Below, in pieces: positions 1 through 64,000 of a stretch of 64,000 bases of DNA. The DNA is taken from contig CATLTV010000001.1 in assembly GCA_950059285.1 (NCBI GenBank), forward strand, positions 1-64,000. The letters are read 5' to 3'. Made by a program: the position numbers and the translations under genes. The number at the start of each line of letters is the position of its first letter. Positions within the stretch are counted from its first letter, which is position 1. The stretch is from an uncultured Pseudomonadota bacterium. Its GTDB lineage: Bacteria; Myxococcota_A; Bradymonadia; Bradymonadales; Bradymonadaceae. The notes under the pieces were generated by a model that worked only from the letters and a program-made list of their open reading frames with translations, ran no database searches and had not been told where the DNA came from.

Positions 1-31
1 TCGCCCATCTGTTTTTAAGGAGGTTAAGAGG

Positions 32-472
32 ATGAAGGATCAGCACGAACGCATTGGGTTAGGGAGGTGTGGCGAATTGATCGCACGCGAGTATTTGGAG
101 CGAGAGGGGTGGGATATTCTTGAGCAAAACTGGCGGGTTGGCGCGCAGGGGGAGGTTGATCTTGTGGTGTCTCGTATGGAGGATGGTTATGTGCCAGGTG
201 AGCGTCGCAAGGTTGTTGTGTTTGTGGAGGTCAAGACGCGCCGTGGCTACAGCGCGAGGAATCGTCCAGAGGCATCTGTGACCTATAAGAAACGCAAGCA
301 ACTCATCAGGCTTGCTCACTGTTGGCAGCAACAGTTTAATCGAGGGCCTGATGGGTTCTTGCGAGAGGCGTTGAGCATAAGGTTTGATGTGATCTCGGTG
401 CTCTATTGGAAGGACCAAGATGCAGACGTGACGCATTATCAGGGGGCGTTTGACGGTTCTGGCGTGTGTTGA
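32..472 (+). CDS. yraN: YraN / UPF0102 family protein
   Basis: UPF0102 (YraN) protein, 146 aa, from a family with a restriction-endonuclease-like fold whose cellular role is poorly defined. The hallmarks are visible: an N-terminal G-x-x-G-E-x-x-A-x-x-YL block (residues 11-22), N33-W-R, then G40-E-x-D43 and F64-V-E66-V-K68, which together form the E/D/E-x-K metal-binding core. Length is slightly above the usual 120-130 aa. The start is fixed by AAGGAGG at 17-23, eight bases before the ATG. The last 34 bases overlap the 3' end of the convergent protease-like gene, so the two mRNAs are antisense at their ends. Family assignment is firm; the biochemical role is not. Confidence 0.93.
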   Translation: MKDQHERIGLGRCGELIAREYLEREGWDILEQNWRVGAQGEVDLVVSRMEDGYVPGERRKVVVFVEVKTRRGYSARNRPEASVTYKKRKQLIRLAHCWQQQFNRGPDGFLREALSIRFDVISVLYWKDQDADVTHYQGAFDGSGVC

Positions 473-1986
473 TCCTTGAGCTCCTGGACGCGCTTCATCT
501 CCTCCTGGAAATTTTGACGTGACAGGGAGTGGTAGGTGCCATCACGCAGCGACTTGAGCGGTGCATATGTATGGGAAAGATCTTCCGTTTTGGGCGCAGG
601 GAGCCCCTCAATATGAAGGACCGTGTCACCCCATTGTTCAAGATAGAGGAGTGATGTGCGTTCGCCTTCGGACACAATCATATAGGTTGCTTGTCCAGAG
701 CCTGCCTGTACGGCCTGTGTGCTGGAGGTGCGTTGATGGTAGCGTGTTTTTTGAGCGCCAGCCTGTGCCTGATAATACTCCTGAGCATCTTTTTCAGAGT
801 CCCACGAGGAGAGGTGAACGGTGATGACATGGTTGTCCGCGTTTTTATAAGAGACGAGGCGATCTCCTCCCCAGCCTTCCACTGCTTGATCGACGTTCAC
901 GTCCTCAAATGGAGCGCCCTTGGGGCGTTGTAATCGTAAGTGATGTCGCAGCGCGACGTGGAGTTGGAACTCGCCCATCACGTTATCGTAGATACGTGTG
1001 TATGAAGGGAGGGCTTTATCCGCGTCAAAGTCGAGTAGGACGGGCATGTCTTTGGCAAAGTAGCGCTCGGGGTGAAGGATTTGCTCTGTAGATACGGGGG
1101 CCGAGGCGTAGAGGGTTGTGTAGAAGGCGTCCCAGGAGCCGAGCTGTTCGTAGGCAAGCAGTGTGAACCTCAGACCTGCGAGGTAGGGGAAGAGGAGGGA
1201 TTCCTTGATGATGGGTGGAGCCTTGTTAACGGGAGAGTCCGTGAACTCGTCGGGGCTTGAGTCGCCCATGAGAGATTCCATGGCCATGAGGTTGTTCAGC
1301 GAGAAGCTCTTCATGCTTTGTGTGAACATGGGCATTTGCGCCATGGTTGTGACTGCGGCAGCGGAGTCGGTGGCGGGCTTTGGGAGGACACCTTGTTGGT
1401 AGAGGGTGTAGTCGAGCATGAGCATGGTGGCATCTCCCTCAAAGAGTGAGCTGCGAGCGATGCTAAAGTCACCCTGGTGTTGTGGTTTGAATGGGCCTTG
1501 CAGTGAGAGTAGATCGTAATGTTGGTCCTGGAGTGCATGAAAGATTTCATGGGCCATGGTGGGTGCCTGAATGGCGTTTGGTAGGCCAGTCATGATGTAA
1601 AGTTGTTTCACCTTGGGGTCGTAGAAGCCTGCGATTTGAGAGGTGAGCAGGTCCACGATGAGCGCTTCATAGTCGAGGTCTTTGGGGACGAGTCCAAGTT
1701 GTTTGAGGGTGTCTGCTTCGGCCTGAATGTAGTCGGGTGTGTAATCTTCATGCATGGCCTTGATCAGGAAGTCGCGGAGTTGTTCACGGTCCCTGACATC
1801 ACGTTGGAGCGGGTCTTTAAGTGGGAGTTGTCTGAGGTCCGAGACTTCCTTTGCGATCTGGTCTGCCTTGGTGAGGAGCCCCTTGATAGGAGGGGAATCT
1901 TTGGGTGTGTCGGGCTCATTGGCGAAGGCGTGATGCGGGGCAAGCGCGAGGATCAGGGCAATGGAGAGGAAAGATTTTTTACACAT
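439..1986 (-). CDS. secreted HExxH metalloprotease-like protein (Hvo_1808-like)
   Basis: Putative exported metalloprotease, 515 aa from the chosen start. The frame is open 58 codons further upstream (to 2160), but the ATG at 1986 gives a clean Sec signal peptide (K-K, hydrophobic stretch, A-F-A cleavage near residue 22), so I prefer it; neither start has a strong Shine-Dalgarno. The key motif is A-H-E-I-F-H-A-L-Q-D-Q-H at about residues 143-155. HExxH followed by ALQDQ is typical of the Hvo_1808-like surface-protein family found in haloarchaea and deltaproteobacteria. A zinc-dependent peptidase activity is inferred from HExxH only; substrate unknown. It is divergent from the lipoprotein gene at 2241 and its 3' end overlaps yraN. 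Confidence 0.75.
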   Translation of the reverse strand: MCKKSFLSIALILALAPHHAFANEPDTPKDSPPIKGLLTKADQIAKEVSDLRQLPLKDPLQRDVRDREQLRDFLIKAMHEDYTPDYIQAEADTLKQLGLVPKDLDYEALIVDLLTSQIAGFYDPKVKQLYIMTGLPNAIQAPTMAHEIFHALQDQHYDLLSLQGPFKPQHQGDFSIARSSLFEGDATMLMLDYTLYQQGVLPKPATDSAAAVTTMAQMPMFTQSMKSFSLNNLMAMESLMGDSSPDEFTDSPVNKAPPIIKESLLFPYLAGLRFTLLAYEQLGSWDAFYTTLYASAPVSTEQILHPERYFAKDMPVLLDFDADKALPSYTRIYDNVMGEFQLHVALRHHLRLQRPKGAPFEDVNVDQAVEGWGGDRLVSYKNADNHVITVHLSSWDSEKDAQEYYQAQAGAQKTRYHQRTSSTQAVQAGSGQATYMIVSEGERTSLLYLEQWGDTVLHIEGLPAPKTEDLSHTYAPLKSLRDGTYHSLSRQNFQEEMKRVQELKDQHTPEPSNAP

Positions 1987-2240
1987 TTTTTGGCCAAGGT
2001 GGATGAAGTGTGAGAGAAGAAAATCCAGGACTGATTGATAACATATGTCGGTTCTATCTGGACGCAAGCACGATTTTATTGCATAAGGCTTGATGTGAAG
2101 AGGGATAAACATGACTTCTAGCCTGATGATCGATGGATCATTTGGGCGCCCTCTTGGCATGAACGGGTTGCGAAATTGTTGTCACCAGAGGAGGTGGCGA
2201 TATCGCAGTAAGCCTGAAAAACAAATGAAAGGAGAAATTC

Positions 2241-2495
2241 ATGAAGAAGCTTATCGCACTTATGGTTATGTTGAGCATGTTCACCTTCGCAGCTTGCAAA
2301 GGTGAGGAAAAGAAAGATGAGGCTCCAGCGGAAACACCCGCAACAATGGAAGAGCCTGCTGCTGAGGAGCCCGCTGCTGAGGAGCCTGCTGCAGAAGAGC
2401 CCGCCGCTGAGGAGCCTGTTGCAGAAGAAGAGCCTGCCGTTGAGGAAGAGCCTGCTGCAGAAGAAGACACCATGGTTGAAGAAGGCGCTAACTAA
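2241..2495 (+). CDS. small acidic PAAEE-repeat lipoprotein
   Basis: Short lipoprotein of 84 aa. The signal peptide ends in a lipobox F-A-A-C with C19 as the lipidated residue, followed by G-E-E-K-K. The mature part has no recognisable fold. It is almost entirely a P-A-A-E-E repeat in at least five successive copies that then drift to P-[AV]-[AV]-E-E-E, so it should be disordered and strongly negative. At DNA level the repeat is a 15-bp tandem unit (about 2350-2465), the kind that varies in copy number. AAAGGAG at 2227-2233 supports the start. It is probably monocistronic, because a strong hairpin follows 45 bases after the stop. Function unknown; an envelope spacer is only a guess. Confidence 0.85.
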   Translation: MKKLIALMVMLSMFTFAACKGEEKKDEAPAETPATMEEPAAEEPAAEEPAAEEPAAEEPVAEEEPAVEEEPAAEEDTMVEEGAN

Positions 2496-2539
2496 TTAAG
2501 CGTCTTGTGTGCACGGTTTTCGTGTACGCAACCAGTGTG

Positions 2540-2591
2540 AAGAAAAGAGAGATGGCGCATGGGGCAACCCATGCGCCATCTCTCTTTTCTT
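2540..2591 (+). terminator. 24-bp perfect hairpin terminator
   Basis: Perfect inverted repeat: 24-bp arms (2540-2563 and 2568-2591) around a GCAA loop. The left arm is purine-rich and the descending arm is pyrimidine-rich (TCTCTTTTCTT). It lies 45 bases after the PAAEE lipoprotein stop. It is one of the window's family of unusually long stems. Confidence 0.85.
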
Positions 2592-2769
2592 GTGTTGCCG
2601 TAATCTTGGATTTATCCAGACGTTGCTTGACGCTGTGTGTGATGCAGTGCAAGATGCGGCAAGAGCGGATATAGCCAGTGTCACTGTAGCTTTTGATCAA
2701 GTTGGAGTGTGTTAGGAACCGGGTTATGTTCAGGGATTGTGACAAGAATACATCAAGGATAGAAGAGCA

Positions 2770-3108
2770 ATGAAGATGTGTAGATTGAGTTTGGGTGCAT
2801 TGGTATTAATGTCTGGACTTACGGGATGCGCCACAGATTTGTATGCACCGTGTAATCTTGATCCTCAGTCAAACAACCCAACTCAGAGCACATGTGCCAA
2901 CGAGCTCGCAGGCGACGCTCAGGTGTCATGTGCCATTGAGAACTTCCTTCAGTGCGACACCAACGTGTGTGGCGCTTATGAGGGGAGTGATACGTTCTGT
3001 ACACAGGCTTGTATTGAGGATTCTGACTGCGAGTCAGGAGAGTGTCGAGATTTCAACATTATTGACCCTGGTACGGCGAGGTACTGTGTCTCACCTGATG
3101 CATTGTAA
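2770..3108 (+). CDS. Cys-rich lipoprotein
   Basis: Exported lipoprotein of 112 aa. The signal peptide carries a canonical lipobox L-T-G-C with C20 lipidated. The mature chain has ten further cysteines, including C-x6-C-x5-C style spacing late in the sequence (D-S-D-C-E-S-G-E-C), a disulfide-knot pattern common in secreted myxobacterial proteins. No catalytic motif is visible. The upstream ribosome site is weak (AGAAGAG). The gene stands alone between the 2540-2591 hairpin and the TPR cluster, and a Cys-rich lipoprotein of similar design is encoded at 29077-29610. Function unknown. Confidence 0.8.
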   Translation: MKMCRLSLGALVLMSGLTGCATDLYAPCNLDPQSNNPTQSTCANELAGDAQVSCAIENFLQCDTNVCGAYEGSDTFCTQACIEDSDCESGECRDFNIIDPGTARYCVSPDAL

Positions 3109-3337
3109 TCAGGAGTGAGAGCGCGCTTTTCTCGGGAGAGATCTTGGAGTAAAGTGTGGATGTCTGATTTATCGCCAGCGGTCCGTACATCAAGTATGTT
3201 GGTTGTGGTGTGGACGTCGGACATGGTGACTGGCAAGTGTATGGGATGATGGCTCTGCAATAAGGTAACTTTGGGACAGGGAACATCTTCGCACCCACTG
3301 AATCAATTGAATAAATTCATGAAAGGAAACGCCTGAT

Positions 3338-5005
3338 ATGTTCAATATCGAGAAGAGAACAGTGAAGCAGCGTCTAGTGCAAATGATGTGTCTTGCGCAG
3401 TTGGGGCTTGTGACGTTTGGAGGGATGAGCGTTGTGAGTCCTGGCGATGTTTTTGCTCAGGATGAAGGTGGGGAAGATGATGGCATGAGCTTCGGCGTGG
3501 ATGAGGTTGAGGATGTGGATCCCAACTCGGCAGCGGCCCAGTACATGGAAGAGGGCAAGCGTCTCTACAAGAAAGAGAAGTATGCTGAAGCGAGCCTGTT
3601 GTTCTTCAAGGTGTTGTCTCAGGAAGATCCTGGTAGTGAGGCGTTGATTCCCGAGGCTGAGTACGAGCTTGGCAAGACATTGTTCAGGATGGAGCTTTAC
3701 CAGGGAGCGTTGACCTACTTTGGTCGCGTGGTGGATGCGGGTGAGATGCACCCGTATTATCTGCAGACCTTGCGAGGGCTTGTGCTGTTGTCTGATGAGA
3801 TTCCATCGGACCAGACCTTGATGATGCGCCTGTCTGCGTATGCCAGCCAGTTCCCCGAGAATGTGCCCAAGAAGTACCGTGATAGCTTTGCCTATCTTGT
3901 GGGGCGTTATTTGTACTCTTCAGGGGAGTATGAGCAGGCGCTTGAGCTGTTGAAGTTCATCAAGCCAAGCAGCAAGTATTATCTGCCTTCACGTTACATC
4001 TCTGGTGTGACACATGTGGGTAACTATGATGCAAAGCCGGCGGTGGCATCCTTCAAGGATGTGCTTCGTCCGTTGACTCGTAAGCTTGAAGAGGGGTCAT
4101 TGACCATTGAGGAGAGGGCATTGCTTGAGCAGACCTGGTTGGGTATGGCTCGCGTGTTCTACTCCACAGGTGAGTACAACAAGGCACTGAAGTATTATGG
4201 TTTGATTCCAAGGAAATCACCCGAGTGGCCCAAGGCATTGTTTGAGTCAAGCTGGGCATACTTCCAGCTTGACCTCGCCAACAAGGCGCTTGGTAACTTG
4301 CACACTTTGAACTCGCCGTTCTTTGCAAACTTCTACAGCCCCGAGGCGCCCATCCTTGCAGGCGTGATCTTCTTCTACAACTGCAAGTACTCCAGGGTCA
4401 GGTACGAGCTTGAGGAGTTTGAGTACTCCTATCTTCCTGTGAGAGAAGAGATCGATGGTTTGCTGGCCAAATACGAAGATCCTGCCGAGATTTACACCTG
4501 GCTAGAGGAGCTTCAGAAGGGTGCCAGCAGTGGTGAGGATGAGCAGTTGATGCGTATTCTTGCTGCAAGTGTGGACGACAAGGAGATTCAGCGTAAGATC
4601 GATCTTGTCCGTGATATTGACAAGGAGCTTGAGAAGCTCAAGGAGTTCCCCAACACATGGCGCAACAGTCCGCTCGGGACTGTGCTTGTGCAGGACTCCT
4701 CGGTGGCCAAGGAATTTGCCATCAGCGAGCTGGGAGAGCTGGTTCGCGCAAGGCTTGAGCGTATTCAGCGCGAACTTGTTGACTTGAACGTCAACAGGGA
4801 GAGGATTCTGTTTGAGGTTGACCGCGCCGAGCGTGGTAAAATCGAGGCAGAACTCAGGGCCGAGATGACCATTGACTCAAACGACACGAAGACCAAGAAG
4901 GTCAAGGTGACCGATGAGCAACTGTACTGGACCTTTGATGGCGAGTACTGGAAGGATGAGTTGGGATTCTACCAGTTTACGGTGAACTCATCCTGTGTAC
5001 GCTAA
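3338..5005 (+). CDS. periplasmic TPR protein at head of Glt-like cluster
   Basis: Secreted tetratricopeptide-repeat protein, 555 aa. The signal peptide spans about residues 1-40 (cleavage near V-F-A/Q), followed by an acidic linker and TPR units beginning around residue 68 (A-x-Q-Y-M-E-E-G-K-R-L-Y). The repeats run to roughly residue 330; a charged, coiled-coil-like part (about 430-520) and a distinctive tail (F-D-G-E-Y-W-K-D-E-L-G-F-Y) follow. The start is supported by AAAGGAAA about ten bases upstream. It precedes the GltD-like gene by about 270 bases, separated by a hairpin terminator, so it may be a separate transcription unit. By context it is a periplasmic component of the same envelope assembly; the exact orthologue is uncertain. 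Confidence 0.8.
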   Translation: MFNIEKRTVKQRLVQMMCLAQLGLVTFGGMSVVSPGDVFAQDEGGEDDGMSFGVDEVEDVDPNSAAAQYMEEGKRLYKKEKYAEASLLFFKVLSQEDPGSEALIPEAEYELGKTLFRMELYQGALTYFGRVVDAGEMHPYYLQTLRGLVLLSDEIPSDQTLMMRLSAYASQFPENVPKKYRDSFAYLVGRYLYSSGEYEQALELLKFIKPSSKYYLPSRYISGVTHVGNYDAKPAVASFKDVLRPLTRKLEEGSLTIEERALLEQTWLGMARVFYSTGEYNKALKYYGLIPRKSPEWPKALFESSWAYFQLDLANKALGNLHTLNSPFFANFYSPEAPILAGVIFFYNCKYSRVRYELEEFEYSYLPVREEIDGLLAKYEDPAEIYTWLEELQKGASSGEDEQLMRILAASVDDKEIQRKIDLVRDIDKELEKLKEFPNTWRNSPLGTVLVQDSSVAKEFAISELGELVRARLERIQRELVDLNVNRERILFEVDRAERGKIEAELRAEMTIDSNDTKTKKVKVTDEQLYWTFDGEYWKDELGFYQFTVNSSCVR

Positions 5006-5013
5006 GATGACAC

Positions 5014-5068
5014 AAAAAGAGCATGCAAGTTTTCGATTAAAATCAAGAAACAGATGCATGCTCTTTTT
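5014..5068 (+). terminator. hairpin terminator with T-tract
   Basis: 13-bp arms (5014-5026 and 5056-5068) enclose a 29-nt loop. The right arm ends in a run of seven T. It begins nine bases after the TPR gene stop, a standard intrinsic terminator position. Confidence 0.75.
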
Positions 5069-5275
5069 TGTTGGTATACTATGACTTGGGGGTTGCAAGT
5101 TTGAGACGAGGTCTTTGCGTCCACAGATATGGGCGGATAAGAGGCAGCCACATGATGCGGCACCCTGGTGGTGATTCGTCATGTCTTGAGCTTGGATAGG
5201 CTGAATTTCCTGTAGAACTGAGCACACAACATCATGGTGGAGAGCTGTGATTGTGTGGGGAGCATAAAGAAGACA

Positions 5276-8200
5276 ATGAAGATGCAACAAGGCAGTCAAG
5301 TGAAAGAGCAAAAGAGAAGAGGCTTGGGTTGGTCGCGGTGGATAACAATGGCGTTGGCGTCGTGCATGCTGACGTTCTCTGCCATGGCTGCGTATGCTCA
5401 GGAGAAGACAGATGTCAAGGCTGGCACAACTGAGCTTCTGGCCGTCGACCCCAATTCGGGCAAGAACCAGACTGAGCGCCCTACGCTGGAGAATGAGAGC
5501 AAGGGTACGGAGGTGATCACGGCAGAGAAGTTTGCCAGTGAGCGCAAGTACGAATCGATGAAGATGATCGATGAGCAGATTCAGCGTCTCAAGAAGCTTT
5601 TGAGCATCACGCCCAAGGATCACCAGGATCGTCCCGAGATTCTGTTCAACCTTGCTGAGCTCTACTTTGAAAAGTCCAACATCTACAATGGCAAGGCGTA
5701 TGATCGCCAGGATGAGTGCTACAAGCTTGAGGACAAGAAAGCGGAGCAGCGCGACATCGATCGTTGTAAACAGATGATGAAAGACGAGCTTGAGGAATCT
5801 CAGCGCCTGCGTCAGGACTCCATCAAGTTGTACGGCGAAATTATTGGCAACTACAACTCCTACAAGAACATGGATGAGGTCCTGTTCTATCTTGGTCAGG
5901 GGATGTTGGAGCTCAAGAAGAGGACAGAGGGTCTGGAGGTCTTCAAGAGGTTGATCGCCAACTACCCATCCTCCAAATATGTTCCTAACGCGCTGGTTGC
6001 CTTTGGCGACGCATACTTTGATCGCGATGACATGGCGCAGGCGGTCAAGGCTTATGACAAGGTGACAGAATCCTACAAGGACTCCAGTGTATATAGCTAC
6101 GCCCTGTACAAGAAGGGGTGGTGCTACTTCAACATGGATGACAAGGAGCGCGCGCTTGATTACTTCCTGCAAACGCTGAAGTACAGTAAGAAGCGTACAG
6201 ACCAGCCAAACTCCAAGGCGCTGCTCAAGCAGGTCAAGAAAGACATCGTCACCACCTATGCATTCGTGGGTGCTCCGAGCAAGGCGATCCCCTTCTTCCA
6301 GAAGATCACAGACAACAACCGCGAGGAGTGGTTGCAAATGGGCGAACGCCTGGCTGTGTATTACTCGGATAAGGGTAAGTTTGGCGACTCGATGAACATT
6401 TATCGTACCTTGATCAAGCTCAACAAGGAGAGCGTCAAGGTGCTTGATTATCAGTACGAGATCGTGCGTAACCAGGGTGCAAACAACACCTACTCCAATG
6501 ATACGCTCAGAGAGATCCTTGGTCTGATGAAGCTCGTTCAGCTTGCAGATAGCGGCAAGCACTTCAAGGATCGTGATGATGCTTCGATGGGTTACAAGGC
6601 CAAGAAGATCAAGATCGAGGAGCTCTCAAGAAACTGGGCGCAGACCTTCCACCGTGAAGCTCAGCAGACCAAAAACTCTGACCTCTTTAACAAGGCCTAC
6701 AACCTTTACAAGGGTTATGTCGCGACCTTTGGTGACTCTGCACCGAAGGAAGAGCGCTACAAGATGACCTTCTTCTACGCGGAGCTTTTGTACCGTGTGG
6801 AGGAGTACGATGAATCTGCCAAGATGTATGAAACCGCGCTTCAGATTAATCCTGAAGGCGAGTACACCGAGGAGATCGTGCTCTCTGCTGTGCAGGCCTA
6901 CTTCAACCTGATCTCTGTGGAAGAAGCCAAGCGCGAGACAAACGTTGATGAGATCAACGCAAAACCCGAGGAGGGCAAGGAGGCCAAAGCCTACGCTGTG
7001 CCTACCAAGGAGAAGATTCCCGAGCTTGAGTCAAACTTCATCGTCGCATGTGATCGCTACATGAAGTACGCCCCTGAAGGGGAGAAGATCGTCGACGTCA
7101 AGTACAAGCGTGCCTACACACTGTACAAGTATAACCACCTGAAAGAAGCCGCCGAAGGCTTCAAGCAAGTTGCATGGGATCACCCCGAGGAAGACCTCGC
7201 CGTGATCGCTGCCAACCTCCATCTTGATACGCTCTATATCCTGAGGGATCTGGACACGATGGAAAAAGAGATCCATGCCTACCTTGGTGAGAATGAGGCA
7301 GGTGAGAAGGTCGGTGAGCCAAAGATCAAGGACGAGGAGTTCATCGAGGATGTGACCGCGATGATTGCGGCGATCTCCTTCAAGAAATGTACTGTGTTTG
7401 ATGAGAAAGAGGAGTGGGCCAAGGCGTCCGAGTGCTTCGTGGCATTCTTCAGGAAGTATACTGACTCCGAATATGGCGATGATGCGTTGTACAACGCCGC
7501 GCTTGATTTCGAGCGTCTCTCCGAGATCGGTAAGGCAATTCAGGTTCGTGTGTTCCTTCTCAAGGCATACGGCGGCGAGTCCGAGCACTCCCCAATTACT
7601 CTGTATAACATCGCCGCTAACTACCACGCACTTGCGATTTACAGCCAGGCCGCCAAGTTCTATGAGCGTTTTGTGCAGTACTTCCCCGAGCACGAGAAAG
7701 CTGAAGATGCGCTCAGAAACGCTGCAACCTTCCGTTATGGTCTTGGTCAGTACGACAAGGCGATTGAAAACTACGAGAAGTATCTTGAGCTGTTCGCCCG
7801 CGATAAGCCCGAGCAAGGTGCCAACGTGGCCTACCAGATCGCGCTCTCCTATGGGCGTATGGGCAAAAACAAGAGCGCCTTCCAGAGTTATGAGGATTAC
7901 ATCCGCAAGTGGGCCAAGAAGGGTAGTGTGGATAACCTGATGCAATCCCATGTGAGCCTTGGTCGCTACTACTGGGAGAAGAGCGGCAGGCGCAATCGTC
8001 AGCGTGCCCTCAAGGAATTTGAACGTACACTCGCTGTGTTTGAGAAGCTCTCTGCTGAAGAGCAAAAATCTACAAAAGCAAGGGATGCTGCTGCTGAAGC
8101 AAAGTTCATGCTGGGCGAGGATGTCTTTGAAGACATGGCTGCCATGAAGGTGGATTCTCGTAACGAGAAAGAGCTCCAGAAAAGACTCGTGAAGAAGCAG

Positions 8201-8686
8201 GAGAAGGGTGCAGAGGGGATCGCGATCTTTAATCAGGTCTTTGATTATGGTCGTCCTGACTGGTCCATTGCTGCGTTCTACCGCATTGGTGATGCGTATG
8301 AAAACTTCGCCAACTCCTTGCGTGAGTCCAGGTGTCCTGGTCGATTGACCTACGATCAGTGCGAAATCTACCGTGGCTTGTTGGAAGATGCTGCAAGTCA
8401 GATTGAGACCGAGGCGGTGAACTTCTACATCAAGTCTCTGGATACAAGTAAGGCGGCTCGCTGGTTCAACAAGTACACCAAGCTTGCAGAGGTTCGTCTG
8501 GCCAAGCTTCGTCCCAAGGAATACCGCAAGCCAAGTGAGTTCAGGGCAGAGCCTGACCACATTCAGTCTGGTTTTGTAGGTGTCGATTTCCTCAAGGAGA
8601 TCAAGGACAAGGATCAGCTTGAAGATCTTGATAGTGGTGATGGTTCCGAGGATGAAGCAGCAACCACCGACGAGAGCGCACAGTAA
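5276..8686 (+). CDS. GltD/AgmU-like large TPR protein
   Basis: Secreted TPR protein of about 1,136 aa. An in-frame start at 5234 exists, but the ATG at 5276 follows an AGAAG-type ribosome site and puts a proper signal peptide near the N-terminus (cleavage near A-Y-A/Q). TPR units fill nearly the whole chain, with clear units such as A-x-x-Y-E-K-Y-L-E-L-F in the second half. A C-terminal region (about 910-1100) with Q-C-E-I-Y-R-G-L and a W-F-N-K-Y block is shared with the 242-aa protein at 10271. Size, order (before a GltE-like lipoprotein and a GltG-like FHA protein) and architecture match AgmU/GltD of the Myxococcus Glt machinery. The role is inferred, and motility itself is not shown by sequence. 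Confidence 0.8.
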   Translation: MKMQQGSQVKEQKRRGLGWSRWITMALASCMLTFSAMAAYAQEKTDVKAGTTELLAVDPNSGKNQTERPTLENESKGTEVITAEKFASERKYESMKMIDEQIQRLKKLLSITPKDHQDRPEILFNLAELYFEKSNIYNGKAYDRQDECYKLEDKKAEQRDIDRCKQMMKDELEESQRLRQDSIKLYGEIIGNYNSYKNMDEVLFYLGQGMLELKKRTEGLEVFKRLIANYPSSKYVPNALVAFGDAYFDRDDMAQAVKAYDKVTESYKDSSVYSYALYKKGWCYFNMDDKERALDYFLQTLKYSKKRTDQPNSKALLKQVKKDIVTTYAFVGAPSKAIPFFQKITDNNREEWLQMGERLAVYYSDKGKFGDSMNIYRTLIKLNKESVKVLDYQYEIVRNQGANNTYSNDTLREILGLMKLVQLADSGKHFKDRDDASMGYKAKKIKIEELSRNWAQTFHREAQQTKNSDLFNKAYNLYKGYVATFGDSAPKEERYKMTFFYAELLYRVEEYDESAKMYETALQINPEGEYTEEIVLSAVQAYFNLISVEEAKRETNVDEINAKPEEGKEAKAYAVPTKEKIPELESNFIVACDRYMKYAPEGEKIVDVKYKRAYTLYKYNHLKEAAEGFKQVAWDHPEEDLAVIAANLHLDTLYILRDLDTMEKEIHAYLGENEAGEKVGEPKIKDEEFIEDVTAMIAAISFKKCTVFDEKEEWAKASECFVAFFRKYTDSEYGDDALYNAALDFERLSEIGKAIQVRVFLLKAYGGESEHSPITLYNIAANYHALAIYSQAAKFYERFVQYFPEHEKAEDALRNAATFRYGLGQYDKAIENYEKYLELFARDKPEQGANVAYQIALSYGRMGKNKSAFQSYEDYIRKWAKKGSVDNLMQSHVSLGRYYWEKSGRRNRQRALKEFERTLAVFEKLSAEEQKSTKARDAAAEAKFMLGEDVFEDMAAMKVDSRNEKELQKRLVKKQEKGAEGIAIFNQVFDYGRPDWSIAAFYRIGDAYENFANSLRESRCPGRLTYDQCEIYRGLLEDAASQIETEAVNFYIKSLDTSKAARWFNKYTKLAEVRLAKLRPKEYRKPSEFRAEPDHIQSGFVGVDFLKEIKDKDQLEDLDSGDGSEDEAATTDESAQ

Positions 8687-8730
8687 TACCGAGAGAGAAC
8701 TTTCTGAGTGACTTTGATAAGTTCAGAGTT

Positions 8731-10128
8731 TTGAATATGAGTGAAAAGATGAGAGAACAAAGAATGTTAATGAATCTTGGTCGACTGAATAAAGTGGCGG
8801 TCTCCTTGCTGTGTGCATCCATGATGTTTGGGGCGATGGCTTGTAAAAACACCAAGCCAGATGACAAGAAGCAGCTTACCGCATCCAACAGCAAGCTCCC
8901 TCCCCCCGAGGCTCAGGAGGAGTTCAAGAAGGCGGTCGCGTTCTACGAGGAAGGTAACTACAAGAAGGCTGATCGTCGTCTTGAGGATGTGACCCAGATC
9001 TCCCCCAACTTTGCCAAGGCATGGTACAACCGTGGCGTGATCGCTGAGAAGGAAGGCGATAAGGAAAAGGCGCGTGAGTATTATGAGAAGGCCGAGAGTG
9101 TCTCCAAAAAGCTTGGTGCCCCTTCTGTCAACCTTGGTATGATGGCAATCGCCGAGAACAAGAGCGATAATGCATTTGAGCATTTCCAGACTGCGATCAC
9201 CAAGGACAAGTACAACCCTCAGGCACACAATAACCTCAGCGTGTTGGCAAGGCGTCAGGGGGACTACAAAAAGGCTGTGGTGCATGCAAGGCAGTCGCTT
9301 GCAGGTGATTCTCAGAACACCACGGCATACTCGAACCTGGCGCTGATTTACTACAAGATGGGTTACAACGATGTGGCCAAGCTTGTGGTGTTGAACGCCC
9401 TGAAGATCAGCGACAAGGATGCGGATGTGTGGAACACATACGGTCTTGTCGAGCTGGCCAACAATGATGTCACCAAAGCGATCCGTTACTTTGAAGAGGC
9501 TGTGACTCTTGACGCCAATCATGTTGAGGCGCTGATGAATCTTGGTGCGATCACTCTGAGTGTGCGTGACTACGACAAGGCGATTGAGTACTTTGAGCGT
9601 GTGCTCAAGCTTGACGAAAAGAACAACGAAGCGCTTGTATCTCTTGCTGTGGCTCGTCGAGGTAAGGGCAACCTTCAGGAAGCCGAGAAGATCTACAAGG
9701 ATGTGCTTGCCAAGGACCCCGAGAACGCGATGGCGTTGTTCAACCTTGGAGTGCTTGAGCAGGAGCACCTGACTCAGGAAGCTATTCTTGGTGAAGGCAA
9801 GGAGCCGCCCAAAGAGGACCCTGTCTCACAGATGCAGCGTGTGACTGAAAATATGGAAGATGCGGTCAAGCACCAGGAAAAAGCTCGCACATACTACGAG
9901 AAATTCCTCGCAGCTTATGAGAGCAGCGCAGGAGGTGAGGATGAGCGTGCTGTGGAAGCCAGAGAGCGACTCAAGACAATCGATCAGGGTATTGAGACGT
10001 TCTATGAGCAGATTCAGATGACCAAGCAAAATATTGAGGATCTGAAGAATATGCCGCCGCCCGAGGAGCCTCCCGCCGAGGAAGAGGCCGTCGAGGAAGG
10101 TGCTGATGCTGAAGAAGGCGCAGAGTAA
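8731..10128 (+). CDS. GltE/AglT-like TPR lipoprotein
   Basis: TPR lipoprotein of 465 aa. The signal peptide ends in A-M-A-C, with C38 the likely lipidated residue. Several ATGs lie close together (8731, 8737, 8749, 8764, 8770) and the start is not decided by a good ribosome site. At least eight consecutive TPR units run from residue ~65 to ~345 (for example N-N-L-S-V-L-A-R-R-Q-G-D-Y-K-K-A, then A-L-x-N-L-G-A). A coiled-coil region and an E/P-rich acidic tail follow. Length and position directly after the GltD-like gene fit AglT/GltE, an outer-membrane lipoprotein of the Glt complex. It is 44 bases after the previous stop, so the two genes are probably co-transcribed. Confidence 0.82.
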   Translation: MNMSEKMREQRMLMNLGRLNKVAVSLLCASMMFGAMACKNTKPDDKKQLTASNSKLPPPEAQEEFKKAVAFYEEGNYKKADRRLEDVTQISPNFAKAWYNRGVIAEKEGDKEKAREYYEKAESVSKKLGAPSVNLGMMAIAENKSDNAFEHFQTAITKDKYNPQAHNNLSVLARRQGDYKKAVVHARQSLAGDSQNTTAYSNLALIYYKMGYNDVAKLVVLNALKISDKDADVWNTYGLVELANNDVTKAIRYFEEAVTLDANHVEALMNLGAITLSVRDYDKAIEYFERVLKLDEKNNEALVSLAVARRGKGNLQEAEKIYKDVLAKDPENAMALFNLGVLEQEHLTQEAILGEGKEPPKEDPVSQMQRVTENMEDAVKHQEKARTYYEKFLAAYESSAGGEDERAVEARERLKTIDQGIETFYEQIQMTKQNIEDLKNMPPPEEPPAEEEAVEEGADAEEGAE

Positions 10129-10130
10129 GT

Positions 10131-10180
10131 AAAAAAGAATGAGGCCGAGCTGACCAGTCAGCTCGGCCTCATTCTTTTTT
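10131..10180 (+). terminator. 24-bp hairpin terminator
   Basis: Perfect 24-bp arms (10131-10154, 10157-10180) with only CA between them, starting two bases after the GltE-like stop. The left arm begins AAAAAAGAATG and the right arm ends CATTCTTTTTT, so the U-tract is paired within the stem. Confidence 0.88.
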
Positions 10181-10270
10181 ATTTTTCATGGAACATGAAC
10201 CTGTTTGAGGTGTCAGAAGTTATGCGTAAATTATAAAGTGAGCAGGATAAAACAACAGTGGGAGGTTGGT

Positions 10271-10999
10271 ATGTTGCGTGTCAAGATCGGTACTTTGGGT
10301 GTGATGGTGATGTTGGGGGTGATGTGGAGTGGCTCTGTATATGCTGAGGAAAGGACAGATTGTGTCAGTGAGTCATTGCCTGTGCTTGAGCAGCTTGAGG
10401 AGCATCTGGAGGGAGGGCGTCAGGACTTTGCTTCAGGATCGATGAAGGAAGCTGTCAGTGCGTTTAAGTGTGTGCTTTCAGGTAAGGAACTGTTGACCAG
10501 TCAAGAGCTGAAAGGACGAGAGGCGAGGGCGGTGTTGGCCGAGGCAACGTTTATGCTTGCCGAGGTGAAGTTTCAGGAGATGGCAGCGATCAAGCTGGAC
10601 AGTGTTGATGAGAAGAAGGTACAGGCGCAGCTCAAGGCAAAAAAGGCGAAGGGTGTCGCGACGATTAAGTTGTTGAATGGTGTCTTTGGTTACAAGAGTG
10701 ATGTGTGGAGCGTGGCCTCTTATTCTCAGATTGGTCATATGTATGAGATTTTTGCACAGGAACTTCGTCAGGTGGGATGTCCTGAGCGCTTGAATGTCAA
10801 TCAGTGCGAAATATTCCTGGGGCTGACGGAAGAGGCCGCCGGTGACATTGATATCAAGGCAGGTGAGCTTTACGTCAAGGCGGTGAAGTTGAGTAAGAAG
10901 CGTAAGGTCACCACTGTGTATGCGAGGCGAGCGAGCGAGTATTTGGTGAGCTTTCAACCTGAGCGTGCCCGTGAGCTCGGGATTGTGGTGAAGGACTAG
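10271..10999 (+). CDS. secreted paralogue of the GltD-like C-terminus
   Basis: Exported protein of 242 aa. The start is fixed by GGGAGG at 10260-10265, five bases before the ATG, and gives a signal peptide cleaved near V-Y-A/E. From about residue 95 it follows the C-terminal region of the large TPR protein at 5276: A-E-A-x-F-M-L, then F-x-x-M-A-A-x-K-x-D-S, W-S-x-A-x-Y-x-I-G, C-P-x-R-L, and Q-C-E-I-x-x-G-L. This is a visible partial gene duplication. It lacks the TPR array. The duplicated region could bind a common partner; this is inference. It is flanked by a terminator upstream and a 312-base non-coding stretch downstream. Confidence 0.78.
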   Translation: MLRVKIGTLGVMVMLGVMWSGSVYAEERTDCVSESLPVLEQLEEHLEGGRQDFASGSMKEAVSAFKCVLSGKELLTSQELKGREARAVLAEATFMLAEVKFQEMAAIKLDSVDEKKVQAQLKAKKAKGVATIKLLNGVFGYKSDVWSVASYSQIGHMYEIFAQELRQVGCPERLNVNQCEIFLGLTEEAAGDIDIKAGELYVKAVKLSKKRKVTTVYARRASEYLVSFQPERARELGIVVKD

Positions 11000-11311
11000 T
11001 TTCAGGCGATAGTTGCTATGTGAACGGAGAGGCTGGTGCGGATATTTCAGACATCAGAGCTCTGTCTTACAGCTTTTCGATACAGCTTGGATGTGTTAGA
11101 TTGTGGGTGAATCACGGGTGATGCGGAGCTCTGTTTTGTATCAGGAGGGGGAAGTGGGATGAGCAGAGCCAGTGAGCATAAAAAGTAGAATTCCTTGGAA
11201 CTTTCGAGTTCAGATGGTGTCAAGTATAGTAGAGCGGGTGACTGGGTACGCATGAGGGTGAGAGTTTTTGTGTGTAGAATCAGTTGTTTGAGGATGACGA
11301 AGGAGGATGAG
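11000..11311 (+). other. 312-base intergenic region upstream of CglF-like gene
   Basis: No convincing ORF. A TATAGT hexamer about 85 bases before the next gene could be a -10 box, but no good -35 is at the right distance. Nothing else recognised. Confidence 0.4.
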
Positions 11312-11602
11312 ATGTTGAGTCCAAAGAGGATCGTGGTCGTGGGGTTTGTGTTGCTTGGAATGATGTGGAGTACCGCAGCATTTGCACAGGAAGCAGGGGA
11401 AGCTCTGAACGGAGGCGGAAACTCTGGTGTCGTGTACAAGGAAGAGACCAACTATGACTTTGAAGCAGATGATGTGGAAGGTGCGTTGGTCAAGCCTGAC
11501 GGTGAGAACATCAATGGTAACAATCGCGGCAAGACATCCAGCTTGATCAAGATCCGCGGTGACTTTGTCCCCGAGATGCTCAAGTCTGTTGAGGACATTT
11601 AG
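11312..11602 (+). CDS. small secreted CglF-like protein
   Basis: Exported protein of 96 aa. The start at 11312 is chosen because AAGGAGGA lies just upstream (11299-11306) and the peptide is then a textbook signal sequence (cleavage A-F-A/Q). The mature part carries the pattern V-V-Y-K-x-E-T, D-F-E-x-D-D-V-E-G, V-K-P-D-G, and a C-terminal S-S-L-I-x-I-R-x-D-F-x-x-E-M-L-K-S-V-E-D. To my recollection this pattern marks the small CglF-type proteins encoded next to AgmX/PglI genes in gliding-motility and Nfs loci. It sits immediately before the FHA-AgmX gene, as expected. No enzymatic motif; probably a structural periplasmic or outer-membrane component. Confidence 0.68.
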   Translation: MLSPKRIVVVGFVLLGMMWSTAAFAQEAGEALNGGGNSGVVYKEETNYDFEADDVEGALVKPDGENINGNNRGKTSSLIKIRGDFVPEMLKSVEDI

Positions 11603-11788
11603 TGGAAGTGTGGTGGTGAGTGCATCGTATTCACTATCACAGTTAAGTCTTGCGCCATCTTCTAGAGAAACAGGAGCGCAGCCACGCTATACACAAGGTC
11701 AGATCAGCGAGTGGAGATCAAAGGCCATAGCGGTTGCAGCATCAAAAACGAACAGACCACAGTTCGACCAGGATAAGAGTTAGGACCG

Positions 11789-14062
11789 ATGAGTCAGCAG
11801 AACGTGACATTACGTTTGACAATTGTCGAAGGCGATCAGGGAACGCGCGTTGAGGAGATTGGGAGTGACCAGGCTCCCATCAAGGTGGGGCGTTTATCGA
11901 GCTCACACCTACGCTTTGAGGATTCTTCCGTTTCCCGTATTCATGCTGTGTTTGAACGCGCAGCAGATGGGAGCCTGAGTCTGATAGACCTTGGCAGCGC
12001 TTCGGGGACTTATGTCAATGGGGAGCGAATTACCAAGCAACCTGTGAGTCATGGTGATGAGATCAGGTTTGGTAATGTGGTCGTGAACCTGGCTTTTGTG
12101 CAGGCCGCCTCCAACGAGTTTGTGGAAGAAGCCACGATGGTGACCGCAGGTCTTCAGGCACCACAGCCTCAGGTCTCCACGCCTCAACCTTCAGGAGGAG
12201 GTGGCGGCGGTGTGCAGATTGCGGACTCCTACATGAGTCAGCCTCAGCAGGAGGCGCAGCCTGTGGCCGCCCCACAGCAGGCTGACTACAATGCTTATCA
12301 GGAGCCTGTGGCGCAACCGCAGGTGCAGCAGCCTGCCTATCAGGAACCACAACAGCCCATGTACCAGGAGCAGGTCAGCGCGCCTCAGGCCGCTGCGCCA
12401 GGAATGGTCACAGCAGCAGATGGTTCACAGGTTGAGCCGTACACCTTGCAGGGCTTTTATGATGAGCATGGCAACTACTTGCCTGGCTATTATGATGAGC
12501 ACAGTGACTACCATCTTGGTTATGGGTATTACGACGATGCAGGTGAGTGGCAGATCGCGTTTGGTTACTATGATCCTGAAGGGACATGGATCGAGACAGA
12601 CTTTGCGATTGCCAGCGTGGATGAGCTGAGTGGTCCTTCCAACATGGAATACTACACCGAGGCCTTCTTTGATGGTCGTGGTGGCGACACTCTTGAGGTG
12701 GCGATGTTGTGGGCCGATCAGGTGCTCGCAGTGAACACCTACTCCACCCCCAGAAGTGTGATGATCGGCGCCAGTGAGAAGCTTGACTTCGTCATCGAGG
12801 ACCCTGCGCTTACCAGCGAAGAGTACCCTCTGATTGCATACGATGGCTCCTCTTATCAGCTTGTGATCACACCTCAGATGACAGGTATGGTTCAGAATGG
12901 TGACCAGCGCCTGACACTTCAGGAAGCGATCGCGCAGGGCGTAGCTCGTCAGGGTGGCGTGCCAGGTGGCTACGTGATCCCACTTGGCTCACGCACAAGC
13001 GCTCGCGTTGATATTGGTTCTGTCACCTTCCTTGCCCACTTTACCGAGCAACCTGCTGTGTTCTGGCCCATGTTTACTGTGGGTGCAGCATTTGTTTCAT
13101 TGCTTGGTTTTGTAGCTCTCTCGGCCGTCCTTCAGGGCTCTTTTGTGGCGATCGCCTTGACCAGTCCTATCGACCCCAACGGTCTTGAGCTGGATGCGTT
13201 CTCCGCAGACGATCGCTTTGTTCAGGCGATGATTATGCCCGAACAGGAAGAGGAAGAAGAGGAAGTGCCTGATACGGGTGATGATGCAGGCGAAGAAGCT
13301 GCTGCAAAACACCAGGGTGAAGAGGGTCAGGCTGGTAAGGAAGATAGCGAGCAGACCAACAAGGAGCTTGCGATTGCAGGCCCCTCCGACAATCAGGAGA
13401 TCCAGCTCAAGCGAGCACAGGATACTCAGGTTGCTGTGAACTCTGGTGCGCTCGCCGTGATGGGCGACATGGTCGCCAGCCCCTTTGGTACAGCAAGCGA
13501 GTCCGTGGGTAGTGATGCTATCCATGCCATGGGTAACCTTGAGGGCGACGGCGTGGGTAACGCGCAGGGCTTTGGTGGTCTTGGTCTTGCTGGCGCAGGT
13601 CGTGGCGGCGGCGGCGTAAGCGAGCGAGGCATTGGCCTTGCTGACGTCGGTACTCGTGGTCGCGGTGGTCGTGGCGGTAGCGGTAGTGGTGGTTACGGCG
13701 GTAGCGCAGGTGACCTTGGTAAGAAGAAGAGCCGTGTGCCCAAGCTTATCCCTGGTAAGCCCAAGGTCGTGGGTTCTCTTGACAGAGAGATCATTCGCCG
13801 TGTTGTCAGGCGTCACCGTAACGAGATTCGCCACTGTTACGAGAAGCAACTTCAGAAAAACCCCAAACTTGCGGGTACTGTGAAGGTCAAGTTCGTGATT
13901 GCTGGTACAGGTAGCGTGATGAGCGCAACAATCTCATCCTCTGACCTGAACAACAGCGCTGTGGAACAATGTATGACACAGAAAATCCGTCGCTGGACAT
14001 TCCCAGAGCCCACAGGTGGCGGTATCGTGAACGTGAACTATCCCTTCAAGTTTAGTTCCTGA
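11789..14062 (+). CDS. GltG/PglI-like FHA - TM - AgmX/TonB-like protein
   Basis: Inner-membrane signalling/energy-transducing protein, 757 aa. Order: FHA domain at 31-104 with the phosphothreonine-reading residues (G34-R35, S49-R50-I-H, G-T-Y-V-N77-G); Q/P-rich linker; Tyr-rich repeats near 216-268 (G-Y-Y-D-E-H-G); a second globular part; one membrane span at about 424-457; acidic run; Gly-rich stretch; and a C-terminal AgmX/TonB-like domain (about 660-757) beginning L-D-R-E-I-I-R-R-V-V-R-R-H and ending W-T-F-P-E-P. This matches PglI/GltG, which in Myxococcus links a cytoplasmic FHA to a periplasmic TonB-like end. Two kinases in the window could supply phosphothreonine, but a link is untested. 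Confidence 0.85.
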   Translation: MSQQNVTLRLTIVEGDQGTRVEEIGSDQAPIKVGRLSSSHLRFEDSSVSRIHAVFERAADGSLSLIDLGSASGTYVNGERITKQPVSHGDEIRFGNVVVNLAFVQAASNEFVEEATMVTAGLQAPQPQVSTPQPSGGGGGGVQIADSYMSQPQQEAQPVAAPQQADYNAYQEPVAQPQVQQPAYQEPQQPMYQEQVSAPQAAAPGMVTAADGSQVEPYTLQGFYDEHGNYLPGYYDEHSDYHLGYGYYDDAGEWQIAFGYYDPEGTWIETDFAIASVDELSGPSNMEYYTEAFFDGRGGDTLEVAMLWADQVLAVNTYSTPRSVMIGASEKLDFVIEDPALTSEEYPLIAYDGSSYQLVITPQMTGMVQNGDQRLTLQEAIAQGVARQGGVPGGYVIPLGSRTSARVDIGSVTFLAHFTEQPAVFWPMFTVGAAFVSLLGFVALSAVLQGSFVAIALTSPIDPNGLELDAFSADDRFVQAMIMPEQEEEEEEVPDTGDDAGEEAAAKHQGEEGQAGKEDSEQTNKELAIAGPSDNQEIQLKRAQDTQVAVNSGALAVMGDMVASPFGTASESVGSDAIHAMGNLEGDGVGNAQGFGGLGLAGAGRGGGGVSERGIGLADVGTRGRGGRGGSGSGGYGGSAGDLGKKKSRVPKLIPGKPKVVGSLDREIIRRVVRRHRNEIRHCYEKQLQKNPKLAGTVKVKFVIAGTGSVMSATISSSDLNNSAVEQCMTQKIRRWTFPEPTGGGIVNVNYPFKFSS

Positions 14063-14068
14063 TATTCC

Positions 14069-14136
14069 GAAAAGAAGAGAACGCAAGAGGCGCCTGCTGA
14101 CATGTCAGCAGGCGCCTCTTGCGTTCTCTTCTTTTC
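14069..14136 (+). terminator. 68-bp loopless perfect palindrome
   Basis: Perfect palindrome with 34-bp arms and no spacer (centre TGACA/TGTCA), starting six bases after the FHA-AgmX stop. Arms run purine-rich to GAGGCGCC and back. Presumably a terminator; the lack of a loop is unusual. Confidence 0.88.
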
Positions 14137-14161
14137 AGTCATGATATCTTTAAAAGAAAGG

Positions 14162-14191
14162 TTGCTGGTGCGGCCAATCTTACTCTATGAT
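14162..14191 (+). promoter_or_regulatory. promoter for AgmX-domain lipoprotein
   Basis: -35 TTGCTG (14162-14167), 18-nt spacer, -10 TATGAT (14186-14191). The same arrangement, including the flanking AAAGAAAGGTTGCT, recurs at 14984-15013 before the next gene, so the two genes carry duplicated promoters. Confidence 0.65.
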
Positions 14192-14249
14192 GCAACCTCA
14201 CATGAAACGAAAATGATCGCTTGTATGAGCGTATAAAGAGGAGCAAAAA

Positions 14250-14861
14250 GTGATGGTTGGATCTTATAAGGCAGTACAAAAAATGCTGTGGCCTGCCCTG
14301 TTTGTGGTGTGTATTGCCGGTTGCAGTCAAGATAAGTCTGCAAAAACAGAGTCATCCACAGATGAGCTTGCTGAAGGCAACAGCGCTGCGGCTGCTGAAA
14401 ACAGTACGGTTGATACCGAGTCTTCCGAGGGGGCAGAGGTTGACAACGGTGTGACGGAAGCCAGGGGAGATGGTGAGGATACAGGTGCCTTGGTTGAAGG
14501 TAACTCTGGTTCGGTGGATGCAGGCGTCGCGGATTCTAAACTTACTCCAGGTGGACAGCCCGAAATTGAGGGTACGCTTGATAAGGAGATTATTCGTCGT
14601 GTGGTCAGGCAGCACCGCAATGAAATCCGTTTCTGTCATCATAAGCAGCTGGAAAAAATTCCAGACCTTGAGGGAGCTGTGAAGGTTCGATTTACAATTT
14701 CTGGCACTGGGAGTGTGACCAGCGCGGATGTTGTGGCCTCCGAATTGAACAACACTGATGTGGAAAATTGTATGACAACGAAGATCAAGAAATGGACGTT
14801 CCCTGAGCCGCCAAACAAGCAGCCAGTGATTGTGAACTACCCCTTTGAGTTCAGCCTCTGA
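14250..14861 (+). CDS. lipoprotein with AgmX/TonB-like C-terminal domain
   Basis: Lipoprotein of 203 aa. The frame opens with GTG then ATG (14250/14253); AAGAGGAG at 14234-14241 suits either. The lipobox is I-A-G-C with C25 lipidated and S at +2, which predicts outer-membrane sorting. A low-complexity E/S/T/A linker (30-100) leads to a C-terminal domain (about 107-203) that tracks the AgmX domain of the upstream FHA protein: L-D-K-E-I-I-R-R-V-V-R-x-H-R-N-E-I-R-x-C, S-G-T-G-S-V, L-N-N, W-T-F-P-E-P, V-N-Y-P-F. The TonB-like end is thus detached from any inner-membrane anchor. It probably arose by domain duplication and may pair with the GltG-like protein or its partner. Confidence 0.8.
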   Translation: MMVGSYKAVQKMLWPALFVVCIAGCSQDKSAKTESSTDELAEGNSAAAAENSTVDTESSEGAEVDNGVTEARGDGEDTGALVEGNSGSVDAGVADSKLTPGGQPEIEGTLDKEIIRRVVRQHRNEIRFCHHKQLEKIPDLEGAVKVRFTISGTGSVTSADVVASELNNTDVENCMTTKIKKWTFPEPPNKQPVIVNYPFEFSL

Positions 14862-14870
14862 AGTTGTGCG

Positions 14871-14934
14871 AAGACAAGAAAGCAAGAGGGCGCGATGGCT
14901 GACAAGCCATCGCGCCCTCTTGCTTTCTTGTCTT
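14871..14934 (+). terminator. 30-bp hairpin terminator
   Basis: Perfect 30-bp arms (14871-14900, 14905-14934) around a GACA loop, ten bases after the AgmX lipoprotein stop. The descending arm is CTCTTGCTTTCTTGTCTT. Confidence 0.88.
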
Positions 14935-14983
14935 TGTCAGGTGTGGTGCAGGTTGCCAGGCGTGAATGATTTCGAAAGAAAGG

Positions 14984-15013
14984 TTGCTAGTTCTACTGAA
15001 ATCATCATATGAT
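14984..15013 (+). promoter_or_regulatory. promoter for TPR lipoprotein (duplicate of 14162 promoter)
   Basis: -35 TTGCTA (14984-14989), 18-nt spacer, -10 TATGAT (15008-15013), in the context GAAAGAAAGGTTGCT. It matches the promoter at 14162-14191 while the spacer sequences differ. The rest of the 328-base gap (14862-15189) holds only the preceding hairpin and a leader of about 170 bases with no recognised motif. Confidence 0.65.
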
Positions 15014-15189
15014 GCGGGCTGTCAATGACCGTGATCAGGGTGTTCATAAGAAGAGAATGAGTGTGTGAAGTCTTGGCGCAAGGGTGATTGCTTGCGACAA
15101 AAGAGATGACGCTGGCTTCTTGGTTTGACAAGTAATTCTTAGTGGCCTTGATGGTTCCTTTTTTGATGAGTGTATAAAGGAGACGAAGC

Positions 15190-16089
15190 ATGTTTGGAGC
15201 TCGTTTTACAGCAGGAAAAATTCTATGGCCTGCCTTGTTTGTGTTGTGTGTTGCAGGGTGTAGTCAGGACAGAGCGATTGCAACACAGGCGTTGAATGAC
15301 GGTCTTGGTGAGTTGAGGGCAGGGCGCACCACGGATGCCATTTCTCAACTTGAGAAAGCCGCAGCGAGTGACATGACCTATGCTGACCCCTCTTATTATC
15401 TGGGGCAGATTTACCATCAGAAATACCAGCAGCTTGATGATGCTGAGCGTCACTATGCTGAGGCAATTAAACGTGCTCCTGATAATGCACAGTTCCACTA
15501 TCGTTATGGCACGGTGTTGGGTGAAAAGGGCAAGCATCAGGAAGCTGTGGTTGAATTTGAGGATGCCATCAAGGGGCACGAGGACTTTCCCAAGGCGTGG
15601 TTCCGCAAGGGCGTGAACGAGCTTGCGATGAAGCGCTACACGGATGGCATTGCGAGCTTGAGCAAGAGCATTCAGCTTGATGCGCGCATGCGTATTGGCG
15701 ATGAGGACCCAGGTGGAGCCGCATACCATGCGCTCGGCGATCTGTATAACCGCTATGGTTTTTATGACAAGGCGTTGCAGGTCTATGATAATGGAATCAC
15801 AAACAACTCAAGCAGCGCGCAGCTTTACAGAGGGCGTGGCGTGGCAGAGCTCAAGTTGAAGCGTTTCTCCGAGGCGGAGCAGAGTTTCAGAAAAGCACTC
15901 GAGCTTGAGCCCAAGAGCGCCAAGGCATTCTTCAACCTCGCCATTAGCCAGCACGCCCAGCAAAACTACAAGGGCGCGCTCGACAGCTTGCAGCGCTTTA
16001 TCATCACAGCCGACCCCATCGAGGATGGCGTGAGGATCATGGCAGCAGGTTCGCTTAAAAGCCAGATTCAGGATGAGATGGGAGAGTAG
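15190..16089 (+). CDS. TPR lipoprotein
   Basis: Lipoprotein of 299 aa. AAGGAG at 15177-15182 supports the start. The lipobox is V-A-G-C with C24 lipidated and S at +2. The signal peptide (K-I-L-W-P-A-L-F-V-L-C-V-A-G-C-S-Q-D) is nearly the same as that of the AgmX lipoprotein just upstream, and the promoter is duplicated too. About seven TPR units fill the mature chain, with clear ones such as Y-x-L-G-Q-I-Y-H-Q-K-Y and A-F-F-N-L-A-I-S-Q-H. Probably a periplasm-facing outer-membrane scaffold of the same assembly; exact role unknown. Confidence 0.8.
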   Translation: MFGARFTAGKILWPALFVLCVAGCSQDRAIATQALNDGLGELRAGRTTDAISQLEKAAASDMTYADPSYYLGQIYHQKYQQLDDAERHYAEAIKRAPDNAQFHYRYGTVLGEKGKHQEAVVEFEDAIKGHEDFPKAWFRKGVNELAMKRYTDGIASLSKSIQLDARMRIGDEDPGGAAYHALGDLYNRYGFYDKALQVYDNGITNNSSSAQLYRGRGVAELKLKRFSEAEQSFRKALELEPKSAKAFFNLAISQHAQQNYKGALDSLQRFIITADPIEDGVRIMAAGSLKSQIQDEMGE

Positions 16090-16456
16090 TGCTCCCAGGT
16101 GCGATTTACATGCTTCAGAGTGTATGTGTGGTGTGGCAAAACCCGCGCACATGCACATGCTCTCTGATGCATAACTTTGTTTCAGTACACACCCCATAGT
16201 TGCCGCTCTTTGTGGCCTTGTGTTATAGCTCATGGGTTGTGTTTATGTCTGCTTAATGCAGGCGATTGGATAGATCTGGAGCGTGATGAAGAAGGAGATG
16301 GTCGGAACTGACCTGTTCTTGCTTTGGTACGCTTTGAAGACGTTTCTTTACAGTCAGTTGTTCCTGACATGACGAAGCCCGTGGTTGGTTTTGGATAATT
16401 ATTGTGTCAGGGCAATCTTTTCAACAAGACTCCACCCTCCACGAGTGTTCACACCG
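16090..16456 (+). other. 367-base gap before the giant TPR gene
   Basis: No hairpin terminator, clear promoter or convincing ORF found. It presumably holds the promoter of the giant gene. This is the only long junction in the envelope block without a strong palindrome. Confidence 0.35.
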
Positions 16457-19400
16457 ATGACTTTCGAGAGCCAGGTTCAGTCATATTTTGCAGCCCTAGA
16501 GGCAGATCCTCATAACATGAATGCACTCGCCAGTTTGCGCGACCTGTACAAGGAACGCGCGGATTGGGGAGAGCTGATTAGCGCGTTTCACGAGCAGGCC
16601 CAGCAGTCCGCCAACGCGGAGCTTCAGGCGCGCTATTTGTTTTCGGCCAGTCGTCTGGCCAAGGATGGACTTCGTGATACGGAGCTTGCGTCAAGACTTC
16701 TTGAGCTTGCGCAGGGCGCAGGTCAGCAGACAGGAGTCCTGTACGAGATTCAGCTGTTTGCCTACGAACTTCATGAGCAGTGGGCGGAGCTTGAAGGGTT
16801 CTTTGAGCAGGCCAGCGAGCATGTCGGCGATACTCGACTGAAGGCGCGTCTGTATACCCAGCTTGGTGATGTTTTTAAGAATACGCTCGAAGATGCGGAC
16901 CAGGCGCTTGCCATGTACGACTACGCGGGCCAACTCGATACCCAGAACCAGGTGCCCTTGCGACGTAAGCAAGAGATTTATGAGTCCCGAGGGGCTGCCG
17001 ACGAGCTTGTCGCTTCGCTCTATCAGGAGCTTGAGCTTAGCCAGGATGATGAGCGCAAGCTTGAGCTGTTGATTCGCATGGGACAGACCTATGAGAGCGC
17101 AGGCCAGCATGACGCTGCAATTCAGTGCTACCAGAGCGTTCACGACGCGCTCCCCATGGAGTCACGTGCTCGCGCAGGTCTTGAGCGTCTTGGACAACCT
17201 GTGCAAGCTGTGGAGCAAGAACCTGCCTACGGTATCGATGAGTTGTCGGGTGATGAGGCTCCGCTTGAGGGTGTGGAGGTCCCTGTCTCTGCTGGATTTA
17301 GCGAGGAAGAGGCAAGCGGTGTAACACCTGTAGACGAGGACGCAACCATGCAGCACATCCCTGCGATGTCTGCTGATATGGTGGAGGAGCCACCTCAGAC
17401 AGGTGCTACCGAAGAGTTTGTGCTGTCCGATATTGTCGAGGAACAAGCAGAAGAGTCTGCGCCCGTTGAGGTTGAGAGTGTGCCCGAGCCACCTCAGGCA
17501 CCACCTGTACATCAGACCGAGGAGTTTGTGCTCTCGGATATGGTTGAGCCCGAGGTTGAAGAAGTAACCCCAGAGATCGAGCCTGAACTTGAGCCCGAGG
17601 TTATCTCCGAGGTTGAGGTTGCTCCCGAAGAAGATGTGGTTGAGGAGCCTGTAGAGCCCGAAGAGATCCTCGCCGTACCACCTGAAGAGGAAGGTGAAGA
17701 AGACGTATATGAGGTCTTTGAAGAGGACTTCACGCCTGTCGACGATTACGCGGATGAGCCCGAGGAGGATGTCTCTGCGGACGCAGGTTCAGAGAGCTGG
17801 ACCGCTCAGTTTGAGCGTAATGTGGAGCTTGTAAAGAGCGATGTGTCCGAGCGTGAGCGTCAGATCGCGCTGCACAATGCAGCGTTGCTTGAGTGGCTCC
17901 ATCGCAGTGAGTCTGCTGGCCTTGGCTTGGACCTCTGGAGCGTGGCTTTTGAGCAAGGTCTTGGCGAGTATCTCTATGAGAACTTTGCATTCCGTTACAG
18001 CGGTGATGAGTTCTGGACAGGCGTGCTTGAGCTTGCTCAGGAAAAAGAGCAACCCACACGATTGCAGGCCGAGATTGCGCTCTTTTATGCACACAATCAG
18101 GAGCGCGCAGCTGAGCTTGTCGCAGAGGGATCTCTTGAGGATCTTGCGCAGTTGCTTGAAGACCGCGAGGCCGCCATTGATAATTGGCGCAAGTACCAGC
18201 GCAGCGTGGAACAGCGTCACCCCGATCTTGAGCGCGACCAGAAGAACCTCGTCGTGTTCACCGAAATGGGCAAGATGGCAAGGTTGCTTGCAGACGATGA
18301 AAAGCTCCTTGATGCGCTTCGTCGCCTGGACCGTGTGAGCGAAGCTCCTTACATCAAGGGTACACTCCAGCTCATTTATCTTGAGACAGACAAGTGGCCT
18401 GCCTACGTGGATCTTGTCAAGCAAGAGGCCGAGGCGCTCCCTGAAGATATGGATGAGGCTCGTATTATCCTCTTCCGCGAGGCGATTCGTGTGTACACAG
18501 GGCCCATGACGCACGATATGCAAGCGGTCTCCATGTACAAGAGGATCCTCGAAGTCGATCCGACCGATATGGAGTCCATTGATGCGTTGATCGAGCTGTA
18601 CGAAAAGAACAACCGCACCACTGATCAAATTGCGCTCCTTCAGCAAAAAGTGGACCTCGCCAGGGGCAAACGCGCCAAGGTGCGCATCCTCTCGGATGTG
18701 GCCAAGACCTATTTGAGCAAGCGCAACCAGGCCGAGGCAATCAAGGCATATGAGCAGGTCCTTGAGATTGCACCTCACGATCAGGAGGCGTTGGAATTCC
18801 TTCGTGAAATGTATGAGAAGCGTCGTGACTGGACAGGTTTGATCGATGTCTTCAAGCGTCAGATCGCGCTGATGGGTTCTGCGCAAGAGCGTCTTGATGG
18901 TTACAAGAGCGCCGCGCAGGCTGCCTCTGACAACATCAGGGACCCCGAGCCAGGTATCGAGCTGTGGAGCGAGGCGCTCAAGCGTGCTCCTCAGGATATG
19001 GAGGTGCTGGGTAACCTTGAGGCTCTGTACGAGAAGAAGCGTGATTATGAGGAGCTCGCGACGATTCTGGAGCGTCGTGTCAAGCTGGAGTCTTCACCTG
19101 ACGAGAAGATGAAGATCTACCAGAAGCTTGGCATGTTGCTTTCAGACAGAGTGCAGGCCCCCGATCGCGCGATACGCGCATGGCAAGGCGCGTTGCGTCT
19201 TGACCCCAATGACCTGAAGGCGCGTAAATCGCTTGAGCGTCTGTACATGGAGCACAAGCGTTGGGATGATCTTGAACGTCTCTACGCAAGCCAGGGGGCT
19301 TATGCCGACCTTGCTCGTGTGCTCGAGACACTTGTGGGCGCGAGTGATTCGGATGAAGACAAGGTCGAGCTTCTTTTGAGGAGTGCTGCCCTGTGGCAGG

Positions 19401-22400
19401 ATCGCCTTGATGATCTTGCACGTGCAGAGCGCGCACTGGATCGTATCCATCAGCAGATTGACCCTACGCACGAAGGTGCTGCTCGTGGGTTGCTCTCGAT
19501 TTATGAAGCTACCGAAAACCATGAAGGGCTCAAGAAGGCATATCTGATCATTCTTGAACATCAGGAAGATCTTGCAGAGCGCCGTAAGGTGCAGGTTGCT
19601 TTGAGGACATTGCACGAGCAAAAGCTTGGCAACATTGAAGAAGCATTCGCCTGGGCTGGTCAAATTGTTCAGGAAGATCCTTCTCGCGTGCAGGATGCTG
19701 CGGAGTTCGAGCGACTCGCTGGCCAGATTGACGCGTGGTTCTCCGTGGTTGAGATGTACCAGGATGCCATGAGCAAGGAGGACTGCGATGATGCGTTGCG
19801 TCTTGACCTGAAAATGCGCCTTGGTCGTGTGTTGTCAGAAGAGCAGGGCAACATGGAAGAAGCTCTGTTTGTATACCAGAGCATTCTTGATGATGTGCCA
19901 GGTCATACAGACGCGATGAGCGCCATGGCCTCTATCTACGAGAGACAGGGGCGCTGGGATGAGTTGATGACCATCTATCAACGTCGTTTGGAGCTTGTGG
20001 ATAGTGCAGAAGAGCGCGTCGTGATTCTTCATGGCACAGCTCGTATCGCTGAACATCAGGCAGGAGACAAGGCCAAGGCCCTGAGCATCTATCAGGAGTC
20101 TTACGAGCTTGCTCCCACGCACTTGCCCACGCTCGTTGAGCTTCACCGCCTGTACCAGGAGCTTGGTGATACCGCCAACGTGGCGCAAATGTGTCGCGAG
20201 CAAATTGAGCTTATTGATGCCATCGCGCTTGAGCGCGCAAAAGAGCGCGGCTCTGTGAGCACCACGGATGTGGCATCATTGCTCCCTGCCGATGCTGCCA
20301 TGTGGGGCGCCTCTCGCGTGGAAGCTCCTGATCTTGGCGAGATCTCGTCGAGCCTTGGTGAGGAGTCCTCATCCTCTCTTGGTGAAGAGTCATCCAGCGA
20401 AGATCTCGATTCCGAAACAGGTGAGGATGAAGCGCTCAAGCCGCTGTATCTTGAGGATGAGCTTGAGCGTTTGATTGCGCTGAACCTTGAGCTTGGTGAG
20501 ATCGCAGCGAACGAGGGTTCACAGCCTGGAGAGGCGCTGATCGCTCTTGGTCGTGTGTTGGTGATGGATCCAGATCATGTGCGTGCGCTTGCTCTGGTTG
20601 AGCCATTCCTCTCTCATGAGTCGGCTGAGGTACAGGTTGCTGCCTGTGATATTTGTGCTCCTGTGTACGAAGTGCATGGTCAGTGGGATAGCCTCGTGCA
20701 CGTCTTGCGCATCAAGAGTGGGCATGCATCGCACACGCTGAAGATCGAGCTGCTTAGCAGGATCGCACAGATTTACCTCGAGGAGCTTGGCCAACCCGAG
20801 AGCAGTTTTGAGTTCTATGCTCAGAAGTTGCGTCTTGTGCCAGAAGACACAGACACTCGTGCACAGCTGCACCTTTTGGCTGATGCTCTTGGTGACTGGC
20901 CAAAGCTTGTCGCGCTGTACAAGGAGATCTTTGCAGAGCTTGATGGCGAGATTTGGCGAGATTATGCGTTTGCATTGGGTCAAATGTACTCGGATAGAGT
21001 GGCTGCGCCTGATGATGCAGCGAGGATGTATTACAAGGTCCTTGAGAAGAATGACTCCGATGTACAGGCGCTTGATGCGTTGCAGGATCTGTTCATGCGT
21101 GCCGAGCAATGGCAAGACATGCTTGATGTGTATGATCGTAAGATCAATTTGTATCAGGATGATGCTCAGCGTGTACGCGGGCTTCGTCTTGAGCTTGCAG
21201 GCGTCTGGGAGGTTCATCTTCAGGATCTTGGTGAGGCGATTGAGGTCATTCAACGCGTCCTTGCCGACCACCCAGAAGACCAACAGGCGCTTGATATCTT
21301 GCAGCATTTGCAGTCAGAGCGTGGTGACTGGGAAGATGTGGCATCGACCTTGATGCGTAAGTACGAGCTGGCAGAAGATGCTCAAAAAGATGCGCTGAAA
21401 ATTGCCCTTGGCGAGGTTCAGGAGCAGCGTCTGGATCGCCCCGAGATGGCGGCGACGCTTTACGAAGAGGTGCTTGAGAAGTCACCTGACAGCGAAGATG
21501 CTGTGGTGGCCCTGTTCCGAGTGATGAACAGTGAAGGTACTCCTTCTGATGTCACGCGTCATGTGGCGTTGTTGTTGGAGCCATGGTTCAATCAGCGTGA
21601 GCGTTGGCAGGAGATGATCTCTGCGCTTGAGGCTCAGGCGCGCACGGCACCTTCACGTGACGACAAGATCGAGCTCCTTCATCGTGTCGCGCGTCACTAT
21701 GAGTATCAACTTGGTGAGCCCACCAGGGCGCTTGGCGCATATAGCCTTGCCTTTGCAGAGGATGTGCATCACGAAGAAACCGTCAGCAACATGTATCGTA
21801 TCGCGGAGCAGAGCATCGCATGGGATAGCCTCGTGCAGGTGCTTGAAGAGACCGTGGAACAGACCGAGGATTCGGACGCTCAGCGTGAACTCCTTCGCCG
21901 TGCTGCTTCCATCTATGTGGACCACATTGGCGATGTGGACGCGACCGCAAACTGTCTTGAGCGTGTGATCGAACTTGTGCCTGATGATCTTGAGTCCATT
22001 GAGGATCTGGAGAACATCTACCGTCACTTGCAAGACTGGGAGAAACTCGTTGGCGTGCTCAAGAGCAAGGCCAATATCATGGACGACTTCGAGGCCAAGA
22101 AGACGCTCCTTCACCAGGCTGGTACAATCTATGAGGAAGTCAGTGAGAGACCTCAGGATGCAATTGAGGTCTACAAGGACGTGCTTGACCTTGACCCACA
22201 AGACACACTCGCCATTGATCGTCTGGAGGTGCTTTACACCAACGACTCCAACTGGATTGAGTTGCTTGAGGTCTACAAGCGCAAGTACGAACTTGCAGAG
22301 CATGATGAAGCCCGTAAGGATCTCCTCTATGTGACAGGTGCCATCTACCAGAACGAGCTTGAGGATCTCCCCGAGGCGATCGACGTCTACCGTCGTATCC

Positions 22401-25400
22401 TTGATATTGATCCCATGGAGCTTGGTGCGCTTGAGAAACTTGATGAGCTTTATGAGAAGAGTGAGCAGTGGATTGATCTTGAGCAGACACTTGAGCGTGA
22501 GCTTGAGTTGACTCAGGTCCCCAATGAGCAACACCACCTCAAGTGGCGTCTTGGTCAACTTCATGAGCTTCATCTTGAGGATGGTGCTCGCGCTGTATCC
22601 ATTTACCAGGAGGTCTTGCAGGACAACCCCGCACATGAGCTCTCCTTGAACACACTTGCTGACATGATTCAGCGTGGTGATCATGAGCTTGAGGCTGCCG
22701 AGGTACTTCGTCCTATTTACGAGGCAAGTGAGCAGTGGGAGCAGCTTGTTGAGGTGCAGCGTTTGTTGCTTGGCTCCACCGAAGGTGCCGAGGGACGCGT
22801 GGCGATCCTCAAGGAAATTGCAAGCATTCAGGAAGGTTGTCTTGATGACAAGGCCGAGGCATTCACTGCATATGCCGAGGCACTGTCCGAGGTTCCTGGC
22901 GATGAGATGATCCTCGATCAGCTCGAGCGTCTTGCTGCGGAACTCTACGCATGGGACCCCTACATCGACCTGCTCGATCAGCAGATCGAGTTCACGGATG
23001 ATGTGGTTGCACAGAGCTTGATGCAACGCCGTGTGGCTCAGGTCTACGAAAATCAGATCCAGGACAGCGGCGCTGCGATTGATCGTTACAACCGCGTCCT
23101 TGAGCAGGACCCCATGGATGAGCTCGCGCTTCCCGCGCTTGATCGTCTCTATATGCAAGAGGCGCGTTGGGAAGAACTTGCCGATGTGCTTGAGCGTCGT
23201 ATCGAGCAGAGCACAGATCCAGATGAGCGTCTTGCGTTCAGGTTGCGTCAGGGCACCTTGCTCAGGGATGCACTTGGCGATGTGCAAGCTGCGCTCAACA
23301 CCTACCAGACCATTCTTGCTGATGAACCTGAAGAGCCTCAGACCATTTCTGCACTTGAAGAGATGTTCATGGCAGGACAGGCGTCAGAGGCAATCTCTGA
23401 AATTCTTGAGCCTTACTACCTCGCACGCGGCGAGCATCACAAGCTCATCGAGATGTACACCCAACGCCTGCATGGTGTGACTGATGCGGATGAGCGTCAT
23501 GCCTTGTTGATGCAGGTTGCTCGCGTGTACACCGAGGAGCTTGTGCAGGAAGTGGATGCGCTCCAACCGCTCTCGGCAGCTCTTTACGAGAAGCCAGATG
23601 ATGAGCACATCATGGAAGAGATGGAGCGTATTGCCCGTGCTCATGATCAGTGGCCCACTGTGGCGCAGACCTACATGGGTGTGCTTGAGCAGGTCGAACT
23701 TGAAGATGAGCAAAAGCTTGCCATGTGGCTTCGATTGGCCAATGCGATCGACATTGAGATGAACATGCCTGCTGATGCAGAGACCGCATATCTCAACGTC
23801 CTCGCGCTTGATCCTGGTCAACCTCATACACTCGCTGCGCTGGATCGCATCTATGAATCACAGCAAAGCTGGGCCGAGCTTGCCGAGATCCTTGAGCGTC
23901 GTGTCGTGGAGACCATTGAGGACGATGAGCTCGTGGAGTTCAACACTCGTCTTGCTCGACTTTACCGTGACCAGCTCGCTGAGCCTGAGCGTGCGATCAA
24001 TTGTTTCCAGGCCGTCATTGATATTGATCCTGGCAACCTCTCCGCTCTGGAAGAGCTTGAGAGTCTTTATTATGCCACGCAGGACTTCGATGCTCTGTAC
24101 AGGAACCTCTCACGTCAGGCTGATGTGACCATGGATCCTGATCGTCAGGCGGATCTTCTCTCGCAACAGGCGACGCTTGCTGAGGAGGCGCTTGATCGTC
24201 GCGACGATGCTATCGAGTTGCTTCAGCGCGTGATTGACTTGCAGCCTGATAACAAGGATGCACATCAGAAGCTCAGGTTGATCTACATCTCTGAAGGTCG
24301 TTGGGCTGATGTGGTTGAGGTTCTTGAGCGTGAAATCACGCTGACCGTGGAGCCCGAAGAGCAGATCGCAATCTATGAGAACATGGGGATCATCTGGAGC
24401 GATCATCTTGATGATGAAGTGCGCGCTCTCGATGCCTGGAGTGCTGCGCTTAGCATTGACCCCAATCACTTGAACGCTCTTGTGGCGATGCATGATATCT
24501 ACGCACGTCGCTCTGATTATCATGAGCTTGCCACCACGCTTGAGAGGATGCTTGACCATCCCGAGCTTGAGGATGGACGCCGCCTTGAATACTGGGTGGA
24601 GTACTCCGATGTGTTGGGCGACATGTTGCAGCGTCCTGAGGAAGCGATTCAGGCATGGCGTCAGGTGATGATGCTTGATCCTGGCAACACGATGGCAATT
24701 GATGCGCTTGAGCGTCTCTACCTTCAGGAAGGTCATTGGGAGGAAGCTGTCACTGTCCTCGATACTCGCCTGGACACCATCACAGATCCCGAACATCAGC
24801 TCTTTGTGGCTCGTCAGATCGCACAGTTGCTCGATGAGCAGATCGGTGCTCCTGTCCGCGCTGCCTCCTATCACGAGATGGTGCTTGAGCTGGACCCACA
24901 GGATGAGAATGCATACAACGCGTTGAATACTGTGTATCAGGATCTTGGCACGCCCGAGTCGTATGGCTCGCTTGTCAACCTCTACCTCACACATGCTGAG
25001 GTTGTGGGTGATGATGCCGAGGCACGTACACAAACGCTTCGTCAGGCAGCTGCGACCTTTGAGAACTCGCTTGGAGATCAGGCAAGCTCTTTGTTGGTGC
25101 TCCTCTCGGCGTTGACGTTGGACAGCCTCTCGGATGAGGATCTTATCCGTGACCTTGAGCGTCTTGCTGATGACACCAATCTCCATGGTGAAGTTGTGCA
25201 GCGTTACCAGGGACTCCTTCAGGAGGCGACCGACGAGCGCGATCTGTTTGATCTCCATCGTTACGCGGGTCGTATGTTGGCAGGCGCACTTGAGCAGCCT
25301 GATGATGCGATTTATCACTACCAGAGCGCATGGCGTCTTGATCCTGAGAACCTTGATGTGCTCATCAAGCTTGAGGAGCTTTACCGTCGTATTGCGGCGT

Positions 25401-28400
25401 GGCCAGAGCTTGCTCAGACGCTTCATGCGTGTGTTGAGCTGGTGATCGATCCCGTTGAGAAGATCGATGTCTGGCGCAAACTCGGTGAGGTCTACGAGAC
25501 TCAGCTTGCAGATGTCGACAACGCGATTGCTTCTTATGAGCAGATCCTCTCCATTGATGAAACTGACTTGCTCGCCATTGAGAGCCTTGAGCGTATCTAC
25601 GAGGCTTATGGCAAGTGGGAGATGCTCATTGATATCTTGCGTCAAAAGGTGTCCACGAGCTTTGACCCCGAGGAAAGTGTCCAGATCAGGTTCAGGATCG
25701 CTACCATCTATGAACAGATGCTTGATGATCCTCAGCGTGCCAAGGGCGCATATCTTGACCTCCTGAGTGTGGATGAAGGCCATCGCGACAGCTTGCTTGC
25801 GTTGGAGCGTCTGTACACAGACAGTCAGGAATGGAGCGAGGCTCTTGAGGTGTATGATCGACAGCTTTCGGTGACGTATGAGCCCGATGAGCTCGTCGCC
25901 ATCTATGGTAAGATCGCATACATTCATGAGGAGCACTTCCAGCGCGCACCCGAGGCGATCGATGCGTATCGTAAGATCCTTGAGTTTGATCCTTCAAACG
26001 AGAGCGCGATCCAGAACCTTGAGCGCCTGTACTACAACGAATCCCAGTGGCCAGATCTTGTGGACATTGTGGAGCAGCATATTCAGCTGACCGAGGATTC
26101 CGAGGGCAGGGCAACCTTGCTCAATGAACTTGCGCGCGTGCATCGCGACCAACTTCAGGACCCACACTCCTCCATTGATGCGTTTGTGCGCTCTCTGGAT
26201 GTGATGCCTGTGCAGCCCGAGCCAATGCGAGAGCTTGCTCTGTTGTACGAGGATACTGATAACTGGGATGCTGCTGTACAGGTTTACGAGCGTATTGCCG
26301 AGAACTCACTGGATACACAGGAGCAGATCGAGCTTTACGATCATATTGGTGCCATCTTCGATATGAAGTTGATGGACGAAGTGCGCTCGGAGCAGGCTTA
26401 TCTCTCCTCGCTGGCGCTGAATCCTGCACATGTCAACGCAATTGAGGCGTTGCGCTCTATCTACGAGCGCCGTGGCGACTGGCAAGCGATTATTCATATC
26501 TACAAGAAGGCCGAAGGCGCGTCGCGCTCGCTTCCTGACAAGGCCAGCTACCTTGCTCGCGTGGGCCGTATCTATGACGACCATCTGGACGATATCGTCA
26601 GTGCATTGCGTTACTATGAGCAGGCTCAGGAGCTTGACCCCGATGTGGTCGAGGCCGCAGGTCCGCTGATTGATGTGTATATGCGTGAGCGTCGTTACGC
26701 CAGGGCGTTGCCTCTGCTTGAGAAGCTGCTTGATAAGCTTCAGGCTGATGGTGATGTGGCGATGGAAGAGCTTCACAAGCGTTACTTGCAAATGGCGCAG
26801 GCAAACGAGAGCCTTGACCGTCTTGAGCCTTCGCTTGAGGCATATCACAGGGCCTATGAGTACAACTCATCTGATCGTCAGACGATGATGGGTCTTGGTC
26901 GTCAGCTCTTCAAGCGTGAGGACTACGAGGCTGCCTTTAAGATCTACCAAAACATTCAGCTTCAGCATCTCAGTGAGCTTGATGGTGAAGAGGCCAGCGA
27001 GGTCTTCTACAACGCAGGTCTTATCAAACAACGTGTGGGCGATAAGCCTCGCGCCATCGAGTACTTTGAGAAGGTGTTGGACTACAACCCTGATCACAAG
27101 GAGAGCCTCAGTGCTTTGCTTGAGAACTACGAAGCTGGTGGATACTGGGATCGCTTCATTGACCTGAGCAGGCGACTGCTTGAGCTTGAGACTGATGAGA
27201 AGATCAAGTTCGCCAAGCTCTCTCAGATTGGTGACATCTATGCCAAGGAAGTTCATGATCCTGGCATGGCGATGCAGACCTATCTTGAAGCTCTGGAGCT
27301 TCAACCTCAGAGTGTGATTGTGCTTCGCAAGCTGCTTGATCTTTACACCAAGACCCGCCAGTGGGTTGAGGCGATCGATATGCTTGAGCGCCTGATCGAG
27401 CTTGAGGCAGATGCTGGCAAGCGTGCCAAGTTCGCGTACACCGTGGGTGTGATTTACCGCGACGAGGTGCACTCCAACTCTGATGCGATCAAGGCATTTG
27501 ATGTCGCGCTTGATAACGATGTGCACATGCTCAAAGCGTTTGAAGGTATTGACCGTATCCTCACCGATAACAAGGATTGGAAAGAGCTTGAGCGTGCCTA
27601 TCGCAGGATGCTCAAACGCGTGGCCGAGTTCCAGCATGAGGAACAAATGGCAGCGCTGTACATGATGCTCTGGAAGAACCTTGGTGAGATTTACCGCTCC
27701 CGTCTGGGTCACGTGAAGAGCGCGATCAAGGCGTTTGAAATGGCCAGTGAGCTCAACCCAGGAGATGAGCAAATCCACCTTATCCTTGCGCAGCTCTATG
27801 AGCGTTCAGGTGAAGTTGGTGGCTCTGGCGTGGTCAAGGAGCACCGTGCTCTGATCAAGAATAACCCATTCAGGATCGAGAGTTACAGGGCTTTGTTCAA
27901 GGCTTACATTCAGGGCAAGGAGTACGACAAGGCATGGTGCATGGCCAGCGCGCTCTCCTTCTTGCAATCTGCTACAGAGCAAGAGCAGTCCTTCTACACC
28001 CAGTATCTTGGTAAGAACCTGAACGCGGCCAAGGCGACCTTTAACCTTGAGCTGTTCAGCAAGTTGTACCACCCCGATCAGGATGCGTTGACCACGCACA
28101 TCATGGGTCAGCTCTCACTTGTCTTTGCTGAACCATACTCGGGCGATCTCCGCGATATGGGCATCAACAAGAAGAAGGATCTGCTTGATCCAAACGACAA
28201 GCTCCTCTTCTGTAAGATCTACACCTATGTGGCTGGCCGCATGGCTCCTGTGGGTCTGACACCGATGCCCGAACTTTACCTGCGACGTGATCAGGCGCTT
28301 GGTATGCGTAACGCGAAGGTGATCCCAACCGCGTTCATCCTCGGGGCAGACATGTTCCAGGGTAAGGATGACCGTGAGCTTGCGTTTATCATTGGTAAGC

Positions 28401-28861
28401 GTCTTGGTTGGATGCTCCCAGGTCACTACCTCGGTAGCTGTGGTTACCCCACGGAGTGGCTCAAGGCGTTCTTCATGGTCGCGCTCCACCTGTCTAACCC
28501 AAGCCTTGGTCTGGACAAGCAGATTGGACCTAACGCCGCAGATCTGATTCAGGCCGTGCAGCAAGCAGATAGCCGCACACCTGGTCTGATGCTCAACCTC
28601 CAGAAGGGTGCACGTCAGTACCTTGCTCAGGGCAAGAACCCCAACCTCTCCAAGTGGTTGACTGCTGTGGACCACACCACATCTCGCATTGGTTTGCTGA
28701 TGTGTGGTGACCTTCACAAGGCCGCAAGTTGCATCAAAAACGATGCCATTCCTGTCGGTAAGTCCTCCATCAAGGACAAGATCAGGGAGCTTGTACTCTT
28801 TGCCATCAGTGAGGAATACTTTGAGCTTCGTCAACAACTTGGGCTCGCCATTGGTGCATAG
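16457..28861 (+). CDS. giant TPR scaffold protein (AgmK/GltI scale)
   Basis: About 4,134 aa, almost entirely tandem TPR helices. The frame is open to a TTG at 16385; the ATG at 16457 starts a TPR-like sequence at once, but neither has a clear ribosome site. There is no signal peptide or membrane span, so cytoplasmic location is the simplest reading. After about 270 residues of TPR comes an acidic P/E-rich insert (17220-17800) with a twice-used T-E-E-F-V-L-S-D motif; a Ser-rich insert lies at 20340-20430. The rest is dozens of units of about 70 aa with A-L-x-x-L-x-x-L-Y and W-x-x-L signatures. The last ~300 residues are non-TPR, with G-A-D-M-F-Q-G-K-D-D-R-E-L-A-F as a landmark. Size and context resemble AgmK/GltI; a scaffold role is inferred. 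Confidence 0.85.
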   Translation: MTFESQVQSYFAALEADPHNMNALASLRDLYKERADWGELISAFHEQAQQSANAELQARYLFSASRLAKDGLRDTELASRLLELAQGAGQQTGVLYEIQLFAYELHEQWAELEGFFEQASEHVGDTRLKARLYTQLGDVFKNTLEDADQALAMYDYAGQLDTQNQVPLRRKQEIYESRGAADELVASLYQELELSQDDERKLELLIRMGQTYESAGQHDAAIQCYQSVHDALPMESRARAGLERLGQPVQAVEQEPAYGIDELSGDEAPLEGVEVPVSAGFSEEEASGVTPVDEDATMQHIPAMSADMVEEPPQTGATEEFVLSDIVEEQAEESAPVEVESVPEPPQAPPVHQTEEFVLSDMVEPEVEEVTPEIEPELEPEVISEVEVAPEEDVVEEPVEPEEILAVPPEEEGEEDVYEVFEEDFTPVDDYADEPEEDVSADAGSESWTAQFERNVELVKSDVSERERQIALHNAALLEWLHRSESAGLGLDLWSVAFEQGLGEYLYENFAFRYSGDEFWTGVLELAQEKEQPTRLQAEIALFYAHNQERAAELVAEGSLEDLAQLLEDREAAIDNWRKYQRSVEQRHPDLERDQKNLVVFTEMGKMARLLADDEKLLDALRRLDRVSEAPYIKGTLQLIYLETDKWPAYVDLVKQEAEALPEDMDEARIILFREAIRVYTGPMTHDMQAVSMYKRILEVDPTDMESIDALIELYEKNNRTTDQIALLQQKVDLARGKRAKVRILSDVAKTYLSKRNQAEAIKAYEQVLEIAPHDQEALEFLREMYEKRRDWTGLIDVFKRQIALMGSAQERLDGYKSAAQAASDNIRDPEPGIELWSEALKRAPQDMEVLGNLEALYEKKRDYEELATILERRVKLESSPDEKMKIYQKLGMLLSDRVQAPDRAIRAWQGALRLDPNDLKARKSLERLYMEHKRWDDLERLYASQGAYADLARVLETLVGASDSDEDKVELLLRSAALWQDRLDDLARAERALDRIHQQIDPTHEGAARGLLSIYEATENHEGLKKAYLIILEHQEDLAERRKVQVALRTLHEQKLGNIEEAFAWAGQIVQEDPSRVQDAAEFERLAGQIDAWFSVVEMYQDAMSKEDCDDALRLDLKMRLGRVLSEEQGNMEEALFVYQSILDDVPGHTDAMSAMASIYERQGRWDELMTIYQRRLELVDSAEERVVILHGTARIAEHQAGDKAKALSIYQESYELAPTHLPTLVELHRLYQELGDTANVAQMCREQIELIDAIALERAKERGSVSTTDVASLLPADAAMWGASRVEAPDLGEISSSLGEESSSSLGEESSSEDLDSETGEDEALKPLYLEDELERLIALNLELGEIAANEGSQPGEALIALGRVLVMDPDHVRALALVEPFLSHESAEVQVAACDICAPVYEVHGQWDSLVHVLRIKSGHASHTLKIELLSRIAQIYLEELGQPESSFEFYAQKLRLVPEDTDTRAQLHLLADALGDWPKLVALYKEIFAELDGEIWRDYAFALGQMYSDRVAAPDDAARMYYKVLEKNDSDVQALDALQDLFMRAEQWQDMLDVYDRKINLYQDDAQRVRGLRLELAGVWEVHLQDLGEAIEVIQRVLADHPEDQQALDILQHLQSERGDWEDVASTLMRKYELAEDAQKDALKIALGEVQEQRLDRPEMAATLYEEVLEKSPDSEDAVVALFRVMNSEGTPSDVTRHVALLLEPWFNQRERWQEMISALEAQARTAPSRDDKIELLHRVARHYEYQLGEPTRALGAYSLAFAEDVHHEETVSNMYRIAEQSIAWDSLVQVLEETVEQTEDSDAQRELLRRAASIYVDHIGDVDATANCLERVIELVPDDLESIEDLENIYRHLQDWEKLVGVLKSKANIMDDFEAKKTLLHQAGTIYEEVSERPQDAIEVYKDVLDLDPQDTLAIDRLEVLYTNDSNWIELLEVYKRKYELAEHDEARKDLLYVTGAIYQNELEDLPEAIDVYRRILDIDPMELGALEKLDELYEKSEQWIDLEQTLERELELTQVPNEQHHLKWRLGQLHELHLEDGARAVSIYQEVLQDNPAHELSLNTLADMIQRGDHELEAAEVLRPIYEASEQWEQLVEVQRLLLGSTEGAEGRVAILKEIASIQEGCLDDKAEAFTAYAEALSEVPGDEMILDQLERLAAELYAWDPYIDLLDQQIEFTDDVVAQSLMQRRVAQVYENQIQDSGAAIDRYNRVLEQDPMDELALPALDRLYMQEARWEELADVLERRIEQSTDPDERLAFRLRQGTLLRDALGDVQAALNTYQTILADEPEEPQTISALEEMFMAGQASEAISEILEPYYLARGEHHKLIEMYTQRLHGVTDADERHALLMQVARVYTEELVQEVDALQPLSAALYEKPDDEHIMEEMERIARAHDQWPTVAQTYMGVLEQVELEDEQKLAMWLRLANAIDIEMNMPADAETAYLNVLALDPGQPHTLAALDRIYESQQSWAELAEILERRVVETIEDDELVEFNTRLARLYRDQLAEPERAINCFQAVIDIDPGNLSALEELESLYYATQDFDALYRNLSRQADVTMDPDRQADLLSQQATLAEEALDRRDDAIELLQRVIDLQPDNKDAHQKLRLIYISEGRWADVVEVLEREITLTVEPEEQIAIYENMGIIWSDHLDDEVRALDAWSAALSIDPNHLNALVAMHDIYARRSDYHELATTLERMLDHPELEDGRRLEYWVEYSDVLGDMLQRPEEAIQAWRQVMMLDPGNTMAIDALERLYLQEGHWEEAVTVLDTRLDTITDPEHQLFVARQIAQLLDEQIGAPVRAASYHEMVLELDPQDENAYNALNTVYQDLGTPESYGSLVNLYLTHAEVVGDDAEARTQTLRQAAATFENSLGDQASSLLVLLSALTLDSLSDEDLIRDLERLADDTNLHGEVVQRYQGLLQEATDERDLFDLHRYAGRMLAGALEQPDDAIYHYQSAWRLDPENLDVLIKLEELYRRIAAWPELAQTLHACVELVIDPVEKIDVWRKLGEVYETQLADVDNAIASYEQILSIDETDLLAIESLERIYEAYGKWEMLIDILRQKVSTSFDPEESVQIRFRIATIYEQMLDDPQRAKGAYLDLLSVDEGHRDSLLALERLYTDSQEWSEALEVYDRQLSVTYEPDELVAIYGKIAYIHEEHFQRAPEAIDAYRKILEFDPSNESAIQNLERLYYNESQWPDLVDIVEQHIQLTEDSEGRATLLNELARVHRDQLQDPHSSIDAFVRSLDVMPVQPEPMRELALLYEDTDNWDAAVQVYERIAENSLDTQEQIELYDHIGAIFDMKLMDEVRSEQAYLSSLALNPAHVNAIEALRSIYERRGDWQAIIHIYKKAEGASRSLPDKASYLARVGRIYDDHLDDIVSALRYYEQAQELDPDVVEAAGPLIDVYMRERRYARALPLLEKLLDKLQADGDVAMEELHKRYLQMAQANESLDRLEPSLEAYHRAYEYNSSDRQTMMGLGRQLFKREDYEAAFKIYQNIQLQHLSELDGEEASEVFYNAGLIKQRVGDKPRAIEYFEKVLDYNPDHKESLSALLENYEAGGYWDRFIDLSRRLLELETDEKIKFAKLSQIGDIYAKEVHDPGMAMQTYLEALELQPQSVIVLRKLLDLYTKTRQWVEAIDMLERLIELEADAGKRAKFAYTVGVIYRDEVHSNSDAIKAFDVALDNDVHMLKAFEGIDRILTDNKDWKELERAYRRMLKRVAEFQHEEQMAALYMMLWKNLGEIYRSRLGHVKSAIKAFEMASELNPGDEQIHLILAQLYERSGEVGGSGVVKEHRALIKNNPFRIESYRALFKAYIQGKEYDKAWCMASALSFLQSATEQEQSFYTQYLGKNLNAAKATFNLELFSKLYHPDQDALTTHIMGQLSLVFAEPYSGDLRDMGINKKKDLLDPNDKLLFCKIYTYVAGRMAPVGLTPMPELYLRRDQALGMRNAKVIPTAFILGADMFQGKDDRELAFIIGKRLGWMLPGHYLGSCGYPTEWLKAFFMVALHLSNPSLGLDKQIGPNAADLIQAVQQADSRTPGLMLNLQKGARQYLAQGKNPNLSKWLTAVDHTTSRIGLLMCGDLHKAASCIKNDAIPVGKSSIKDKIRELVLFAISEEYFELRQQLGLAIGA

Positions 28862-28883
28862 GTTCAAGCGACGTTGACAACGA

Positions 28884-28947
28884 GCAGATACGCGAAGAGG
28901 GGCGGCCAGTTACTTCAGTAACTGGCCGCCCCTCTTCGCGTATCTGC
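28884..28947. terminator. 31-bp hairpin, first of a tandem pair
   Basis: 31-bp perfect arms with a 2-nt centre (TC); after one mismatch a further 5 bp pair (CAACG with CGTTG, outer limits 28878-28953). It lies between two convergent genes, so it can terminate both. Its inner core GGGGCGGCCAGTTAC is shared with the next palindrome. Confidence 0.88.
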
Positions 28948-28957
28948 CCGTTGCAGG

Positions 28958-29033
28958 GATGAAAAAGGAAGGCCCGTGGGGGCGGCCAGTTACCTAGGTA
29001 ACTGGCCGCCCCCACGGGCCTTCCTTTTTCATC
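28958..29033. terminator. 76-bp loopless perfect palindrome, second of a tandem pair
   Basis: 38-bp arms with no spacer (centre TACCT/AGGTA). The core GGGGCGGCCAGTTAC matches the preceding hairpin, but the outer arms (GATGAAAAAGGAAGGCCC here) are unrelated to it. It sits 43 bases past the stop of the minus-strand lipoprotein gene. Confidence 0.9.
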
Positions 29034-29076
29034 TGCTATTTACGCCTTATGAAAAGGGCGCTTTTGGCATGACGTC

Positions 29077-29610
29077 TTATTGTACGCAGTACGTGCCATT
29101 TGCATTTCCAACTTCTTCACAGTTCCAGAATGTGGGGCAGTCTGAGAAGTCGGAGCATGTGGTTGTACAGTAGCCAAAGTCGTCCAGGTCATTGGCAACG
29201 AGGCAAGCGCCATACTCACAATCGCTATTGCCCTGGCACATTTCACCGAAGTCGTTGATGGCACACTTGCCATCAAACGCACCTGCGGGCTTGCGACAGA
29301 ATTGTGAGTCACACTGACCGTGATCGTCGCAAGTATCGCCGATTGCGCCACCGCTGCTGCTGTTACCTGTTTCGCCGCCACCGTTGCTGCTGTTGCCTGT
29401 TTCGCCGCCACCGTTGCTGCTATTGCCTGTTTCGCCGCCGCTTCCAGAAGGATCGACGCATTCGCCTGCGGTACAGATGCGATCGCCTTTGCAGTCGTTG
29501 TCATTTGCACAAGAGCCTGAGGAGTTATTCTCATCTTCACCACCACCACATGCGACGACGCCAAAGGAGAGAGCACTTGTGACAAGAAGGGACCATACAA
29601 TTCTTTTCAT
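29077..29610 (-). CDS. Cys-rich lipoprotein with Gly/Asn/Ser repeat
   Basis: Lipoprotein of 177 aa. The ATG at 29610 is chosen because it gives a signal peptide with lipobox V-V-A-C (C21); the longer frame upstream has no signal. After a G-G-G-E-D-E-N-N-S linker come Cys-rich modules (C-A-N-D-N-D-C-K-G-D-R-I-C and later D-T-C-D-D-H-G-Q-C) flanking three copies of G-G-E-T-G-N-S-S-N-G. The C-x-x-D-x-D-C style modules are frequent in myxobacterial surface proteins and form disulfide knots. No enzyme motif. It is convergent with the giant TPR gene and divergent from the ABC-F gene. Role unknown. Confidence 0.8.
   Translation of the reverse strand: MKRIVWSLLVTSALSFGVVACGGGEDENNSSGSCANDNDCKGDRICTAGECVDPSGSGGETGNSSNGGGETGNSSNGGGETGNSSSGGAIGDTCDDHGQCDSQFCRKPAGAFDGKCAINDFGEMCQGNSDCEYGACLVANDLDDFGYCTTTCSDFSDCPTFWNCEEVGNANGTYCVQ
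29348..29437. repeat. 30-bp minisatellite, three units
   Basis: Three consecutive 30-bp units (29348, 29378, 29408) differing by one to two bases, encoding the Gly/Asn/Ser repeats of the lipoprotein. The length is a multiple of three, so unit gain or loss keeps the frame. Confidence 0.9.
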
Positions 29611-29835
29611 GTTTTTGACCGTTGAGTTAATTTGTTTAGAGGGAATACAAAACCAAGCAGGTGTAGTTACGCCATGAACTACTGCTGCGTGTCTGAACTG
29701 CTTTGATACATGATGAAGCAGCTCAATTCTGGTCATCAATTGCGACGACAAGTTACAGAAACGTACATGTCTTGTAAAGGATCTTGATTTTGCGCACAAT
29801 TCTCACGAGTTAAGGAGATTGTTATTACACAAAGT

Positions 29836-31365
29836 GTGAATATTCTTGTTCGTATGGAGGGGGTTAGCTTTTCCTATCCATCACAGGTTGGCAGGGTTTT
29901 TGAGTCGTTAAATTTGCAGCTAGAGCCTGGTTGGTATGGTGTAGTCGGGGCAAATGGGGAGGGTAAGAGCACATTGCTTGGTGTGCTCTCTGGAGAGCTT
30001 GTGCCAGAGGAGGGGACGGTCTCCATACATGGCGCTTCCTCTCAGGATATAGTGTGGTGCAAGCAGGTGCTTTCGCCTGGTGATGTGGACGCATTGATCG
30101 AGGATGTGTCGAGTCGCTGGGATGGTGAATCGATGCGTTTGAGGAGCGTGCTTGAGCTGGACGATGGCGATCTTTACCGCTGGGAGAGCTGTTCTGGAGG
30201 GGAGCAAAAGAGGTGGCAAATCGCAGCTGCGCTGATGCGAAGACCACCTGTGTTGCTGCTGGATGAGCCGACGAATCATCTTGATAAAGAGGCGAAAGAG
30301 TTATTGTTTCAGGCGCTGGAAGGGTATCAGGGTGTGGTTCTCCTTGTCTCACATGATCGCGAAGTTCTGGACAGGATGACGCAGCAGACCTTGTGGGTTG
30401 AGGGCAAGCGAGTGGCCTTGTATCAGGGGGGATATTCCGAGGCAAAAGGGTTACGCGAGGCATCCAGGGAGGATTATTTATCAAGGCGTCAACAACTTGT
30501 GGATCGTGTGGACCAGGCGCAGTCTCAGTATCATCAGGCGAGCGGAGCGTTGAAGTCTGCAAACGCAAGAATCTCGACGCGTTCACGGATGAAGTCGGTC
30601 AAGGATCATGATGCGCGCAGCACTGCAGCCAAGAGTAAGGTGATCAAGGCCGAGCGCAGGTTGGGGCAGCGGGTGTCGGTGCTTTCACGCGAGCGTGAGA
30701 GGGCCGAGCAGGAGCTTTCGGAGATGCCTTATATGGTCAAGGCATCGCATGGCGTGGAGGTCGCCGAGAGCAAGGCGCCAGGAGAGCAGGTGGCGTATCT
30801 TGAGCTTGGTGAAGGTTTACATGGAGGTGCGCGCGTGTTGCTGCGTCCTCGTCAGGGAGGTTTTACGTTACGTCGAGGGGAGCAGTGGTGGTTACAGGGT
30901 GGAAATGGCGTGGGGAAGAGTACACTGTTAAAGGCGCTGTATCAGAGCATGCCCGAGGAACATCGTGAGCATGTGTTATGGTTGCCTCAGGAACTTTCGC
31001 CCGAGAGCAAGGAGGCGTTGCTGCATGATTTTGAATCGATGCGAAAGGATGATCGGATCGCCTGGCTGCAACACATTGCGGGTCTTGGCGTGGATGTGGG
31101 GAGGTTACTTGAGGAGGGGTTGTCAGGACAGAGTCCTGGCGTGTGGCGCAAGGTGATGATCGCGCGTTCGCTGGGGCTTGGGTGTTGGTGTATGCTGTTG
31201 GACGAACCGACAAATCATCTTGATATTCCATCAGTTGAGGCGCTTGAGCGCGCGCTTGCTGCCTATACAGGGGCAATGATTGTGATCAGCCACGACAATT
31301 ATTTTGGGCAATCGTTGTCGTTGAGGTCGTTGGTGATCGAGGACAAGATGATGCATATGACATGA
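29836..31365 (+). CDS. ABC-F family ATPase
   Basis: Soluble protein of about 509 aa with two ABC ATPase domains and no membrane spans, the ABC-F (ribosome-associated) type. NBD1: Walker A G-A-N-G-E-G-K-S, signature C-S-G-G-E-Q, Walker B with D-E-P-T-N-H-L-D, V-S-H-D-R. NBD2: G-G-N-G-V-G-K-S-T, an atypical signature L-S-G-Q-S-P-G-V, D-E-P-T-N-H-L-D, I-S-H-D. A charged linker (about 205-300) joins them. The GTG at 29836 is 18 bases past AAGGAG (29812-29817). An in-frame ATT at 29824 is correctly spaced and would add M-T-Q-S, so a non-canonical start is possible. Probably a translation factor; antibiotic protection cannot be inferred. Confidence 0.88.
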   Translation: MNILVRMEGVSFSYPSQVGRVFESLNLQLEPGWYGVVGANGEGKSTLLGVLSGELVPEEGTVSIHGASSQDIVWCKQVLSPGDVDALIEDVSSRWDGESMRLRSVLELDDGDLYRWESCSGGEQKRWQIAAALMRRPPVLLLDEPTNHLDKEAKELLFQALEGYQGVVLLVSHDREVLDRMTQQTLWVEGKRVALYQGGYSEAKGLREASREDYLSRRQQLVDRVDQAQSQYHQASGALKSANARISTRSRMKSVKDHDARSTAAKSKVIKAERRLGQRVSVLSRERERAEQELSEMPYMVKASHGVEVAESKAPGEQVAYLELGEGLHGGARVLLRPRQGGFTLRRGEQWWLQGGNGVGKSTLLKALYQSMPEEHREHVLWLPQELSPESKEALLHDFESMRKDDRIAWLQHIAGLGVDVGRLLEEGLSGQSPGVWRKVMIARSLGLGCWCMLLDEPTNHLDIPSVEALERALAAYTGAMIVISHDNYFGQSLSLRSLVIEDKMMHMT

Positions 31366-31372
31366 TTTATAA

Positions 31373-31401
31373 TTGACAGTAAATCAAGGTGGCTGTATTT
31401 A
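31373..31401 (+). promoter_or_regulatory. candidate promoter for the TerB-M3 gene
   Basis: Consensus -35 TTGACA (31373-31378), 17-nt spacer and TATTTA (31396-31401) as a fair -10. It implies a leader of about 235 bases before the peptidase ATG. No other feature recognised in that leader. Confidence 0.5.
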
Positions 31402-31644
31402 TGTTCAGTGTCTCGACGACGCTGCGAATCTTCTATATATGGATGCAGTGAAGACATACCAATTTGGGGTGGAACGATCAGAGGAGAGCCTCATGATCAG
31501 GAGCTATGACACACTTACGAGATCCTGTTCATGAGGTTTTTAAGTTTTCAATTGGCGAGAGGGCAAGAAGGTGATTAGGTTGTACGCAATCATTTTCTGG
31601 AGTTTCTAGTGTATGACCACTTAATGACAATATGGAGTTAATCT

Positions 31645-34203
31645 ATGGAAACCATGCGTTATTTGTTTCACCGTCTCTTCCCTCTGACGATTCCTGAAGA
31701 TCACGGGAGCGTGGATCAGGGACTACTACAGGTTGTCTGTGTGGCGATGCAGATCGACGGCAAGATCTCTCCCGAGGAGATGGTCGATGCAGTGCATCTT
31801 GTGAGTCAGCTGTACAGCTTTGAAGAGTACGATAGCGATGAGGAGATTCGTACACTTCTGGAAGAGACCATTGAGCATGTCTCGCACCTTGGGCCAGAGC
31901 TTGCGTTGCAGGCTGCCGCAGAGTTGTTGCCATCCCAGGATGATCGCGAGCTTGCGTTGCAGCTTATCGCATACATCAACGACAGCGATGAGAAGGTTGT
32001 CCCTATTGAGGTAGCGCTGATTGATCTGGCGGCGAGGACGTTTGATATTGAGTCTGATCGCGTGATGGAATTGCTTGAGGAGCTTGACAGTAAGGTTGAT
32101 CGTCAGCGTCTCGCTATTGAGCGCGAAAGTGTGCCTCAAGTGGCTGAGAATAATCCGTTTTTGGCCTATGAGGAACTGCCTCGTTTTAACGACGTTGAAG
32201 CATGGCAGTTGGAGCTTGCAGTTAGCGCTCTGTTGCCAGAGCTTCGCGACGAGCTTGCCAAGCTTGAGGCGATGGATACCACTGACTTTGATGCGTTGAT
32301 GCAACCTTACAGGAAGCTTAGTCAGAGGTTGTCTTTTGTGTGGGGTCTTGCGGGTCACCTGTTGAGCGTGCGTAACGAGGATGAGTTAAGAGCAGTCTAT
32401 GAGAAGGTCCAACCTGTGTTGGTGTCATTCTCCATTGAGATTGGTCAGAGCAAGGCGTTGTACGACACGTTTTTGGCGATTCAGGCTCGCGAGGATTTGA
32501 CCGAAGCTCAGCGTCGCATCATCGATTCAATGGTGCTGTCCGCGCAGCATTCTGGTGTGGGTCTTGAGGGCGCAAAGAAAGAGCGCTTTAATGAGATACA
32601 GGCCGAGCTTGCGCGCCTCTCCACCGCGTTTGGAAACAATGTCCTTGACTCCACCAAGGCGTTTGAAGTGATCCTCACGGACAAGTCTCGCACAGCAGGT
32701 CTTGAGCCAAGTTTCTTGAAGATGGCAGCGCAGTCTGCACGTCAGGCAGGTCATGAGGACGCTACCGCAGAGGATGGTCCGTGGCGCATCACACTTGATG
32801 TGCCAAGCGCGTTCCCTGTGCTCAAGCATGCAAAGGATCGCGAGCTTCGCAAGGAGGTCTACAAGGCCTACACAACCCGAGCCAGCTCAGGTGACAAGGA
32901 CAACACCGATCTTATCGCCCAAATCCTCAGATTGCGCAAAGAAGAGGCCGACATCCTTGGTTATGATAACTTTGCATCCTTGAGCCTCTCGACCAAGATG
33001 GCGCAGGATGTTCAGGCCGTGCAATCCTTGCTTGATGAGTTGAGGACTGCATCGTGGGATGCTGCCAATGAGGAGCACAAGGAACTCCTTGATTTCGCTC
33101 ATGAACATGGTTTTGAAGGCGATCTTCAACACTGGGACTTGAACTTCTACTCCGAGCGTCTTCGAGAAGCTCGTTATGGGTTCAAGGATGAGGAGATCAA
33201 GCCCTACTTCCCATTCCCTCGCGTGCTGGATGGCTTCTTTGTGCTGATCAAAGAACTCTTTGGCGTCAGGGTCGTTCCTACAGATGTAGGCGAGGTTCAG
33301 GTGTGGCATGAGGATGTGCGCTTCTACAAGGTGTACGAAGGGGAGAACCATGTGGCCTCCTTCTTCCTTGATCCTTACAGTCGTCCTGCAACAAAACGTG
33401 GCGGAGCCTGGCATAACACATGCCGTAGCCGTCACGTGAACGCTGAGGGTGAGCTTGATATCCCTGTCTCTTACCTTGTGTGCAACCAGACTCCTCCTGT
33501 CGATGGTCAGCCCTCTCTGATGACATTCAATGAAGTGGTGACCCTGTTCCATGAATTTGGTCATGGTCTTCAACACATGCTCACCAGGGTGGATTATGCC
33601 ATGGCATCGGGTATCTCTAACATTGAATGGGATGCAGTGGAGTTACCCAGCCAGTTCATGGAAAACTGGTGCTATCGTCCCGAGATTTTGAAGTCTCTCA
33701 CGGGTCACGTCGAGACAGGCGAACCTCTTCCAGAGCATTACCTTGAGAAGATCATTCAGGCGAAGAACTTCCGCGCAGCAAGCGCGATGTTGCGCCAGTT
33801 GAACTTCGGCATGTTGGACATGACACTCCATCATGAATACGATCCCGATGCTGATGACACTGCCTCCATCTTTGACATCCAGGAAGAGATCGCACGCAAG
33901 ACTAGCGTGATGGAGCCCTCCAAGGAGAACCGCTTCTTGTGCAGCTTCTCGCACATCTTCGCAGGTGGCTATTCCGCAGGTTATTACAGCTACAAGTGGG
34001 CAGAAGTTCTGAGCGCAGATGCTTTCGCTGCCTTTGAAGAAGCTGGCCTCGACAACGAGGAGGCCATTCAGTCCACGGGCGCACGCTTCAGAGATACTGT
34101 GCTCGCCCTTGGTGGTGGTCGCGACCCCATGGATGTCTTCAAGGACTTCCGTGGTCGTGAGCCAAAGCCTGATGCCTTGTTGCGCCATAGCGGCCTTGCC
34201 TGA
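31645..34203 (+). CDS. TerB-like domain fused to M3 oligopeptidase
   Basis: Cytoplasmic zinc oligopeptidase of 852 aa. The C-terminal ~680 residues are an M3 (thimet oligopeptidase/PrlC-type) peptidase: the zinc motif H636-E-F-G-H640 sits in L-F-H-E-F-G-H-G-L-Q-H, followed by E-W-D-A-V-E-L-P-S-Q-F with the third ligand, and G-G-Y-S-A-G-Y-Y-S-Y near the end. It should cleave short peptides. The first ~150 residues are an extra all-helical unit with the TerB/DjlA look (V-A-M-Q-I-D-G-K-I-S-P-E-E and later A-Y-I-N-D-S-D-E-K-V-V-P-I-E). Typical PrlC is about 680 aa, so this is a fusion. GGAG at 31633-31636 supports the start. Confidence 0.87.
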   Translation: METMRYLFHRLFPLTIPEDHGSVDQGLLQVVCVAMQIDGKISPEEMVDAVHLVSQLYSFEEYDSDEEIRTLLEETIEHVSHLGPELALQAAAELLPSQDDRELALQLIAYINDSDEKVVPIEVALIDLAARTFDIESDRVMELLEELDSKVDRQRLAIERESVPQVAENNPFLAYEELPRFNDVEAWQLELAVSALLPELRDELAKLEAMDTTDFDALMQPYRKLSQRLSFVWGLAGHLLSVRNEDELRAVYEKVQPVLVSFSIEIGQSKALYDTFLAIQAREDLTEAQRRIIDSMVLSAQHSGVGLEGAKKERFNEIQAELARLSTAFGNNVLDSTKAFEVILTDKSRTAGLEPSFLKMAAQSARQAGHEDATAEDGPWRITLDVPSAFPVLKHAKDRELRKEVYKAYTTRASSGDKDNTDLIAQILRLRKEEADILGYDNFASLSLSTKMAQDVQAVQSLLDELRTASWDAANEEHKELLDFAHEHGFEGDLQHWDLNFYSERLREARYGFKDEEIKPYFPFPRVLDGFFVLIKELFGVRVVPTDVGEVQVWHEDVRFYKVYEGENHVASFFLDPYSRPATKRGGAWHNTCRSRHVNAEGELDIPVSYLVCNQTPPVDGQPSLMTFNEVVTLFHEFGHGLQHMLTRVDYAMASGISNIEWDAVELPSQFMENWCYRPEILKSLTGHVETGEPLPEHYLEKIIQAKNFRAASAMLRQLNFGMLDMTLHHEYDPDADDTASIFDIQEEIARKTSVMEPSKENRFLCSFSHIFAGGYSAGYYSYKWAEVLSADAFAAFEEAGLDNEEAIQSTGARFRDTVLALGGGRDPMDVFKDFRGREPKPDALLRHSGLA

Positions 34204-34208
34204 TCATG

Positions 34209-34282
34209 AAAGAGAGAGCCCCCATGGAGGGCAATGTTCAACCTCCAGGTTGAACATTGCCCTCCATGGGGGCTCTCTCTTT
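34209..34282 (+). terminator. 36-bp hairpin terminator
   Basis: Perfect 36-bp arms (34209-34244, 34247-34282) with only CC at the centre, five bases after the M3 peptidase stop. It ends in CTCTCTCTTTTTG. Confidence 0.9.
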
Positions 34283-34342
34283 TTGTATACATGTAGTTGA
34301 ACTGTAAGTTGTTTTTGTACTCTTGTTCTGGTGAAACTTTTT

Positions 34343-35308
34343 ATGAACCTCTCATCTCAACTCCAGGGACATCTCTGGACCATTGGCCTTGCTGGCAAGA
34401 ATATACTCTTTCCCCCACATATCCCCGAAGCGTCCTTCAGGTGGTCCGCTCACGTGAAAAGTGCCGAGGGAGAACCTGTCCTGATCACAGGTGAACTGAC
34501 CGAGGTCGACTTTGCGCGTCCTGATACGCTTGTGCTGTTGGTGCACGGTCTTGGTGGTAGCGCACACTCGGCGTACATGCTTGATGCCGCACGCCAGTGC
34601 ACGCGTCTTGGTTGGAGCTCGCTGCGCATTTCACTCAGAGGTGTGGATTCCCCCAGCAATGATATTTATCACGCGGGACTCACCGCCGATTTACACCAAC
34701 TTCTCCTGCATCCATCGCTGAAAAAATGGCGTCGCATCTTTGTGGTCGGCTTCTCTCTTGGTGGTCACCTCGCCATGAAGATGTCCACCGAATCCGAGCT
34801 TGATCCTCGCGTGCAAAAAATTGCTGCCGTGTGTGCTCCAATTGACTTGGTCAATGTGATTCACCATATCGACTCTCCTGACGCATGGTTCTACCGTGAG
34901 TATGTGCTCTCTTCACTCAAGCGACATCACCATGAGCTGGTGCGACGAGGCCATGGGATAGCGCCTGATTACAAGGTTCGACGTGTTCACAAACTCCGTG
35001 ACTTTGATGCGTTTGTCATTGCTACTCGTTATGGGTTTGCTTCTCCAGAGGATTATTATCAGAGTCAGAGTGTGGCCTCTCGTCTGGATGACATCGCGGT
35101 GCCGCTTTTGTATGTGGGGGCTGAGTCCGATCCCATGATTCCCAGTGATAATTGTAAGGCTGCGCTCGCGTGTACATCCGTGGACACACTTGAGGTGCGC
35201 TGGCTTGATCGCGGGGGACATGTCTTTATTCCTGACGACGTCAGCCTTGGTTTTGGCGGAGATAGCGGCGTCATTCCCCAGATTTTGGAGTGGTTTGAGC
35301 TTGATTGA
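34343..35308 (+). CDS. YheT-like alpha/beta hydrolase
   Basis: Alpha/beta-hydrolase of 321 aa, UPF0017/YheT type. Visible elements: L-L-V-H-G-L-G-G (oxyanion loop), the aligned R-G-V-D-S, nucleophile elbow G-F-S-L-G-G (Ser about 138), an acid in the region A-E-S-D-P-M-I-P, and the catalytic His in R-G-G-H-V-F-I-P near residue 291. These enzymes are esterase-like with poorly known substrates. A GTG at 34331 is in frame, but the ATG at 34343 has GGTGA at suitable distance. There is no signal peptide, so it is cytoplasmic. Flanked on both sides by hairpins, so monocistronic. Confidence 0.85.
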   Translation: MNLSSQLQGHLWTIGLAGKNILFPPHIPEASFRWSAHVKSAEGEPVLITGELTEVDFARPDTLVLLVHGLGGSAHSAYMLDAARQCTRLGWSSLRISLRGVDSPSNDIYHAGLTADLHQLLLHPSLKKWRRIFVVGFSLGGHLAMKMSTESELDPRVQKIAAVCAPIDLVNVIHHIDSPDAWFYREYVLSSLKRHHHELVRRGHGIAPDYKVRRVHKLRDFDAFVIATRYGFASPEDYYQSQSVASRLDDIAVPLLYVGAESDPMIPSDNCKAALACTSVDTLEVRWLDRGGHVFIPDDVSLGFGGDSGVIPQILEWFELD

Positions 35309-35331
35309 GCAGACATTTTAGCATGAACAGT

Positions 35332-35365
35332 AAATGGCAGCTTTCATGAATCAAAGCTGCCATTT
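35332..35365 (+). terminator. 13-bp hairpin terminator
   Basis: Arms AAATGGCAGCTTT (35332-35344) and its complement (35353-35365), 8-nt loop, followed by GCCTTTTG. Located 23 bases after the hydrolase stop. Confidence 0.75.
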
Positions 35366-35376
35366 GCCTTTTGAGT

Positions 35377-35540
35377 GCCTCGTCCTAAATTAATTAGTGG
35401 CACAGGCCAATAACCACCCTCGCGGGTGCTAACAGAGCGAGGATGAGGCGTGTTTGTACACGCCCAAGTATTGGAGACAGTCAAATGTCTAAGCCTGGAG
35501 AGGTCGCTTGGATAGCAAGACCTCTTGAGGGTTTTTTAGA
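35377..35540 (+). ncRNA. candidate structured small RNA with own terminator
   Basis: No convincing ORF. Successive foldable elements: a 10-bp outer stem (35377-35386 with 35440-35449, one G-U) enclosing CACCC-TCGC-GGGTG (35415-35428); a 7-bp hairpin GGCGTGT/ACACGCC (35447-35464) that competes with the outer stem; a small hairpin near 35475-35490; and a terminator-like stem AGAGGTC/GACCTCT (35499-35525) followed by six T at 35532-35537. The competing stems recall an attenuator or riboswitch, but I recognise no known class. No clear promoter was found. An RNA gene or a leader is inference. Confidence 0.4.
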
Positions 35541-35821
35541 GTCGCAAGTTTATGAACTTTCGATGTAAATCGCCCTCGCCAGTCAATAGGTTGTATCATG
35601 CAACTGTAGGGTCGCAAGACACGTTCAATGGGTAAACATATCCCTGTACGTGTCAAGGATTTAATCCTGACAAGCTCCACTTGAACAGCCCCATCAAGAG
35701 CTGAGTTTGTATCATGCCGAGCGGTCATAAAGACGTGCTTGGTGAACAGATGGCTCTGCGTGAAGGTTGCTTATTTTATTTAAGTTATGGTGATTACCAT
35801 ACATAAAAAGGAGCATAGATT
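35541..35821 (+). other. non-coding region before the 158-aa gene
   Basis: Contains two copies of GTCGCAAG (35551 and 35611), two copies of TTGTATCATGC (35591 and 35708), a bulged hairpin around TGTCAAGGATT...AATCCTGACA (35651-35672), and TATGGTGATTACCATA (35786-35801), a near-palindrome just before the ribosome site that could be an operator. No gene of confidence. Confidence 0.4.
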
Positions 35822-36298
35822 ATGGCTATGAAAGTTGAAGAAATGGTTGAGCCCGTTGAGCGGTTTTTCGAGCGTGAGTATCCAGCCAAGAAGAGTTTGT
35901 TTCTTGACCTGGAGGAAGAGATCCAGCGCGATCCTTACGCCATCGCAGATTACGCATACATTGCAGGTGCCCGTGAGTCACTGCATGCGGTGTGCATGTC
36001 GCCATCTTACTCAGAGAGTATCACCGATGTGTACGGCGGGATTCACGCAAGCACACACCTTGATGCGAACTACAGCTGGTTAGCACTGCCTCTTGATGAG
36101 TTTCGAGAGGGGGACAGCATGTGTAACGGCATGCTCGAAGATCTGTGTGAATCACGTGGTGTTGGATTGATGACCATTCAACCCTCTGGTCTTGGTTGGT
36201 CTGCAAAGACCATTGTTGAGCCCAAGCGTAGAAAGGGTAAATTTATCAAATTCTACGATGGTTTGGGTAGAACCTGGAACCATCAGCGCACAGCATAA
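35822..36298 (+). CDS. hypothetical protein, 158 aa
   Basis: Unrecognised soluble protein. A clear ribosome site (AAAAGGAG, 35806-35813) supports the ATG. There is no signal peptide or membrane span. It begins with an acidic amphipathic stretch (V-E-E-M-V-E-P-V-E-R-F-F) and has a central A-D-Y-A-Y-I-A-G-A-R-E-S-L-H block, S-x-S-Y-S-E-S-I-T-D-V-Y-G-G, and a basic C-terminal part (K-R-R-K-G-K-F-I-K-F-Y-D). The mix of a His/Cys-containing middle and basic tail does not match a family I know. It lies alone between a structured non-coding region and a strong terminator. Confidence 0.75.
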   Translation: MAMKVEEMVEPVERFFEREYPAKKSLFLDLEEEIQRDPYAIADYAYIAGARESLHAVCMSPSYSESITDVYGGIHASTHLDANYSWLALPLDEFREGDSMCNGMLEDLCESRGVGLMTIQPSGLGWSAKTIVEPKRRKGKFIKFYDGLGRTWNHQRTA

Positions 36299-36372
36299 TA
36301 TGGGCCGATCCTGTCCACACATTTCAGGAGTATCCTGTCGTGGACTTTACAGGACGCCTTTGATAGAGCTAG

Positions 36373-36434
36373 GAGCCCGAGGAGGGGGCGGGCCAAAAAA
36401 TCAAAGTTTTTTGGCCCGCCCCCTCCTCGGGCTC
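36373..36434 (+). terminator. 28-bp hairpin terminator
   Basis: Perfect 28-bp arms (36373-36400, 36407-36434) with a 6-nt loop TCAAAG. The inner stem is A6/T6 and the outer part contains GGAGGGGGCGGGCC. Located 75 bases after the 158-aa gene. Confidence 0.88.
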
Positions 36435-36492
36435 TCGGCGTTGAGGCCAACGCCAGTAATGAGCGTGTGTGATAAGGCATTGAGGCAAAAGG

Positions 36493-37464
36493 ATGGCTCA
36501 CATGATGAAGCGTTTATTTGGAGATCGTGACGCGCTGGCCAACTATGCGTGGTTCTTTGTGTTTTACTTGATGGGGGTGATCCTCTTTGGAGCCTGGGTG
36601 CGTATCACAGGTTCGGGAGCTGGCTGTGGTGACCACTGGCCCACCTGTCATGGGGAAGTCATTCCCATCGCGCCCAACACCAAGACGATGATCGAGTTCA
36701 CGCACCGCGTGACAAGTGGTCTGTGTGGTGTGTTTGGTCTGGTGTTGATTGTGTGGTCGTTTATCAAGCGCCGCGCTGGAAAGGCATTTTATGGGGCCTT
36801 GATTACCATGGCCTTTATTATCATTGAGGCGCTTGTTGGTGCTGGTATTGTGCTCAAGGAGCTTGTCGCCGATGACGACTCCGTGGCGCGTGCGATTGTG
36901 GTCGCCATTCACCTTGTGAACACGTTGGTGCTGATGGGAGCTGCTAGCCTGACTGCGTGGTGGGCAGGTGGTGGTTCTGCTCATCTTGAAGGCGCTGTAC
37001 GCGCCAAAAAACTCACCACCGCACTGCTTGGTCTTGGTGTGGTGATGTTGCTTGCCACAAGCATGAGTGGTGCTGTGACTGCGCTTGGTGACACGTTGTT
37101 TCCCGTGGACCCCACGCTTGGAGAAGGTTTGCTTGCCAGGGTCAAGGGTGATCTTTCTGCCACGCGCCACTTCCTTGTGAGGTTGCGTGTGTTGCATCCC
37201 GTTATTGCAATTTTTACAGCAGCTTATGTGCTGTTTTTGGGGAATCGTATGTTGTCCAAAAAAGAGCGCCCACAAGCTCGCTCGTGGGCGCTGATTCTGT
37301 CGATATCAGTGGTATGTCAGGTGCTCATTGGCGTGGTGAATATCGCGCTCGCTGCGCCTGGTTGGGTGCAGTTGTTCCACCTGCTCGTGGCTCAGTTTGT
37401 CTGGATCTCGCTGGTGCTCTTGTCGGCATCTTCGCTGTCGACAAGCTCCTCGGCCAGCGCATAA
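36493..37464 (+). CDS. ctaA: heme A synthase (COX15/CtaA)
   Basis: Eight-span membrane enzyme of 323 aa that oxidises heme O to heme A for aa3-type cytochrome oxidase. The four conserved histidines are present: H71 (E-F-T-H-R), H140 (A-I-H-L), H235 (L-H-P-V) and H296 (L-F-H-L), plus the paired periplasmic cysteines C45 and C52 in G-A-G-C-G-D-H-W-P-T-C-H-G. This implies aerobic respiration. A second ATG at 36502 has an equally placed AAGGATGG and may be the real start. No ctaB or oxidase genes adjoin it. The last 73 bases overlap the convergent ychJ-like gene, and that gene's probable terminator lies inside this reading frame. Confidence 0.93.
   Translation: MAHMMKRLFGDRDALANYAWFFVFYLMGVILFGAWVRITGSGAGCGDHWPTCHGEVIPIAPNTKTMIEFTHRVTSGLCGVFGLVLIVWSFIKRRAGKAFYGALITMAFIIIEALVGAGIVLKELVADDDSVARAIVVAIHLVNTLVLMGAASLTAWWAGGGSAHLEGAVRAKKLTTALLGLGVVMLLATSMSGAVTALGDTLFPVDPTLGEGLLARVKGDLSATRHFLVRLRVLHPVIAIFTAAYVLFLGNRMLSKKERPQARSWALILSISVVCQVLIGVVNIALAAPGWVQLFHLLVAQFVWISLVLLSASSLSTSSSASA
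37258..37292 (-). terminator. minus-strand terminator inside ctaA
   Basis: Hairpin AGCGCCCAC/GTGGGCGCT (37265-37273, 37284-37292). Read on the minus strand it is followed by six T (37258-37263), an intrinsic terminator for the ychJ-like gene, 100 bases past its stop and fully inside the ctaA coding sequence. Confidence 0.65.
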
Positions 37465-37880
37465 CGCCACCTTCCATCTTCCTTGATAAACCTGCTCTTC
37501 TCCGAGAAAGAGGCGTCGTGTCCCTTCTGTTCAAGTGTGACCTTGAAGCGGACCCATGCCTCTTTTTCTGCATCTGGCGCGACCTGTTCGCTGGCTTCAT
37601 AGTCGCCCTTGTCCAACACTTCCAGAGCATCAAAGCTTGTGCCTTTGGCAAAGAGTTCAAGCTCTGATTCGCGTTGCTGTCGAGGTTTCTTGGCGTCTTC
37701 ATTCATGGGATGTGTGGTGTCCATAATATACTCGGCAACACCGAGGGCATAGGCCGAGTATCTGGATTGCAACAGCTCTACAGGTGTGGCGGCAACCTTC
37801 GCGCTGGTGTGAAAAGGACGACAGCACTTCTTGTACTTCTTGTCGCTATGGCAAGGGCAGGGTTTGTTGTTAATGTTCAA
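37392..37880 (-). CDS. YchJ-like SEC-C motif protein
   Basis: Cytoplasmic protein of 162 aa. It opens with a SEC-C zinc motif, C-P-C-H-S-D-K-K-Y-K-K-C-C, followed by the YchJ signature L-L-Q-S-R-Y-S-A-Y-A-L-G-x-x-x-Y-I-M-D-T-T-H-P and a cystatin-like domain ending E-K-S-R-F-I-K-E-D-G-R-W-R-Y. Unlike E. coli YchJ it lacks the second, C-terminal SEC-C motif. The start is TTG at 37880, supported by AAGAGG six bases upstream. Function of the family is not established. The 3' end overlaps ctaA. Confidence 0.85.
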   Translation of the reverse strand: MNINNKPCPCHSDKKYKKCCRPFHTSAKVAATPVELLQSRYSAYALGVAEYIMDTTHPMNEDAKKPRQQRESELELFAKGTSFDALEVLDKGDYEASEQVAPDAEKEAWVRFKVTLEQKGHDASFSEKSRFIKEDGRWRYALAEELVDSEDADKSTSEIQTN

Positions 37881-37985
37881 CGTGGACCTCTTTTATCTGG
37901 GGATGGAATTGTTTTCATGCATCATGCTGTTCCTTTGCGTAAGACAGATATTTCATCACGCTTTGGTAGGAACCATGGGAAAGGT

Positions 37986-38840
37986 ATGCGCGCGAAAATT
38001 GCTATCCAGGAACAGAGTCACGAGTTTATTCATTCGATCCCGTCCGTCAACTGTGCTCCTGGTGGAGCACGTGTTCAGCACTGGCCCATCGGTGTGGAGC
38101 GTTATCGTGTCACGGGATTGCCCGAGTCAATTGATGCGTTGATCCTGACCTCGGATCTTCAGGGTGCAGATCGCCATGATGTGTCTGTGTTACATCGCCG
38201 ACTGGTGGGGCATGTCGTCGCCGAGCATCTGGAGATGTTATGCCACACAGAGACGCTACCACCCGCAGAGCGTTGCGGTGTACTGCTTGCAGGCGATCTC
38301 TTTGCACACATCTCTCTGGATAAGCGCGGTGGTCTTGGTGATGTGATACCAGTCTGGAAGGACTTTGCGTCACGGTTCAGGTGGGTCACAGGTGTGGCAG
38401 GTAATCATGACACGTTTGGTGGTGATACACGCAGTATGGCGTCACTCCATGCGTGTGATGGGTGCTACGGTCTGGATGGCGGTGTCGTGCATCTTGATTC
38501 TCTCTGTATCGGAGGCGTCAGCGGTGTTGTCGGCTCATCGGGTAAACCCTGGAAGCGTGCCCCAAAACATTTCGAGTCCATGCTCCATGACGTCCTTGAT
38601 CATGGGCCTGACATCCTCGTACTTCATCACTCGCCTCAGTTAATACAGGGCGAAGAACTTACAGGTAGTGAGCTTGTTGCAGATGTGCTTTCACATCATG
38701 CGACGCCGCTTTCTTTCTCTGTGAGTGGGCATGTGCACTGGCCATCCTCGCTACACATTAAAGAGGGGAAGCATCAGGCGCTTCCCCTCTTTAATGTGGA
38801 TCATCGAGTTGTAGTGCTCCAGCGAGAAGATCTGTTGTAG
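37986..38840 (+). CDS. calcineurin-like metallophosphoesterase
   Basis: Metallophosphoesterase of about 284 aa. Motifs in order: S-D-L-Q-G (normally D-x-H; here His is replaced by Gln), L-L-A-G-D-L-F, G-N-H-D, L-H-H-S-P and G-H-V-H-W-P. All dimetal motifs are therefore present except the first His, which may alter metal 1. The frame is open upstream to 37674, but that part is antisense to the ychJ-like gene. The ATG at 37986 with GGGAAAGG upstream is preferred; 37917 is possible. Substrate unknown. The 3' end carries a perfect hairpin within the coding sequence and overlaps a small convergent gene by 40 bases. Confidence 0.82.
   Translation: MRAKIAIQEQSHEFIHSIPSVNCAPGGARVQHWPIGVERYRVTGLPESIDALILTSDLQGADRHDVSVLHRRLVGHVVAEHLEMLCHTETLPPAERCGVLLAGDLFAHISLDKRGGLGDVIPVWKDFASRFRWVTGVAGNHDTFGGDTRSMASLHACDGCYGLDGGVVHLDSLCIGGVSGVVGSSGKPWKRAPKHFESMLHDVLDHGPDILVLHHSPQLIQGEELTGSELVADVLSHHATPLSFSVSGHVHWPSSLHIKEGKHQALPLFNVDHRVVVLQREDLL
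38754..38798. terminator. 19-bp hairpin inside a 3' coding end
   Basis: Perfect 19-bp arms (38754-38772, 38780-38798), loop ATCAGGC. It is inside the metallophosphoesterase frame, 40 bases before its stop, and two bases beyond the stop of the convergent small gene, which it probably terminates. Confidence 0.75.
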
Positions 38841-38974
38841 ACCATGAACATTAAAGCCAGAAACAGACTCAGGAAGAGTAGCCCAATGCCCTGAGCCTGT
38901 TCAAATCCCGTGGGGGTCGTCAGGGCTCCTTGAGCGTGATTGTTTGCGGCGATCATGATGTGTGTGTTGTTCAT
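38801..38974 (-). CDS. small single-span membrane protein, 57 aa
   Basis: Short gene reading M-N-N-T-H-I-M-I-A-A-N-N-H-A-Q, then a membrane span (G-L-L-F-L-S-L-F-L-A-L-M-F-M-V-Y) and a basic tail (N-R-S-S-R-W-S-T-T-T-R). It is supported by CGAGGA correctly placed before the ATG, by location 37 bases downstream of the cNMP-binding gene on the same strand, and by a perfect hairpin directly after the stop. It overlaps the metallophosphoesterase 3' end. Likely co-transcribed with the cNMP-binding protein; function unknown. Without expression data, reality of the gene is probable, not certain. Confidence 0.6.
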   Translation of the reverse strand: MNNTHIMIAANNHAQGALTTPTGFEQAQGIGLLFLSLFLALMFMVYNRSSRWSTTTR

Positions 38975-39011
38975 GGTAATCCTCGCTGTTTCAGAGGTCA
39001 GGTGATCAGCG

Positions 39012-39998
39012 CTACCCCGTGTAGCGCTCGTTTGCGTGCTGAAGTTGTCGGATGCTTGAAATGGTTACAAGTTCCTGAAATCTAAGTGCAAATGGTGTGG
39101 CTGATTGCACGAGCCTGTCAAAGTCCATCATGCTCAGTTCAAGCACAACGCTGTCCTTGCTTGCCACAACTGTCGCACCTCTGCGGCGGTGCTCAATCAA
39201 TGCAACCTGGCCAAACAGGTCGCCATTGTTCAAACGCCCAAGTTCAAAGCGTGAGCGGCCCACATCGCGATACACGGTGACCTCACCTGTCACGATAATA
39301 TGACAGGACTTACCAAGGTCGTTCTCTCTGAAGATGATCGAGTCGCGTGGGTAAAATACCTTGCGTGCCACGCCTGCGATGGTGTCCAGCTCTCGTGGGC
39401 TAAAGTGTTGCAAGCTGTCGTTCTCATCGAGTTCAACCTTGCCTGAATACTTGAATCCTTTCGACATATTGTCCTGACGCTTCGCAAACGGAACCTCGCC
39501 ATTTGCCTCGGTATTCTGGCTGATTGCATCGTTTGTCAGGTTCAGTCGGCTCGAGACACGCTTCCAGATTGTGCGCAAGAGCTTGGAGTAGGTTTTTGGG
39601 TATTTGTTCTTGAGCTGCTCCACGCTTGGACGATCCAGCACGAGCACTTCACTGTCTGTTTGTGCCTTGATGCTCCCGGAGCGCGGTGCAGGATCAAGAC
39701 ATGTCATCTCTCCCACGATATCAAAGGGCTCAAGTGTCTTGGTGAAGACACGTGTGCCCTTGGAGTCGTCAATCTCAAGTTCCATGATGCCACTCGAAAT
39801 GATCACCATGAAGTTACCAATATCACCCTGTTTGAAGAGGTATTCATCACGTGACAAATCACATGGTGTGAACACCGAGGCCATCTCCTGAATCTGTTCT
39901 TCTGTGAAATCTGCAAACAGTGCGGAGCGTTTCAAACGAGGGGCGATCATTGAGCTATAATTCTGAGAGTCATAGTGTGTGGATACTGCCAGGGACAT
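39012..39998 (-). CDS. protein with two cyclic-nucleotide-binding domains
   Basis: Cytoplasmic protein of 328 aa with two CNB (Crp-like) domains and no HTH. Domain 1 (about 20-135): L-F-A-D-F-T-E-E-Q-I, E-Y-L-F-K-Q-G-D-I-G, phosphate-binding cassette F-D-I-V-G-E-M-T-x-L-D-P-A-P-R-S-G. Domain 2 (about 195-310): F-S-P-R-E-L-D, I-I-F-R-E-N-D-L-G, G-D-L-F-G-Q-V-A-L-I-E-H-R-R-R-G-A. Each cassette has the E/Q and R positions, though the second has Q instead of E, so its affinity may differ. It resembles a signalling adaptor rather than a transcription factor. AAGAGG supports the start. A 57-aa membrane protein follows. Confidence 0.87.
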   Translation of the reverse strand: MSLAVSTHYDSQNYSSMIAPRLKRSALFADFTEEQIQEMASVFTPCDLSRDEYLFKQGDIGNFMVIISSGIMELEIDDSKGTRVFTKTLEPFDIVGEMTCLDPAPRSGSIKAQTDSEVLVLDRPSVEQLKNKYPKTYSKLLRTIWKRVSSRLNLTNDAISQNTEANGEVPFAKRQDNMSKGFKYSGKVELDENDSLQHFSPRELDTIAGVARKVFYPRDSIIFRENDLGKSCHIIVTGEVTVYRDVGRSRFELGRLNNGDLFGQVALIEHRRRGATVVASKDSVVLELSMMDFDRLVQSATPFALRFQELVTISSIRQLQHANERYTG

Positions 39999-40267
39999 GA
40001 TTAACCTCTTATGGAGAGAATGATATTTGAGTAATCAAGTTTTTGGTTTTATTGCGGAATTGATCCCTGCATGGGCGAGAGATAAATCAAGGTCGACATC
40101 TCAAGTTAGTTGCCGCTTATCTGGTGTATCGTCACATGCTAACAGATCATTTAAACTGGATTTTTCCCCAGTCTTGTTATTCGCCAGGCGCTCTTCATCC
40201 TGAATGTATTTTGCGCTATAGGTGAGTTCGGTTCGTGTTTTTGCTCCCCCATTCAAAAGAGTTGATC

Positions 40268-41176
40268 ATGTTTCAAAAAAGCTATCACGAGGTGTTTTCT
40301 CTGGACCCTGTGCAGGGGCGTCCTTGCTCGGTGTTGTCCATTCAGTCTCATGTGGCTTATGGGCATGTGGGTAACTCCGCTGCACAGTTTGTCATGCAAC
40401 GTGGTGGTTGTGATGTGCTCCCCCTACACACCACCTTGCTCTCCAGTCACCTTGGTTATGAGGACTGTCGTGGCATTATTCGCTCGCCCGAGGATCTTCG
40501 GGAACTCTCCAAAGGAGTCACGCGTCTTGATGCCTTTCAGGAGCAGGATGTGATGCTCCTTGGTTTTCTTGGGAAGGTTGAGCATGGCGAGCTTGCGCTG
40601 GACTTGCGTGGCAAAATGAGAGGAGGCACAAGTCTGATCGTCGATCCAGTGATGGGCGATCAGGGCAGCCTGTATGTGGAGCAAGCTCTGGTGCGCTTTT
40701 ACAAGGAAGCATTGACAGGGCTAGTGCATGTGATGACACCCAATCAGTATGAGCTTGGGTGGTTGACGGGCTGTTCGGTCAGTTCAGTGTCCACCGCGAG
40801 CAAGGCGTTGGAGGTGCTTGACCAGCAGCACGAGGGATCGCACCCATTGTTGATTGCGACGGGAGTGGAAGAGGGGACAGATGGAGAGCATCTGTATGTG
40901 CTTGCTCATCTTGATGCACAACAAGTCGCGTTTCGCGTGCCACGTCAACCGCGCACATTTGCTGGTGCTGGTGATTTGTTCTGTGCGCTGCTGACGACAC
41001 AGCTCATGTATGCGCCTTCTATCAAGGTAGCGCTCCTGCAAGCTCTGGAGAAAACATCTCAGGTGCTTGCCTTTACCCACAAGACGGGGCGTCGAGAGCT
41101 TGCCCTGATCGCTTCTCAGAAGACGTTGGATGTTGAACCCGCTGTAATGAGCCTTGTGGAAGAGGTTATACTTTGA
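40268..41176 (+). CDS. pdxY: pyridoxal kinase PdxY
   Basis: PfkB/ribokinase-superfamily kinase of 302 aa that phosphorylates pyridoxal in the B6 salvage pathway. Diagnostic N-terminus: V-L-S-I-Q-S-H-V-A-Y-G-H-V-G-N-S-A-A, then P-L-H-T-T-L-L-S-S-H-L-G-Y. Product-side landmarks: D-P-V-M-G-D, T-P-N-Q-Y-E-L, and the catalytic anion hole A-G-A-G-D-L-F. A GTG at 40235 is in frame, but the ATG at 40268 is preceded by AAAAGAG. Length is close to the usual ~290 aa. It is followed after 58 bases by a HAD phosphatase gene, possibly the same operon. Confidence 0.92.
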   Translation: MFQKSYHEVFSLDPVQGRPCSVLSIQSHVAYGHVGNSAAQFVMQRGGCDVLPLHTTLLSSHLGYEDCRGIIRSPEDLRELSKGVTRLDAFQEQDVMLLGFLGKVEHGELALDLRGKMRGGTSLIVDPVMGDQGSLYVEQALVRFYKEALTGLVHVMTPNQYELGWLTGCSVSSVSTASKALEVLDQQHEGSHPLLIATGVEEGTDGEHLYVLAHLDAQQVAFRVPRQPRTFAGAGDLFCALLTTQLMYAPSIKVALLQALEKTSQVLAFTHKTGRRELALIASQKTLDVEPAVMSLVEEVIL

Positions 41177-41234
41177 TGTGTGGTTTTAAGTGCCTTGATT
41201 TGTTTGGTTATTTTGTTTTTGTGGGAGGGCAACT

Positions 41235-41822
41235 ATGACAGGTGAGAGGATCAAGGGGATTATCTTCGATATGGACGGGACGTTGATCGAGCCCGCGATT
41301 GACTTTGTAGCGATGAGGCAGGCCACAGGCATTCTTGAAGGGGATTTGTTGGAGGTGATCGCGAGCTGGGGAGAGCAATCACAGCGCGCGCAGCAGGCGT
41401 TGGCAGTGATTGCCGAATTTGAGCGTGAAGCTGCTCTCCAGATGAAGCTTATGCCTGGAGCACGCGCATTGCTTGAGTATCTTGATGTGCATCGTGTGGA
41501 GTGTGCTGTGGTGACGCGTAATAACCGTGAGACGCTTGAGTTGATGATTTCTCGTTATGAGCTTCAGTTCTCCGAATTGATTGATCGCAGCTTCATCCCA
41601 CCCAAACCCGAGCCCGATGCGTTGCTTCATATTCTTGAGTGCTGGTCGCTTAGCCCTGATGAGTGCATCATGGTGGGAGACACGCACCATGATATGATTG
41701 CAGCGCACAAGGCTGGTATGGCGTGTTGCCTGATCGCACATGCGTATAACGAGGATTATCGCGATCAGGCAGATTATGTTGTGCGTACGCTTGATGCATT
41801 GATCCCGCTTCTAAATGTGTAA
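41235..41822 (+). CDS. HAD-superfamily phosphatase
   Basis: HAD hydrolase of 195 aa, phosphoglycolate-phosphatase-like subgroup. Motif I F-D12-M-D14-G-T-L, motif II V-V-T-R-N, Lys in P-P-K-P-E-P, motif IV M-V-G-D-T-H-H-D. A small helical cap lies between motifs I and II (about 20-75). Strong ribosome site GGGAGGG at 41221-41227. Substrate cannot be told. Being directly downstream of pdxY, it could in principle act on a phosphorylated vitamer, but this is speculation. Confidence 0.87.
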   Translation: MTGERIKGIIFDMDGTLIEPAIDFVAMRQATGILEGDLLEVIASWGEQSQRAQQALAVIAEFEREAALQMKLMPGARALLEYLDVHRVECAVVTRNNRETLELMISRYELQFSELIDRSFIPPKPEPDALLHILECWSLSPDECIMVGDTHHDMIAAHKAGMACCLIAHAYNEDYRDQADYVVRTLDALIPLLNV

Positions 41823-41983
41823 GTTCTTGATTAAGGCTTGATTTTTTTGAGTGAAGCTGAGACAAGCTTGCACACATGGAGGGTGTATGTTCTGACACCT
41901 TCATAAGGAGTGCACAGGCTCTATATGTAAGTCTAACAACTGTCTGTGCTTTTTGTTTCATTTGACCTCGTTCGGAAGAGCTC

Positions 41984-43621
41984 ATGATCCACGTCAATGA
42001 TGTAAGTATTTCGTTTGGTCCTCGCCCGCTTTTTGATGATGTGCAGGTGAAGTTCACCCCTGGCAACTGCTACGGTATCATCGGAGCAAACGGTGCAGGT
42101 AAATCGACCTTCTTGAAGATCCTCAGCGGTGAGCTTGAGCCCGACAGGGGAGAGGTGGTTCTTGGACCACGCTGCCGTCTGGCCGTGCTCAAACAGGAAC
42201 ACTTTGCGTATGAGGATGAGCTCGTGCGTGATGTGGTGATGAGTGGTCACGAGAGGCTCTGGAAGATTGGTAAGGAGCGCGATGCGCTCTACTCCAAGGA
42301 AGACTTCTCCGATGAGGATGGAGTGCGTGCGGGAGAGCTTGAGATCGAGTACGCAGAGCTTGGCGGATACGAGTCCGAGCAGGAAGTGGTCACACTTCTT
42401 ACAGGACTTGGTATTGAGGAAGAGCTGCACGGTCGCTACATGCGTGAGCTTGAGGAGGGCAAGAAGGTTCGTGTCCTGCTTGCTCAGGCATTGTTTGGTC
42501 GTCCCGATATTTTGCTTCTTGATGAGCCTACCAACGGTCTTGACTGGCGCTCCATCGAGTGGCTTGAGGATTATCTGATCAACTATCCTCACACCGTGAT
42601 CGTGGTCAGCCACGACCGCCAGTTTTTGAACAACGTTTGTACACACATTGCAGACATCGATTACCGCAAGATGCGCGTCTATGTGGGTAACTACTCGTTC
42701 TGGCAGCAGGCCAGCGAACTTGTGGAACAACAGCGTCGCGATCAGGCCAAAAAGAACGCCGATAAAGCCAAGGATCTCAAGAAGTTCATTGAGCGCTTTA
42801 GCTCCAACGCATCCAAGGCAAAGCAGGCGACCTCGCGTAAGAAGATGCTGGAGACCCTGACGCTTGAGGATCTCCCCGTCTCATCAAGGAAGTACCCACA
42901 CGTCGTGTTCAAGCCCGAGCGTGCATGTGGCAAGTCCGTGCTTGAGGTTAAAAACCTCACTGCGAGCGTTGATGGGACCGTGGTGATCAAGGATCTTAGC
43001 TTCATGGTCAACCGCGACGATAAGATCGCCTTCGTGGGCTATGATGATGTGGCGCGTACCACGTTGATGCGTATTCTTGCAGGAGAGCATGAGCCCGATA
43101 GTGGTGAAGTGATCTGGGGAACGACGATTACATCCTCATACTTCCCTCGTAACCATGAAGAGTATTTTGATTCCGATCTCAAGCTCACCGAGTGGTTGCG
43201 TCAGTGGGCCGAACATAACGCGACTGAAGAGGTCATGCGCGGTATGCTTGGCAGGATGCTCTTCAGCGGAGATGATGCGATTAAACCAGCTCGCGTGCTC
43301 TCTGGTGGTGAGAAGGTGCGTTGCATGTTGTCACGCATGATGTTGACAGATGCCAACGTGTTGATCCTTGATGAGCCCACCAACCACCTTGATCTTGAGA
43401 GCATCACCTCGCTCAACAACGCCCTGATCAAGTTCAGCGACGTGGTCCTGTTCACCTCACCTGACCGTGAGTTTGTGAACACCATCGCAAACCGCATCAT
43501 TGAATTCACCGCGCTTGGTGACATTCAGCGCCACATGCCATTTGATGAGTATCTCAAGGATGAGCAGGTGCAAAAAGAGCGCGCTGTGATTTATGCAGAC
43601 CGTGATGATGTCAGGATCTAA
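41984..43621 (+). CDS. ABC-F ATPase, YbiT-like, degenerate second site
   Basis: Two-domain ABC-F protein of 545 aa, closest in layout to YbiT. NBD1: Walker A G34-A-N-G-A-G-K-S, the YbiT-style non-canonical signature (E-E-G-K-K-V-R-V-L-L-A-Q-A-L-F), D-E-P-T-N-G-L-D and V-S-H-D-R. A long charged linker ends S-K-A-K-Q-A-T-S-R-K-K-M. NBD2 keeps L-S-G-G-E-K-V-R and D-E-P-T-N-H-L-D, but its Walker A reads G352-Y-D-D-V-A-R-T-T (both inner Gly lost, Lys to Arg) and the switch His is Pro (T-S-P-D-R-E-F). NBD2 therefore looks unable to hydrolyse ATP normally. Probably a ribosome-associated factor with asymmetric ATP use. Confidence 0.9.
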   Translation: MIHVNDVSISFGPRPLFDDVQVKFTPGNCYGIIGANGAGKSTFLKILSGELEPDRGEVVLGPRCRLAVLKQEHFAYEDELVRDVVMSGHERLWKIGKERDALYSKEDFSDEDGVRAGELEIEYAELGGYESEQEVVTLLTGLGIEEELHGRYMRELEEGKKVRVLLAQALFGRPDILLLDEPTNGLDWRSIEWLEDYLINYPHTVIVVSHDRQFLNNVCTHIADIDYRKMRVYVGNYSFWQQASELVEQQRRDQAKKNADKAKDLKKFIERFSSNASKAKQATSRKKMLETLTLEDLPVSSRKYPHVVFKPERACGKSVLEVKNLTASVDGTVVIKDLSFMVNRDDKIAFVGYDDVARTTLMRILAGEHEPDSGEVIWGTTITSSYFPRNHEEYFDSDLKLTEWLRQWAEHNATEEVMRGMLGRMLFSGDDAIKPARVLSGGEKVRCMLSRMMLTDANVLILDEPTNHLDLESITSLNNALIKFSDVVLFTSPDREFVNTIANRIIEFTALGDIQRHMPFDEYLKDEQVQKERAVIYADRDDVRI

Positions 43622-43631
43622 GTTCTTGTGA

Positions 43632-43699
43632 ATCAAGATAAAAGAGAGGGGGCGGCCTGTGATAGTCATCACAGGCCGCCCCCTCTCTTTTATCTTGAT
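43632..43699. terminator. 32-bp hairpin, first of a tandem pair
   Basis: 32-bp perfect arms (43632-43663, 43668-43699), loop AGTC. Core GGCGGCCTGTGAT/ATCACAGGCCGCC. Located 10 bases after the ABC-F stop. Confidence 0.9.
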
Positions 43700-43703
43700 G
43701 GAT

Positions 43704-43773
43704 GACCTAACAAACAAAGGAGGGGCGGCCTGTGATGACTATCACAGGCCGCCCCTCCTTTGTTTGTTAGGTC
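43704..43773. terminator. 33-bp hairpin, second of a tandem pair
   Basis: 33-bp perfect arms (43704-43736, 43741-43773), loop GACT. Its core is the same GCGGCCTGTGAT as the previous hairpin but with the complementary loop, i.e. the core in inverted orientation; the outer arms differ. Located 17 bases beyond the RRM gene stop on the minus strand. Confidence 0.9.
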
Positions 43774-43790
43774 GCTAGGTCGCGCGGTTT

Positions 43791-44048
43791 TTATCTGCGC
43801 TGGCGATCCTTGGCATAGTCCACATGAATGGACCTGCCATCCAATTCCTCACCGCTCAGGTTGACTGCCTTCTGTGAGGAATCCTCACTATCAAAGGTTA
43901 CAAACCCAAAGCCTCGCGAGCGACCTGTCTCACGGTCAGTGATGACCTTTGCTTCGACAACGTCGCCGCATTGTGAGAAAAAATCAGCCAGTGAGTCATC
44001 GGTGGTGGCCCACGCCAAACTGCCTACAAAAACCTTCTTGCTTGCCAT
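43791..44048 (-). CDS. RRM-type RNA-binding protein
   Basis: Single RNA-recognition-motif protein of 85 aa, like the cyanobacterial Rbp and other bacterial RRM proteins. RNP2 is V-F-V-G-S-L (6-11) and RNP1 is R-G-F-G-F-V-T-F (46-53), with the aromatic residues that stack on RNA. The short basic tail (K-D-R-Q-R-R) has no Gly-rich extension. AAGGAG lies at the right distance before the ATG. Bacterial members are often cold- or stress-induced, but no regulatory site is visible here. It is divergent from the cryptochrome gene. Confidence 0.93.
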   Translation of the reverse strand: MASKKVFVGSLAWATTDDSLADFFSQCGDVVEAKVITDRETGRSRGFGFVTFDSEDSSQKAVNLSGEELDGRSIHVDYAKDRQRR

Positions 44049-44364
44049 GATAATACTCTCCTTGGAGACGGCGGATACAAGGCTGTCAATCGACTGGATT
44101 CACACGCCACCAGAAATTTCTCCAATGGCCTTGCTTCGCTAGAACTCTGTGCACGTGCAAGATTATCTTGAACGAGAAAAAGGCGTTTGTCCAGCTTGAT
44201 AAGGCTGTTTCATTGATCGTATGACGTATCGAACCCATTGCTATCTTTGTAGAATTCAGTCCTGTTGTAAAAATTCAATCGGTTTGAATTTCTGCATCTT
44301 TTTGAGGGTGGATCTCATCATGACTGGTGACAAAAAACCAGGCACCCACACAGGACAGGAGAGC
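44049..44364. other. 316-base divergent control region, RRM / cryptochrome
   Basis: Holds the candidate cryptochrome promoter (44196-44225) and an inverted repeat AAATTCAA-N5-TTGAATTT (44271-44291) downstream of it that could be an operator. No tRNA or ORF recognised. Confidence 0.5.
44196..44225 (+). promoter_or_regulatory. candidate promoter for cryptochrome gene
   Basis: -35 TTGATA (44196-44201), 18-nt spacer, -10 TATGAC (44220-44225): the same spacing and -10 form as the two lipoprotein promoters at 14162 and 14984. Confidence 0.55.
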
Positions 44365-45813
44365 ATGACAGCAGTACTATGGTTTAGAAACGATTTGAGG
44401 TTGGATGATCACGAGGCGCTATGTGATCTGTTGGTGCGTCATGACGCAGAGGTCATCCCCGTATACTGTATTGATGCGCGCATGTTTGAGCCCACCGAGC
44501 TGGGGTTTAGAAAAACAGGCGCGTATCGTGCGCAGTTTTTGATTGATGCGCTCAAAGATCTACGTCAGAGCCTTCAGGAGTTGGGCTCGGATCTCGTGCT
44601 GCTCAGGGGGAGGCCCGAGGTTGAGGTGCCCCGATTTGCGCAGCGTGTAGGGGCCTCGGAGGTGGGGTTCTTTGAGGAGGTCACCAGTGAAGAGATGGCG
44701 GTGGAGTCTGCGCTCAGGCAGGCGTGTCAGCGTCAGCAGATTCGTGCGACAGGGTACTGGGGATCAACGCTCTATCATGTGGGGGACCTTCCCTTCTATC
44801 TTGAGGATTTGCCAGATGTCTTTACGCAGTTTCGCAAGAAGATGGAGTCGCAGCCGAGCATTCGCGCACCGATGGACAGGCCTTCTCATATGGCGCCCTT
44901 GCCTGATTGGCTTGATGTGGGCGAGATGGTGGGGCTTGAGGAGTTTGGCTTTGACGAGGGGGCGTCACGCGTTGATGCTCGGGCGGCATTTCAGGGCGTG
45001 GGAGGAGAGCAGGCCGCGCTGGCGCGCGTACAGGAGTACTTCTTTGAGCTGGATACGTTGAGGAATTACAAGCAGACACGCAATGGATTGATTGGGGCGA
45101 ATTATTCATCAAAGTTATCGCCATGGTTGGCGCTGGGTAATATTTCTCCACGACGTGTGTTCACGGAGGTCAAGCGTTATGAGCGCGAGCGCGTGAGTAA
45201 TCGCTCCACGTACTGGCTCGTGTTTGAGCTAACTTGGCGAGATTATTTTAGATTTTTAGCCATGAGCGAAGGGACGAAGTTGTTCAAGTTGGGTGGTGTG
45301 AAGTGTACGGACTATGTATGGAGACGGGATCAGGAGGTCTTTTCAAGATGGGTCAATGGCATGACTGGCATACCGTTTATTGATGCCAACATGAGGGAGC
45401 TTGCGTGTACAGGGTTCATGTCGAATCGAGGTCGGCAGAATGTGGCAAGTTATCTTGCCAAGTCGCAATGTATCGATTGGCGCTGGGGCGCGAGTTATTT
45501 TGAATCGATGTTGGTGGACTATGACCCGTGCTCAAACTGGGGGAACTGGCAATATGTCTCTGGTGTGGGGAACGATCCAAGGGACAGGCGATTTAACGTG
45601 GTGGGCCAGGGGGAGCGTTATGACGAGGAGGGCAAATACATCAAGATGTGGGTGCCCGAGCTTGGAGGGCTTCCACGCGATGCGATTCATGCTCCATGGA
45701 GGTATGGGGAGTCCGAGTTACAGAGACGCTTTGGTGTCGTGTTGGGAGAGGATTATCCACAACCGCTTGAAGGACCAGAGACAAAAGGGGCACAACAATT
45801 AAGGTTGGCCTGA
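44365..45813 (+). CDS. cryptochrome DASH / photolyase-family protein
   Basis: FAD-binding photolyase/cryptochrome of 482 aa, DASH class: blue-light enzyme that repairs cyclobutane dimers in single-stranded DNA. Start at 44365 from AGGAGAG just upstream and the standard N-terminus A-V-L-W-F-R-N-D-L-R. DASH landmarks: Y-K-Q-T-R-N-G-L-I-G-A-N-Y-S-S-K-L-S-P-W-L-A-L-G, W-R-D-Y-F-R-F, N-G-M-T-G-I-P-F-I-D-A-N-M-R-E-L, S-N-R-G-R-Q-N-V-A-S-Y-L, and D-P-C-S-N-W-G-N-W-Q-Y. Length is typical. An inverted repeat in the leader may mediate control. Divergent from an RRM gene, convergent with a DUF4442 gene. Confidence 0.93.
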   Translation: MTAVLWFRNDLRLDDHEALCDLLVRHDAEVIPVYCIDARMFEPTELGFRKTGAYRAQFLIDALKDLRQSLQELGSDLVLLRGRPEVEVPRFAQRVGASEVGFFEEVTSEEMAVESALRQACQRQQIRATGYWGSTLYHVGDLPFYLEDLPDVFTQFRKKMESQPSIRAPMDRPSHMAPLPDWLDVGEMVGLEEFGFDEGASRVDARAAFQGVGGEQAALARVQEYFFELDTLRNYKQTRNGLIGANYSSKLSPWLALGNISPRRVFTEVKRYERERVSNRSTYWLVFELTWRDYFRFLAMSEGTKLFKLGGVKCTDYVWRRDQEVFSRWVNGMTGIPFIDANMRELACTGFMSNRGRQNVASYLAKSQCIDWRWGASYFESMLVDYDPCSNWGNWQYVSGVGNDPRDRRFNVVGQGERYDEEGKYIKMWVPELGGLPRDAIHAPWRYGESELQRRFGVVLGEDYPQPLEGPETKGAQQLRLA

Positions 45814-45917
45814 GCTCGCGACGTATTCTTTTGGGGTTGTAATAAATTTTGCAACGTTGCGTACCATTCGGTACATAATTCTTATCTTTCTGACTTTGTT
45901 TTGTTTTCAGAAGGTCA

Positions 45918-45950
45918 TCAGGGGAGGTTCACGCTGTGAACCTCCCCTGA
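45918..45950. terminator. 15-bp bidirectional hairpin
   Basis: Perfect 15-bp arms with loop GCT. It starts 7 bases from the stop of the minus-strand DUF4442 gene and about 105 bases after the cryptochrome stop; it can serve both convergent genes. Confidence 0.82.
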
Positions 45951-45957
45951 GTGTTAT

Positions 45958-46485
45958 TTACTCGGGCTGACTCAGAGACCAGGTGAGGGTGATTTCGTGG
46001 GAGAGTTCACCATGCTGGTTACGTCCGAGGACCTTGAGGTCTTGTGTGAGTTCATCGGGGCGTTCTTCGGTGGCTTGAGCCACGAAGAGGGCGTGCGCCT
46101 CGGCGGATTCTGTCTCAAAGCTCATGAGCTCGTGGTCAGGAGCATCGTCAAGGACGTTGAACTGAAGGGACTTGAGTTTGGGTCGGTAGGTGGAGCGTTG
46201 GTTGCGAAGCTGCAACATGAGCGCGGCTGCGGAGCACATTTCAGCGGCGCCAAGGAGCGCTGCTGTGGATGTGCGGCCAAAGAGGTCTTTTGTGGTAAAA
46301 GAGGAGGGGAGGATCAGCCTGACGTGGTCAAGTTCGATGACATCAAGGTAGGCGCCTGTGACGCCAAGTGTGGTTTGTTTTGCGAGCATGTAGGCGCGGA
46401 ACATGTTGGGGTTCTGGACCCTGTTTTTAAAGGCCATGCCTGCGTCGTTGAGTGTGGTAGGATAGTCGTATGTGGTGGTGCTCAT
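45958..46485 (-). CDS. DUF4442 hotdog-fold (thioesterase-like) protein
   Basis: Protein of 175 aa of the DUF4442 group, a relative of PaaI-type hotdog thioesterases. Visible: N-P-N-M-F-R-A-Y-M-L near the start, L-P-S-S-F-T-T-K-D-L-F-G-R-T-S-T-A-A-L-L-G-A-A-E-M in the catalytic-helix position, and a final beta strand E-I-T-L-T-W-S-L. The frame is open much further upstream to 46956, but that part is low in coding character. The ATG at 46485 with AGGA upstream matches the family N-terminus. Substrate unknown; acyl-CoA is likely. Divergent from a kinase gene. Confidence 0.8.
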   Translation of the reverse strand: MSTTTYDYPTTLNDAGMAFKNRVQNPNMFRAYMLAKQTTLGVTGAYLDVIELDHVRLILPSSFTTKDLFGRTSTAALLGAAEMCSAAALMLQLRNQRSTYRPKLKSLQFNVLDDAPDHELMSFETESAEAHALFVAQATEERPDELTQDLKVLGRNQHGELSHEITLTWSLSQPE

Positions 46486-46656
46486 GGGTTTGTCCTGTTG
46501 TATGAGTGAGAATGAAAGCTCAGGTGCAACAGGGAGGTACTTCAATCGAGGGGCGTCGTCAAGATACTGGTGTTGTAATGGGTCTTTATGATAATGAAAG
46601 CGCTGTGTTTTTTGGCGAGTTCTTGCGTGGTTTTTCAATGACAGGATGCATGGTTC

Positions 46657-49600
46657 ATGTCGAGTAATGAGAGTCAAATAGGTACGTTGGATCATCTTGA
46701 ATCGGGGCTCGTGATCGGTTCCAGCTATGAGCTTGTAAGGCCGCTTGGGCAGGGTGGTTTTGGGCAGGTTTGGCTTGCCCGCGACATCAAGGGCGATGAA
46801 CTTGTTGCGATCAAGCTTATGCCAGGAACGTATGCCACGGATCGTGGATGGTATGAGGCGCAGGTGATGCGTCATGCACACCTTGATGGTGTGGTGCGTT
46901 TGCTTGATGAAGGGCGAGACCTCAAGCACAACGTATCCTTTCTGGTGATGAACCATGTGGATGGTGAGCCGTTTCCTGGATACGCGCTACCTGTGGCGTG
47001 GGATGACTTTCGGCCTCTGTGGCGTCGTCTGATCGAGATCCTTGATTCGATGCATCAGCGTGGGATTTTGCACCTCGACTTGAAGCCTGAGAACGTGTTG
47101 GTTGATCGAGAGAGCCAGAGGGTGACTGTGCTCGACTTTGGTCTATCCAGGCAGTTGCTTCAGGGCACCATCATTGAGGGGATTGCAGGCACACCAGCGT
47201 ATCTATCGCCCGAGCAGCTTCGTCGTCAGAAGACCACAGCAAAGACTGATATCTATGCCCTTGGGGTGATGGCCTATCATGCCTTAACGGGTGAGTATCC
47301 TCGTGAGGTTTCTGGTACTCTGAGGCAGCAACTCAGAGTGCTTGTGAGGGGTGATATCTTACCACTCTCCCACCACACCTCCTCCCTCCCTTCCGGGCTT
47401 GAACCCCTCATTATGAGCATGCTCGCCGTGGACCCAGAAACAAGGCCAGGCTCATTGCAGGAGGTTCTGGCGCGGCTTGATGAGCTTGGTGAGGAGGTTC
47501 TGGATGCACGTGCAGGTCATGCTGGTCAGGGCATTCCATTGGCGTTGTTGCGTGCGTGTTTTGGCGATGAGCTTGATGGGTTAAAGCAAGGTAGGGCGTG
47601 GCGTCTGGGCGTGGGGGCGCTGTTTCGGGCTGATGATGTTGTGGCGCTTATGGGGTCTTTGCGCGCGTTGAATACATCGTTTCGTGTGGTGGTGGTGCCA
47701 CCTGGTGAGGCTCCTTTTGAGAGTCTTGTGAAGGCGCTTCACGCGATGGGTTGTGATTATGATTGGCGCGATGTGTCTGTTGAATTGCCTTTGTTTTATA
47801 GTGTGTTGGGTGGCTTTCTTGAGGGGGCGCCAGAGCTTTGCTTGATACTTGAGCAGGGTGAGGTGGATGATTGGAGTTGGCGTTTTTTGCGCGAGCGAGG
47901 AGGGCATCATGTGTTCTTGTGTAAGGGGAACACGGAGCCCTTGAAGACGCTCACCGAGGAGGGCGTGAGCACGCTCTTCTCTGGGCCAGAGCTTTGGTTG
48001 GGGCTCAGGAGTCGGTTATCTCGGGTTGTGATGGCTCAGACAGGTGGTGAGATTTTTGCGGTCTGGAGGACATTGCAGGAGTGGGTGAGGTTGGGTGTAA
48101 TCAGCGAGATGCATGGCACACGACAGCGGTTTTTGCTCAACGAACAGGGGGTACGTCGTGCTGAGCGTGGTGTGAGGGCACCGTGGGAAGGCGAGCAGCT
48201 TTTGCCCGACAGGTACGCATTTGAGCCCGTGTGTATGGAGATTCTTGCGTGGGTCATGCTTGGGCAAGGGCGTTTGACACGAGAGATCTGCCTGAAGTTT
48301 GTATCCGAGGCGTTGATGGTGCCTGTGTGGTTGGTGGATGTCTGGCTCAAAGAGCTTCAACATGTGGGCGTGTTGTCCATGGATGCGATGACAGGGAAGC
48401 TCTTTGCTGAGTCGTTGTTTTCAAGCTTTGAGATCTGGAGTCAGGGGGCGTTGCATGAAAACCACCTCAAGTTGGTGGATTCGATGTCCGAGTATGAGCC
48501 CGCGCGTGTGAGCCATTTGATTCAGGGGCGGGATTACAACAGGGCGGTGGAGGCTGCGCGTGTGATCGTGGAGCATCTTGAGGCGCAGGGTGAGGTTGTG
48601 GATGCGATTGATGTCATTCAGGAGGTGTTGCGTTGCTCGCGGCACTCGATTGATGCGGATGCTTATCAGTGGCTTGTGAGGCGCTGGGCAAGCCTTGCGA
48701 TGTTGGCGGAATCGCTGGAGTTAGTCGAGTCTTTTCTGATAGAAATCAAGCGTTTGGGAGCAGATGGTTTCGAGGATATCGTGGAGCTTGCCACCTTGTT
48801 AAGAGCACAACACAGGCGCTCTAACCATGCGTTTGAACACGATTATTTACGTTCGCATTTGCCCGACGCGTTCGAGATGCCATGGCTTGAGCTGTGCCGT
48901 TTACAGCTCTTTTATCGTGCGATCAGGGATCGTGGCTTGCGTGAGGAGTTCCTTGAAGAGGTCAAGCCGTGGTTTGAGCATCAGCAGGAGAGCATTCAGA
49001 TGGTGCATCTGTCATGGGAGGCGATACACCACCGAGATATGCAGGACTTTGTGACGAGCGCCACGTTGCATGAGCAAGCGCTGGTCAAGAGGGTTGAGCT
49101 TGAGCGTCCCATTGATGCATTGATGTCATTGTACAATGTGTTGACGATGTGGCTGAACGCGCTTGATTACGAGCGAGCCCAGGCGTTTTATGACAGGTAC
49201 GAGCATGTGATCGATGGCGTGCAGGGAGGATTTGCCATTCGGTTGCGCTATCAGGGGAGGCGTCTGAAGTTTTTGCGCCAGCAGCCTCTGGAGCTTGAGC
49301 CCGAGGTCGAGGAGGTGATGGGGCATGTGGGGTCGGCCAGCTTTGAAGGGCTAGTGATGATGACTGAGGCAGGGATTGCGTGGCAGGTTGGTGCGCTTGA
49401 TGTGGCGCAGGATTATGCGCTGAGGGCACAGCGAATTTGGCGTAACTTTGGAGCGTCAGGGCTGGAGTTGTTATGTTCAAGTTTGAGCTGTGTGCTGGAG
49501 CAGGATGCATCGATGTCGATTGATGCATGGATGGAGCAGCTTGCGCAGGTGGAGTGGCCCAGGCTAGTGGTGCAGACGTGTGGTTTGTTGTCGCATGTCT

Positions 49601-49749
49601 TTGAAGAGGCTGAAGAAAAAGATGCGCTGCGTCATTGTGTGACGCAGCGCATGAATGATATCCCCGCGTCCATTTTGGATCTTCGCCTGGAGTGCATTAG
49701 TCTGAGGCAGGCATGTGCGTGGCTTGATCTTGATGAACCTCTGTTATGA
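46657..49749 (+). CDS. Ser/Thr protein kinase with large C-terminal region
   Basis: Cytoplasmic protein of 1,030 aa. Hanks-type kinase at about 24-275: G31-Q-G-G-F-G-Q-V, K53 in V-A-I-K, catalytic loop H-L-D141-L-K-P-E-N (L for the usual R, an RD-less kinase), D160-F-G-L-S, and G-T-P-A-Y-L-S-P-E-Q. The rest has the outline of the kinase/STAND-ATPase/TPR fusions of myxobacteria (region with L-I-L-E-Q-G-E-V-D-D-W, then many helix pairs from about 600), but no Walker A P-loop is seen where the ATPase should be. It may be a degenerate signalling platform. The start has only weak CAGGATG support. A minus-strand terminator hairpin lies within its last 130 bases, and the next gene, convergent, begins one base after its stop. 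Confidence 0.87.
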   Translation: MSSNESQIGTLDHLESGLVIGSSYELVRPLGQGGFGQVWLARDIKGDELVAIKLMPGTYATDRGWYEAQVMRHAHLDGVVRLLDEGRDLKHNVSFLVMNHVDGEPFPGYALPVAWDDFRPLWRRLIEILDSMHQRGILHLDLKPENVLVDRESQRVTVLDFGLSRQLLQGTIIEGIAGTPAYLSPEQLRRQKTTAKTDIYALGVMAYHALTGEYPREVSGTLRQQLRVLVRGDILPLSHHTSSLPSGLEPLIMSMLAVDPETRPGSLQEVLARLDELGEEVLDARAGHAGQGIPLALLRACFGDELDGLKQGRAWRLGVGALFRADDVVALMGSLRALNTSFRVVVVPPGEAPFESLVKALHAMGCDYDWRDVSVELPLFYSVLGGFLEGAPELCLILEQGEVDDWSWRFLRERGGHHVFLCKGNTEPLKTLTEEGVSTLFSGPELWLGLRSRLSRVVMAQTGGEIFAVWRTLQEWVRLGVISEMHGTRQRFLLNEQGVRRAERGVRAPWEGEQLLPDRYAFEPVCMEILAWVMLGQGRLTREICLKFVSEALMVPVWLVDVWLKELQHVGVLSMDAMTGKLFAESLFSSFEIWSQGALHENHLKLVDSMSEYEPARVSHLIQGRDYNRAVEAARVIVEHLEAQGEVVDAIDVIQEVLRCSRHSIDADAYQWLVRRWASLAMLAESLELVESFLIEIKRLGADGFEDIVELATLLRAQHRRSNHAFEHDYLRSHLPDAFEMPWLELCRLQLFYRAIRDRGLREEFLEEVKPWFEHQQESIQMVHLSWEAIHHRDMQDFVTSATLHEQALVKRVELERPIDALMSLYNVLTMWLNALDYERAQAFYDRYEHVIDGVQGGFAIRLRYQGRRLKFLRQQPLELEPEVEEVMGHVGSASFEGLVMMTEAGIAWQVGALDVAQDYALRAQRIWRNFGASGLELLCSSLSCVLEQDASMSIDAWMEQLAQVEWPRLVVQTCGLLSHVFEEAEEKDALRHCVTQRMNDIPASILDLRLECISLRQACAWLDLDEPLL
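49616..49652 (-). terminator. minus-strand terminator inside the kinase 3' end
   Basis: Perfect 13-bp arms (49622-49634, 49640-49652), loop TTGTG. Read on the minus strand it is followed by a five-T run (49616-49620), fitting termination of the 114-aa gene about 100 bases past its stop. Confidence 0.7.
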
Positions 49750-49750
49750 G

Positions 49751-50095
49751 TTACACATCAGGCGTTGATGTGGGCCAGGCTGTGTATTCTTCTTTGGTCG
49801 CGACCTTGCCAATTTCAGCATCGTTGTGCTGTTCCAGAATGAGCTGAGTGGCTTTGGTCACGAACATATCGAGGTCTGAAAAGTCATCGGGGATTTCTGC
49901 TGGTCCATAGATAAAGATCAACTCGCTGACGTCGACGACAGGAGGGAGATACTCCTTGCGCATGACATAATACTGGTTGTGTATGGCGTTATTCTGGATT
50001 GCGTACAGGTAGCCTGCAAGTTGTCGGGCTCCATCGACATGAACAGCGACGCGATAGACTCCATCAGGGACTTCAGAAAGTTTTCCAATGGCCAT
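49751..50095 (-). CDS. hypothetical protein, 114 aa
   Basis: Unrecognised soluble protein. The ATG at 50095 has an excellent AAGGAGAG before it; the frame continues upstream to 50164 without better support. It opens M-A-I-G-K-L-S-E-V-P-D-G-V-Y-R-V-A-V-H and has a mixed alpha/beta look with D-V-S-E-L-I-F-I-Y-G and a C-terminal acidic helix. No motif, signal or span. It ends one base from the convergent kinase gene and probably uses a terminator located inside that gene. Function unknown. Confidence 0.75.
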   Translation of the reverse strand: MAIGKLSEVPDGVYRVAVHVDGARQLAGYLYAIQNNAIHNQYYVMRKEYLPPVVDVSELIFIYGPAEIPDDFSDLDMFVTKATQLILEQHNDAEIGKVATKEEYTAWPTSTPDV

Positions 50096-50259
50096 GGGCT
50101 CTCCTTGGGGGTGAGGTGGGAGGCTATGCGTAGCTTCCCATGTGTTGTTGTGTAAGCGATACATTATTCAGAGCATAATCAAGAAGGAGGCGAGTTCATA
50201 AAAGCGTGTGGGTGTTTTGCGCTCTGTCAGCTCTGTATTCTTCTTCTCATGGTCTGGCG

Positions 50260-50289
50260 TTACGGCTCTGTACGTTATATCAGTATGAT
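50260..50289 (+). promoter_or_regulatory. promoter-like pair for a candidate small RNA
   Basis: TTACGG (50260-50265), 18-nt spacer, TATGAT (50284-50289). The -10 and spacing match other promoters in the window; the -35 is weaker. Confidence 0.45.
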
Positions 50290-50295
50290 ATTGTG

Positions 50296-50390
50296 TGATC
50301 TAGTACAGATGTGAACTTTAATCTGGATATTGCGTCAAAACATGACGCACATGTGCGTCATGTTTTGACGCGTTGCTTTGTTTTTGTTGT
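50296..50390 (+). ncRNA. candidate small RNA ending in a 40-bp palindrome
   Basis: A transcript from the promoter-like pair at 50260-50289 would run about 35 bases, enter the perfect 20+20 bp palindrome at 50332-50371 (GCGTCAAAACATGACGCACA and its complement) and meet a T-rich run (GCTTTGTTTTTG). The hairpin lies between two divergent genes, so it terminates neither of them; a separate short transcript would explain it. The palindrome could instead be a protein-binding site. No ORF of note. Confidence 0.4.
50332..50371. repeat. 40-bp perfect palindrome in a divergent intergenic region
   Basis: 20-bp arms without spacer, with an inner TGACGCAC/GTGCGTCA. Either a hairpin terminator of a small RNA or a symmetric binding site. 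Confidence 0.8.
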
Positions 50391-50545
50391 TTAAGTTGTT
50401 GTTTTTATGGTGTTTTGCTTTTGGCATGTTTGATGCTCTTTAGTGAGGATGTGTCTGGGCACAAGTGATGAAGTGTCATGTTGGGGGTGGCTCTTTGTGT
50501 TGAAGAAAAGGGTGTCCAGCAAACTGAATCTGAGGAGTTTTAGCT

Positions 50546-52555
50546 GTGTCATCATATCATCATGAAGTTATCCAGAAGCATTGTTCACCACTCTTTCACC
50601 TTTGCGATCGTATTTATCGCTCCCAGCCCGTGCTTGCGCTGGCGTCCACGGAGGTGATCGCAGGTCATATGTTAGGCGAGGAGTTGAGTTCACATTATCA
50701 GGTCGGTGGGCGTAGCGATCTGACAGGGGAGGGGCAGCCTGTGATGGTGAGGAGCAGGGGTGATGGGGCGCTCCTGATCGCTGATCCAGGTTGGTGTGTG
50801 TTTCGCCATGAGGAGCAGTTGCTTGTGGCGCGTGCGACCTTGTTGGAGCTGTTGCACAAGCATCAGATCCCAAGTGCCGAGGCAGGTTATGAGCGTATGA
50901 TGGGTCTGTTGTTGCCGCTTGTACAGGAGCAGCCAGAGACACGTCAGCACCTGATGACGCTTGGTCTTGATTTGTCAGGAGAGAGCGTGGTGCTCAACGT
51001 GCGACTCAGGCATATGGATAGCGTGCAGGTCTGGTCTTTTGTGTCATCGTGGTGCCGTGAGTTTTTCCCTGGCAATGTGCAGGTCGTGCACTGGTTGCGA
51101 GCGCTGAGGGCGGCACGGTTCAGGCCCCACTCTGTGATGTTGACCTTTCAACAGGATGGTGAGTTGTCATTTGCGTTTGAAGCCGAGCGTACAGGGGCTG
51201 CATGTTTAGGAGAGCTTCCAAGTTTACCTGGTTTGCGTCCTGACAGGATGGCTGCGATCAAGACATCGCTCTCACGTGACAATGCGCGCGATATTAACCT
51301 TGAAGATGAGCGTATTCGTGTGGAGTTGATGCCGTCTGAGTCCGAGCCACTGGCCGTTACATTTAGCCTTGGTGTGCGTTGCTCAAACACCTTCCTTGGG
51401 CGATTGCAAAGACCTCTTGAGCTTGGTCTTGATGAGTTGCCCTGTGTGGCTGTGTCACAACTTGAGGAGCACAAGGCGAGATTGATTCGATATGGGATTA
51501 CCATGGAGCGACAGCTTGATCCTTTGCATCCAAAGCAATGGAGTACCTGTGTGGAGCTGGACTGGTGCGCACGCTCACCCGTGGAGGGAATATCCCGTGC
51601 GAGGGCGTGTGATGCTCACGAGCTTGAGCAGCGTATGCGCCGCGCTGTGGATTCGTTGTTAATGAGGCAGCATGACGAGGGACAGTGGCCATGTTTGCAC
51701 GCGCCTCTTGTGGGGTTTTCCTGCGTGCTTCCCACGGCGTTTGTGGGGTGGAGCCTGGCAAGGCTTGGGCGTCGTAACTCACGGGCGCTTGATGCAGCGC
51801 GACGTGCTGCACAATGGAGCGATGTGATGCGTGACGCTGCATGTGGTTGGGGCATTGGTCCCCACAGTGGTTCGGATACCTTGACCACGGCGATGGTGTT
51901 GCATCTTTTGCGTGAGACAAAACATGTGATTCATCCGCGTGACATGGAGTGGCTGGAGTTACACTGGAACAACTCTCAGGGTGGCGTTGCTTTCTCGGAA
52001 GGTCCGCTTCACTGGGGCGATGTGCACACTGATGAGACAGCGTTGAGTTGGATGTTGTTTGATCAGGAACGCAAAGCGAAGTTGCACATGGGTCTGCACG
52101 AGTATCTCGTGGACTTCTCCGAAGAGTCAGGTCTCTGGCAGTCATACTGGTGGACATCACCATGGATGACAACTTACCTGCACCTCATGCTTTTTGATCA
52201 AGACGAGGAGTTCAAGGGAGAGTTCCCTGTTGATCCTGAGAGCTTTGAATTTGAGCTTGAGCAGGCGTCGAGCTTCGAGCTTGCCTGGGCATGCGCCTGT
52301 GCTGCACGCTTGCAATACGACGACATCGCTTATGAGCTGGGCGCAGAGCTACTTGCTCGCCAGCAGATTGATGGTGGTTGGGTGGGCTCACAGGTGCTCA
52401 GGTTGACCTCTCCAAATTGTGAAAAGCCCTGGGAGGAGTCACGAGGAGAGCTACTGGATGATGCGTATGGTTGTTTGACCACGGCCAGTGCCTTGTGGGC
52501 ATTGAAGGAGCTTGAAGAGCTTTGTCAGTCACGCGCAGATCTCCATTATTTGTAA
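50546..52555 (+). CDS. prenyltransferase/squalene-cyclase-repeat (alpha/alpha-toroid) protein
   Basis: Soluble protein of 669 aa. The start is GTG with GAGGAG eight bases before. The C-terminal half (about 365-665) shows the repeated G-x-W pattern of alpha/alpha toroids: E-G-Q-W-P, C-G-W-G-I-G, Q-G-G-V-A-F, S-G-L-W-Q-S-Y-W-W-T-S-P-W, D-G-G-W-V-G-S, each followed by a helix rich in A/L. These repeats build terpene cyclases, prenyltransferases and related non-enzymatic folds. The canonical cyclase D-x-D-D-T-A is not visible. The N-terminal half is unrecognised, without signal or membrane span. No biosynthetic neighbours, so substrate and even enzymatic nature are open. Confidence 0.7.
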   Translation: MSSYHHEVIQKHCSPLFHLCDRIYRSQPVLALASTEVIAGHMLGEELSSHYQVGGRSDLTGEGQPVMVRSRGDGALLIADPGWCVFRHEEQLLVARATLLELLHKHQIPSAEAGYERMMGLLLPLVQEQPETRQHLMTLGLDLSGESVVLNVRLRHMDSVQVWSFVSSWCREFFPGNVQVVHWLRALRAARFRPHSVMLTFQQDGELSFAFEAERTGAACLGELPSLPGLRPDRMAAIKTSLSRDNARDINLEDERIRVELMPSESEPLAVTFSLGVRCSNTFLGRLQRPLELGLDELPCVAVSQLEEHKARLIRYGITMERQLDPLHPKQWSTCVELDWCARSPVEGISRARACDAHELEQRMRRAVDSLLMRQHDEGQWPCLHAPLVGFSCVLPTAFVGWSLARLGRRNSRALDAARRAAQWSDVMRDAACGWGIGPHSGSDTLTTAMVLHLLRETKHVIHPRDMEWLELHWNNSQGGVAFSEGPLHWGDVHTDETALSWMLFDQERKAKLHMGLHEYLVDFSEESGLWQSYWWTSPWMTTYLHLMLFDQDEEFKGEFPVDPESFEFELEQASSFELAWACACAARLQYDDIAYELGAELLARQQIDGGWVGSQVLRLTSPNCEKPWEESRGELLDDAYGCLTTASALWALKELEELCQSRADLHYL

Positions 52556-52705
52556 CGTGATGCGTTGTATGATGCCTGCACTTTCTCGCATCCACATCTG
52601 TGTACGCTTGTGATAACATACGGGTCGCGTCGGTTTTGAGGCGTCTGTTACATGCGAGTGTGCATGGTTTAAGTGTTTGCTAGATAAGGTTTTTAGGTGG
52701 TTTTT

Positions 52706-53410
52706 ATGCGAAAGAGTATATGGTCGTTGAGTCTTTTGATGGTGGGACTTCTTGTGGCGTGTGAGTCCAAGCAAGGCGAGCAAGTGAAGAAGACAGAGCC
52801 AGTGGTTGAGGCCACCAAGGAGGAGGCAACTCCTGCTGCCAAGGAGGAGGCTCCTGCTGCGACTGATAATGCCGAGGAGAAGAAGTCAGAAGAAGAGCTT
52901 GCCAAGGCGATTGAGGAGTCTCGCAAGTATGGTCATATTCCAATTGCAGGTGAGACAACACGAGAGGCGGTGCTGGAGAAGTTTGGCACCTGGCGAGCAA
53001 AGATGGGAGAGGTTGAGGCATCTCAGGAGGTTGCGGAGAAGTTCGCAGCGGTCAAGCCTGGCGCTGAAGTGACCGTGATCTTTGGGACGTGGTGTTCTGA
53101 CTGCTACAACACATTGCCCGTGCTCTGGAAGCACTTTGACATGGTGGGTGGAGACCTCCCGTTCAAGGTCAATTACATCGCACTTGATGAGCGATTCACG
53201 GCCAATGGCGTTGACCTGACCCCTTATGATGTGCACAGCATTCCGACGATCATTGTAAAGCGTGATGACAAGGAAGTGGGTAGGTTTATTGAGCAAAATG
53301 GCAATCCTCCTGCCGAGGAAGTGTTGGCCTTGCTCAATGGCTCCAAGACAGGAATTCTTTCGACAAACCCCAAGATTGTGAAGCGCTACGGTTTGGATCA
53401 AAAGAAGTAA
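52706..53410 (+). CDS. thioredoxin-like lipoprotein
   Basis: Lipoprotein of 234 aa. AGGTGG precedes the ATG at 52706 (a GTG at 52697 is also open). Lipobox L-V-A-C, C19 lipidated, then an E/K/A/P-rich linker (25-70). The thioredoxin-fold domain has F-G-T-W-C130-S-D-C133-Y-N-T-L-P and the cis-proline loop V-H-S-I-P-T-I. W-C-S-D-C differs from the usual W-C-G-P-C and suggests a distinct redox potential or a reductase role rather than general oxidation. It probably works on periplasmic disulfides, of which the Cys-rich lipoproteins here are candidate clients (speculation). Convergent with a kinase gene across a 72-bp palindrome. Confidence 0.87.
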   Translation: MRKSIWSLSLLMVGLLVACESKQGEQVKKTEPVVEATKEEATPAAKEEAPAATDNAEEKKSEEELAKAIEESRKYGHIPIAGETTREAVLEKFGTWRAKMGEVEASQEVAEKFAAVKPGAEVTVIFGTWCSDCYNTLPVLWKHFDMVGGDLPFKVNYIALDERFTANGVDLTPYDVHSIPTIIVKRDDKEVGRFIEQNGNPPAEEVLALLNGSKTGILSTNPKIVKRYGLDQKK

Positions 53411-53419
53411 TATGTTGTA

Positions 53420-53491
53420 AGACATAGGCAGACCCAAAGAGGGGGCGACTTCGCTAGCGAAGTCGCCCCCTCTTTGGGTCTGCCTATGTCT
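53420..53491. terminator. 72-bp loopless perfect palindrome
   Basis: 36-bp arms with no spacer (centre TCGCT/AGCGA), between convergent genes: 9 bases after the thioredoxin-like stop and 11 bases beyond the kinase stop. Arms contain AAAGAGGGGGCG. Confidence 0.9.
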
Positions 53492-53502
53492 GTTCACTAA
53501 AC

Positions 53503-55188
53503 CTAGTCGAATTGTTTGAAGTTGAACTTTGGTGGAGTGTCCTTCTCCTCGGTGGGTTTGGGGGCAGGAGTGTCTTGTGTTTTGGCTGTATCTGTTTGTT
53601 TTGGTTGTGTTTTCTTGGGTGTGGTCTTTTTTGCTTGAGTGGGTGTGCTCGGCGTGGGCTTCTTGATTTGTGTGGCTGCCACGGTGGGAGGGGTTGTATC
53701 AGGTGTTGGCGCTGGCTGTTTGGGTTTGAGCGCGACCTTGATGGTTTCAGGAGAGTACTGAGAGATCTCTTGTGTGTGTGTGACGTAACCATCCTGAGCA
53801 ATGGTCAGATGGCGTATGGTAGATGAGTCTTGCAGCGCCAGTGAGACAGAGCCTGTACCGATGAGCGTGGAGTCTTCCATAATCTTTGCCGTGTCAGGAG
53901 TGGTCTGAATGAGGACAAAGGATGCGCGTGGAGGTGGGGTGGATGATGGTGTGGTTGTGCCCTGTGAGATTGTGGGGCTTGTATAGGAAGGTGCGGTGGC
54001 GGGGTGTGCGGGCTCTTCCTTGTTTTGCTGGATGTAAACGGCAGTGATGCCAAGCAGGATGATGGCCGCGAGGATGCCTCCACCGACAAGGCGCAGGCGA
54101 TTGGAGGGGGTTTGTTCCACAAGCGTCTTGATCTGACGCCCTGATGGGCGAGGTTGTTCAGGACGCATGGATGCAGTGCCAAGGGGATCGACAGGGGGCA
54201 TGTGTGCGAGCTTGTGTTCAAATGCCTGACTGAACTTATCTACCTCGACGCTGTCCCAGTCCTTTGTGACGCCGAGTTGCTCGGGCGTGGCTTGTTCGGG
54301 GATTTTTGGGATGGTGTCAGGATCGACATGTTGCAGCGCTTCAAAGAGCGAGCTTGCGTTGTGAAAGCGTTGGGTATGTTGCGATGTGAGCGCGCGTTCA
54401 AGGACGTTCCCAAGTGGTGAGTTCTTGAGGTATTCAGGTACTTTGACGTGGCCATTGTAGTGGGCAAACATGCACTGGATGGGCTCATCAAAAGAGACAA
54501 GTGGGCGACCTGTGAGCATCTCAATAAAAATCAGCGCGAGCTGGTACACATCGAGTGCGGGGGTAATTTCGCGCTCACCGATGTATTCAGGTGCAAGGTA
54601 TTCAGGAGTGCCAAGGAATTGACCTGTGGAGGTCAAGCGAGTGAGTGCTTCTTCAAAGAAGAAGGCGATGCCAAAGTCGACGATTTTGATGCTCTCAAGG
54701 TGTGTGTCCTTGTGTACGAGCAGGATGTTTGAGGGCTTGAGGTCGCGGTGAATTACGCCCTGTTTGTGGGCAGCTCCGATGGCGTGTGCGATCTGAAGGA
54801 ACAGCTTGTGCGCGCGATGTGGCTCGATGGGGCCGTGGTGCCAGAGCTCCTTTGAGAGGGGATCACCATCAAGGAGTTCCATGGCGATATAGGGGCGTTC
54901 ATCCTCGGTCTGACCGTAGTCAAAGATGGTGACAATATGGGGATGATTGAGTTGAGCCGAGAGCTTGGCTTCACGAAAGAACCGCTTTTGCGCGTGGATG
55001 CGTTGAGCAGGTTCGGGGTGAGGCTTGAGGATCTTGATCGCGATGCGTCGCCCAAGTTTAATATCACTGGCTTCAAAGACCTCAGCGAATCCGCCTTCAC
55101 CAATGGTTTCACGAAGCAGGTAGCGCCGCTCAATGGTGGTGCCAAGGATGTTATCCATGGGAGTTGTATGTGATGGGTGTGAAGGCAT
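53503..55188 (-). CDS. membrane Ser/Thr protein kinase with PEGA-like domain
   Basis: Transmembrane Hanks-type kinase of 561 aa (or 551 from the ATG at 55158; neither has a strong ribosome site). Kinase at about 23-285: G30-E-G-G-F-A-E-V, K52 in I-A-I-K, H-R-D149-L-K-P-S-N, D171-F-G-I, G-T-P-E-Y-L-A-P-E, so all catalytic residues are present. Juxtamembrane region to 370; one membrane span at about 374-394. The outer part has a PEGA-like beta repeat (about 420-480, A-S-F-V-L-I-Q-T-T-P-D-T-A-K-I) and ends in a K/P/T-rich tail of about 80 residues, a possible cell-wall- or surface-binding tail. A plausible source of phosphothreonine for the FHA protein of the envelope block. Confidence 0.9.
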   Translation of the reverse strand: MPSHPSHTTPMDNILGTTIERRYLLRETIGEGGFAEVFEASDIKLGRRIAIKILKPHPEPAQRIHAQKRFFREAKLSAQLNHPHIVTIFDYGQTEDERPYIAMELLDGDPLSKELWHHGPIEPHRAHKLFLQIAHAIGAAHKQGVIHRDLKPSNILLVHKDTHLESIKIVDFGIAFFFEEALTRLTSTGQFLGTPEYLAPEYIGEREITPALDVYQLALIFIEMLTGRPLVSFDEPIQCMFAHYNGHVKVPEYLKNSPLGNVLERALTSQHTQRFHNASSLFEALQHVDPDTIPKIPEQATPEQLGVTKDWDSVEVDKFSQAFEHKLAHMPPVDPLGTASMRPEQPRPSGRQIKTLVEQTPSNRLRLVGGGILAAIILLGITAVYIQQNKEEPAHPATAPSYTSPTISQGTTTPSSTPPPRASFVLIQTTPDTAKIMEDSTLIGTGSVSLALQDSSTIRHLTIAQDGYVTHTQEISQYSPETIKVALKPKQPAPTPDTTPPTVAATQIKKPTPSTPTQAKKTTPKKTQPKQTDTAKTQDTPAPKPTEEKDTPPKFNFKQFD

Positions 55189-55380
55189 GCTTGATGAGGC
55201 GCTTGAGTGTGGTCAATACAGGGGGCAAACTTTAATATAGTTTGTAGCAGCATTCCAGAGAGAATATGAGAGAGGGTCTACTGACTTCAGGCTTCATATG
55301 TGTGGTCGCAGGTTGTGTTATGTGGTTGGATCAGTATGGTGTGTGAATCGTGAATGGACAGGATGACATAAGAGGATGTG

Positions 55381-56295
55381 GTGATACAGAGTGCAATGGT
55401 AGTCATGGCGTTGAGTTTGAGCGCATTGCCTGGTTTGGGTTTGGGGTTTTTGGACGATCGTCATGAGGATGAGTCCGTTGAGCCTATGATGCACAAGTGG
55501 CGGCTCATTTATCATGATGCGCCTGAAAAGAAGCTCTCATGGGCAGGTCTTGCGTATCTGCTTGGTGGTGTGGAGTTGACCGCAGGTTTTGGTCAGGCGG
55601 GTGTCTCGTCGCGAGTGTTGGATGAGAATGGGGACAGGTTTTTGATCGCCAGCGGCAACGAACCTGAGACCAGCTTTTCGGTGAGTTTATATGGTGGTCC
55701 AAGTTCCACGGGGTGGCGTTTTGGGCCCACGGGAGGGTGGTTTACACGTGAGATCGCAATTCAGGACTTTGCCGCGCAGCTTCCAGGCGGTGATCCCATG
55801 CGAGGTGTGGTGGATGTGCCTGGTGAGTGTCGCGATCCTGACAGTGGTGAGAGTATATCGTGTCAGGCGCCCAATGTGTATGATCTGGCGTTGCAGAGTT
55901 TTTATGCGGGGGCGATGGGTGGTTATGAGGTGCTTGTGGGCAATAGCAGGTTTCAGCTCATGGGTGGTTTGTATGGCACGATTAACGCGTTGGAGTTTCG
56001 CCGCACCAGGATCACGGTGGCTGATGAGAGCGTGGATGGCAAGGCATGGAAGGTGATTCGTTCGGGGGGAGTGCAGGCCACGGCGGGTGTCAGGTTGCCA
56101 AGGCTTCATAGCGCATTTCGCGTGACCTTTGATTATCAGCGCTTTGCACGCTTTGATTTTGCGCAACCGTTGGAGTTTCGTGGGCCAGTTGTCTATGATG
56201 AGGATCGACAGATGTATATTCGTCCTCGTTATCAGGTTGAGGACACGGCGCTTGGTGTGCTGGGGTTGAAGTTTTCGGCGGCGTTGGTGTTTTGA
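55381..56295 (+). CDS. exported barrel-like outer-membrane protein
   Basis: Exported protein of about 304 aa. The GTG at 55381, five bases after AAGAGGA, is preferred to the adjacent GTG at 55378. A signal-like hydrophobic stretch (residues 4-24) leads to a sequence of alternating hydrophobic strands rich in G, Y, F and R (W-R-F-G-P-T-G-G-W-F-T-R, Y-A-G-A-M-G-G-Y-E-V-L, F-R-V-T-F-D-Y-Q-R-F-A-R-F) ending in L-V-F, a terminal Phe as in outer-membrane beta-barrels. Barrel prediction is by eye. A short palindrome separates it from the lipoprotein gene that follows. Family not recognised. Confidence 0.65.
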   Translation: MIQSAMVVMALSLSALPGLGLGFLDDRHEDESVEPMMHKWRLIYHDAPEKKLSWAGLAYLLGGVELTAGFGQAGVSSRVLDENGDRFLIASGNEPETSFSVSLYGGPSSTGWRFGPTGGWFTREIAIQDFAAQLPGGDPMRGVVDVPGECRDPDSGESISCQAPNVYDLALQSFYAGAMGGYEVLVGNSRFQLMGGLYGTINALEFRRTRITVADESVDGKAWKVIRSGGVQATAGVRLPRLHSAFRVTFDYQRFARFDFAQPLEFRGPVVYDEDRQMYIRPRYQVEDTALGVLGLKFSAALVF

Positions 56296-56297
56296 GG

Positions 56298-56317
56298 TTT
56301 TGCACAATTGTGCAAAA
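56298..56317. repeat. 20-bp palindrome
   Basis: TTTTGCACAA/TTGTGCAAAA, perfect and loopless, two bases after the barrel-like gene stop. A terminator or operator for the lipoprotein gene starting at 56344; too AT-rich to be a strong terminator. Confidence 0.6.
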
Positions 56318-56343
56318 ACGAGCGTTATTGGTCTGAGGTTGAG

Positions 56344-56871
56344 ATGTTTTTTGAAGCAAATGTGCAGAAATTAGCTGTTTTTTTGTGGTGTGGCTTGCTG
56401 TGCCTGATGTCTGTCAGTTGTGCAGATATGCAGGATTTCCCTGATGAGACGGCAGGTGTGCCGTTCACGGTGACGATCTGGAACAGGAGTCAGTACGAGG
56501 TCGAGGCATTGACCCTTGTGGATGTGCCATCCACGGATGATTCGGAGCAGGCGGGATCGCTTGTGGGTGGTGGTGACGTGGGGACGCGCGCGCTTCTGGT
56601 GCAGGGAGATGCTCCTTTGAGTTATGAGCAGACGATGCGTGTGCAAGGTTTTGTTTCGGGCTCCAGGGTGAGTTTTGTACGAGAGCGATTCAAGGGAGGC
56701 GAGAAAATCGAGATTATCTCAAGCCAGCCCTTCTATCCTGACTCCGAGGGGTATACGATAGTGCTGTTTGATGACACATTCAGGTTGCTGTCTCCCGATA
56801 GCGATAGCAATCCCTATGGTGTTGTAGAACCCGTGGCCTCAGGGGATATGGGGCAAGATGCGACAATGTGA
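56344..56871 (+). CDS. probable lipoprotein, 175 aa
   Basis: Exported protein. The ATG at 56344 follows GAGGTTGAG. The signal region is long and ends S-V-S-C, with C26 the likely lipidated residue, though -3 is Ser rather than Leu, so the lipobox is weak. The mature part begins A-D-M-Q-D-F-P and has beta-rich sequence (V-P-F-T-V-T-I-W-N-R-S-Q-Y-E-V-E-A-L-T-L) and an acidic tail. No known domain. Followed after 31 bases by the SDR gene, so an operon with it is possible. Function unknown. Confidence 0.65.
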   Translation: MFFEANVQKLAVFLWCGLLCLMSVSCADMQDFPDETAGVPFTVTIWNRSQYEVEALTLVDVPSTDDSEQAGSLVGGGDVGTRALLVQGDAPLSYEQTMRVQGFVSGSRVSFVRERFKGGEKIEIISSQPFYPDSEGYTIVLFDDTFRLLSPDSDSNPYGVVEPVASGDMGQDATM

Positions 56872-56902
56872 ACGATAAAAACTATACAGGAGAATAAGTT
56901 AC

Positions 56903-57727
56903 ATGGGCGAAACATTAAAAGGCAAGACACTCTTTATTACAGGTGCAAGCAGAGGAATTGGTTTGGCGATTGCATTGCGCGCTGCGCGTGATGGGGCCAA
57001 CGTGGTGGTCGCAGCAAAGACCACAGAACCTCACCCCATGCTCCCTGGCACCATTTACACTGCTGCCGAGGAGATCGAGGCCGCAGGTGGCAAAGCGCTT
57101 GCTCTGAAGGTGGATATCCGCGATGAGGCCATCGTGGAGGATGCGGTCAAGCAGGCCGTGGAGAAGTTTGGTGGCATTGATATTCTTATCAACAACGCCA
57201 GCGCGATCCAGATGACAGGGACATTGAGCACAGCCATGAAGCGCTATGACCTGATGCACTCCGTCAACACGCGCGGCACATTTATGACCTCACAGAAGTG
57301 TTTGCCTCACTTGCTCAAGGCTGATAACCCACACATTCTTAATATCTCACCTCCATTGAACATGTATGAGCACTGGTTCCAGAACCATGTGGCATACACG
57401 ATGGCAAAGTATGGCATGAGCATGTGTGTGTTGGGGATGGCAGGTGAGTTTCGCGATGAGGGTGTGGCCGTCAATGCGTTGTGGCCAAAGACCGCGATTG
57501 CAACAGCTGCGATCAGCAATGTCGTGGGAGATCCCGAGATGCTTGAGCAGTGTCGTAAGCCTGAGATCATGGCAGATGCGGCGTACAACATCCTGACGCG
57601 TGAGGCCAAGGGATGTACAGGGAACTTCTTCATTGATGAGGAGGTCTTGACCGAGGCTGGCGTGGAGGATCTTGATCAGTATGCGGTCAAGCCTGGCTCT
57701 CCCTTGCTCCCTGACTTCTTCCTGTAA
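56903..57727 (+). CDS. short-chain dehydrogenase, HSDL2-like
   Basis: NAD(P)-dependent oxidoreductase of 274 aa, classical SDR fold of the hydroxysteroid-dehydrogenase-like-2 group. Cofactor motif T13-G-A-S-R-G-I-G, structural N-N-A-S, active site Y165-x-x-x-K169 in A-Y-T-M-A-K; the usual catalytic Ser region reads N-I-S-P-P-L-N. HSDL2-type markers are P-H-P-M-L-P-G-T-I-Y and L-W-P-K-T-A-I-A-T-A-A. A good AGGAG precedes the ATG. Its stop codon overlaps the start of the next gene (TAATG), so translation is probably coupled. Substrate unknown. Confidence 0.87.
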   Translation: MGETLKGKTLFITGASRGIGLAIALRAARDGANVVVAAKTTEPHPMLPGTIYTAAEEIEAAGGKALALKVDIRDEAIVEDAVKQAVEKFGGIDILINNASAIQMTGTLSTAMKRYDLMHSVNTRGTFMTSQKCLPHLLKADNPHILNISPPLNMYEHWFQNHVAYTMAKYGMSMCVLGMAGEFRDEGVAVNALWPKTAIATAAISNVVGDPEMLEQCRKPEIMADAAYNILTREAKGCTGNFFIDEEVLTEAGVEDLDQYAVKPGSPLLPDFFL

Positions 57728-57852
57728 TGCCTGACACACGTACAGCAATTCAGGGGACCTGCACACATTGTGGTGGGTCCCTTGTGCTGGTTCTCACAGA
57801 GGAGCAGTCAAGGTATGGCTTTGACTGCCCTCTCTGTGGTCAGGGGAGTTGA
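57727..57852 (+). CDS. 41-aa zinc-ribbon protein
   Basis: Very small gene beginning in the stop codon of the SDR gene (TAATG). Sequence landmarks: G-T-C12-T-H-C15-G-G, then R-Y-G-F-D-C34-P-L-C37-G-Q-G. The two C-x-x-C pairs 18 residues apart form a zinc ribbon. It is essentially only the ribbon that opens the two following membrane proteins (57871 and 58448), so the three genes look like tandem paralogues. No membrane segment. Coupled translation with the SDR suggests a partner role, which is inferred. Confidence 0.7.
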   Translation: MPDTRTAIQGTCTHCGGSLVLVLTEEQSRYGFDCPLCGQGS

Positions 57853-57870
57853 TCGAGTATCACAGGGGGA

Positions 57871-58455
57871 GTGTTGACTGATATAATACAAATTGATGAT
57901 GTGTGTCCTCATTGTCGTGTGCGATTTGTGACGCACATGTACGAGATGGATATCAAGCGCGGTTTTGAGTGTCCCGAATGTGGCAATGGGCTCGTGTATA
58001 CGAAGTCTATTGGGTCAAAGTTGATGGCTTTGACCGGGTTTAGTCTTGGTTTTCTGGTGCTTGGTCTGGTGGTGATGTTGAACACCTCCATTTTATGGGG
58101 CCTTGCCTACCTCGTGAGCAGTGTTGTGTCGGAATCTCTGGCTAACTTTGCCTCATCAGACATCTTTGTGATTGCGTTACTCCTGATGATACTCACGCTG
58201 TTTGGTGTCCTTGAATACAAGCTTTTCCGCATGTGGTGGGGATCCGCAAAGCATGTCTTTCGATGTGTGTCGGGGCAGCGTCTGTTCCCTGCAAGGCGAG
58301 GAGGAGATAACCTGTATCGCCTTGAGTTGAATCCTGTGTCTGTGAATTTCAGGCGAGGAATAGAACATGATGAGAGCGTGGACGGTGCGCTGAGTTTGAG
58401 TGATTCTTTTGAGGATGATACCAAAGGTGCGATCTCTACCACGTCTGATGTCTGA
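57871..58455 (+). CDS. zinc-ribbon protein with two membrane spans (copy 1)
   Basis: Membrane protein of 193-194 aa. GTG (57871) and TTG (57874) are both open; GGGGGA just upstream fits the TTG better. N-terminal ribbon V-C-P-H-C-R-V-R-F, R-G-F-E-C-P-E-C-G-N-G-L-V-Y, then two hydrophobic spans (about 50-80 and 98-120) and a soluble tail with R-L-F-P-A-R-R and an acidic/Ser C-terminus. It resembles the next gene over its whole length. Possibly a membrane-anchored metal or nucleic-acid sensor; no family recognised. Confidence 0.7.
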   Translation: MLTDIIQIDDVCPHCRVRFVTHMYEMDIKRGFECPECGNGLVYTKSIGSKLMALTGFSLGFLVLGLVVMLNTSILWGLAYLVSSVVSESLANFASSDIFVIALLLMILTLFGVLEYKLFRMWWGSAKHVFRCVSGQRLFPARRGGDNLYRLELNPVSVNFRRGIEHDESVDGALSLSDSFEDDTKGAISTTSDV

Positions 58456-59011
58456 GTTGAGCATGGAACATGGTGGTCACATACAACTTGATGAGCCGTG
58501 TCCGCGATGTGCTGTGGCGCTCCTTGGTGATCTTCCCACGTATGAGGCCAACCGTTATTTTCAGTGTCCTCATTGTGGAAAGGGGCTTGTGTATCTGGAC
58601 AGTGCGTTTGCGCGGTTTCGGGTGGGGGCAAGCTATGGCGTAGGTGTGGTCATGCTCTGGGGGCTTGCTTGCCTGGGTGGTTTTTTCGCCAACATTCTGA
58701 TTCAACGCTTGCTGTATACTGAGCGCTCCCCGTGGGTGTTGCTTGTCCTTGTTGCGGTCTGCTCACTCATTCTTGTGCGTTGGGGGTGGTCTCTTGGGCG
58801 TCAACTTTGGCGGGTCTTGCAGGGGCGAAAAACCTTTAGCGCTGTCGATTTGACGCAGGGGCGTTATTCCATCGAGTTTATCCCCACGCAGGTAAGTTTG
58901 ACGCGTAAGATCAGGCGTAAACGTCGCAGTTTAAATCATGTCGAGCCTGGTGCGCTGACGGAGACAACTGCTCCCGAGGATGATGGCAAGCTCACCATCC
59001 GTGAGGAATGA
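58448..59011 (+). CDS. zinc-ribbon protein with two membrane spans (copy 2)
   Basis: Membrane protein of about 187 aa. The ATG at 58448 overlaps the end of the preceding gene (stop 58455); 58463 is an alternative start. It has the same plan as its neighbour: E-P-C-P-R-C-A-V-A-L, Y-F-Q-C-P-H-C-G-K-G-L-V-Y, two spans (about 60-85 and 96-118), then a G-R-K-T-F-S-A-V segment, a shared strand Y-S-I-E-F-I-P-T-Q-V-S-L-T-R-K, and a charged tail. Tandem duplicate of the gene before it. Function unknown. Confidence 0.7.
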   Translation: MSELSMEHGGHIQLDEPCPRCAVALLGDLPTYEANRYFQCPHCGKGLVYLDSAFARFRVGASYGVGVVMLWGLACLGGFFANILIQRLLYTERSPWVLLVLVAVCSLILVRWGWSLGRQLWRVLQGRKTFSAVDLTQGRYSIEFIPTQVSLTRKIRRKRRSLNHVEPGALTETTAPEDDGKLTIREE

Positions 59012-59183
59012 ACGTGTGCATATGCAGCGTGCAAGAATATGTGATTCATTCATTGAAAATTAGCGGCGTTGGGCATAAAAGGAGTGCACGAAGATATTGT
59101 GTTGAACACATGATCATCGTGTGTGCATAGATGATATGTGTTTCCTTGAATTAACGACCACTTTTGCAAAAAATGGAGATGTT

Positions 59184-61544
59184 GTGAGCGACAACCCAAC
59201 GAGCAATGACAACCTCAATGTGCCCAAGAACTTTATCACCAATATTATTGATGAGGACCTCCAAAGCGGTAAGCACAGCCAGGTCGTGACTCGCTTCCCT
59301 CCAGAGCCAAACGGCTACCTCCACATTGGTCACGCCAAGTCTATCTGCCTGAACTTCGGGCTCGCCCTTGATTATAACGGCAAGTGTCACCTTCGCTTTG
59401 ATGACACCAACCCTCTCAAGGAAAGCGACGAGTATGTGGAGTCGATCAAGCGCGATGTCGCATGGCTTGGTTTTGACTGGGGCGAGAACCTTTTCTTCGC
59501 CTCCGACTACTTTGAAGACATGTTCAATTATGCAGTGTCTCTGATCAAACAGGGCAAGGCGTATGTCGATAGCCAAACCCTTGAGGAGATCCGTGAGCAG
59601 CGTGGAACGTTAAGCGAGCCTGGTACAAACAGTCCTCACCGCGAGCGTTCTGTGGAGGAAAACCTCGACCTGTTCAATCGCATGCGCGCAGGCGAGTTTG
59701 AGGATGGTGCCCATGTGCTCCGAGCCAAGATCGATATGGCTGCATCCAACATGATCATGCGAGATCCTGTGATCTACCGTATTCGTCATGCGCATCACCA
59801 CCGCACGGGAGATGCATGGTGTATTTATCCTATGTACGACTTTGCACACTGTCTTGAGGATGCCACCGAGCACATCACACACTCCCTGTGTACGCTTGAG
59901 TTTGAAAACAACCGTGAGGTCTACGAGTGGCTTATCAACAACCTTGATGTCCCCGCCAAGCCCCGTCAAATCGAGTTCGCTCGTCTTGGGCTTGAGTACA
60001 CCGTGATGAGCAAGCGTAAGTTCCTCGTGCTCGTGGATGAGGGCATTGTCAATGGCTGGGATGACCCAAGAATGCCAACGATCGCAGGTCTCAGGCGTCG
60101 TGGCGTGACCCCTGCGTCCATCCGTCAATTCGCAGCCATGGTTGGTGTGGCCAAGGCCAACTCCATGGTTGATCTTGCCAAATTGGATTACTGCGTACGC
60201 GATGATTTGAACCACAAGGCTCCTCGTGTCATGGGTGTGCTGGAACCTCTGAAGGTGACCATTACAAACTTCCCTGAAGATAAGGTGGATCTTGTTGAGG
60301 GCTCGTACTGGCCTCACGATGTGCCCAAGGAAGGTAGCCGTGAACTTCCCTTCACCAGAGAGCTTTACATTGAGCGCAGTGATTTTCAGGCCGAGCCCGA
60401 GAAAGGTTTCTTCAGGCTTGCACCAGGTCGTGAAGTGCGTTTGCGTTATGCCTACTATATCACCTGTCAGGAGGTTGTGCGCAACGATGAGGGTGAAATC
60501 GTAGAGTTGCTGTGTACTTATGACCCCGAGTCCAGAGGCGGATCAACGCCTGATGGTCGTAAGGTCAAGGGTACAATTCACTGGGTCAGCGCGACAGAAG
60601 GCGTCAAGGCAGAGGTTCGCCTGTATGAGCCCCTGATGATCGTGCCCCGTCCAGATCAGGATGAGCGCCCCTTTGAGGAGCTGATTAACCCGACATCTCT
60701 GGTGACTGTGGATGCGGTGGTTGAGCCATCTCTGAAGGATCTTGCAGCGGGTGAACACGTGCAGTTTGAGCGTCAGGGGTACTTCTTCTCCGAGCCCGAA
60801 GATCATGAGGCAGGTGAGCGATTGGTGTTCAACCGTGTTGTTGCGCTCAAGGATTCCTGGGGCAAGCAGCACCTTGTTGAGGCCAAAGATGAGCAGGTCG
60901 TGACAGAAGATGACGGCGAGGGCGATGATAGCTCTCCAACACGCGTGCGCCCTCCAAAGAGAACGCGTGCTGAAGAGCGAGAGATTGCGCGTGAGCGTAA
61001 TCCAGAGCTTGCCGAGCGTTACACGCATTACCTTGAGACCGTGGGTCTTGAGCAGGAAGATGCTGATGTGCTCTCTGGCGATCTGGACCTCTCAAACTTC
61101 TATAATGAGGTGCTTGCGACAGGCATCGATCAGGTTGCGCTGACAAACTGGGTCATCAATGAGCTGTTGCGTGAGCTCAAGGACACTCCTGTGAGTGATC
61201 TCAAGTTCTCTGCTGCCGAGTTTGCAGCGCTGGTCAAGCTGCACGCTTCGGACACAATCTCCAGCAAGGCCGCCAAGGATGTTTTTGCGATCCTGATGGA
61301 AGAGGGCGGAGATCCTGTGGCCATCGTGGAAGAGAAAGGATTGACCCAGATCAGTGATGAGGGTGCAATTCAGAAGATCATTGATCAGGTGATCGCCGAG
61401 AACCCCGTGCAGTTGCAGCAGTACAAGGATGGAAAGACCAAACTTGTCGGGTTCTTCATCGGTAAGGTGTTGGCTGCCTCCAAAGGAAAGGCTGATCCCA
61501 CGGTGACCCGCGAGCTTATTGGTCCTGCGTTGGACAACGCCTAG
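59184..61544 (+). CDS. glnS: glutaminyl-tRNA synthetase with GatB/YqeY-like C-terminal tail
   Basis: Class I aminoacyl-tRNA synthetase, 786 aa, charges tRNA-Gln. The GTG at 59184 with GGAG five bases before gives the standard N-terminus (N-F-I-T-N-I-I-D-E-D-L). HIGH motif H47-I-G-H50 in P-P-E-P-N-G-Y-L-H-I-G-H; KMSKS counterpart M-S-K-R-K at about 275. The catalytic and anticodon-binding barrels end near 570. A further ~190 residues (E-R-Y-T-H-Y-L-E-T-V-G-L..., then N-W-V-I-N-E-L-L-R-E-L-K) form a GatB/YqeY-like tRNA-binding tail, as known for Deinococcus GlnRS. E. coli GlnRS, about 550 aa, lacks it. Direct GlnRS in this lineage reflects acquisition known from other bacteria. Confidence 0.93.
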   Translation: MSDNPTSNDNLNVPKNFITNIIDEDLQSGKHSQVVTRFPPEPNGYLHIGHAKSICLNFGLALDYNGKCHLRFDDTNPLKESDEYVESIKRDVAWLGFDWGENLFFASDYFEDMFNYAVSLIKQGKAYVDSQTLEEIREQRGTLSEPGTNSPHRERSVEENLDLFNRMRAGEFEDGAHVLRAKIDMAASNMIMRDPVIYRIRHAHHHRTGDAWCIYPMYDFAHCLEDATEHITHSLCTLEFENNREVYEWLINNLDVPAKPRQIEFARLGLEYTVMSKRKFLVLVDEGIVNGWDDPRMPTIAGLRRRGVTPASIRQFAAMVGVAKANSMVDLAKLDYCVRDDLNHKAPRVMGVLEPLKVTITNFPEDKVDLVEGSYWPHDVPKEGSRELPFTRELYIERSDFQAEPEKGFFRLAPGREVRLRYAYYITCQEVVRNDEGEIVELLCTYDPESRGGSTPDGRKVKGTIHWVSATEGVKAEVRLYEPLMIVPRPDQDERPFEELINPTSLVTVDAVVEPSLKDLAAGEHVQFERQGYFFSEPEDHEAGERLVFNRVVALKDSWGKQHLVEAKDEQVVTEDDGEGDDSSPTRVRPPKRTRAEEREIARERNPELAERYTHYLETVGLEQEDADVLSGDLDLSNFYNEVLATGIDQVALTNWVINELLRELKDTPVSDLKFSAAEFAALVKLHASDTISSKAAKDVFAILMEEGGDPVAIVEEKGLTQISDEGAIQKIIDQVIAENPVQLQQYKDGKTKLVGFFIGKVLAASKGKADPTVTRELIGPALDNA

Positions 61545-61546
61545 AG

Positions 61547-61617
61547 CCAAAAAAGAGGCCATCAGGGGGCGAAAATTTACTCCGTAAATTTTCGCCCCCT
61601 GATGGCCTCTTTTTTGG
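61547..61617 (+). terminator. 34-bp hairpin terminator
   Basis: Perfect 34-bp arms (61547-61580, 61584-61617), loop TCC, two bases after the glnS stop. It ends CCTCTTTTTTGG. Confidence 0.9.
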
Positions 61618-61673
61618 TGTCTTGTGAATTTTATAGCATTGGATAGAGCATGTCGTTTTGGACTCCAGACAAG

Positions 61674-61737
61674 GAGAAGGTGCGTCAAGGAGGGCGTGAT
61701 TTGCAGGCAAATCACGCCCTCCTTGACGCACCTTCTC
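61674..61737. terminator. 31-bp hairpin just before the AAA+ coding region
   Basis: Perfect 31-bp arms with AG at the centre, 56 bases after the glnS terminator and ending 8 bases before the ATG at 61746. Either a second glnS terminator or a leader hairpin of the AAA+ gene; it would be inside the frame if the ATG at 61650 were used. Confidence 0.85.
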
Positions 61738-61745
61738 TTTTGAGA

Positions 61746-63494
61746 ATGCAAGAGGTGTTAATCAAGCTGCGTCATATGAACGTGTTTGAAAGTGCAGCAG
61801 AGCAGATGCTTGCCGCACTGCTTGAGCGTGTGGGGACGTTTGCACAGGTGTACAACGATGCGTCCGAGGGGAAGCAGATCGATGTGTTGCGCATCACATT
61901 GTATGTGCGCGCCGAACAGGATTTTCGCGCCATTATCAGTCTTGAGGAAGATGGCTCAAAGCCCACACAGGAGGTCTTCTCTTCGATGACCATGTGGCGC
62001 TGGATCAAGGAGAGACAGAAGCCATTATGGATGGATACCACGCTGGGGTTACTCTCATCCTTTGAGGATGATGAAGTCGTCGAATTTGATGATTTGACAG
62101 GTGGAAGTGAGGAGGTTTCGGGTCATACAAGTCTGTTGGCGCTGTTGCAGCGTGATGCCACACATATGGTGTTGTTGCCCGTGAGCGATCTTGATGGCGA
62201 TGTGTGCGGCATGGTTGTGATTGAGAGCTGCTGTGAGCAGGACGTGGGGCTGTCAGGGATGTGGTCAGGCGAAAACACGCAGGAGCTGCTTCTTTGGGTT
62301 GATTTGTATTCTCCAAAAGTCCTTTCTTTACTTGATGATAGCGATGATGTGGTTGTGGACGACCTCGCCAAAGTCAACGAATTGCAAGATCAATGGCTCC
62401 CTGTGGTGGGTGAGAGCATGCGCCGTAGAATGAGCATGTTACAGGCGTTTGCAAGCCAGGATGAGACGTTATTACTGGTGGGCGAGACGGGCGTAGGGAA
62501 GTCAAGACTTGCGCGGTGGTGCCATGAGCGATCGTCACGACAGGGCAGCGCGTTTGAGGTGATCGACCTTTCATCCATCCCCGAGTCGATGCAGATTGCG
62601 CACTTGACGGGCTGGCGAAGAGGCGCGTTCACGGGAGCTGTTCAGGATGTGCAGGGAGCGCTGGAGCGTGCCAGGGGTGGCACACTATTTATCGATGAGG
62701 TGGACAAGCTCTCGTTGGAGACACAGGCCAGCTTGTTGCAACTCCTTGAGACAGGACAGTTCAGTCCGCTGGGTGCAAGGGGAGGGCTCAAGCTCGCCAG
62801 GGTGCGTTTTATTGTAGGCACCAACGTGGATCTGATGAACTGTGTCAGGAGTGGAACCTTTCGTCAGGATTTGTACTACCGCATCTGCGTGTTACCCATG
62901 GAGATCCCTGCGCTCAGAGGGAGGCGCGATGAGATTGTGCGGTGGGCAAGCTATATGTTCGCGCGCGCGCTCGGGAGCACGTCGCAGCAAAAGGTCGAGA
63001 TTCCCGATGACGTGAAGCGTGCGCTGGAGTCACGTAGTTGGCCAGGTAACTTGAGGCAGCTTGATAACCTTGTGCGTCGTGTGGTCGCGTTGTCTGGAGG
63101 TCATCGTAGTCTGGCGACCCGAGGGAGTTTTGTTGTGGACTCGCGCAGCGTGGAGCAAGCGCTTGAGATGGAGGGAGAGCATCAGGGGGTTGGACCAGGG
63201 GAGGATCTTGATGCTCGTCTACTTCAGGGGCTGGAGCGTGTGAGTCGTGATTACATCTCTCTTGCGCTAAAGCGTCTTGATGAAGGGGGGATGAATGGGC
63301 TTCATGTGGATATGTTGGAGGCGGTCAAGGGGCTTGCTTATGAGCGTGCCTTTGTAGTTGGGCGCGATCGTATGGAGGGGTTGAGTTTACTTGGGAAAGA
63401 GCAACTCGCGAAGCATCGCAATGACAGGAGGGCGATGGCCAAGGAGTTGCAGAAAGTGGATGAACTCAGAGAAAATTTAAAGAAAAATCATTGA
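61746..63494 (+). CDS. sigma54-interaction AAA+ protein, GAF-like N-terminus, no HTH seen
   Basis: About 582 aa (614 if the ATG at 61650 is used, which would translate through the preceding palindrome; I favour 61746, though it lacks a clear ribosome site). An N-terminal GAF-like sensor (about 20-200) is followed by an AAA+ domain: Walker A G-E-T-G-V-G-K-S (about 245), the sigma54-contact loop R-G-A-F-T-G-A (about 292), Walker B T-L-F-I-D-E, arginine finger F-R-Q-D-L-Y-Y-R, and W-P-G-N-L-R-Q-L. The C-terminus (L-A-L-K-R-L..., then a charged helix) has no obvious Fis-type HTH. It may act on RpoN from solution or via a partner. Confidence 0.82.
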   Translation: MQEVLIKLRHMNVFESAAEQMLAALLERVGTFAQVYNDASEGKQIDVLRITLYVRAEQDFRAIISLEEDGSKPTQEVFSSMTMWRWIKERQKPLWMDTTLGLLSSFEDDEVVEFDDLTGGSEEVSGHTSLLALLQRDATHMVLLPVSDLDGDVCGMVVIESCCEQDVGLSGMWSGENTQELLLWVDLYSPKVLSLLDDSDDVVVDDLAKVNELQDQWLPVVGESMRRRMSMLQAFASQDETLLLVGETGVGKSRLARWCHERSSRQGSAFEVIDLSSIPESMQIAHLTGWRRGAFTGAVQDVQGALERARGGTLFIDEVDKLSLETQASLLQLLETGQFSPLGARGGLKLARVRFIVGTNVDLMNCVRSGTFRQDLYYRICVLPMEIPALRGRRDEIVRWASYMFARALGSTSQQKVEIPDDVKRALESRSWPGNLRQLDNLVRRVVALSGGHRSLATRGSFVVDSRSVEQALEMEGEHQGVGPGEDLDARLLQGLERVSRDYISLALKRLDEGGMNGLHVDMLEAVKGLAYERAFVVGRDRMEGLSLLGKEQLAKHRNDRRAMAKELQKVDELRENLKKNH

Positions 63495-63618
63495 CGCCTT
63501 ACTGCGACGTTACAGGTTTAGTTACGTTACGAACGCGGTGCTGCTTACCTTTTTATATCAACGGCACCACGCACGTTTTTGCTTTTATTTATCATACGAT
63601 ATGCAGACAGGAGATATT

Positions 63619-64000
63619 ATGTTTTTGAATACAGTAAACAAGAATAAGACAGTGAAATGGGTACTTTCTTCTCTCGCGATTTCAGCGATGTTGGTGGGCT
63701 GTTCCACAACCAAGGAGACCACCACAAAGACGGATGCCAACCCCGCAAATGCACCCATGGCAAAGAATGCAGTGGTCAGTTCTTCTGACACGACCACTTT
63801 GAGTGATGTGAAAGATGCATATGCTTATGATGGTATGAGCGAGTCCGAGGTTGCAGAGTATCTTTTGTTCAACGTGGACGTCGACTCGACGACCGTCACA
63901 GTCAAGCAGGCGCACCCTGTTGCTGCAATTTACTTTGACTTTGATGAGGCCAAGCTTGACCGAGCAAACAAGGTCGGCGTGAACCGAGCATACCAGTGGT
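63619..64000 (+). CDS. lipoprotein, truncated by the window end (possibly OmpA-like)
   Basis: The first 127 codons of a gene running off the window. CAGGAGA before the ATG supports the start. The signal peptide ends L-V-G-C with C28 lipidated. The mature part is T/K/A-rich and then reads I-Y-F-D-F-D-E-A-K-L-D, which is how OmpA/Pal-type peptidoglycan-binding domains commonly begin. That identification rests on a few residues at the cut edge and needs the rest of the gene. Confidence 0.7.
   Translation, partial: MFLNTVNKNKTVKWVLSSLAISAMLVGCSTTKETTTKTDANPANAPMAKNAVVSSSDTTTLSDVKDAYAYDGMSESEVAEYLLFNVDVDSTTVTVKQAHPVAAIYFDFDEAKLDRANKVGVNRAYQW

Follow-up and report, generated by a model that had tools for sequence, protein, structure and literature searches.

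Hundreds of long, nearly perfect palindromes lie mainly at the gene ends of one bacterial genome and may bear the imprint of template switching

The window, i.e. the whole 64-kb stretch of DNA that was analysed, carries a series of long palindromes. All fourteen that had been listed in a first-pass annotation were recovered within a few bases of the positions given there, and 12 of them have perfect arms of 24–38 bp. The leftmost (2540–2591, arms of 24 bp, loop of 4 nt) is located 44 nt 3' of a short predicted ORF and is perfect, as are those that begin 1 nt past the stop codon of a TPR gene (10130–10181, arms of 25 bp, loop of 2 nt) or lie 6 nt 3' of an FHA/TonB_C gene (14069–14136, arms of 34 bp, no loop), 9 nt 3' of a TonB_C gene (14871–14934, arms of 30 bp, loop of 4 nt) and 5 nt 3' of a peptidase M3 gene (34209–34282, arms of 36 bp, loop of 2 nt). 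One convergent gap harbours two tandem palindromes that share the core GGGGCGGCCAGTTAC: the first (28878–28953) has arms of 37 bp with a single mismatch and a loop of 2 nt, and the second (28958–29033) has perfect arms of 38 bp, no loop and a predicted RNA minimum free energy of -78.5 kcal/mol. Another convergent gap, 3' of an ABC-F-type ATPase gene, contains two perfect neighbours that have the core GGGGCGGCCTGTGAT in common, one at 43632–43699 (arms of 32 bp, loop AGTC) and one at 43704–43773 (arms of 33 bp), whose loop GACT is the inverted loop of the former. The palindrome at 36373–36434 (perfect, arms of 28 bp, loop of 6 nt) is found in a co-directional gap, a short one at 45918–45950 (arms of 15 bp, loop of 3 nt) in a convergent gap 3' of a photolyase gene, and the one at 53420–53491 (perfect, arms of 36 bp, no loop, tip CTAG) fills most of a convergent gap, leaving 9 and 11 nt to the stop codons. 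Two nt 3' of the GlnRS gene is a perfect palindrome (61547–61617, arms of 34 bp) with the loop TCC, which reads C(GGA)G on the other strand. The last one (61671–61740, arms of 34 bp with one mismatch, perfect over 31 bp at 61674–61737, loop of 2 nt) is probably located upstream of the true start of a sigma-54 activator gene. Two palindromes were absent from the initial list: one at 38754–38798 (perfect, arms of 19 bp, loop of 7 nt) within the 3' end of a metallophosphatase-like ORF, and one at 50332–50371 (arms of 20 bp) in a divergent gap. The RNA energies predicted for the palindromes of the window range from -40 to -79 kcal/mol, and no Rfam family was found in the window.

The source genome (6.65 Mb in 441 contigs, 95% complete) was sampled over 2.01 Mb, window included, by a script that retains palindromes whose arms measure 10 bp or more, whose loops do not exceed 10 nt and which have no more than one mismatch, genes being predicted by a simple caller trained on the same DNA. 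This sample contains 387 palindromes with arms of at least 16 bp and 331 with arms of at least 20 bp, of which 304 are perfect; the first 439 kb were picked in part by motif hits, which introduces a small bias (78 palindromes with arms of at least 20 bp there and 253 in the other 1.57 Mb). The arms of the 331 mostly measure 30–38 bp, with a maximum of 41 bp, so that a palindrome is about 70 bases long and reaches about 82 bp at most. Extrapolation to the whole genome gives roughly 1,100 palindromes, which is a lower bound because contig ends often fall within palindromes: 11 of 71 inspected contig ends have one within 60 bp, and further contigs begin within a half arm. The sharp limit of 41 bp may thus partly be an assembly limit. 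A chance origin is excluded, since 673 kb of first-order Markov sequence yielded no arm longer than 14 bp. Perfect inverted repeats (arms of at least 10 bp, spacer of at most 8) cover 11.85 bp per kb here versus 1.79 in relatives and 2.57 in diverse bacterial loci, the published bacterial mean density of inverted repeats being 3.14 (PMC13155455). The core pattern GGGGGCG...CGCCCCC occurs 145 times, and its reversed control not once.

Only one inverted repeat with an arm of at least 20 bp was detected in 531 kb from 40 genomes of relatives, and only two in 800 kb from 80 loci of diverse bacteria. The motif GGGGGCGGCC...GGCCGCCCCC, present 39 times in the source genome, occurs at most once per genome in 378 others of the phylum. 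These comparisons rule out a trait common to the family or phylum; among the genomes compared, none of which belongs to the same genus, the palindromes are specific to the source genome. Bidirectional hairpins do occur in the relatives, but they are shorter. A search with the GlnRS sequence retrieved distant hits only, the best of them from a Myxococcales MAG at 55%. A viral contig (L221) that carries the core motif was set aside, as the motif there is a 15-bp palindrome within unrelated GC-rich DNA.

The location of the palindromes depends strongly on the orientation of the neighbouring genes. The first-pass annotation had proposed that they mark gene ends and had made this proposal hang on their enrichment there, which is borne out: palindromes are present in 133 of 216 convergent gaps versus 18 of 233 divergent ones (Fisher p 7e-36), and their density per kb of gap is 4.72 in convergent, 1.25 in co-directional and 0.22 in divergent gaps. 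Convergent gaps of 60–99 bp nearly always contain one (78 of 85), with a median of 84% of the gap covered. The median distance to the nearest stop codon is 14 nt. None was found in co-directional gaps below 60 bp, a range typical of operon interiors and too short for a palindrome. The proposal holds for this enrichment, which is strongest in convergent gaps, but not for every copy, as 14 of the 387 palindromes are located well inside predicted genes.

The members of this family share a common anatomy, as the first reading of the window had recognized. On average, the 5' arm, read from the tip outward, starts with a pyrimidine closing base, is T-rich at 3–6 bp and GC-rich at 9–15 bp (the GGGGGCG block, with a GC content of 0.83–0.87 at 11–13 bp), becomes A-rich at 16–20 bp, shows a second GC rise around 22 bp and is again A-rich up to about 32 bp. 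The GC-rich block thus separates A-rich/T-rich outer parts from an AT-rich centre, the GC content of the innermost 6 bp being 0.33–0.51. The pyrimidine-rich arm noticed in the window recurs at gene ends, as terminators would require: a run with at least 6 T in 8 nt is found in 59% of the co-directional palindromes on the sense strand and in 74% of the convergent ones, compared with 17% of random intergenic DNA. The corresponding value for divergent and in-gene palindromes is 22%, which indicates that the T-rich arm belongs to gene-end palindromes and not to palindromes generally. Since transcripts of either strand would contain a GC-rich stem with a T-rich strand behind it, the layout is that of a bidirectional intrinsic terminator, and a scan gave hits on both strands. 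Judging from these features, the palindromes probably act as bidirectional intrinsic terminators. Co-directional palindromes are also nearly as T-rich in antisense (49%) as in sense, and one-way termination leaves much of this symmetry unexplained.

The tips of the hairpins are far from random. Among loops of 3 nt, C(GNA)G is found on one strand in 65 of 86 cases versus 1 of 20 controls (Fisher 5e-9). GNA loops are described as forming extraordinarily stable DNA mini-hairpins (Yoshizawa 1997, as cited in PMC6479982). When there is no loop, the tip is CTAG in 31 of 102 cases, although CTAG makes up only 0.6% of the palindromic 4-mers of the genome; the commonest tips with two nt are C-TT-G and T-TT-A. 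Common descent inflates these counts, since the 65 GNA tips correspond to 19 distinct combinations of inner arm and loop, and the non-GNA tips likewise to 19; even after collapse to distinct inner arms, GNA is still far above a rough expectation of 3%. In co-directional gaps, the transcript would carry GNA 11 times and TNC 10 times, CUUG 6 times and CAAG 7 times. A preference acting on the RNA should be one-sided; the choice of tips seems to have been made at the DNA level, independently of the strand transcribed. Typical RNA tetraloops are lacking among the tips, and the strand that carries GNA shows no clear bias with respect to GC skew. The nearest-neighbour energies computed by ViennaRNA for DNA and RNA triloops are uninformative, as they include no loop-specific terms.

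Pairing of the arms is almost complete, with 33 mismatches, mostly transitions, in 8,884 bp of stem, and some copies differ by changes found in both arms; both observations uphold the earlier suggestion that the design is actively maintained. A signature of RNA wobble (tolerance of G-U) was sought and rejected, the mismatches being too few and G-T showing no clear excess over A-C (13 versus 10). By contrast, the claim that the sequences are unique to each site, without any copying, finds no support, as modules and some whole palindromes are common to unrelated gene ends. The arms are mosaics whose modules are shuffled in varied combinations across contigs: the inner module AGGGGCGGCCATTTGAC is combined with five different outer arms, and the middle module GCCAGAGGGGGCGGCC with differing inner parts. 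Near-identical palindromes of 65–70 bp are found at C23:4524/8571 and C4:23624/24681; their flanks are unrelated, which rules out segmental duplication. Similarity is mainly local, since sequences of at least 18 nt are shared by 4 of 294 pairs located within 5 kb of each other versus 2 of 25,686 pairs on different contigs. The dinucleotides that flank the copies (CG/CG, CA/TG, GC/GC, AT/AT) are self-complementary and do not form clear target duplications. Among pairs with the same inner 8 nt, the loop is identical in 34 and inverted in 41, an outcome that copying in either orientation would equally give; two same-gap pairs with common cores have inverted loops, namely 43632/43704 in the window and C40:18730/18815 (CAGA/TCTG).

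The palindromes located inside genes are particularly informative. Coding sequences contain 8 palindromes with arms of at least 20 bp, and none after synonymous codon resampling. Perfect ones are found in folP and other genes; a kinase gene is among those that carry a palindrome, and further in-gene copies lie at C4:13563, C10:29922 and C42:12850. In folP (C17:37881-37928), both 24-bp arms are coding (LEHGADII|NDVSAMLK) and overlie conserved codons without any insertion. Pairing is complete (24 of 24) here, versus 6–14 of 24 over the same 48 nt in 22 relatives, random 48-mers giving a mean of 6.4 pairs and a maximum of 14. In 17 of the 22 relatives, this stretch ends in F (GLGF, ALGF or similar); here it ends in AMLK, the codons of which are the reverse complement of those of its own LEHG. 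The simplest reading of this alignment would be that the right arm was overwritten by a copy of the left one, on the evidence of a single gene whose product has about 55% identity to those of relatives. For cutA, a protein alignment with PDB revealed no clear overwritten motif.

Template switching at quasipalindromes, during which the nascent strand jumps at an inverted repeat, is known to turn imperfect repeats into perfect ones (PMC7202029). A 2022 study found that the footprints of such switches in RNA genes are enriched for the DNA-stable loops GNRA and CTTG, not TNCG, and considers loop inversion as their strongest sign (PMC8794818). We infer from the sequence that transcription would end at the palindromes and that template switching would be the reaction that copies their arms. 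The formation of the palindromes could then be viewed as follows. In the source lineage, the DNA polymerase would frequently switch template at quasi-palindromes: the nascent strand would fold on a short DNA-stable tip (C-GNA-G, or two-base CTAG, CTTG, TTTA) and copy one arm into the other, up to about 35–40 nt. An occasional switch to a nearby second palindrome would spread and shuffle the modules. At gene ends, the products would be tolerated or even favoured, a GC-rich stem with its T-rich strand stopping the RNA polymerase there from both sides; from promoters and coding sequence they would mostly be purged. We therefore consider it fairly probable that these elements are bidirectional terminators whose extreme length and perfection are due to a mutational process, termination alone being insufficient to explain them. 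The broader proposal, which we put at about even chances, is that template switching is strongly elevated in this one lineage, genome-wide, at gene ends and inside genes, that it has rebuilt much of the terminator repertoire as perfect palindromes of about 70 bp, and that terminator evolution is here driven by mutation.

Three other explanations deserve consideration. The palindromes could be copies of a non-autonomous mobile element of the REP or MITE type that inserts near gene ends and whose diversity arose by divergence and recombination. The near-identical pairs with unrelated flanks also fit transposition, as do the modules common across contigs and the equal frequency of both loop orientations among relatives of one core. 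This is nevertheless unlikely: no Y1 (REP-type) transposase was found in the 95% complete genome (no match to PF01797, a family found in 15 of 24 genomes searched), the palindromes do not share a terminal sequence, and their outer arms are perfect although mostly unrelated to one another. Copies that are nearly identical tend strongly to be neighbours, and their self-complementary flanking dinucleotides provide no clear target duplication; in folP, conserved codons underlie the palindrome and there is no insertion.

Even less probable is a purely selective origin, in which very strong bidirectional terminators or protected RNA 3' ends would be favoured and ordinary compensatory mutation would keep the arms paired. 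It would account for the enrichment at gene ends and in convergent gaps, for the restriction of T-rich arms to gene ends and for the shorter bidirectional hairpins of the relatives. However, a pairing of 30–41 bp is far longer than the stem of an ordinary terminator, mispaired positions are almost missing, the tips show no preference for the transcript strand and do not resemble typical RNA tetraloops, and perfect palindromes also occur in folP and other genes. We give little credence to the last explanation, a function of the DNA itself at gene ends such as cruciform formation or protein binding (related to the nucleoid, to uptake signals or to replication). An AT-rich centre within a GC-rich block, DNA-stable tips, strand-blind loops and the recurrent core GAGGGGGCG would suit this explanation, but the palindromes lack a constant recognition sequence, the 12-mer core, unlike an uptake signal, hardly occurs outside palindrome halves, and both the dependence on gene orientation and the T-rich arms indicate transcription. 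The first-pass proposal that the design may serve termination, 3'-end protection or protein binding is supported as regards its terminator-like features, but perfect arms of 30–41 bp, tips of the DNA-hairpin type and palindromes within genes are not explained if selection acted only on termination or on the binding of a protein.

Concerning the cause of the palindromes, several candidates were discarded: the genes of the palindrome nuclease SbcCD are both present and adjacent, Rho, whose loss could have forced intrinsic termination, is encoded in full length, and XseA, the large subunit of ExoVII, is present. In yeast, quasipalindrome mutations need high transcription and increase on loss of RNase H2 (PMC3820800). 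By analogy with these data, RNase H and conflicts between transcription and replication at gene ends might be possible causes and can serve as leads.

Inverted repeats at gene ends are not new in themselves, nor are bidirectional terminators or template switching. Bidirectional Rho-independent terminators have the same GC-rich hairpin, A-rich 5' and T-rich 3' arms past stop codons and preference for convergent genes (PMC1852404, PMC1590033, PMC6060812); the palindromes described here differ by their arms of 30–41 bp, nearly all perfect, their loops of 0–4 nt of DNA-hairpin type, their presence in nearly every short convergent gap and their relatives within genes. The quasipalindrome mutations studied by Ripley and Lovett share the change from imperfect to perfect inverted repeats, the DNA-stable loop motifs and perhaps the loop inversions (PMC7202029, PMC8794818), but are known as rare local events, whereas the footprint proposed here would be genome-wide, with hundreds of products. 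Perfect repeats with concerted arms, for which template switching was proposed, are also known from protein genes of Nematomorpha mitochondria (PMC6649704); these are coding and reach 284 bp, whereas those of this bacterial chromosome are mainly found at gene ends and are far shorter. Palindromes outside genes, close to their 3' ends and in the hundreds, are also typical of REP/BIME elements with their TnpAREP (RAYT). REPs, however, are imperfect hairpins of conserved sequence that are associated with a Y1 transposase, whereas the arms here are diverse and modular and no such enzyme was found. The DNA uptake sequences of Neisseria and Pasteurellaceae similarly recur in inverted pairs, which form terminators (PMC1852404), but these motifs are fixed and also occur singly, and their stems measure about 11 bp; the core described here is variable and seldom found outside palindromes. 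Indeed, GAGGGGGCGGCC has 30+30 copies, almost all paired in palindromes, whereas a DNA uptake sequence is a fixed motif frequent outside hairpins. A partial literature search retrieved no account of palindromes of such length, perfection and number in any bacterial genome, or of their link to DNA-type tips or to in-gene palindromes.

How long, perfectly paired RNA stems originate and are kept up is an open question, for which template switching has been proposed, its footprints usually being sparse. In the source genome, hundreds of sequences look like products of such switches; their similarity is graded, copying is local and some cases lie in coding sequence, and together they make the mechanism and its genetic control open to direct tests. 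As palindromes break short-read assemblies, the contig ends of this genome lying inside them, similar lineages may be under-recognized. Taken as a whole, these data suggest that a mutational bias can reshape the terminator repertoire of a bacterium, with selection acting as a filter.

Many contig ends of G000, the window's own genome, were located inside palindrome arms by a contig-end check of the assembly. Examples are the starts of contigs C6, C15, C17, C18, C38 and C39 and the terminal ends of C1, C27 and C33. Therefore, the palindromes are probably responsible for much of the fragmentation of this assembly, and some of the long ones may be missing from it. Illumina adapter/index-like sequences, which look like assembly contaminants, are found at the starts of two contigs, C28 (C28:1) and C50 (C50:1).

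Perfect palindromes of 21–35 bp also lie within four genes of G000 (C42:12850–12891, C10:29922–29993, C4:13563–13615 and C7:5896–5945), among them cutA and one for a Ser/Thr kinase; the DNA-level comparison of in-gene palindromes with relatives concerns only that of folP.

Several palindromes depart from the main design. Five share the inner arm TGATGCGA, including those at C13:33763 and C13:36277, have a GAAAA or TTTTC loop and lack the GGGGGCG core; they form a distinct sub-family. Those at C7:8782 and C7:17425 carry repeated TTGATAT-like motifs and differ from the main family. In the window, a divergent gap harbors the perfect 20-bp palindrome GCGTCAAAACATGACGCACA (50332–50371), which is devoid of the purine-rich design and looks like an operator-type site. 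A long ORF at 16457–28861, some 4,130 codons in length, takes up one fifth of the window on its own.

Besides full-length Rho, G000 encodes a second, shorter Rho-like protein (C323:3559–4401) that matches positions 133–414 of Rho (about 366 bits) and lacks its N-terminal part. This shorter protein is also found in most relatives of G000 belonging to the same family.

Follow-up and report, generated by a model that had tools for sequence, protein, structure and literature searches.

The window, the 64,000-nucleotide stretch of DNA analysed here, contains an ABC-F ATPase gene (41984..43621, + strand) that converges on a gene for an RRM RNA-binding protein (43791..44048, − strand), and two palindromes lie in the gap between them. 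Palindrome 1 (43632..43699) has perfect 32-bp arms around an AGTC loop and starts 11 nt past the ABC-F stop codon, and palindrome 2 (43704..43773) has perfect 33-bp arms around a GACT loop and ends 17 nt from the RRM stop codon; neither is assigned to a strand, and each is predicted to be a bidirectional intrinsic terminator. Only 4 nt separate the two, and within each the arms are 100% complementary. This agrees with an earlier note on this DNA, which had placed two palindromes with a common core, reverse-complementary loops and differing outer arms between these genes. The common core proved longer than first stated, spanning 34 bp of the form GGGGCGGCCTGTGAT[AGTC/GACT]ATCACAGGCCGCCCC, with one copy at 43649..43682 (+ strand, loop AGTC) and the other at 43722..43755 (− strand, loop GACT, the exact reverse complement). 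A 12-mer of this core occurs once more in the 6.65-Mb genome, on contig C36. As single-stranded DNA the region has a folding z of −19, a terminator scan gave 13 terminator-like matches against 0.7 expected, and no Rfam match was found in the window.

Since the arms are symmetric, only the four loop bases reveal orientation, so the inverted core copy described in the earlier note holds for the loop, and 'inverted core' here means 'inverted loop'. Because ABC-F and RRM converge, AGTC and GACT have the same orientation relative to each palindrome's own gene, and each hairpin, read from its own gene, has the loop AGTC. The outer arms of the pair differ, giving the arrangement (a-core-a')(b-inverted core-b').

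A scan of the window yielded 14 perfect palindromes with arms of 20–38 bp, all without strand assignment. Besides the pair described above (site B), a second pair, site A, occupies a convergent gap, where palindromes at 28884..28947 (arm 31) and 28958..29033 (arm 38) have the core GGGGCGGCCAGTTAC in common. Site B had been thought to repeat the logic of site A; core sharing is indeed found at both, but the loops of site A are not inverted copies of each other. Further palindromes of the same class lie at 2540..2591 (arm 24), 10130..10181 (arm 25, beginning immediately past a stop codon), 14069..14136 (arm 34), 14871..14934 (arm 30), 34209..34282 (arm 36), 36373..36434 (arm 28), 53420..53491 (arm 36, with a CTAG apex and alone in a convergent gap), 61547..61617 (arm 34, with a C-TCC-G triloop) and 61674..61737 (arm 31).

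Across 2.19 Mb of the source genome we counted 332 palindromes that are perfect over arms of 20 bp or more (151 per Mb), which scales to about 1000 in the whole 6.65-Mb genome. By comparison, 1.36 Mb of other bacteria, family relatives included, contained 9, and a 1-Mb Markov-1 simulation produced none with arms of at least 14 bp. The palindromes have arms of 20–42 bp, an AT-rich centre and a GC-rich mid-stem, and their total length has its mode at 68–72 bp, with almost none above 84 bp. The pattern GGGGCG-N10..40-CGCCCC occurs 359 times in the source genome against 6 for a control pattern, and in family relatives at 0.7 to 2.7 times control, with the exception of one genome (G012, 4 against 0). 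A loose core-and-loop pattern, GGCG-N4-TTTRC-N3-GYAAA-N4-CGCC, has 72 copies in the source genome and none among 188 further genomes from the phylum. Exact core patterns had no match in IMG/VR, and a search limited to openly accessible papers found no report of such palindromes in bacteria.

Contig ends of the source genome (G000) often fall inside palindromes (for example L190:1-34, L216:1-70, L227:1-63 and the end of L031), and 11 palindromes lie within 150 nt of a contig start among 88 starts, against 2.6 expected. Shared cores thus probably break up the draft assembly, and the genome probably holds more palindromes than this. Among class relatives, G028, G034 and G042–G044 (genus g21) carry ATTTGCGCAGCAAAT 5–17 times per genome, in two places as pairs of 61 and 80 nt; these repeats were rejected as members of the same class, as there is no long perfect palindrome at the loci examined, L246, L247 and three from family f5 (G041–G043). 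Perfect 64-bp palindromes with 32-bp arms also occur in two related bacilli, Bacillus sp. MCCB 382 (L120:5669-5732) and Rossellomorea sp. SC111 (L124:5754-5817); several symmetric positions distinguish the one from the other, so that the two may serve as a natural test of arm copying.

With genes called by a simple hexamer method and gaps of at least 60 nt considered, a palindrome is present in 67% of convergent, 25% of co-directional and 6% of divergent gaps, and the median distance from stop codon to palindrome was 14 nt. The outer 3' arm is T-rich: T outnumbers A in 278 of the 290 palindromes from convergent and co-directional gaps. Like known intrinsic terminators, the palindromes follow stop codons, have a GC-rich stem succeeded by a T-rich 3' tract and can be common to convergent genes. 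Their anatomy is probably that of bidirectional intrinsic (Rho-independent) terminators, since a purine-rich left arm combined with a pyrimidine-rich right arm would make a terminator in both directions. They differ from known intrinsic terminators in their flawless 20–42 bp arms and in their DNA-type apices, either 3-nt GNA/TNC or CTAG/CTTG; the spacers of bacterial terminators are typically 4–5 nt (PMC13155455). Rho is present in the source genome, so the palindromes are no substitute for a missing Rho, and a loss of Rho forcing intrinsic termination is ruled out. Alongside the full-length protein, the source genome (G000:C323:3559-4401) and its relatives throughout the family have a second, shorter Rho-like protein that matches Rho positions about 130–414.

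The arms themselves are almost never imperfect. In the first megabase, 166 of 176 palindromes were flawless and 10 had one or two mismatches, an arm likeness in keeping with inverted repeats homogenised by template switching. In 35 cases the gene-side arm extends past the stop codon into the coding sequence, by at least 9 nt in 18 of them, and the codons are mirrored in the far arm; at L064:16277-16353, a gene end together with its TAA stop codon has its mirror image on the far side. At L079, two convergent gaps hold one and the same 72-bp palindrome between unrelated flanks, a single base pair having changed on both arms. A sub-family with the core ATCAGTGATGCGA or GCAGTGATGCGA (L064:13763-13817, 16277-16353 and 16916-16984; L200:5646-5720) has a 5-nt loop, GAAAA/TTTTC, in both orientations, and in one of its copies both arms seem to have gained 8 nt symmetrically. 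The L079 base-pair change and the L064 trio are paralogous hints from within one genome.

Taken together, the scarcity of mismatches, the mirrored coding sequence and the DNA-type loops argue that either arm is copied onto its partner by way of a hairpin. Homogenised arms and inverted loops are known outcomes of template switching (PMC8604942, PMC8794818), and the palindromes would share both features with template-switch mutation in inverted repeats (yeast, bacterial rRNA); single events were deduced there, whereas about 1000 sites look saturated here, the events likewise being deduced. Nematomorph mitochondria also carry flawless palindromes, apparently kept up actively and with no known cause (PMC6649704). 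Those palindromes are similarly numerous, long and restricted to one lineage, but they lie within mitochondrial genes, whereas the ones described here lie at bacterial gene ends and have terminator polarity. Loss of a suppressor of palindromes or hairpins was rejected as a cause, as the known suppressors examined, SbcD, the ExoVII large subunit (XseA), RecJ and MutS, were all found, the RecJ match being partial (414 of 546 positions).

Selection for RNA folding might by itself also keep ordinary intrinsic terminators long and perfect, through compensatory mutations that accumulate base by base. The position past stop codons, the T-rich 3' arms and the enrichment in convergent gaps would all follow from such selection, and bacteria in general carry perfect inverted repeats where genes end (PMC13155455). 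It does not, however, explain why the arms still pair 25–35 bp away from the centre, outside the T-rich part, nor does it account for the mirrored coding sequence and the near-absence of mismatched intermediates, and we regard it as unlikely. Mirrored codons and pairing 30 bp from the centre are explained by arm copying and not by selection on RNA structure. Moreover, the genes of family relatives end without such palindromes in the few gaps compared, and the apices suit DNA, with no orientation bias in the RNA sense.

This last point rests on the loops. Among palindromes with 3-nt loops, 68 of 87 (78%) have C(GNA)G or C(TNC)G, although the nominal binomial p for this preference overstates independence, because many palindromes are related by shared cores. 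The same loops are absent from the comparators (0/16 and 0/3, together 0/19 in other bacteria) and account for 2/12 and 10/33 of the loops in shorter palindromes of the source genome. Other apices include CTAG, CATG, CTTG and TTTA. C(GNA)G is an extra-stable DNA mini-hairpin, and C(TNC)G is its view from the other strand (PMC4686876). The apices here match the C-GNA-G turn of the d(GCGNAGC) mini-hairpins (PMC4686876 and references therein); those are known from oligonucleotides, whereas here the turn is enriched in a genome and sits mostly on a TTTRC or AAATC stem rather than GC. In co-directional gaps the triloops are oriented 12 to 11 relative to transcription, which means that selection does not act on the loop as RNA of one particular sense. 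The loop pattern fits hairpins formed by DNA at the replication fork.

Such apices would equally suit an element that acts as DNA, in which GNA-capped cruciforms or single-stranded hairpins are recognised by a protein, as a supercoil sink, an insulator, or a replication or recombination site, with termination being secondary. The match to extra-stable DNA mini-hairpins, the AT-rich centre with its GC-rich mid-stem, and lengths that peak at 68–72 bp and end near 84 bp are in line with this idea. Yet the strict polarity, purine-rich on the left and pyrimidine-rich on the right, and the location at gene ends are needed by a terminator and not by a cruciform, and no candidate protein was identified, leaving a primary role of this kind improbable.

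Cores, too, are shared between neighbouring palindromes. Three of 11 neighbours less than 300 bp apart have at least 12 core nt in common, compared with 0.17% of pairs on different contigs, and all three lie in convergent gaps with 4–10 nt between the palindromes. Cores are thereby shared in three of the five closest convergent pairs, whereas L216 and L239 are equally close and show no sharing. Exactly inverted 4-nt loops were found in two of the three core-sharing pairs, site B (AGTC/GACT) and L197 (CAGA/TCTG); two informative loops are few, and the outcome has a chance of 0.25 if orientation is random. At L226, two differing palindromes 1.5 kb apart (2422-2498 and 3988-4060) have an identical 25-nt right flank that holds a small hairpin, TCCTTGAACGTGAGTTCAAGGA; small hairpins are somewhat enriched in flanks generally (47/658 against 17/522 in the control).

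These observations bear on the suggestion of the earlier note that some process homogenises cores within a site. The flawless arms, the mirrored coding sequence and the core sharing among the closest convergent pairs uphold it, and there is good support for a process by which one arm is copied onto the other and cores pass from a palindrome to its neighbour. Its scope has to be redrawn, since site B is one of about 1000 such sites and some adjacent pairs have no core in common, which speaks against a special two-palindrome device; homogenisation as a genome-wide process, with site B as one case, is supported.

Recurrence of cores throughout the genome, including the 72 copies of one loose pattern, and the twofold occurrence of the L079 palindrome with unrelated flanks could also reflect a mobile palindromic family, similar to REP/BIME, MITE or Rickettsia palindromes, that has inserted after genes. 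REP/BIME sequences associated with RAYT are extragenic palindromes as well, sometimes in alternating orientation, but the palindromes studied here are without a conserved foot (GTAG in 9/332 against 8 in the control), and no Y1/RAYT transposase was found in the genome. Target-site duplications of at least 4 nt accompany only 3 of 332 palindromes, and the RYYYAAC ... GTTRRRY ends of integron attC sites are present in 1 of 332. The outer arms, furthermore, are unique to each site and include host coding sequence, which makes insertion of a mobile family very unlikely. An assembly or amplification artefact, which the fragmented draft with its contig ends inside palindromes might bring to mind, is scarcely credible, as the palindromes are contig-internal with different unique sequence on each side, their arms end at about 35 bp where an assembler fold-back would go on as a reverse copy of the gene, and they sit at gene ends with a fixed T/A polarity.

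We therefore favour, as the probable explanation, that these palindromes are oversized bidirectional intrinsic terminators whose arms stay free of mismatches because replication slips onto the hairpin that they form. This reading joins features present in the sequence itself, namely the perfection and position of the palindromes, their T-rich 3' arms, mirrored coding ends, DNA-type loops and core sharing, and with it we infer terminator activity, a polymerase mechanism and an order of events within a pair. At the fork, where DNA is single-stranded, a short terminator core would fold into a hairpin, and would do so best with the tightest-turning apices (C-GNA-G, CTAG, CTTG and TTTA). DNA polymerase would then copy one arm and its gene-side flank onto the opposite side before returning to the template. 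Such copying could mend mismatches, flip the loop and let the arms grow to about 35 bp, in places reaching into coding sequence. Where a single terminator stands between convergent genes, one out-and-back switch could add a second core in inverted orientation, the product being (a-core-b')(b-inverted core-b'). Later arm copying in the first unit would convert this to (a-core-a')(b-inverted core-b'), with the outer arms of each palindrome derived from the flank of its own gene.

More tentatively, the lineage may possess a hairpin-copying process, either dedicated to the task or unusually active, by which gene ends are rewritten continuously across the genome, with terminator palindromes extended and proofread from their own flanks and capped with DNA mini-hairpin loops. 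If so, mutation rather than selection would maintain these terminators, and the DNA hairpin may be functional in its own right. The origin and upkeep of long perfect stems is an old puzzle, for which template switching has been proposed mostly from single events. With about a thousand sites in one genome apparently shaped by it, one could directly measure how fast copying occurs, which loops it prefers, where growth stops and in which direction it runs. It would also follow that a mutational process can keep up a functional class of signals, here terminators, and that the C-GNA-G DNA mini-hairpin, familiar from work on oligonucleotides, leaves its imprint across a genome.
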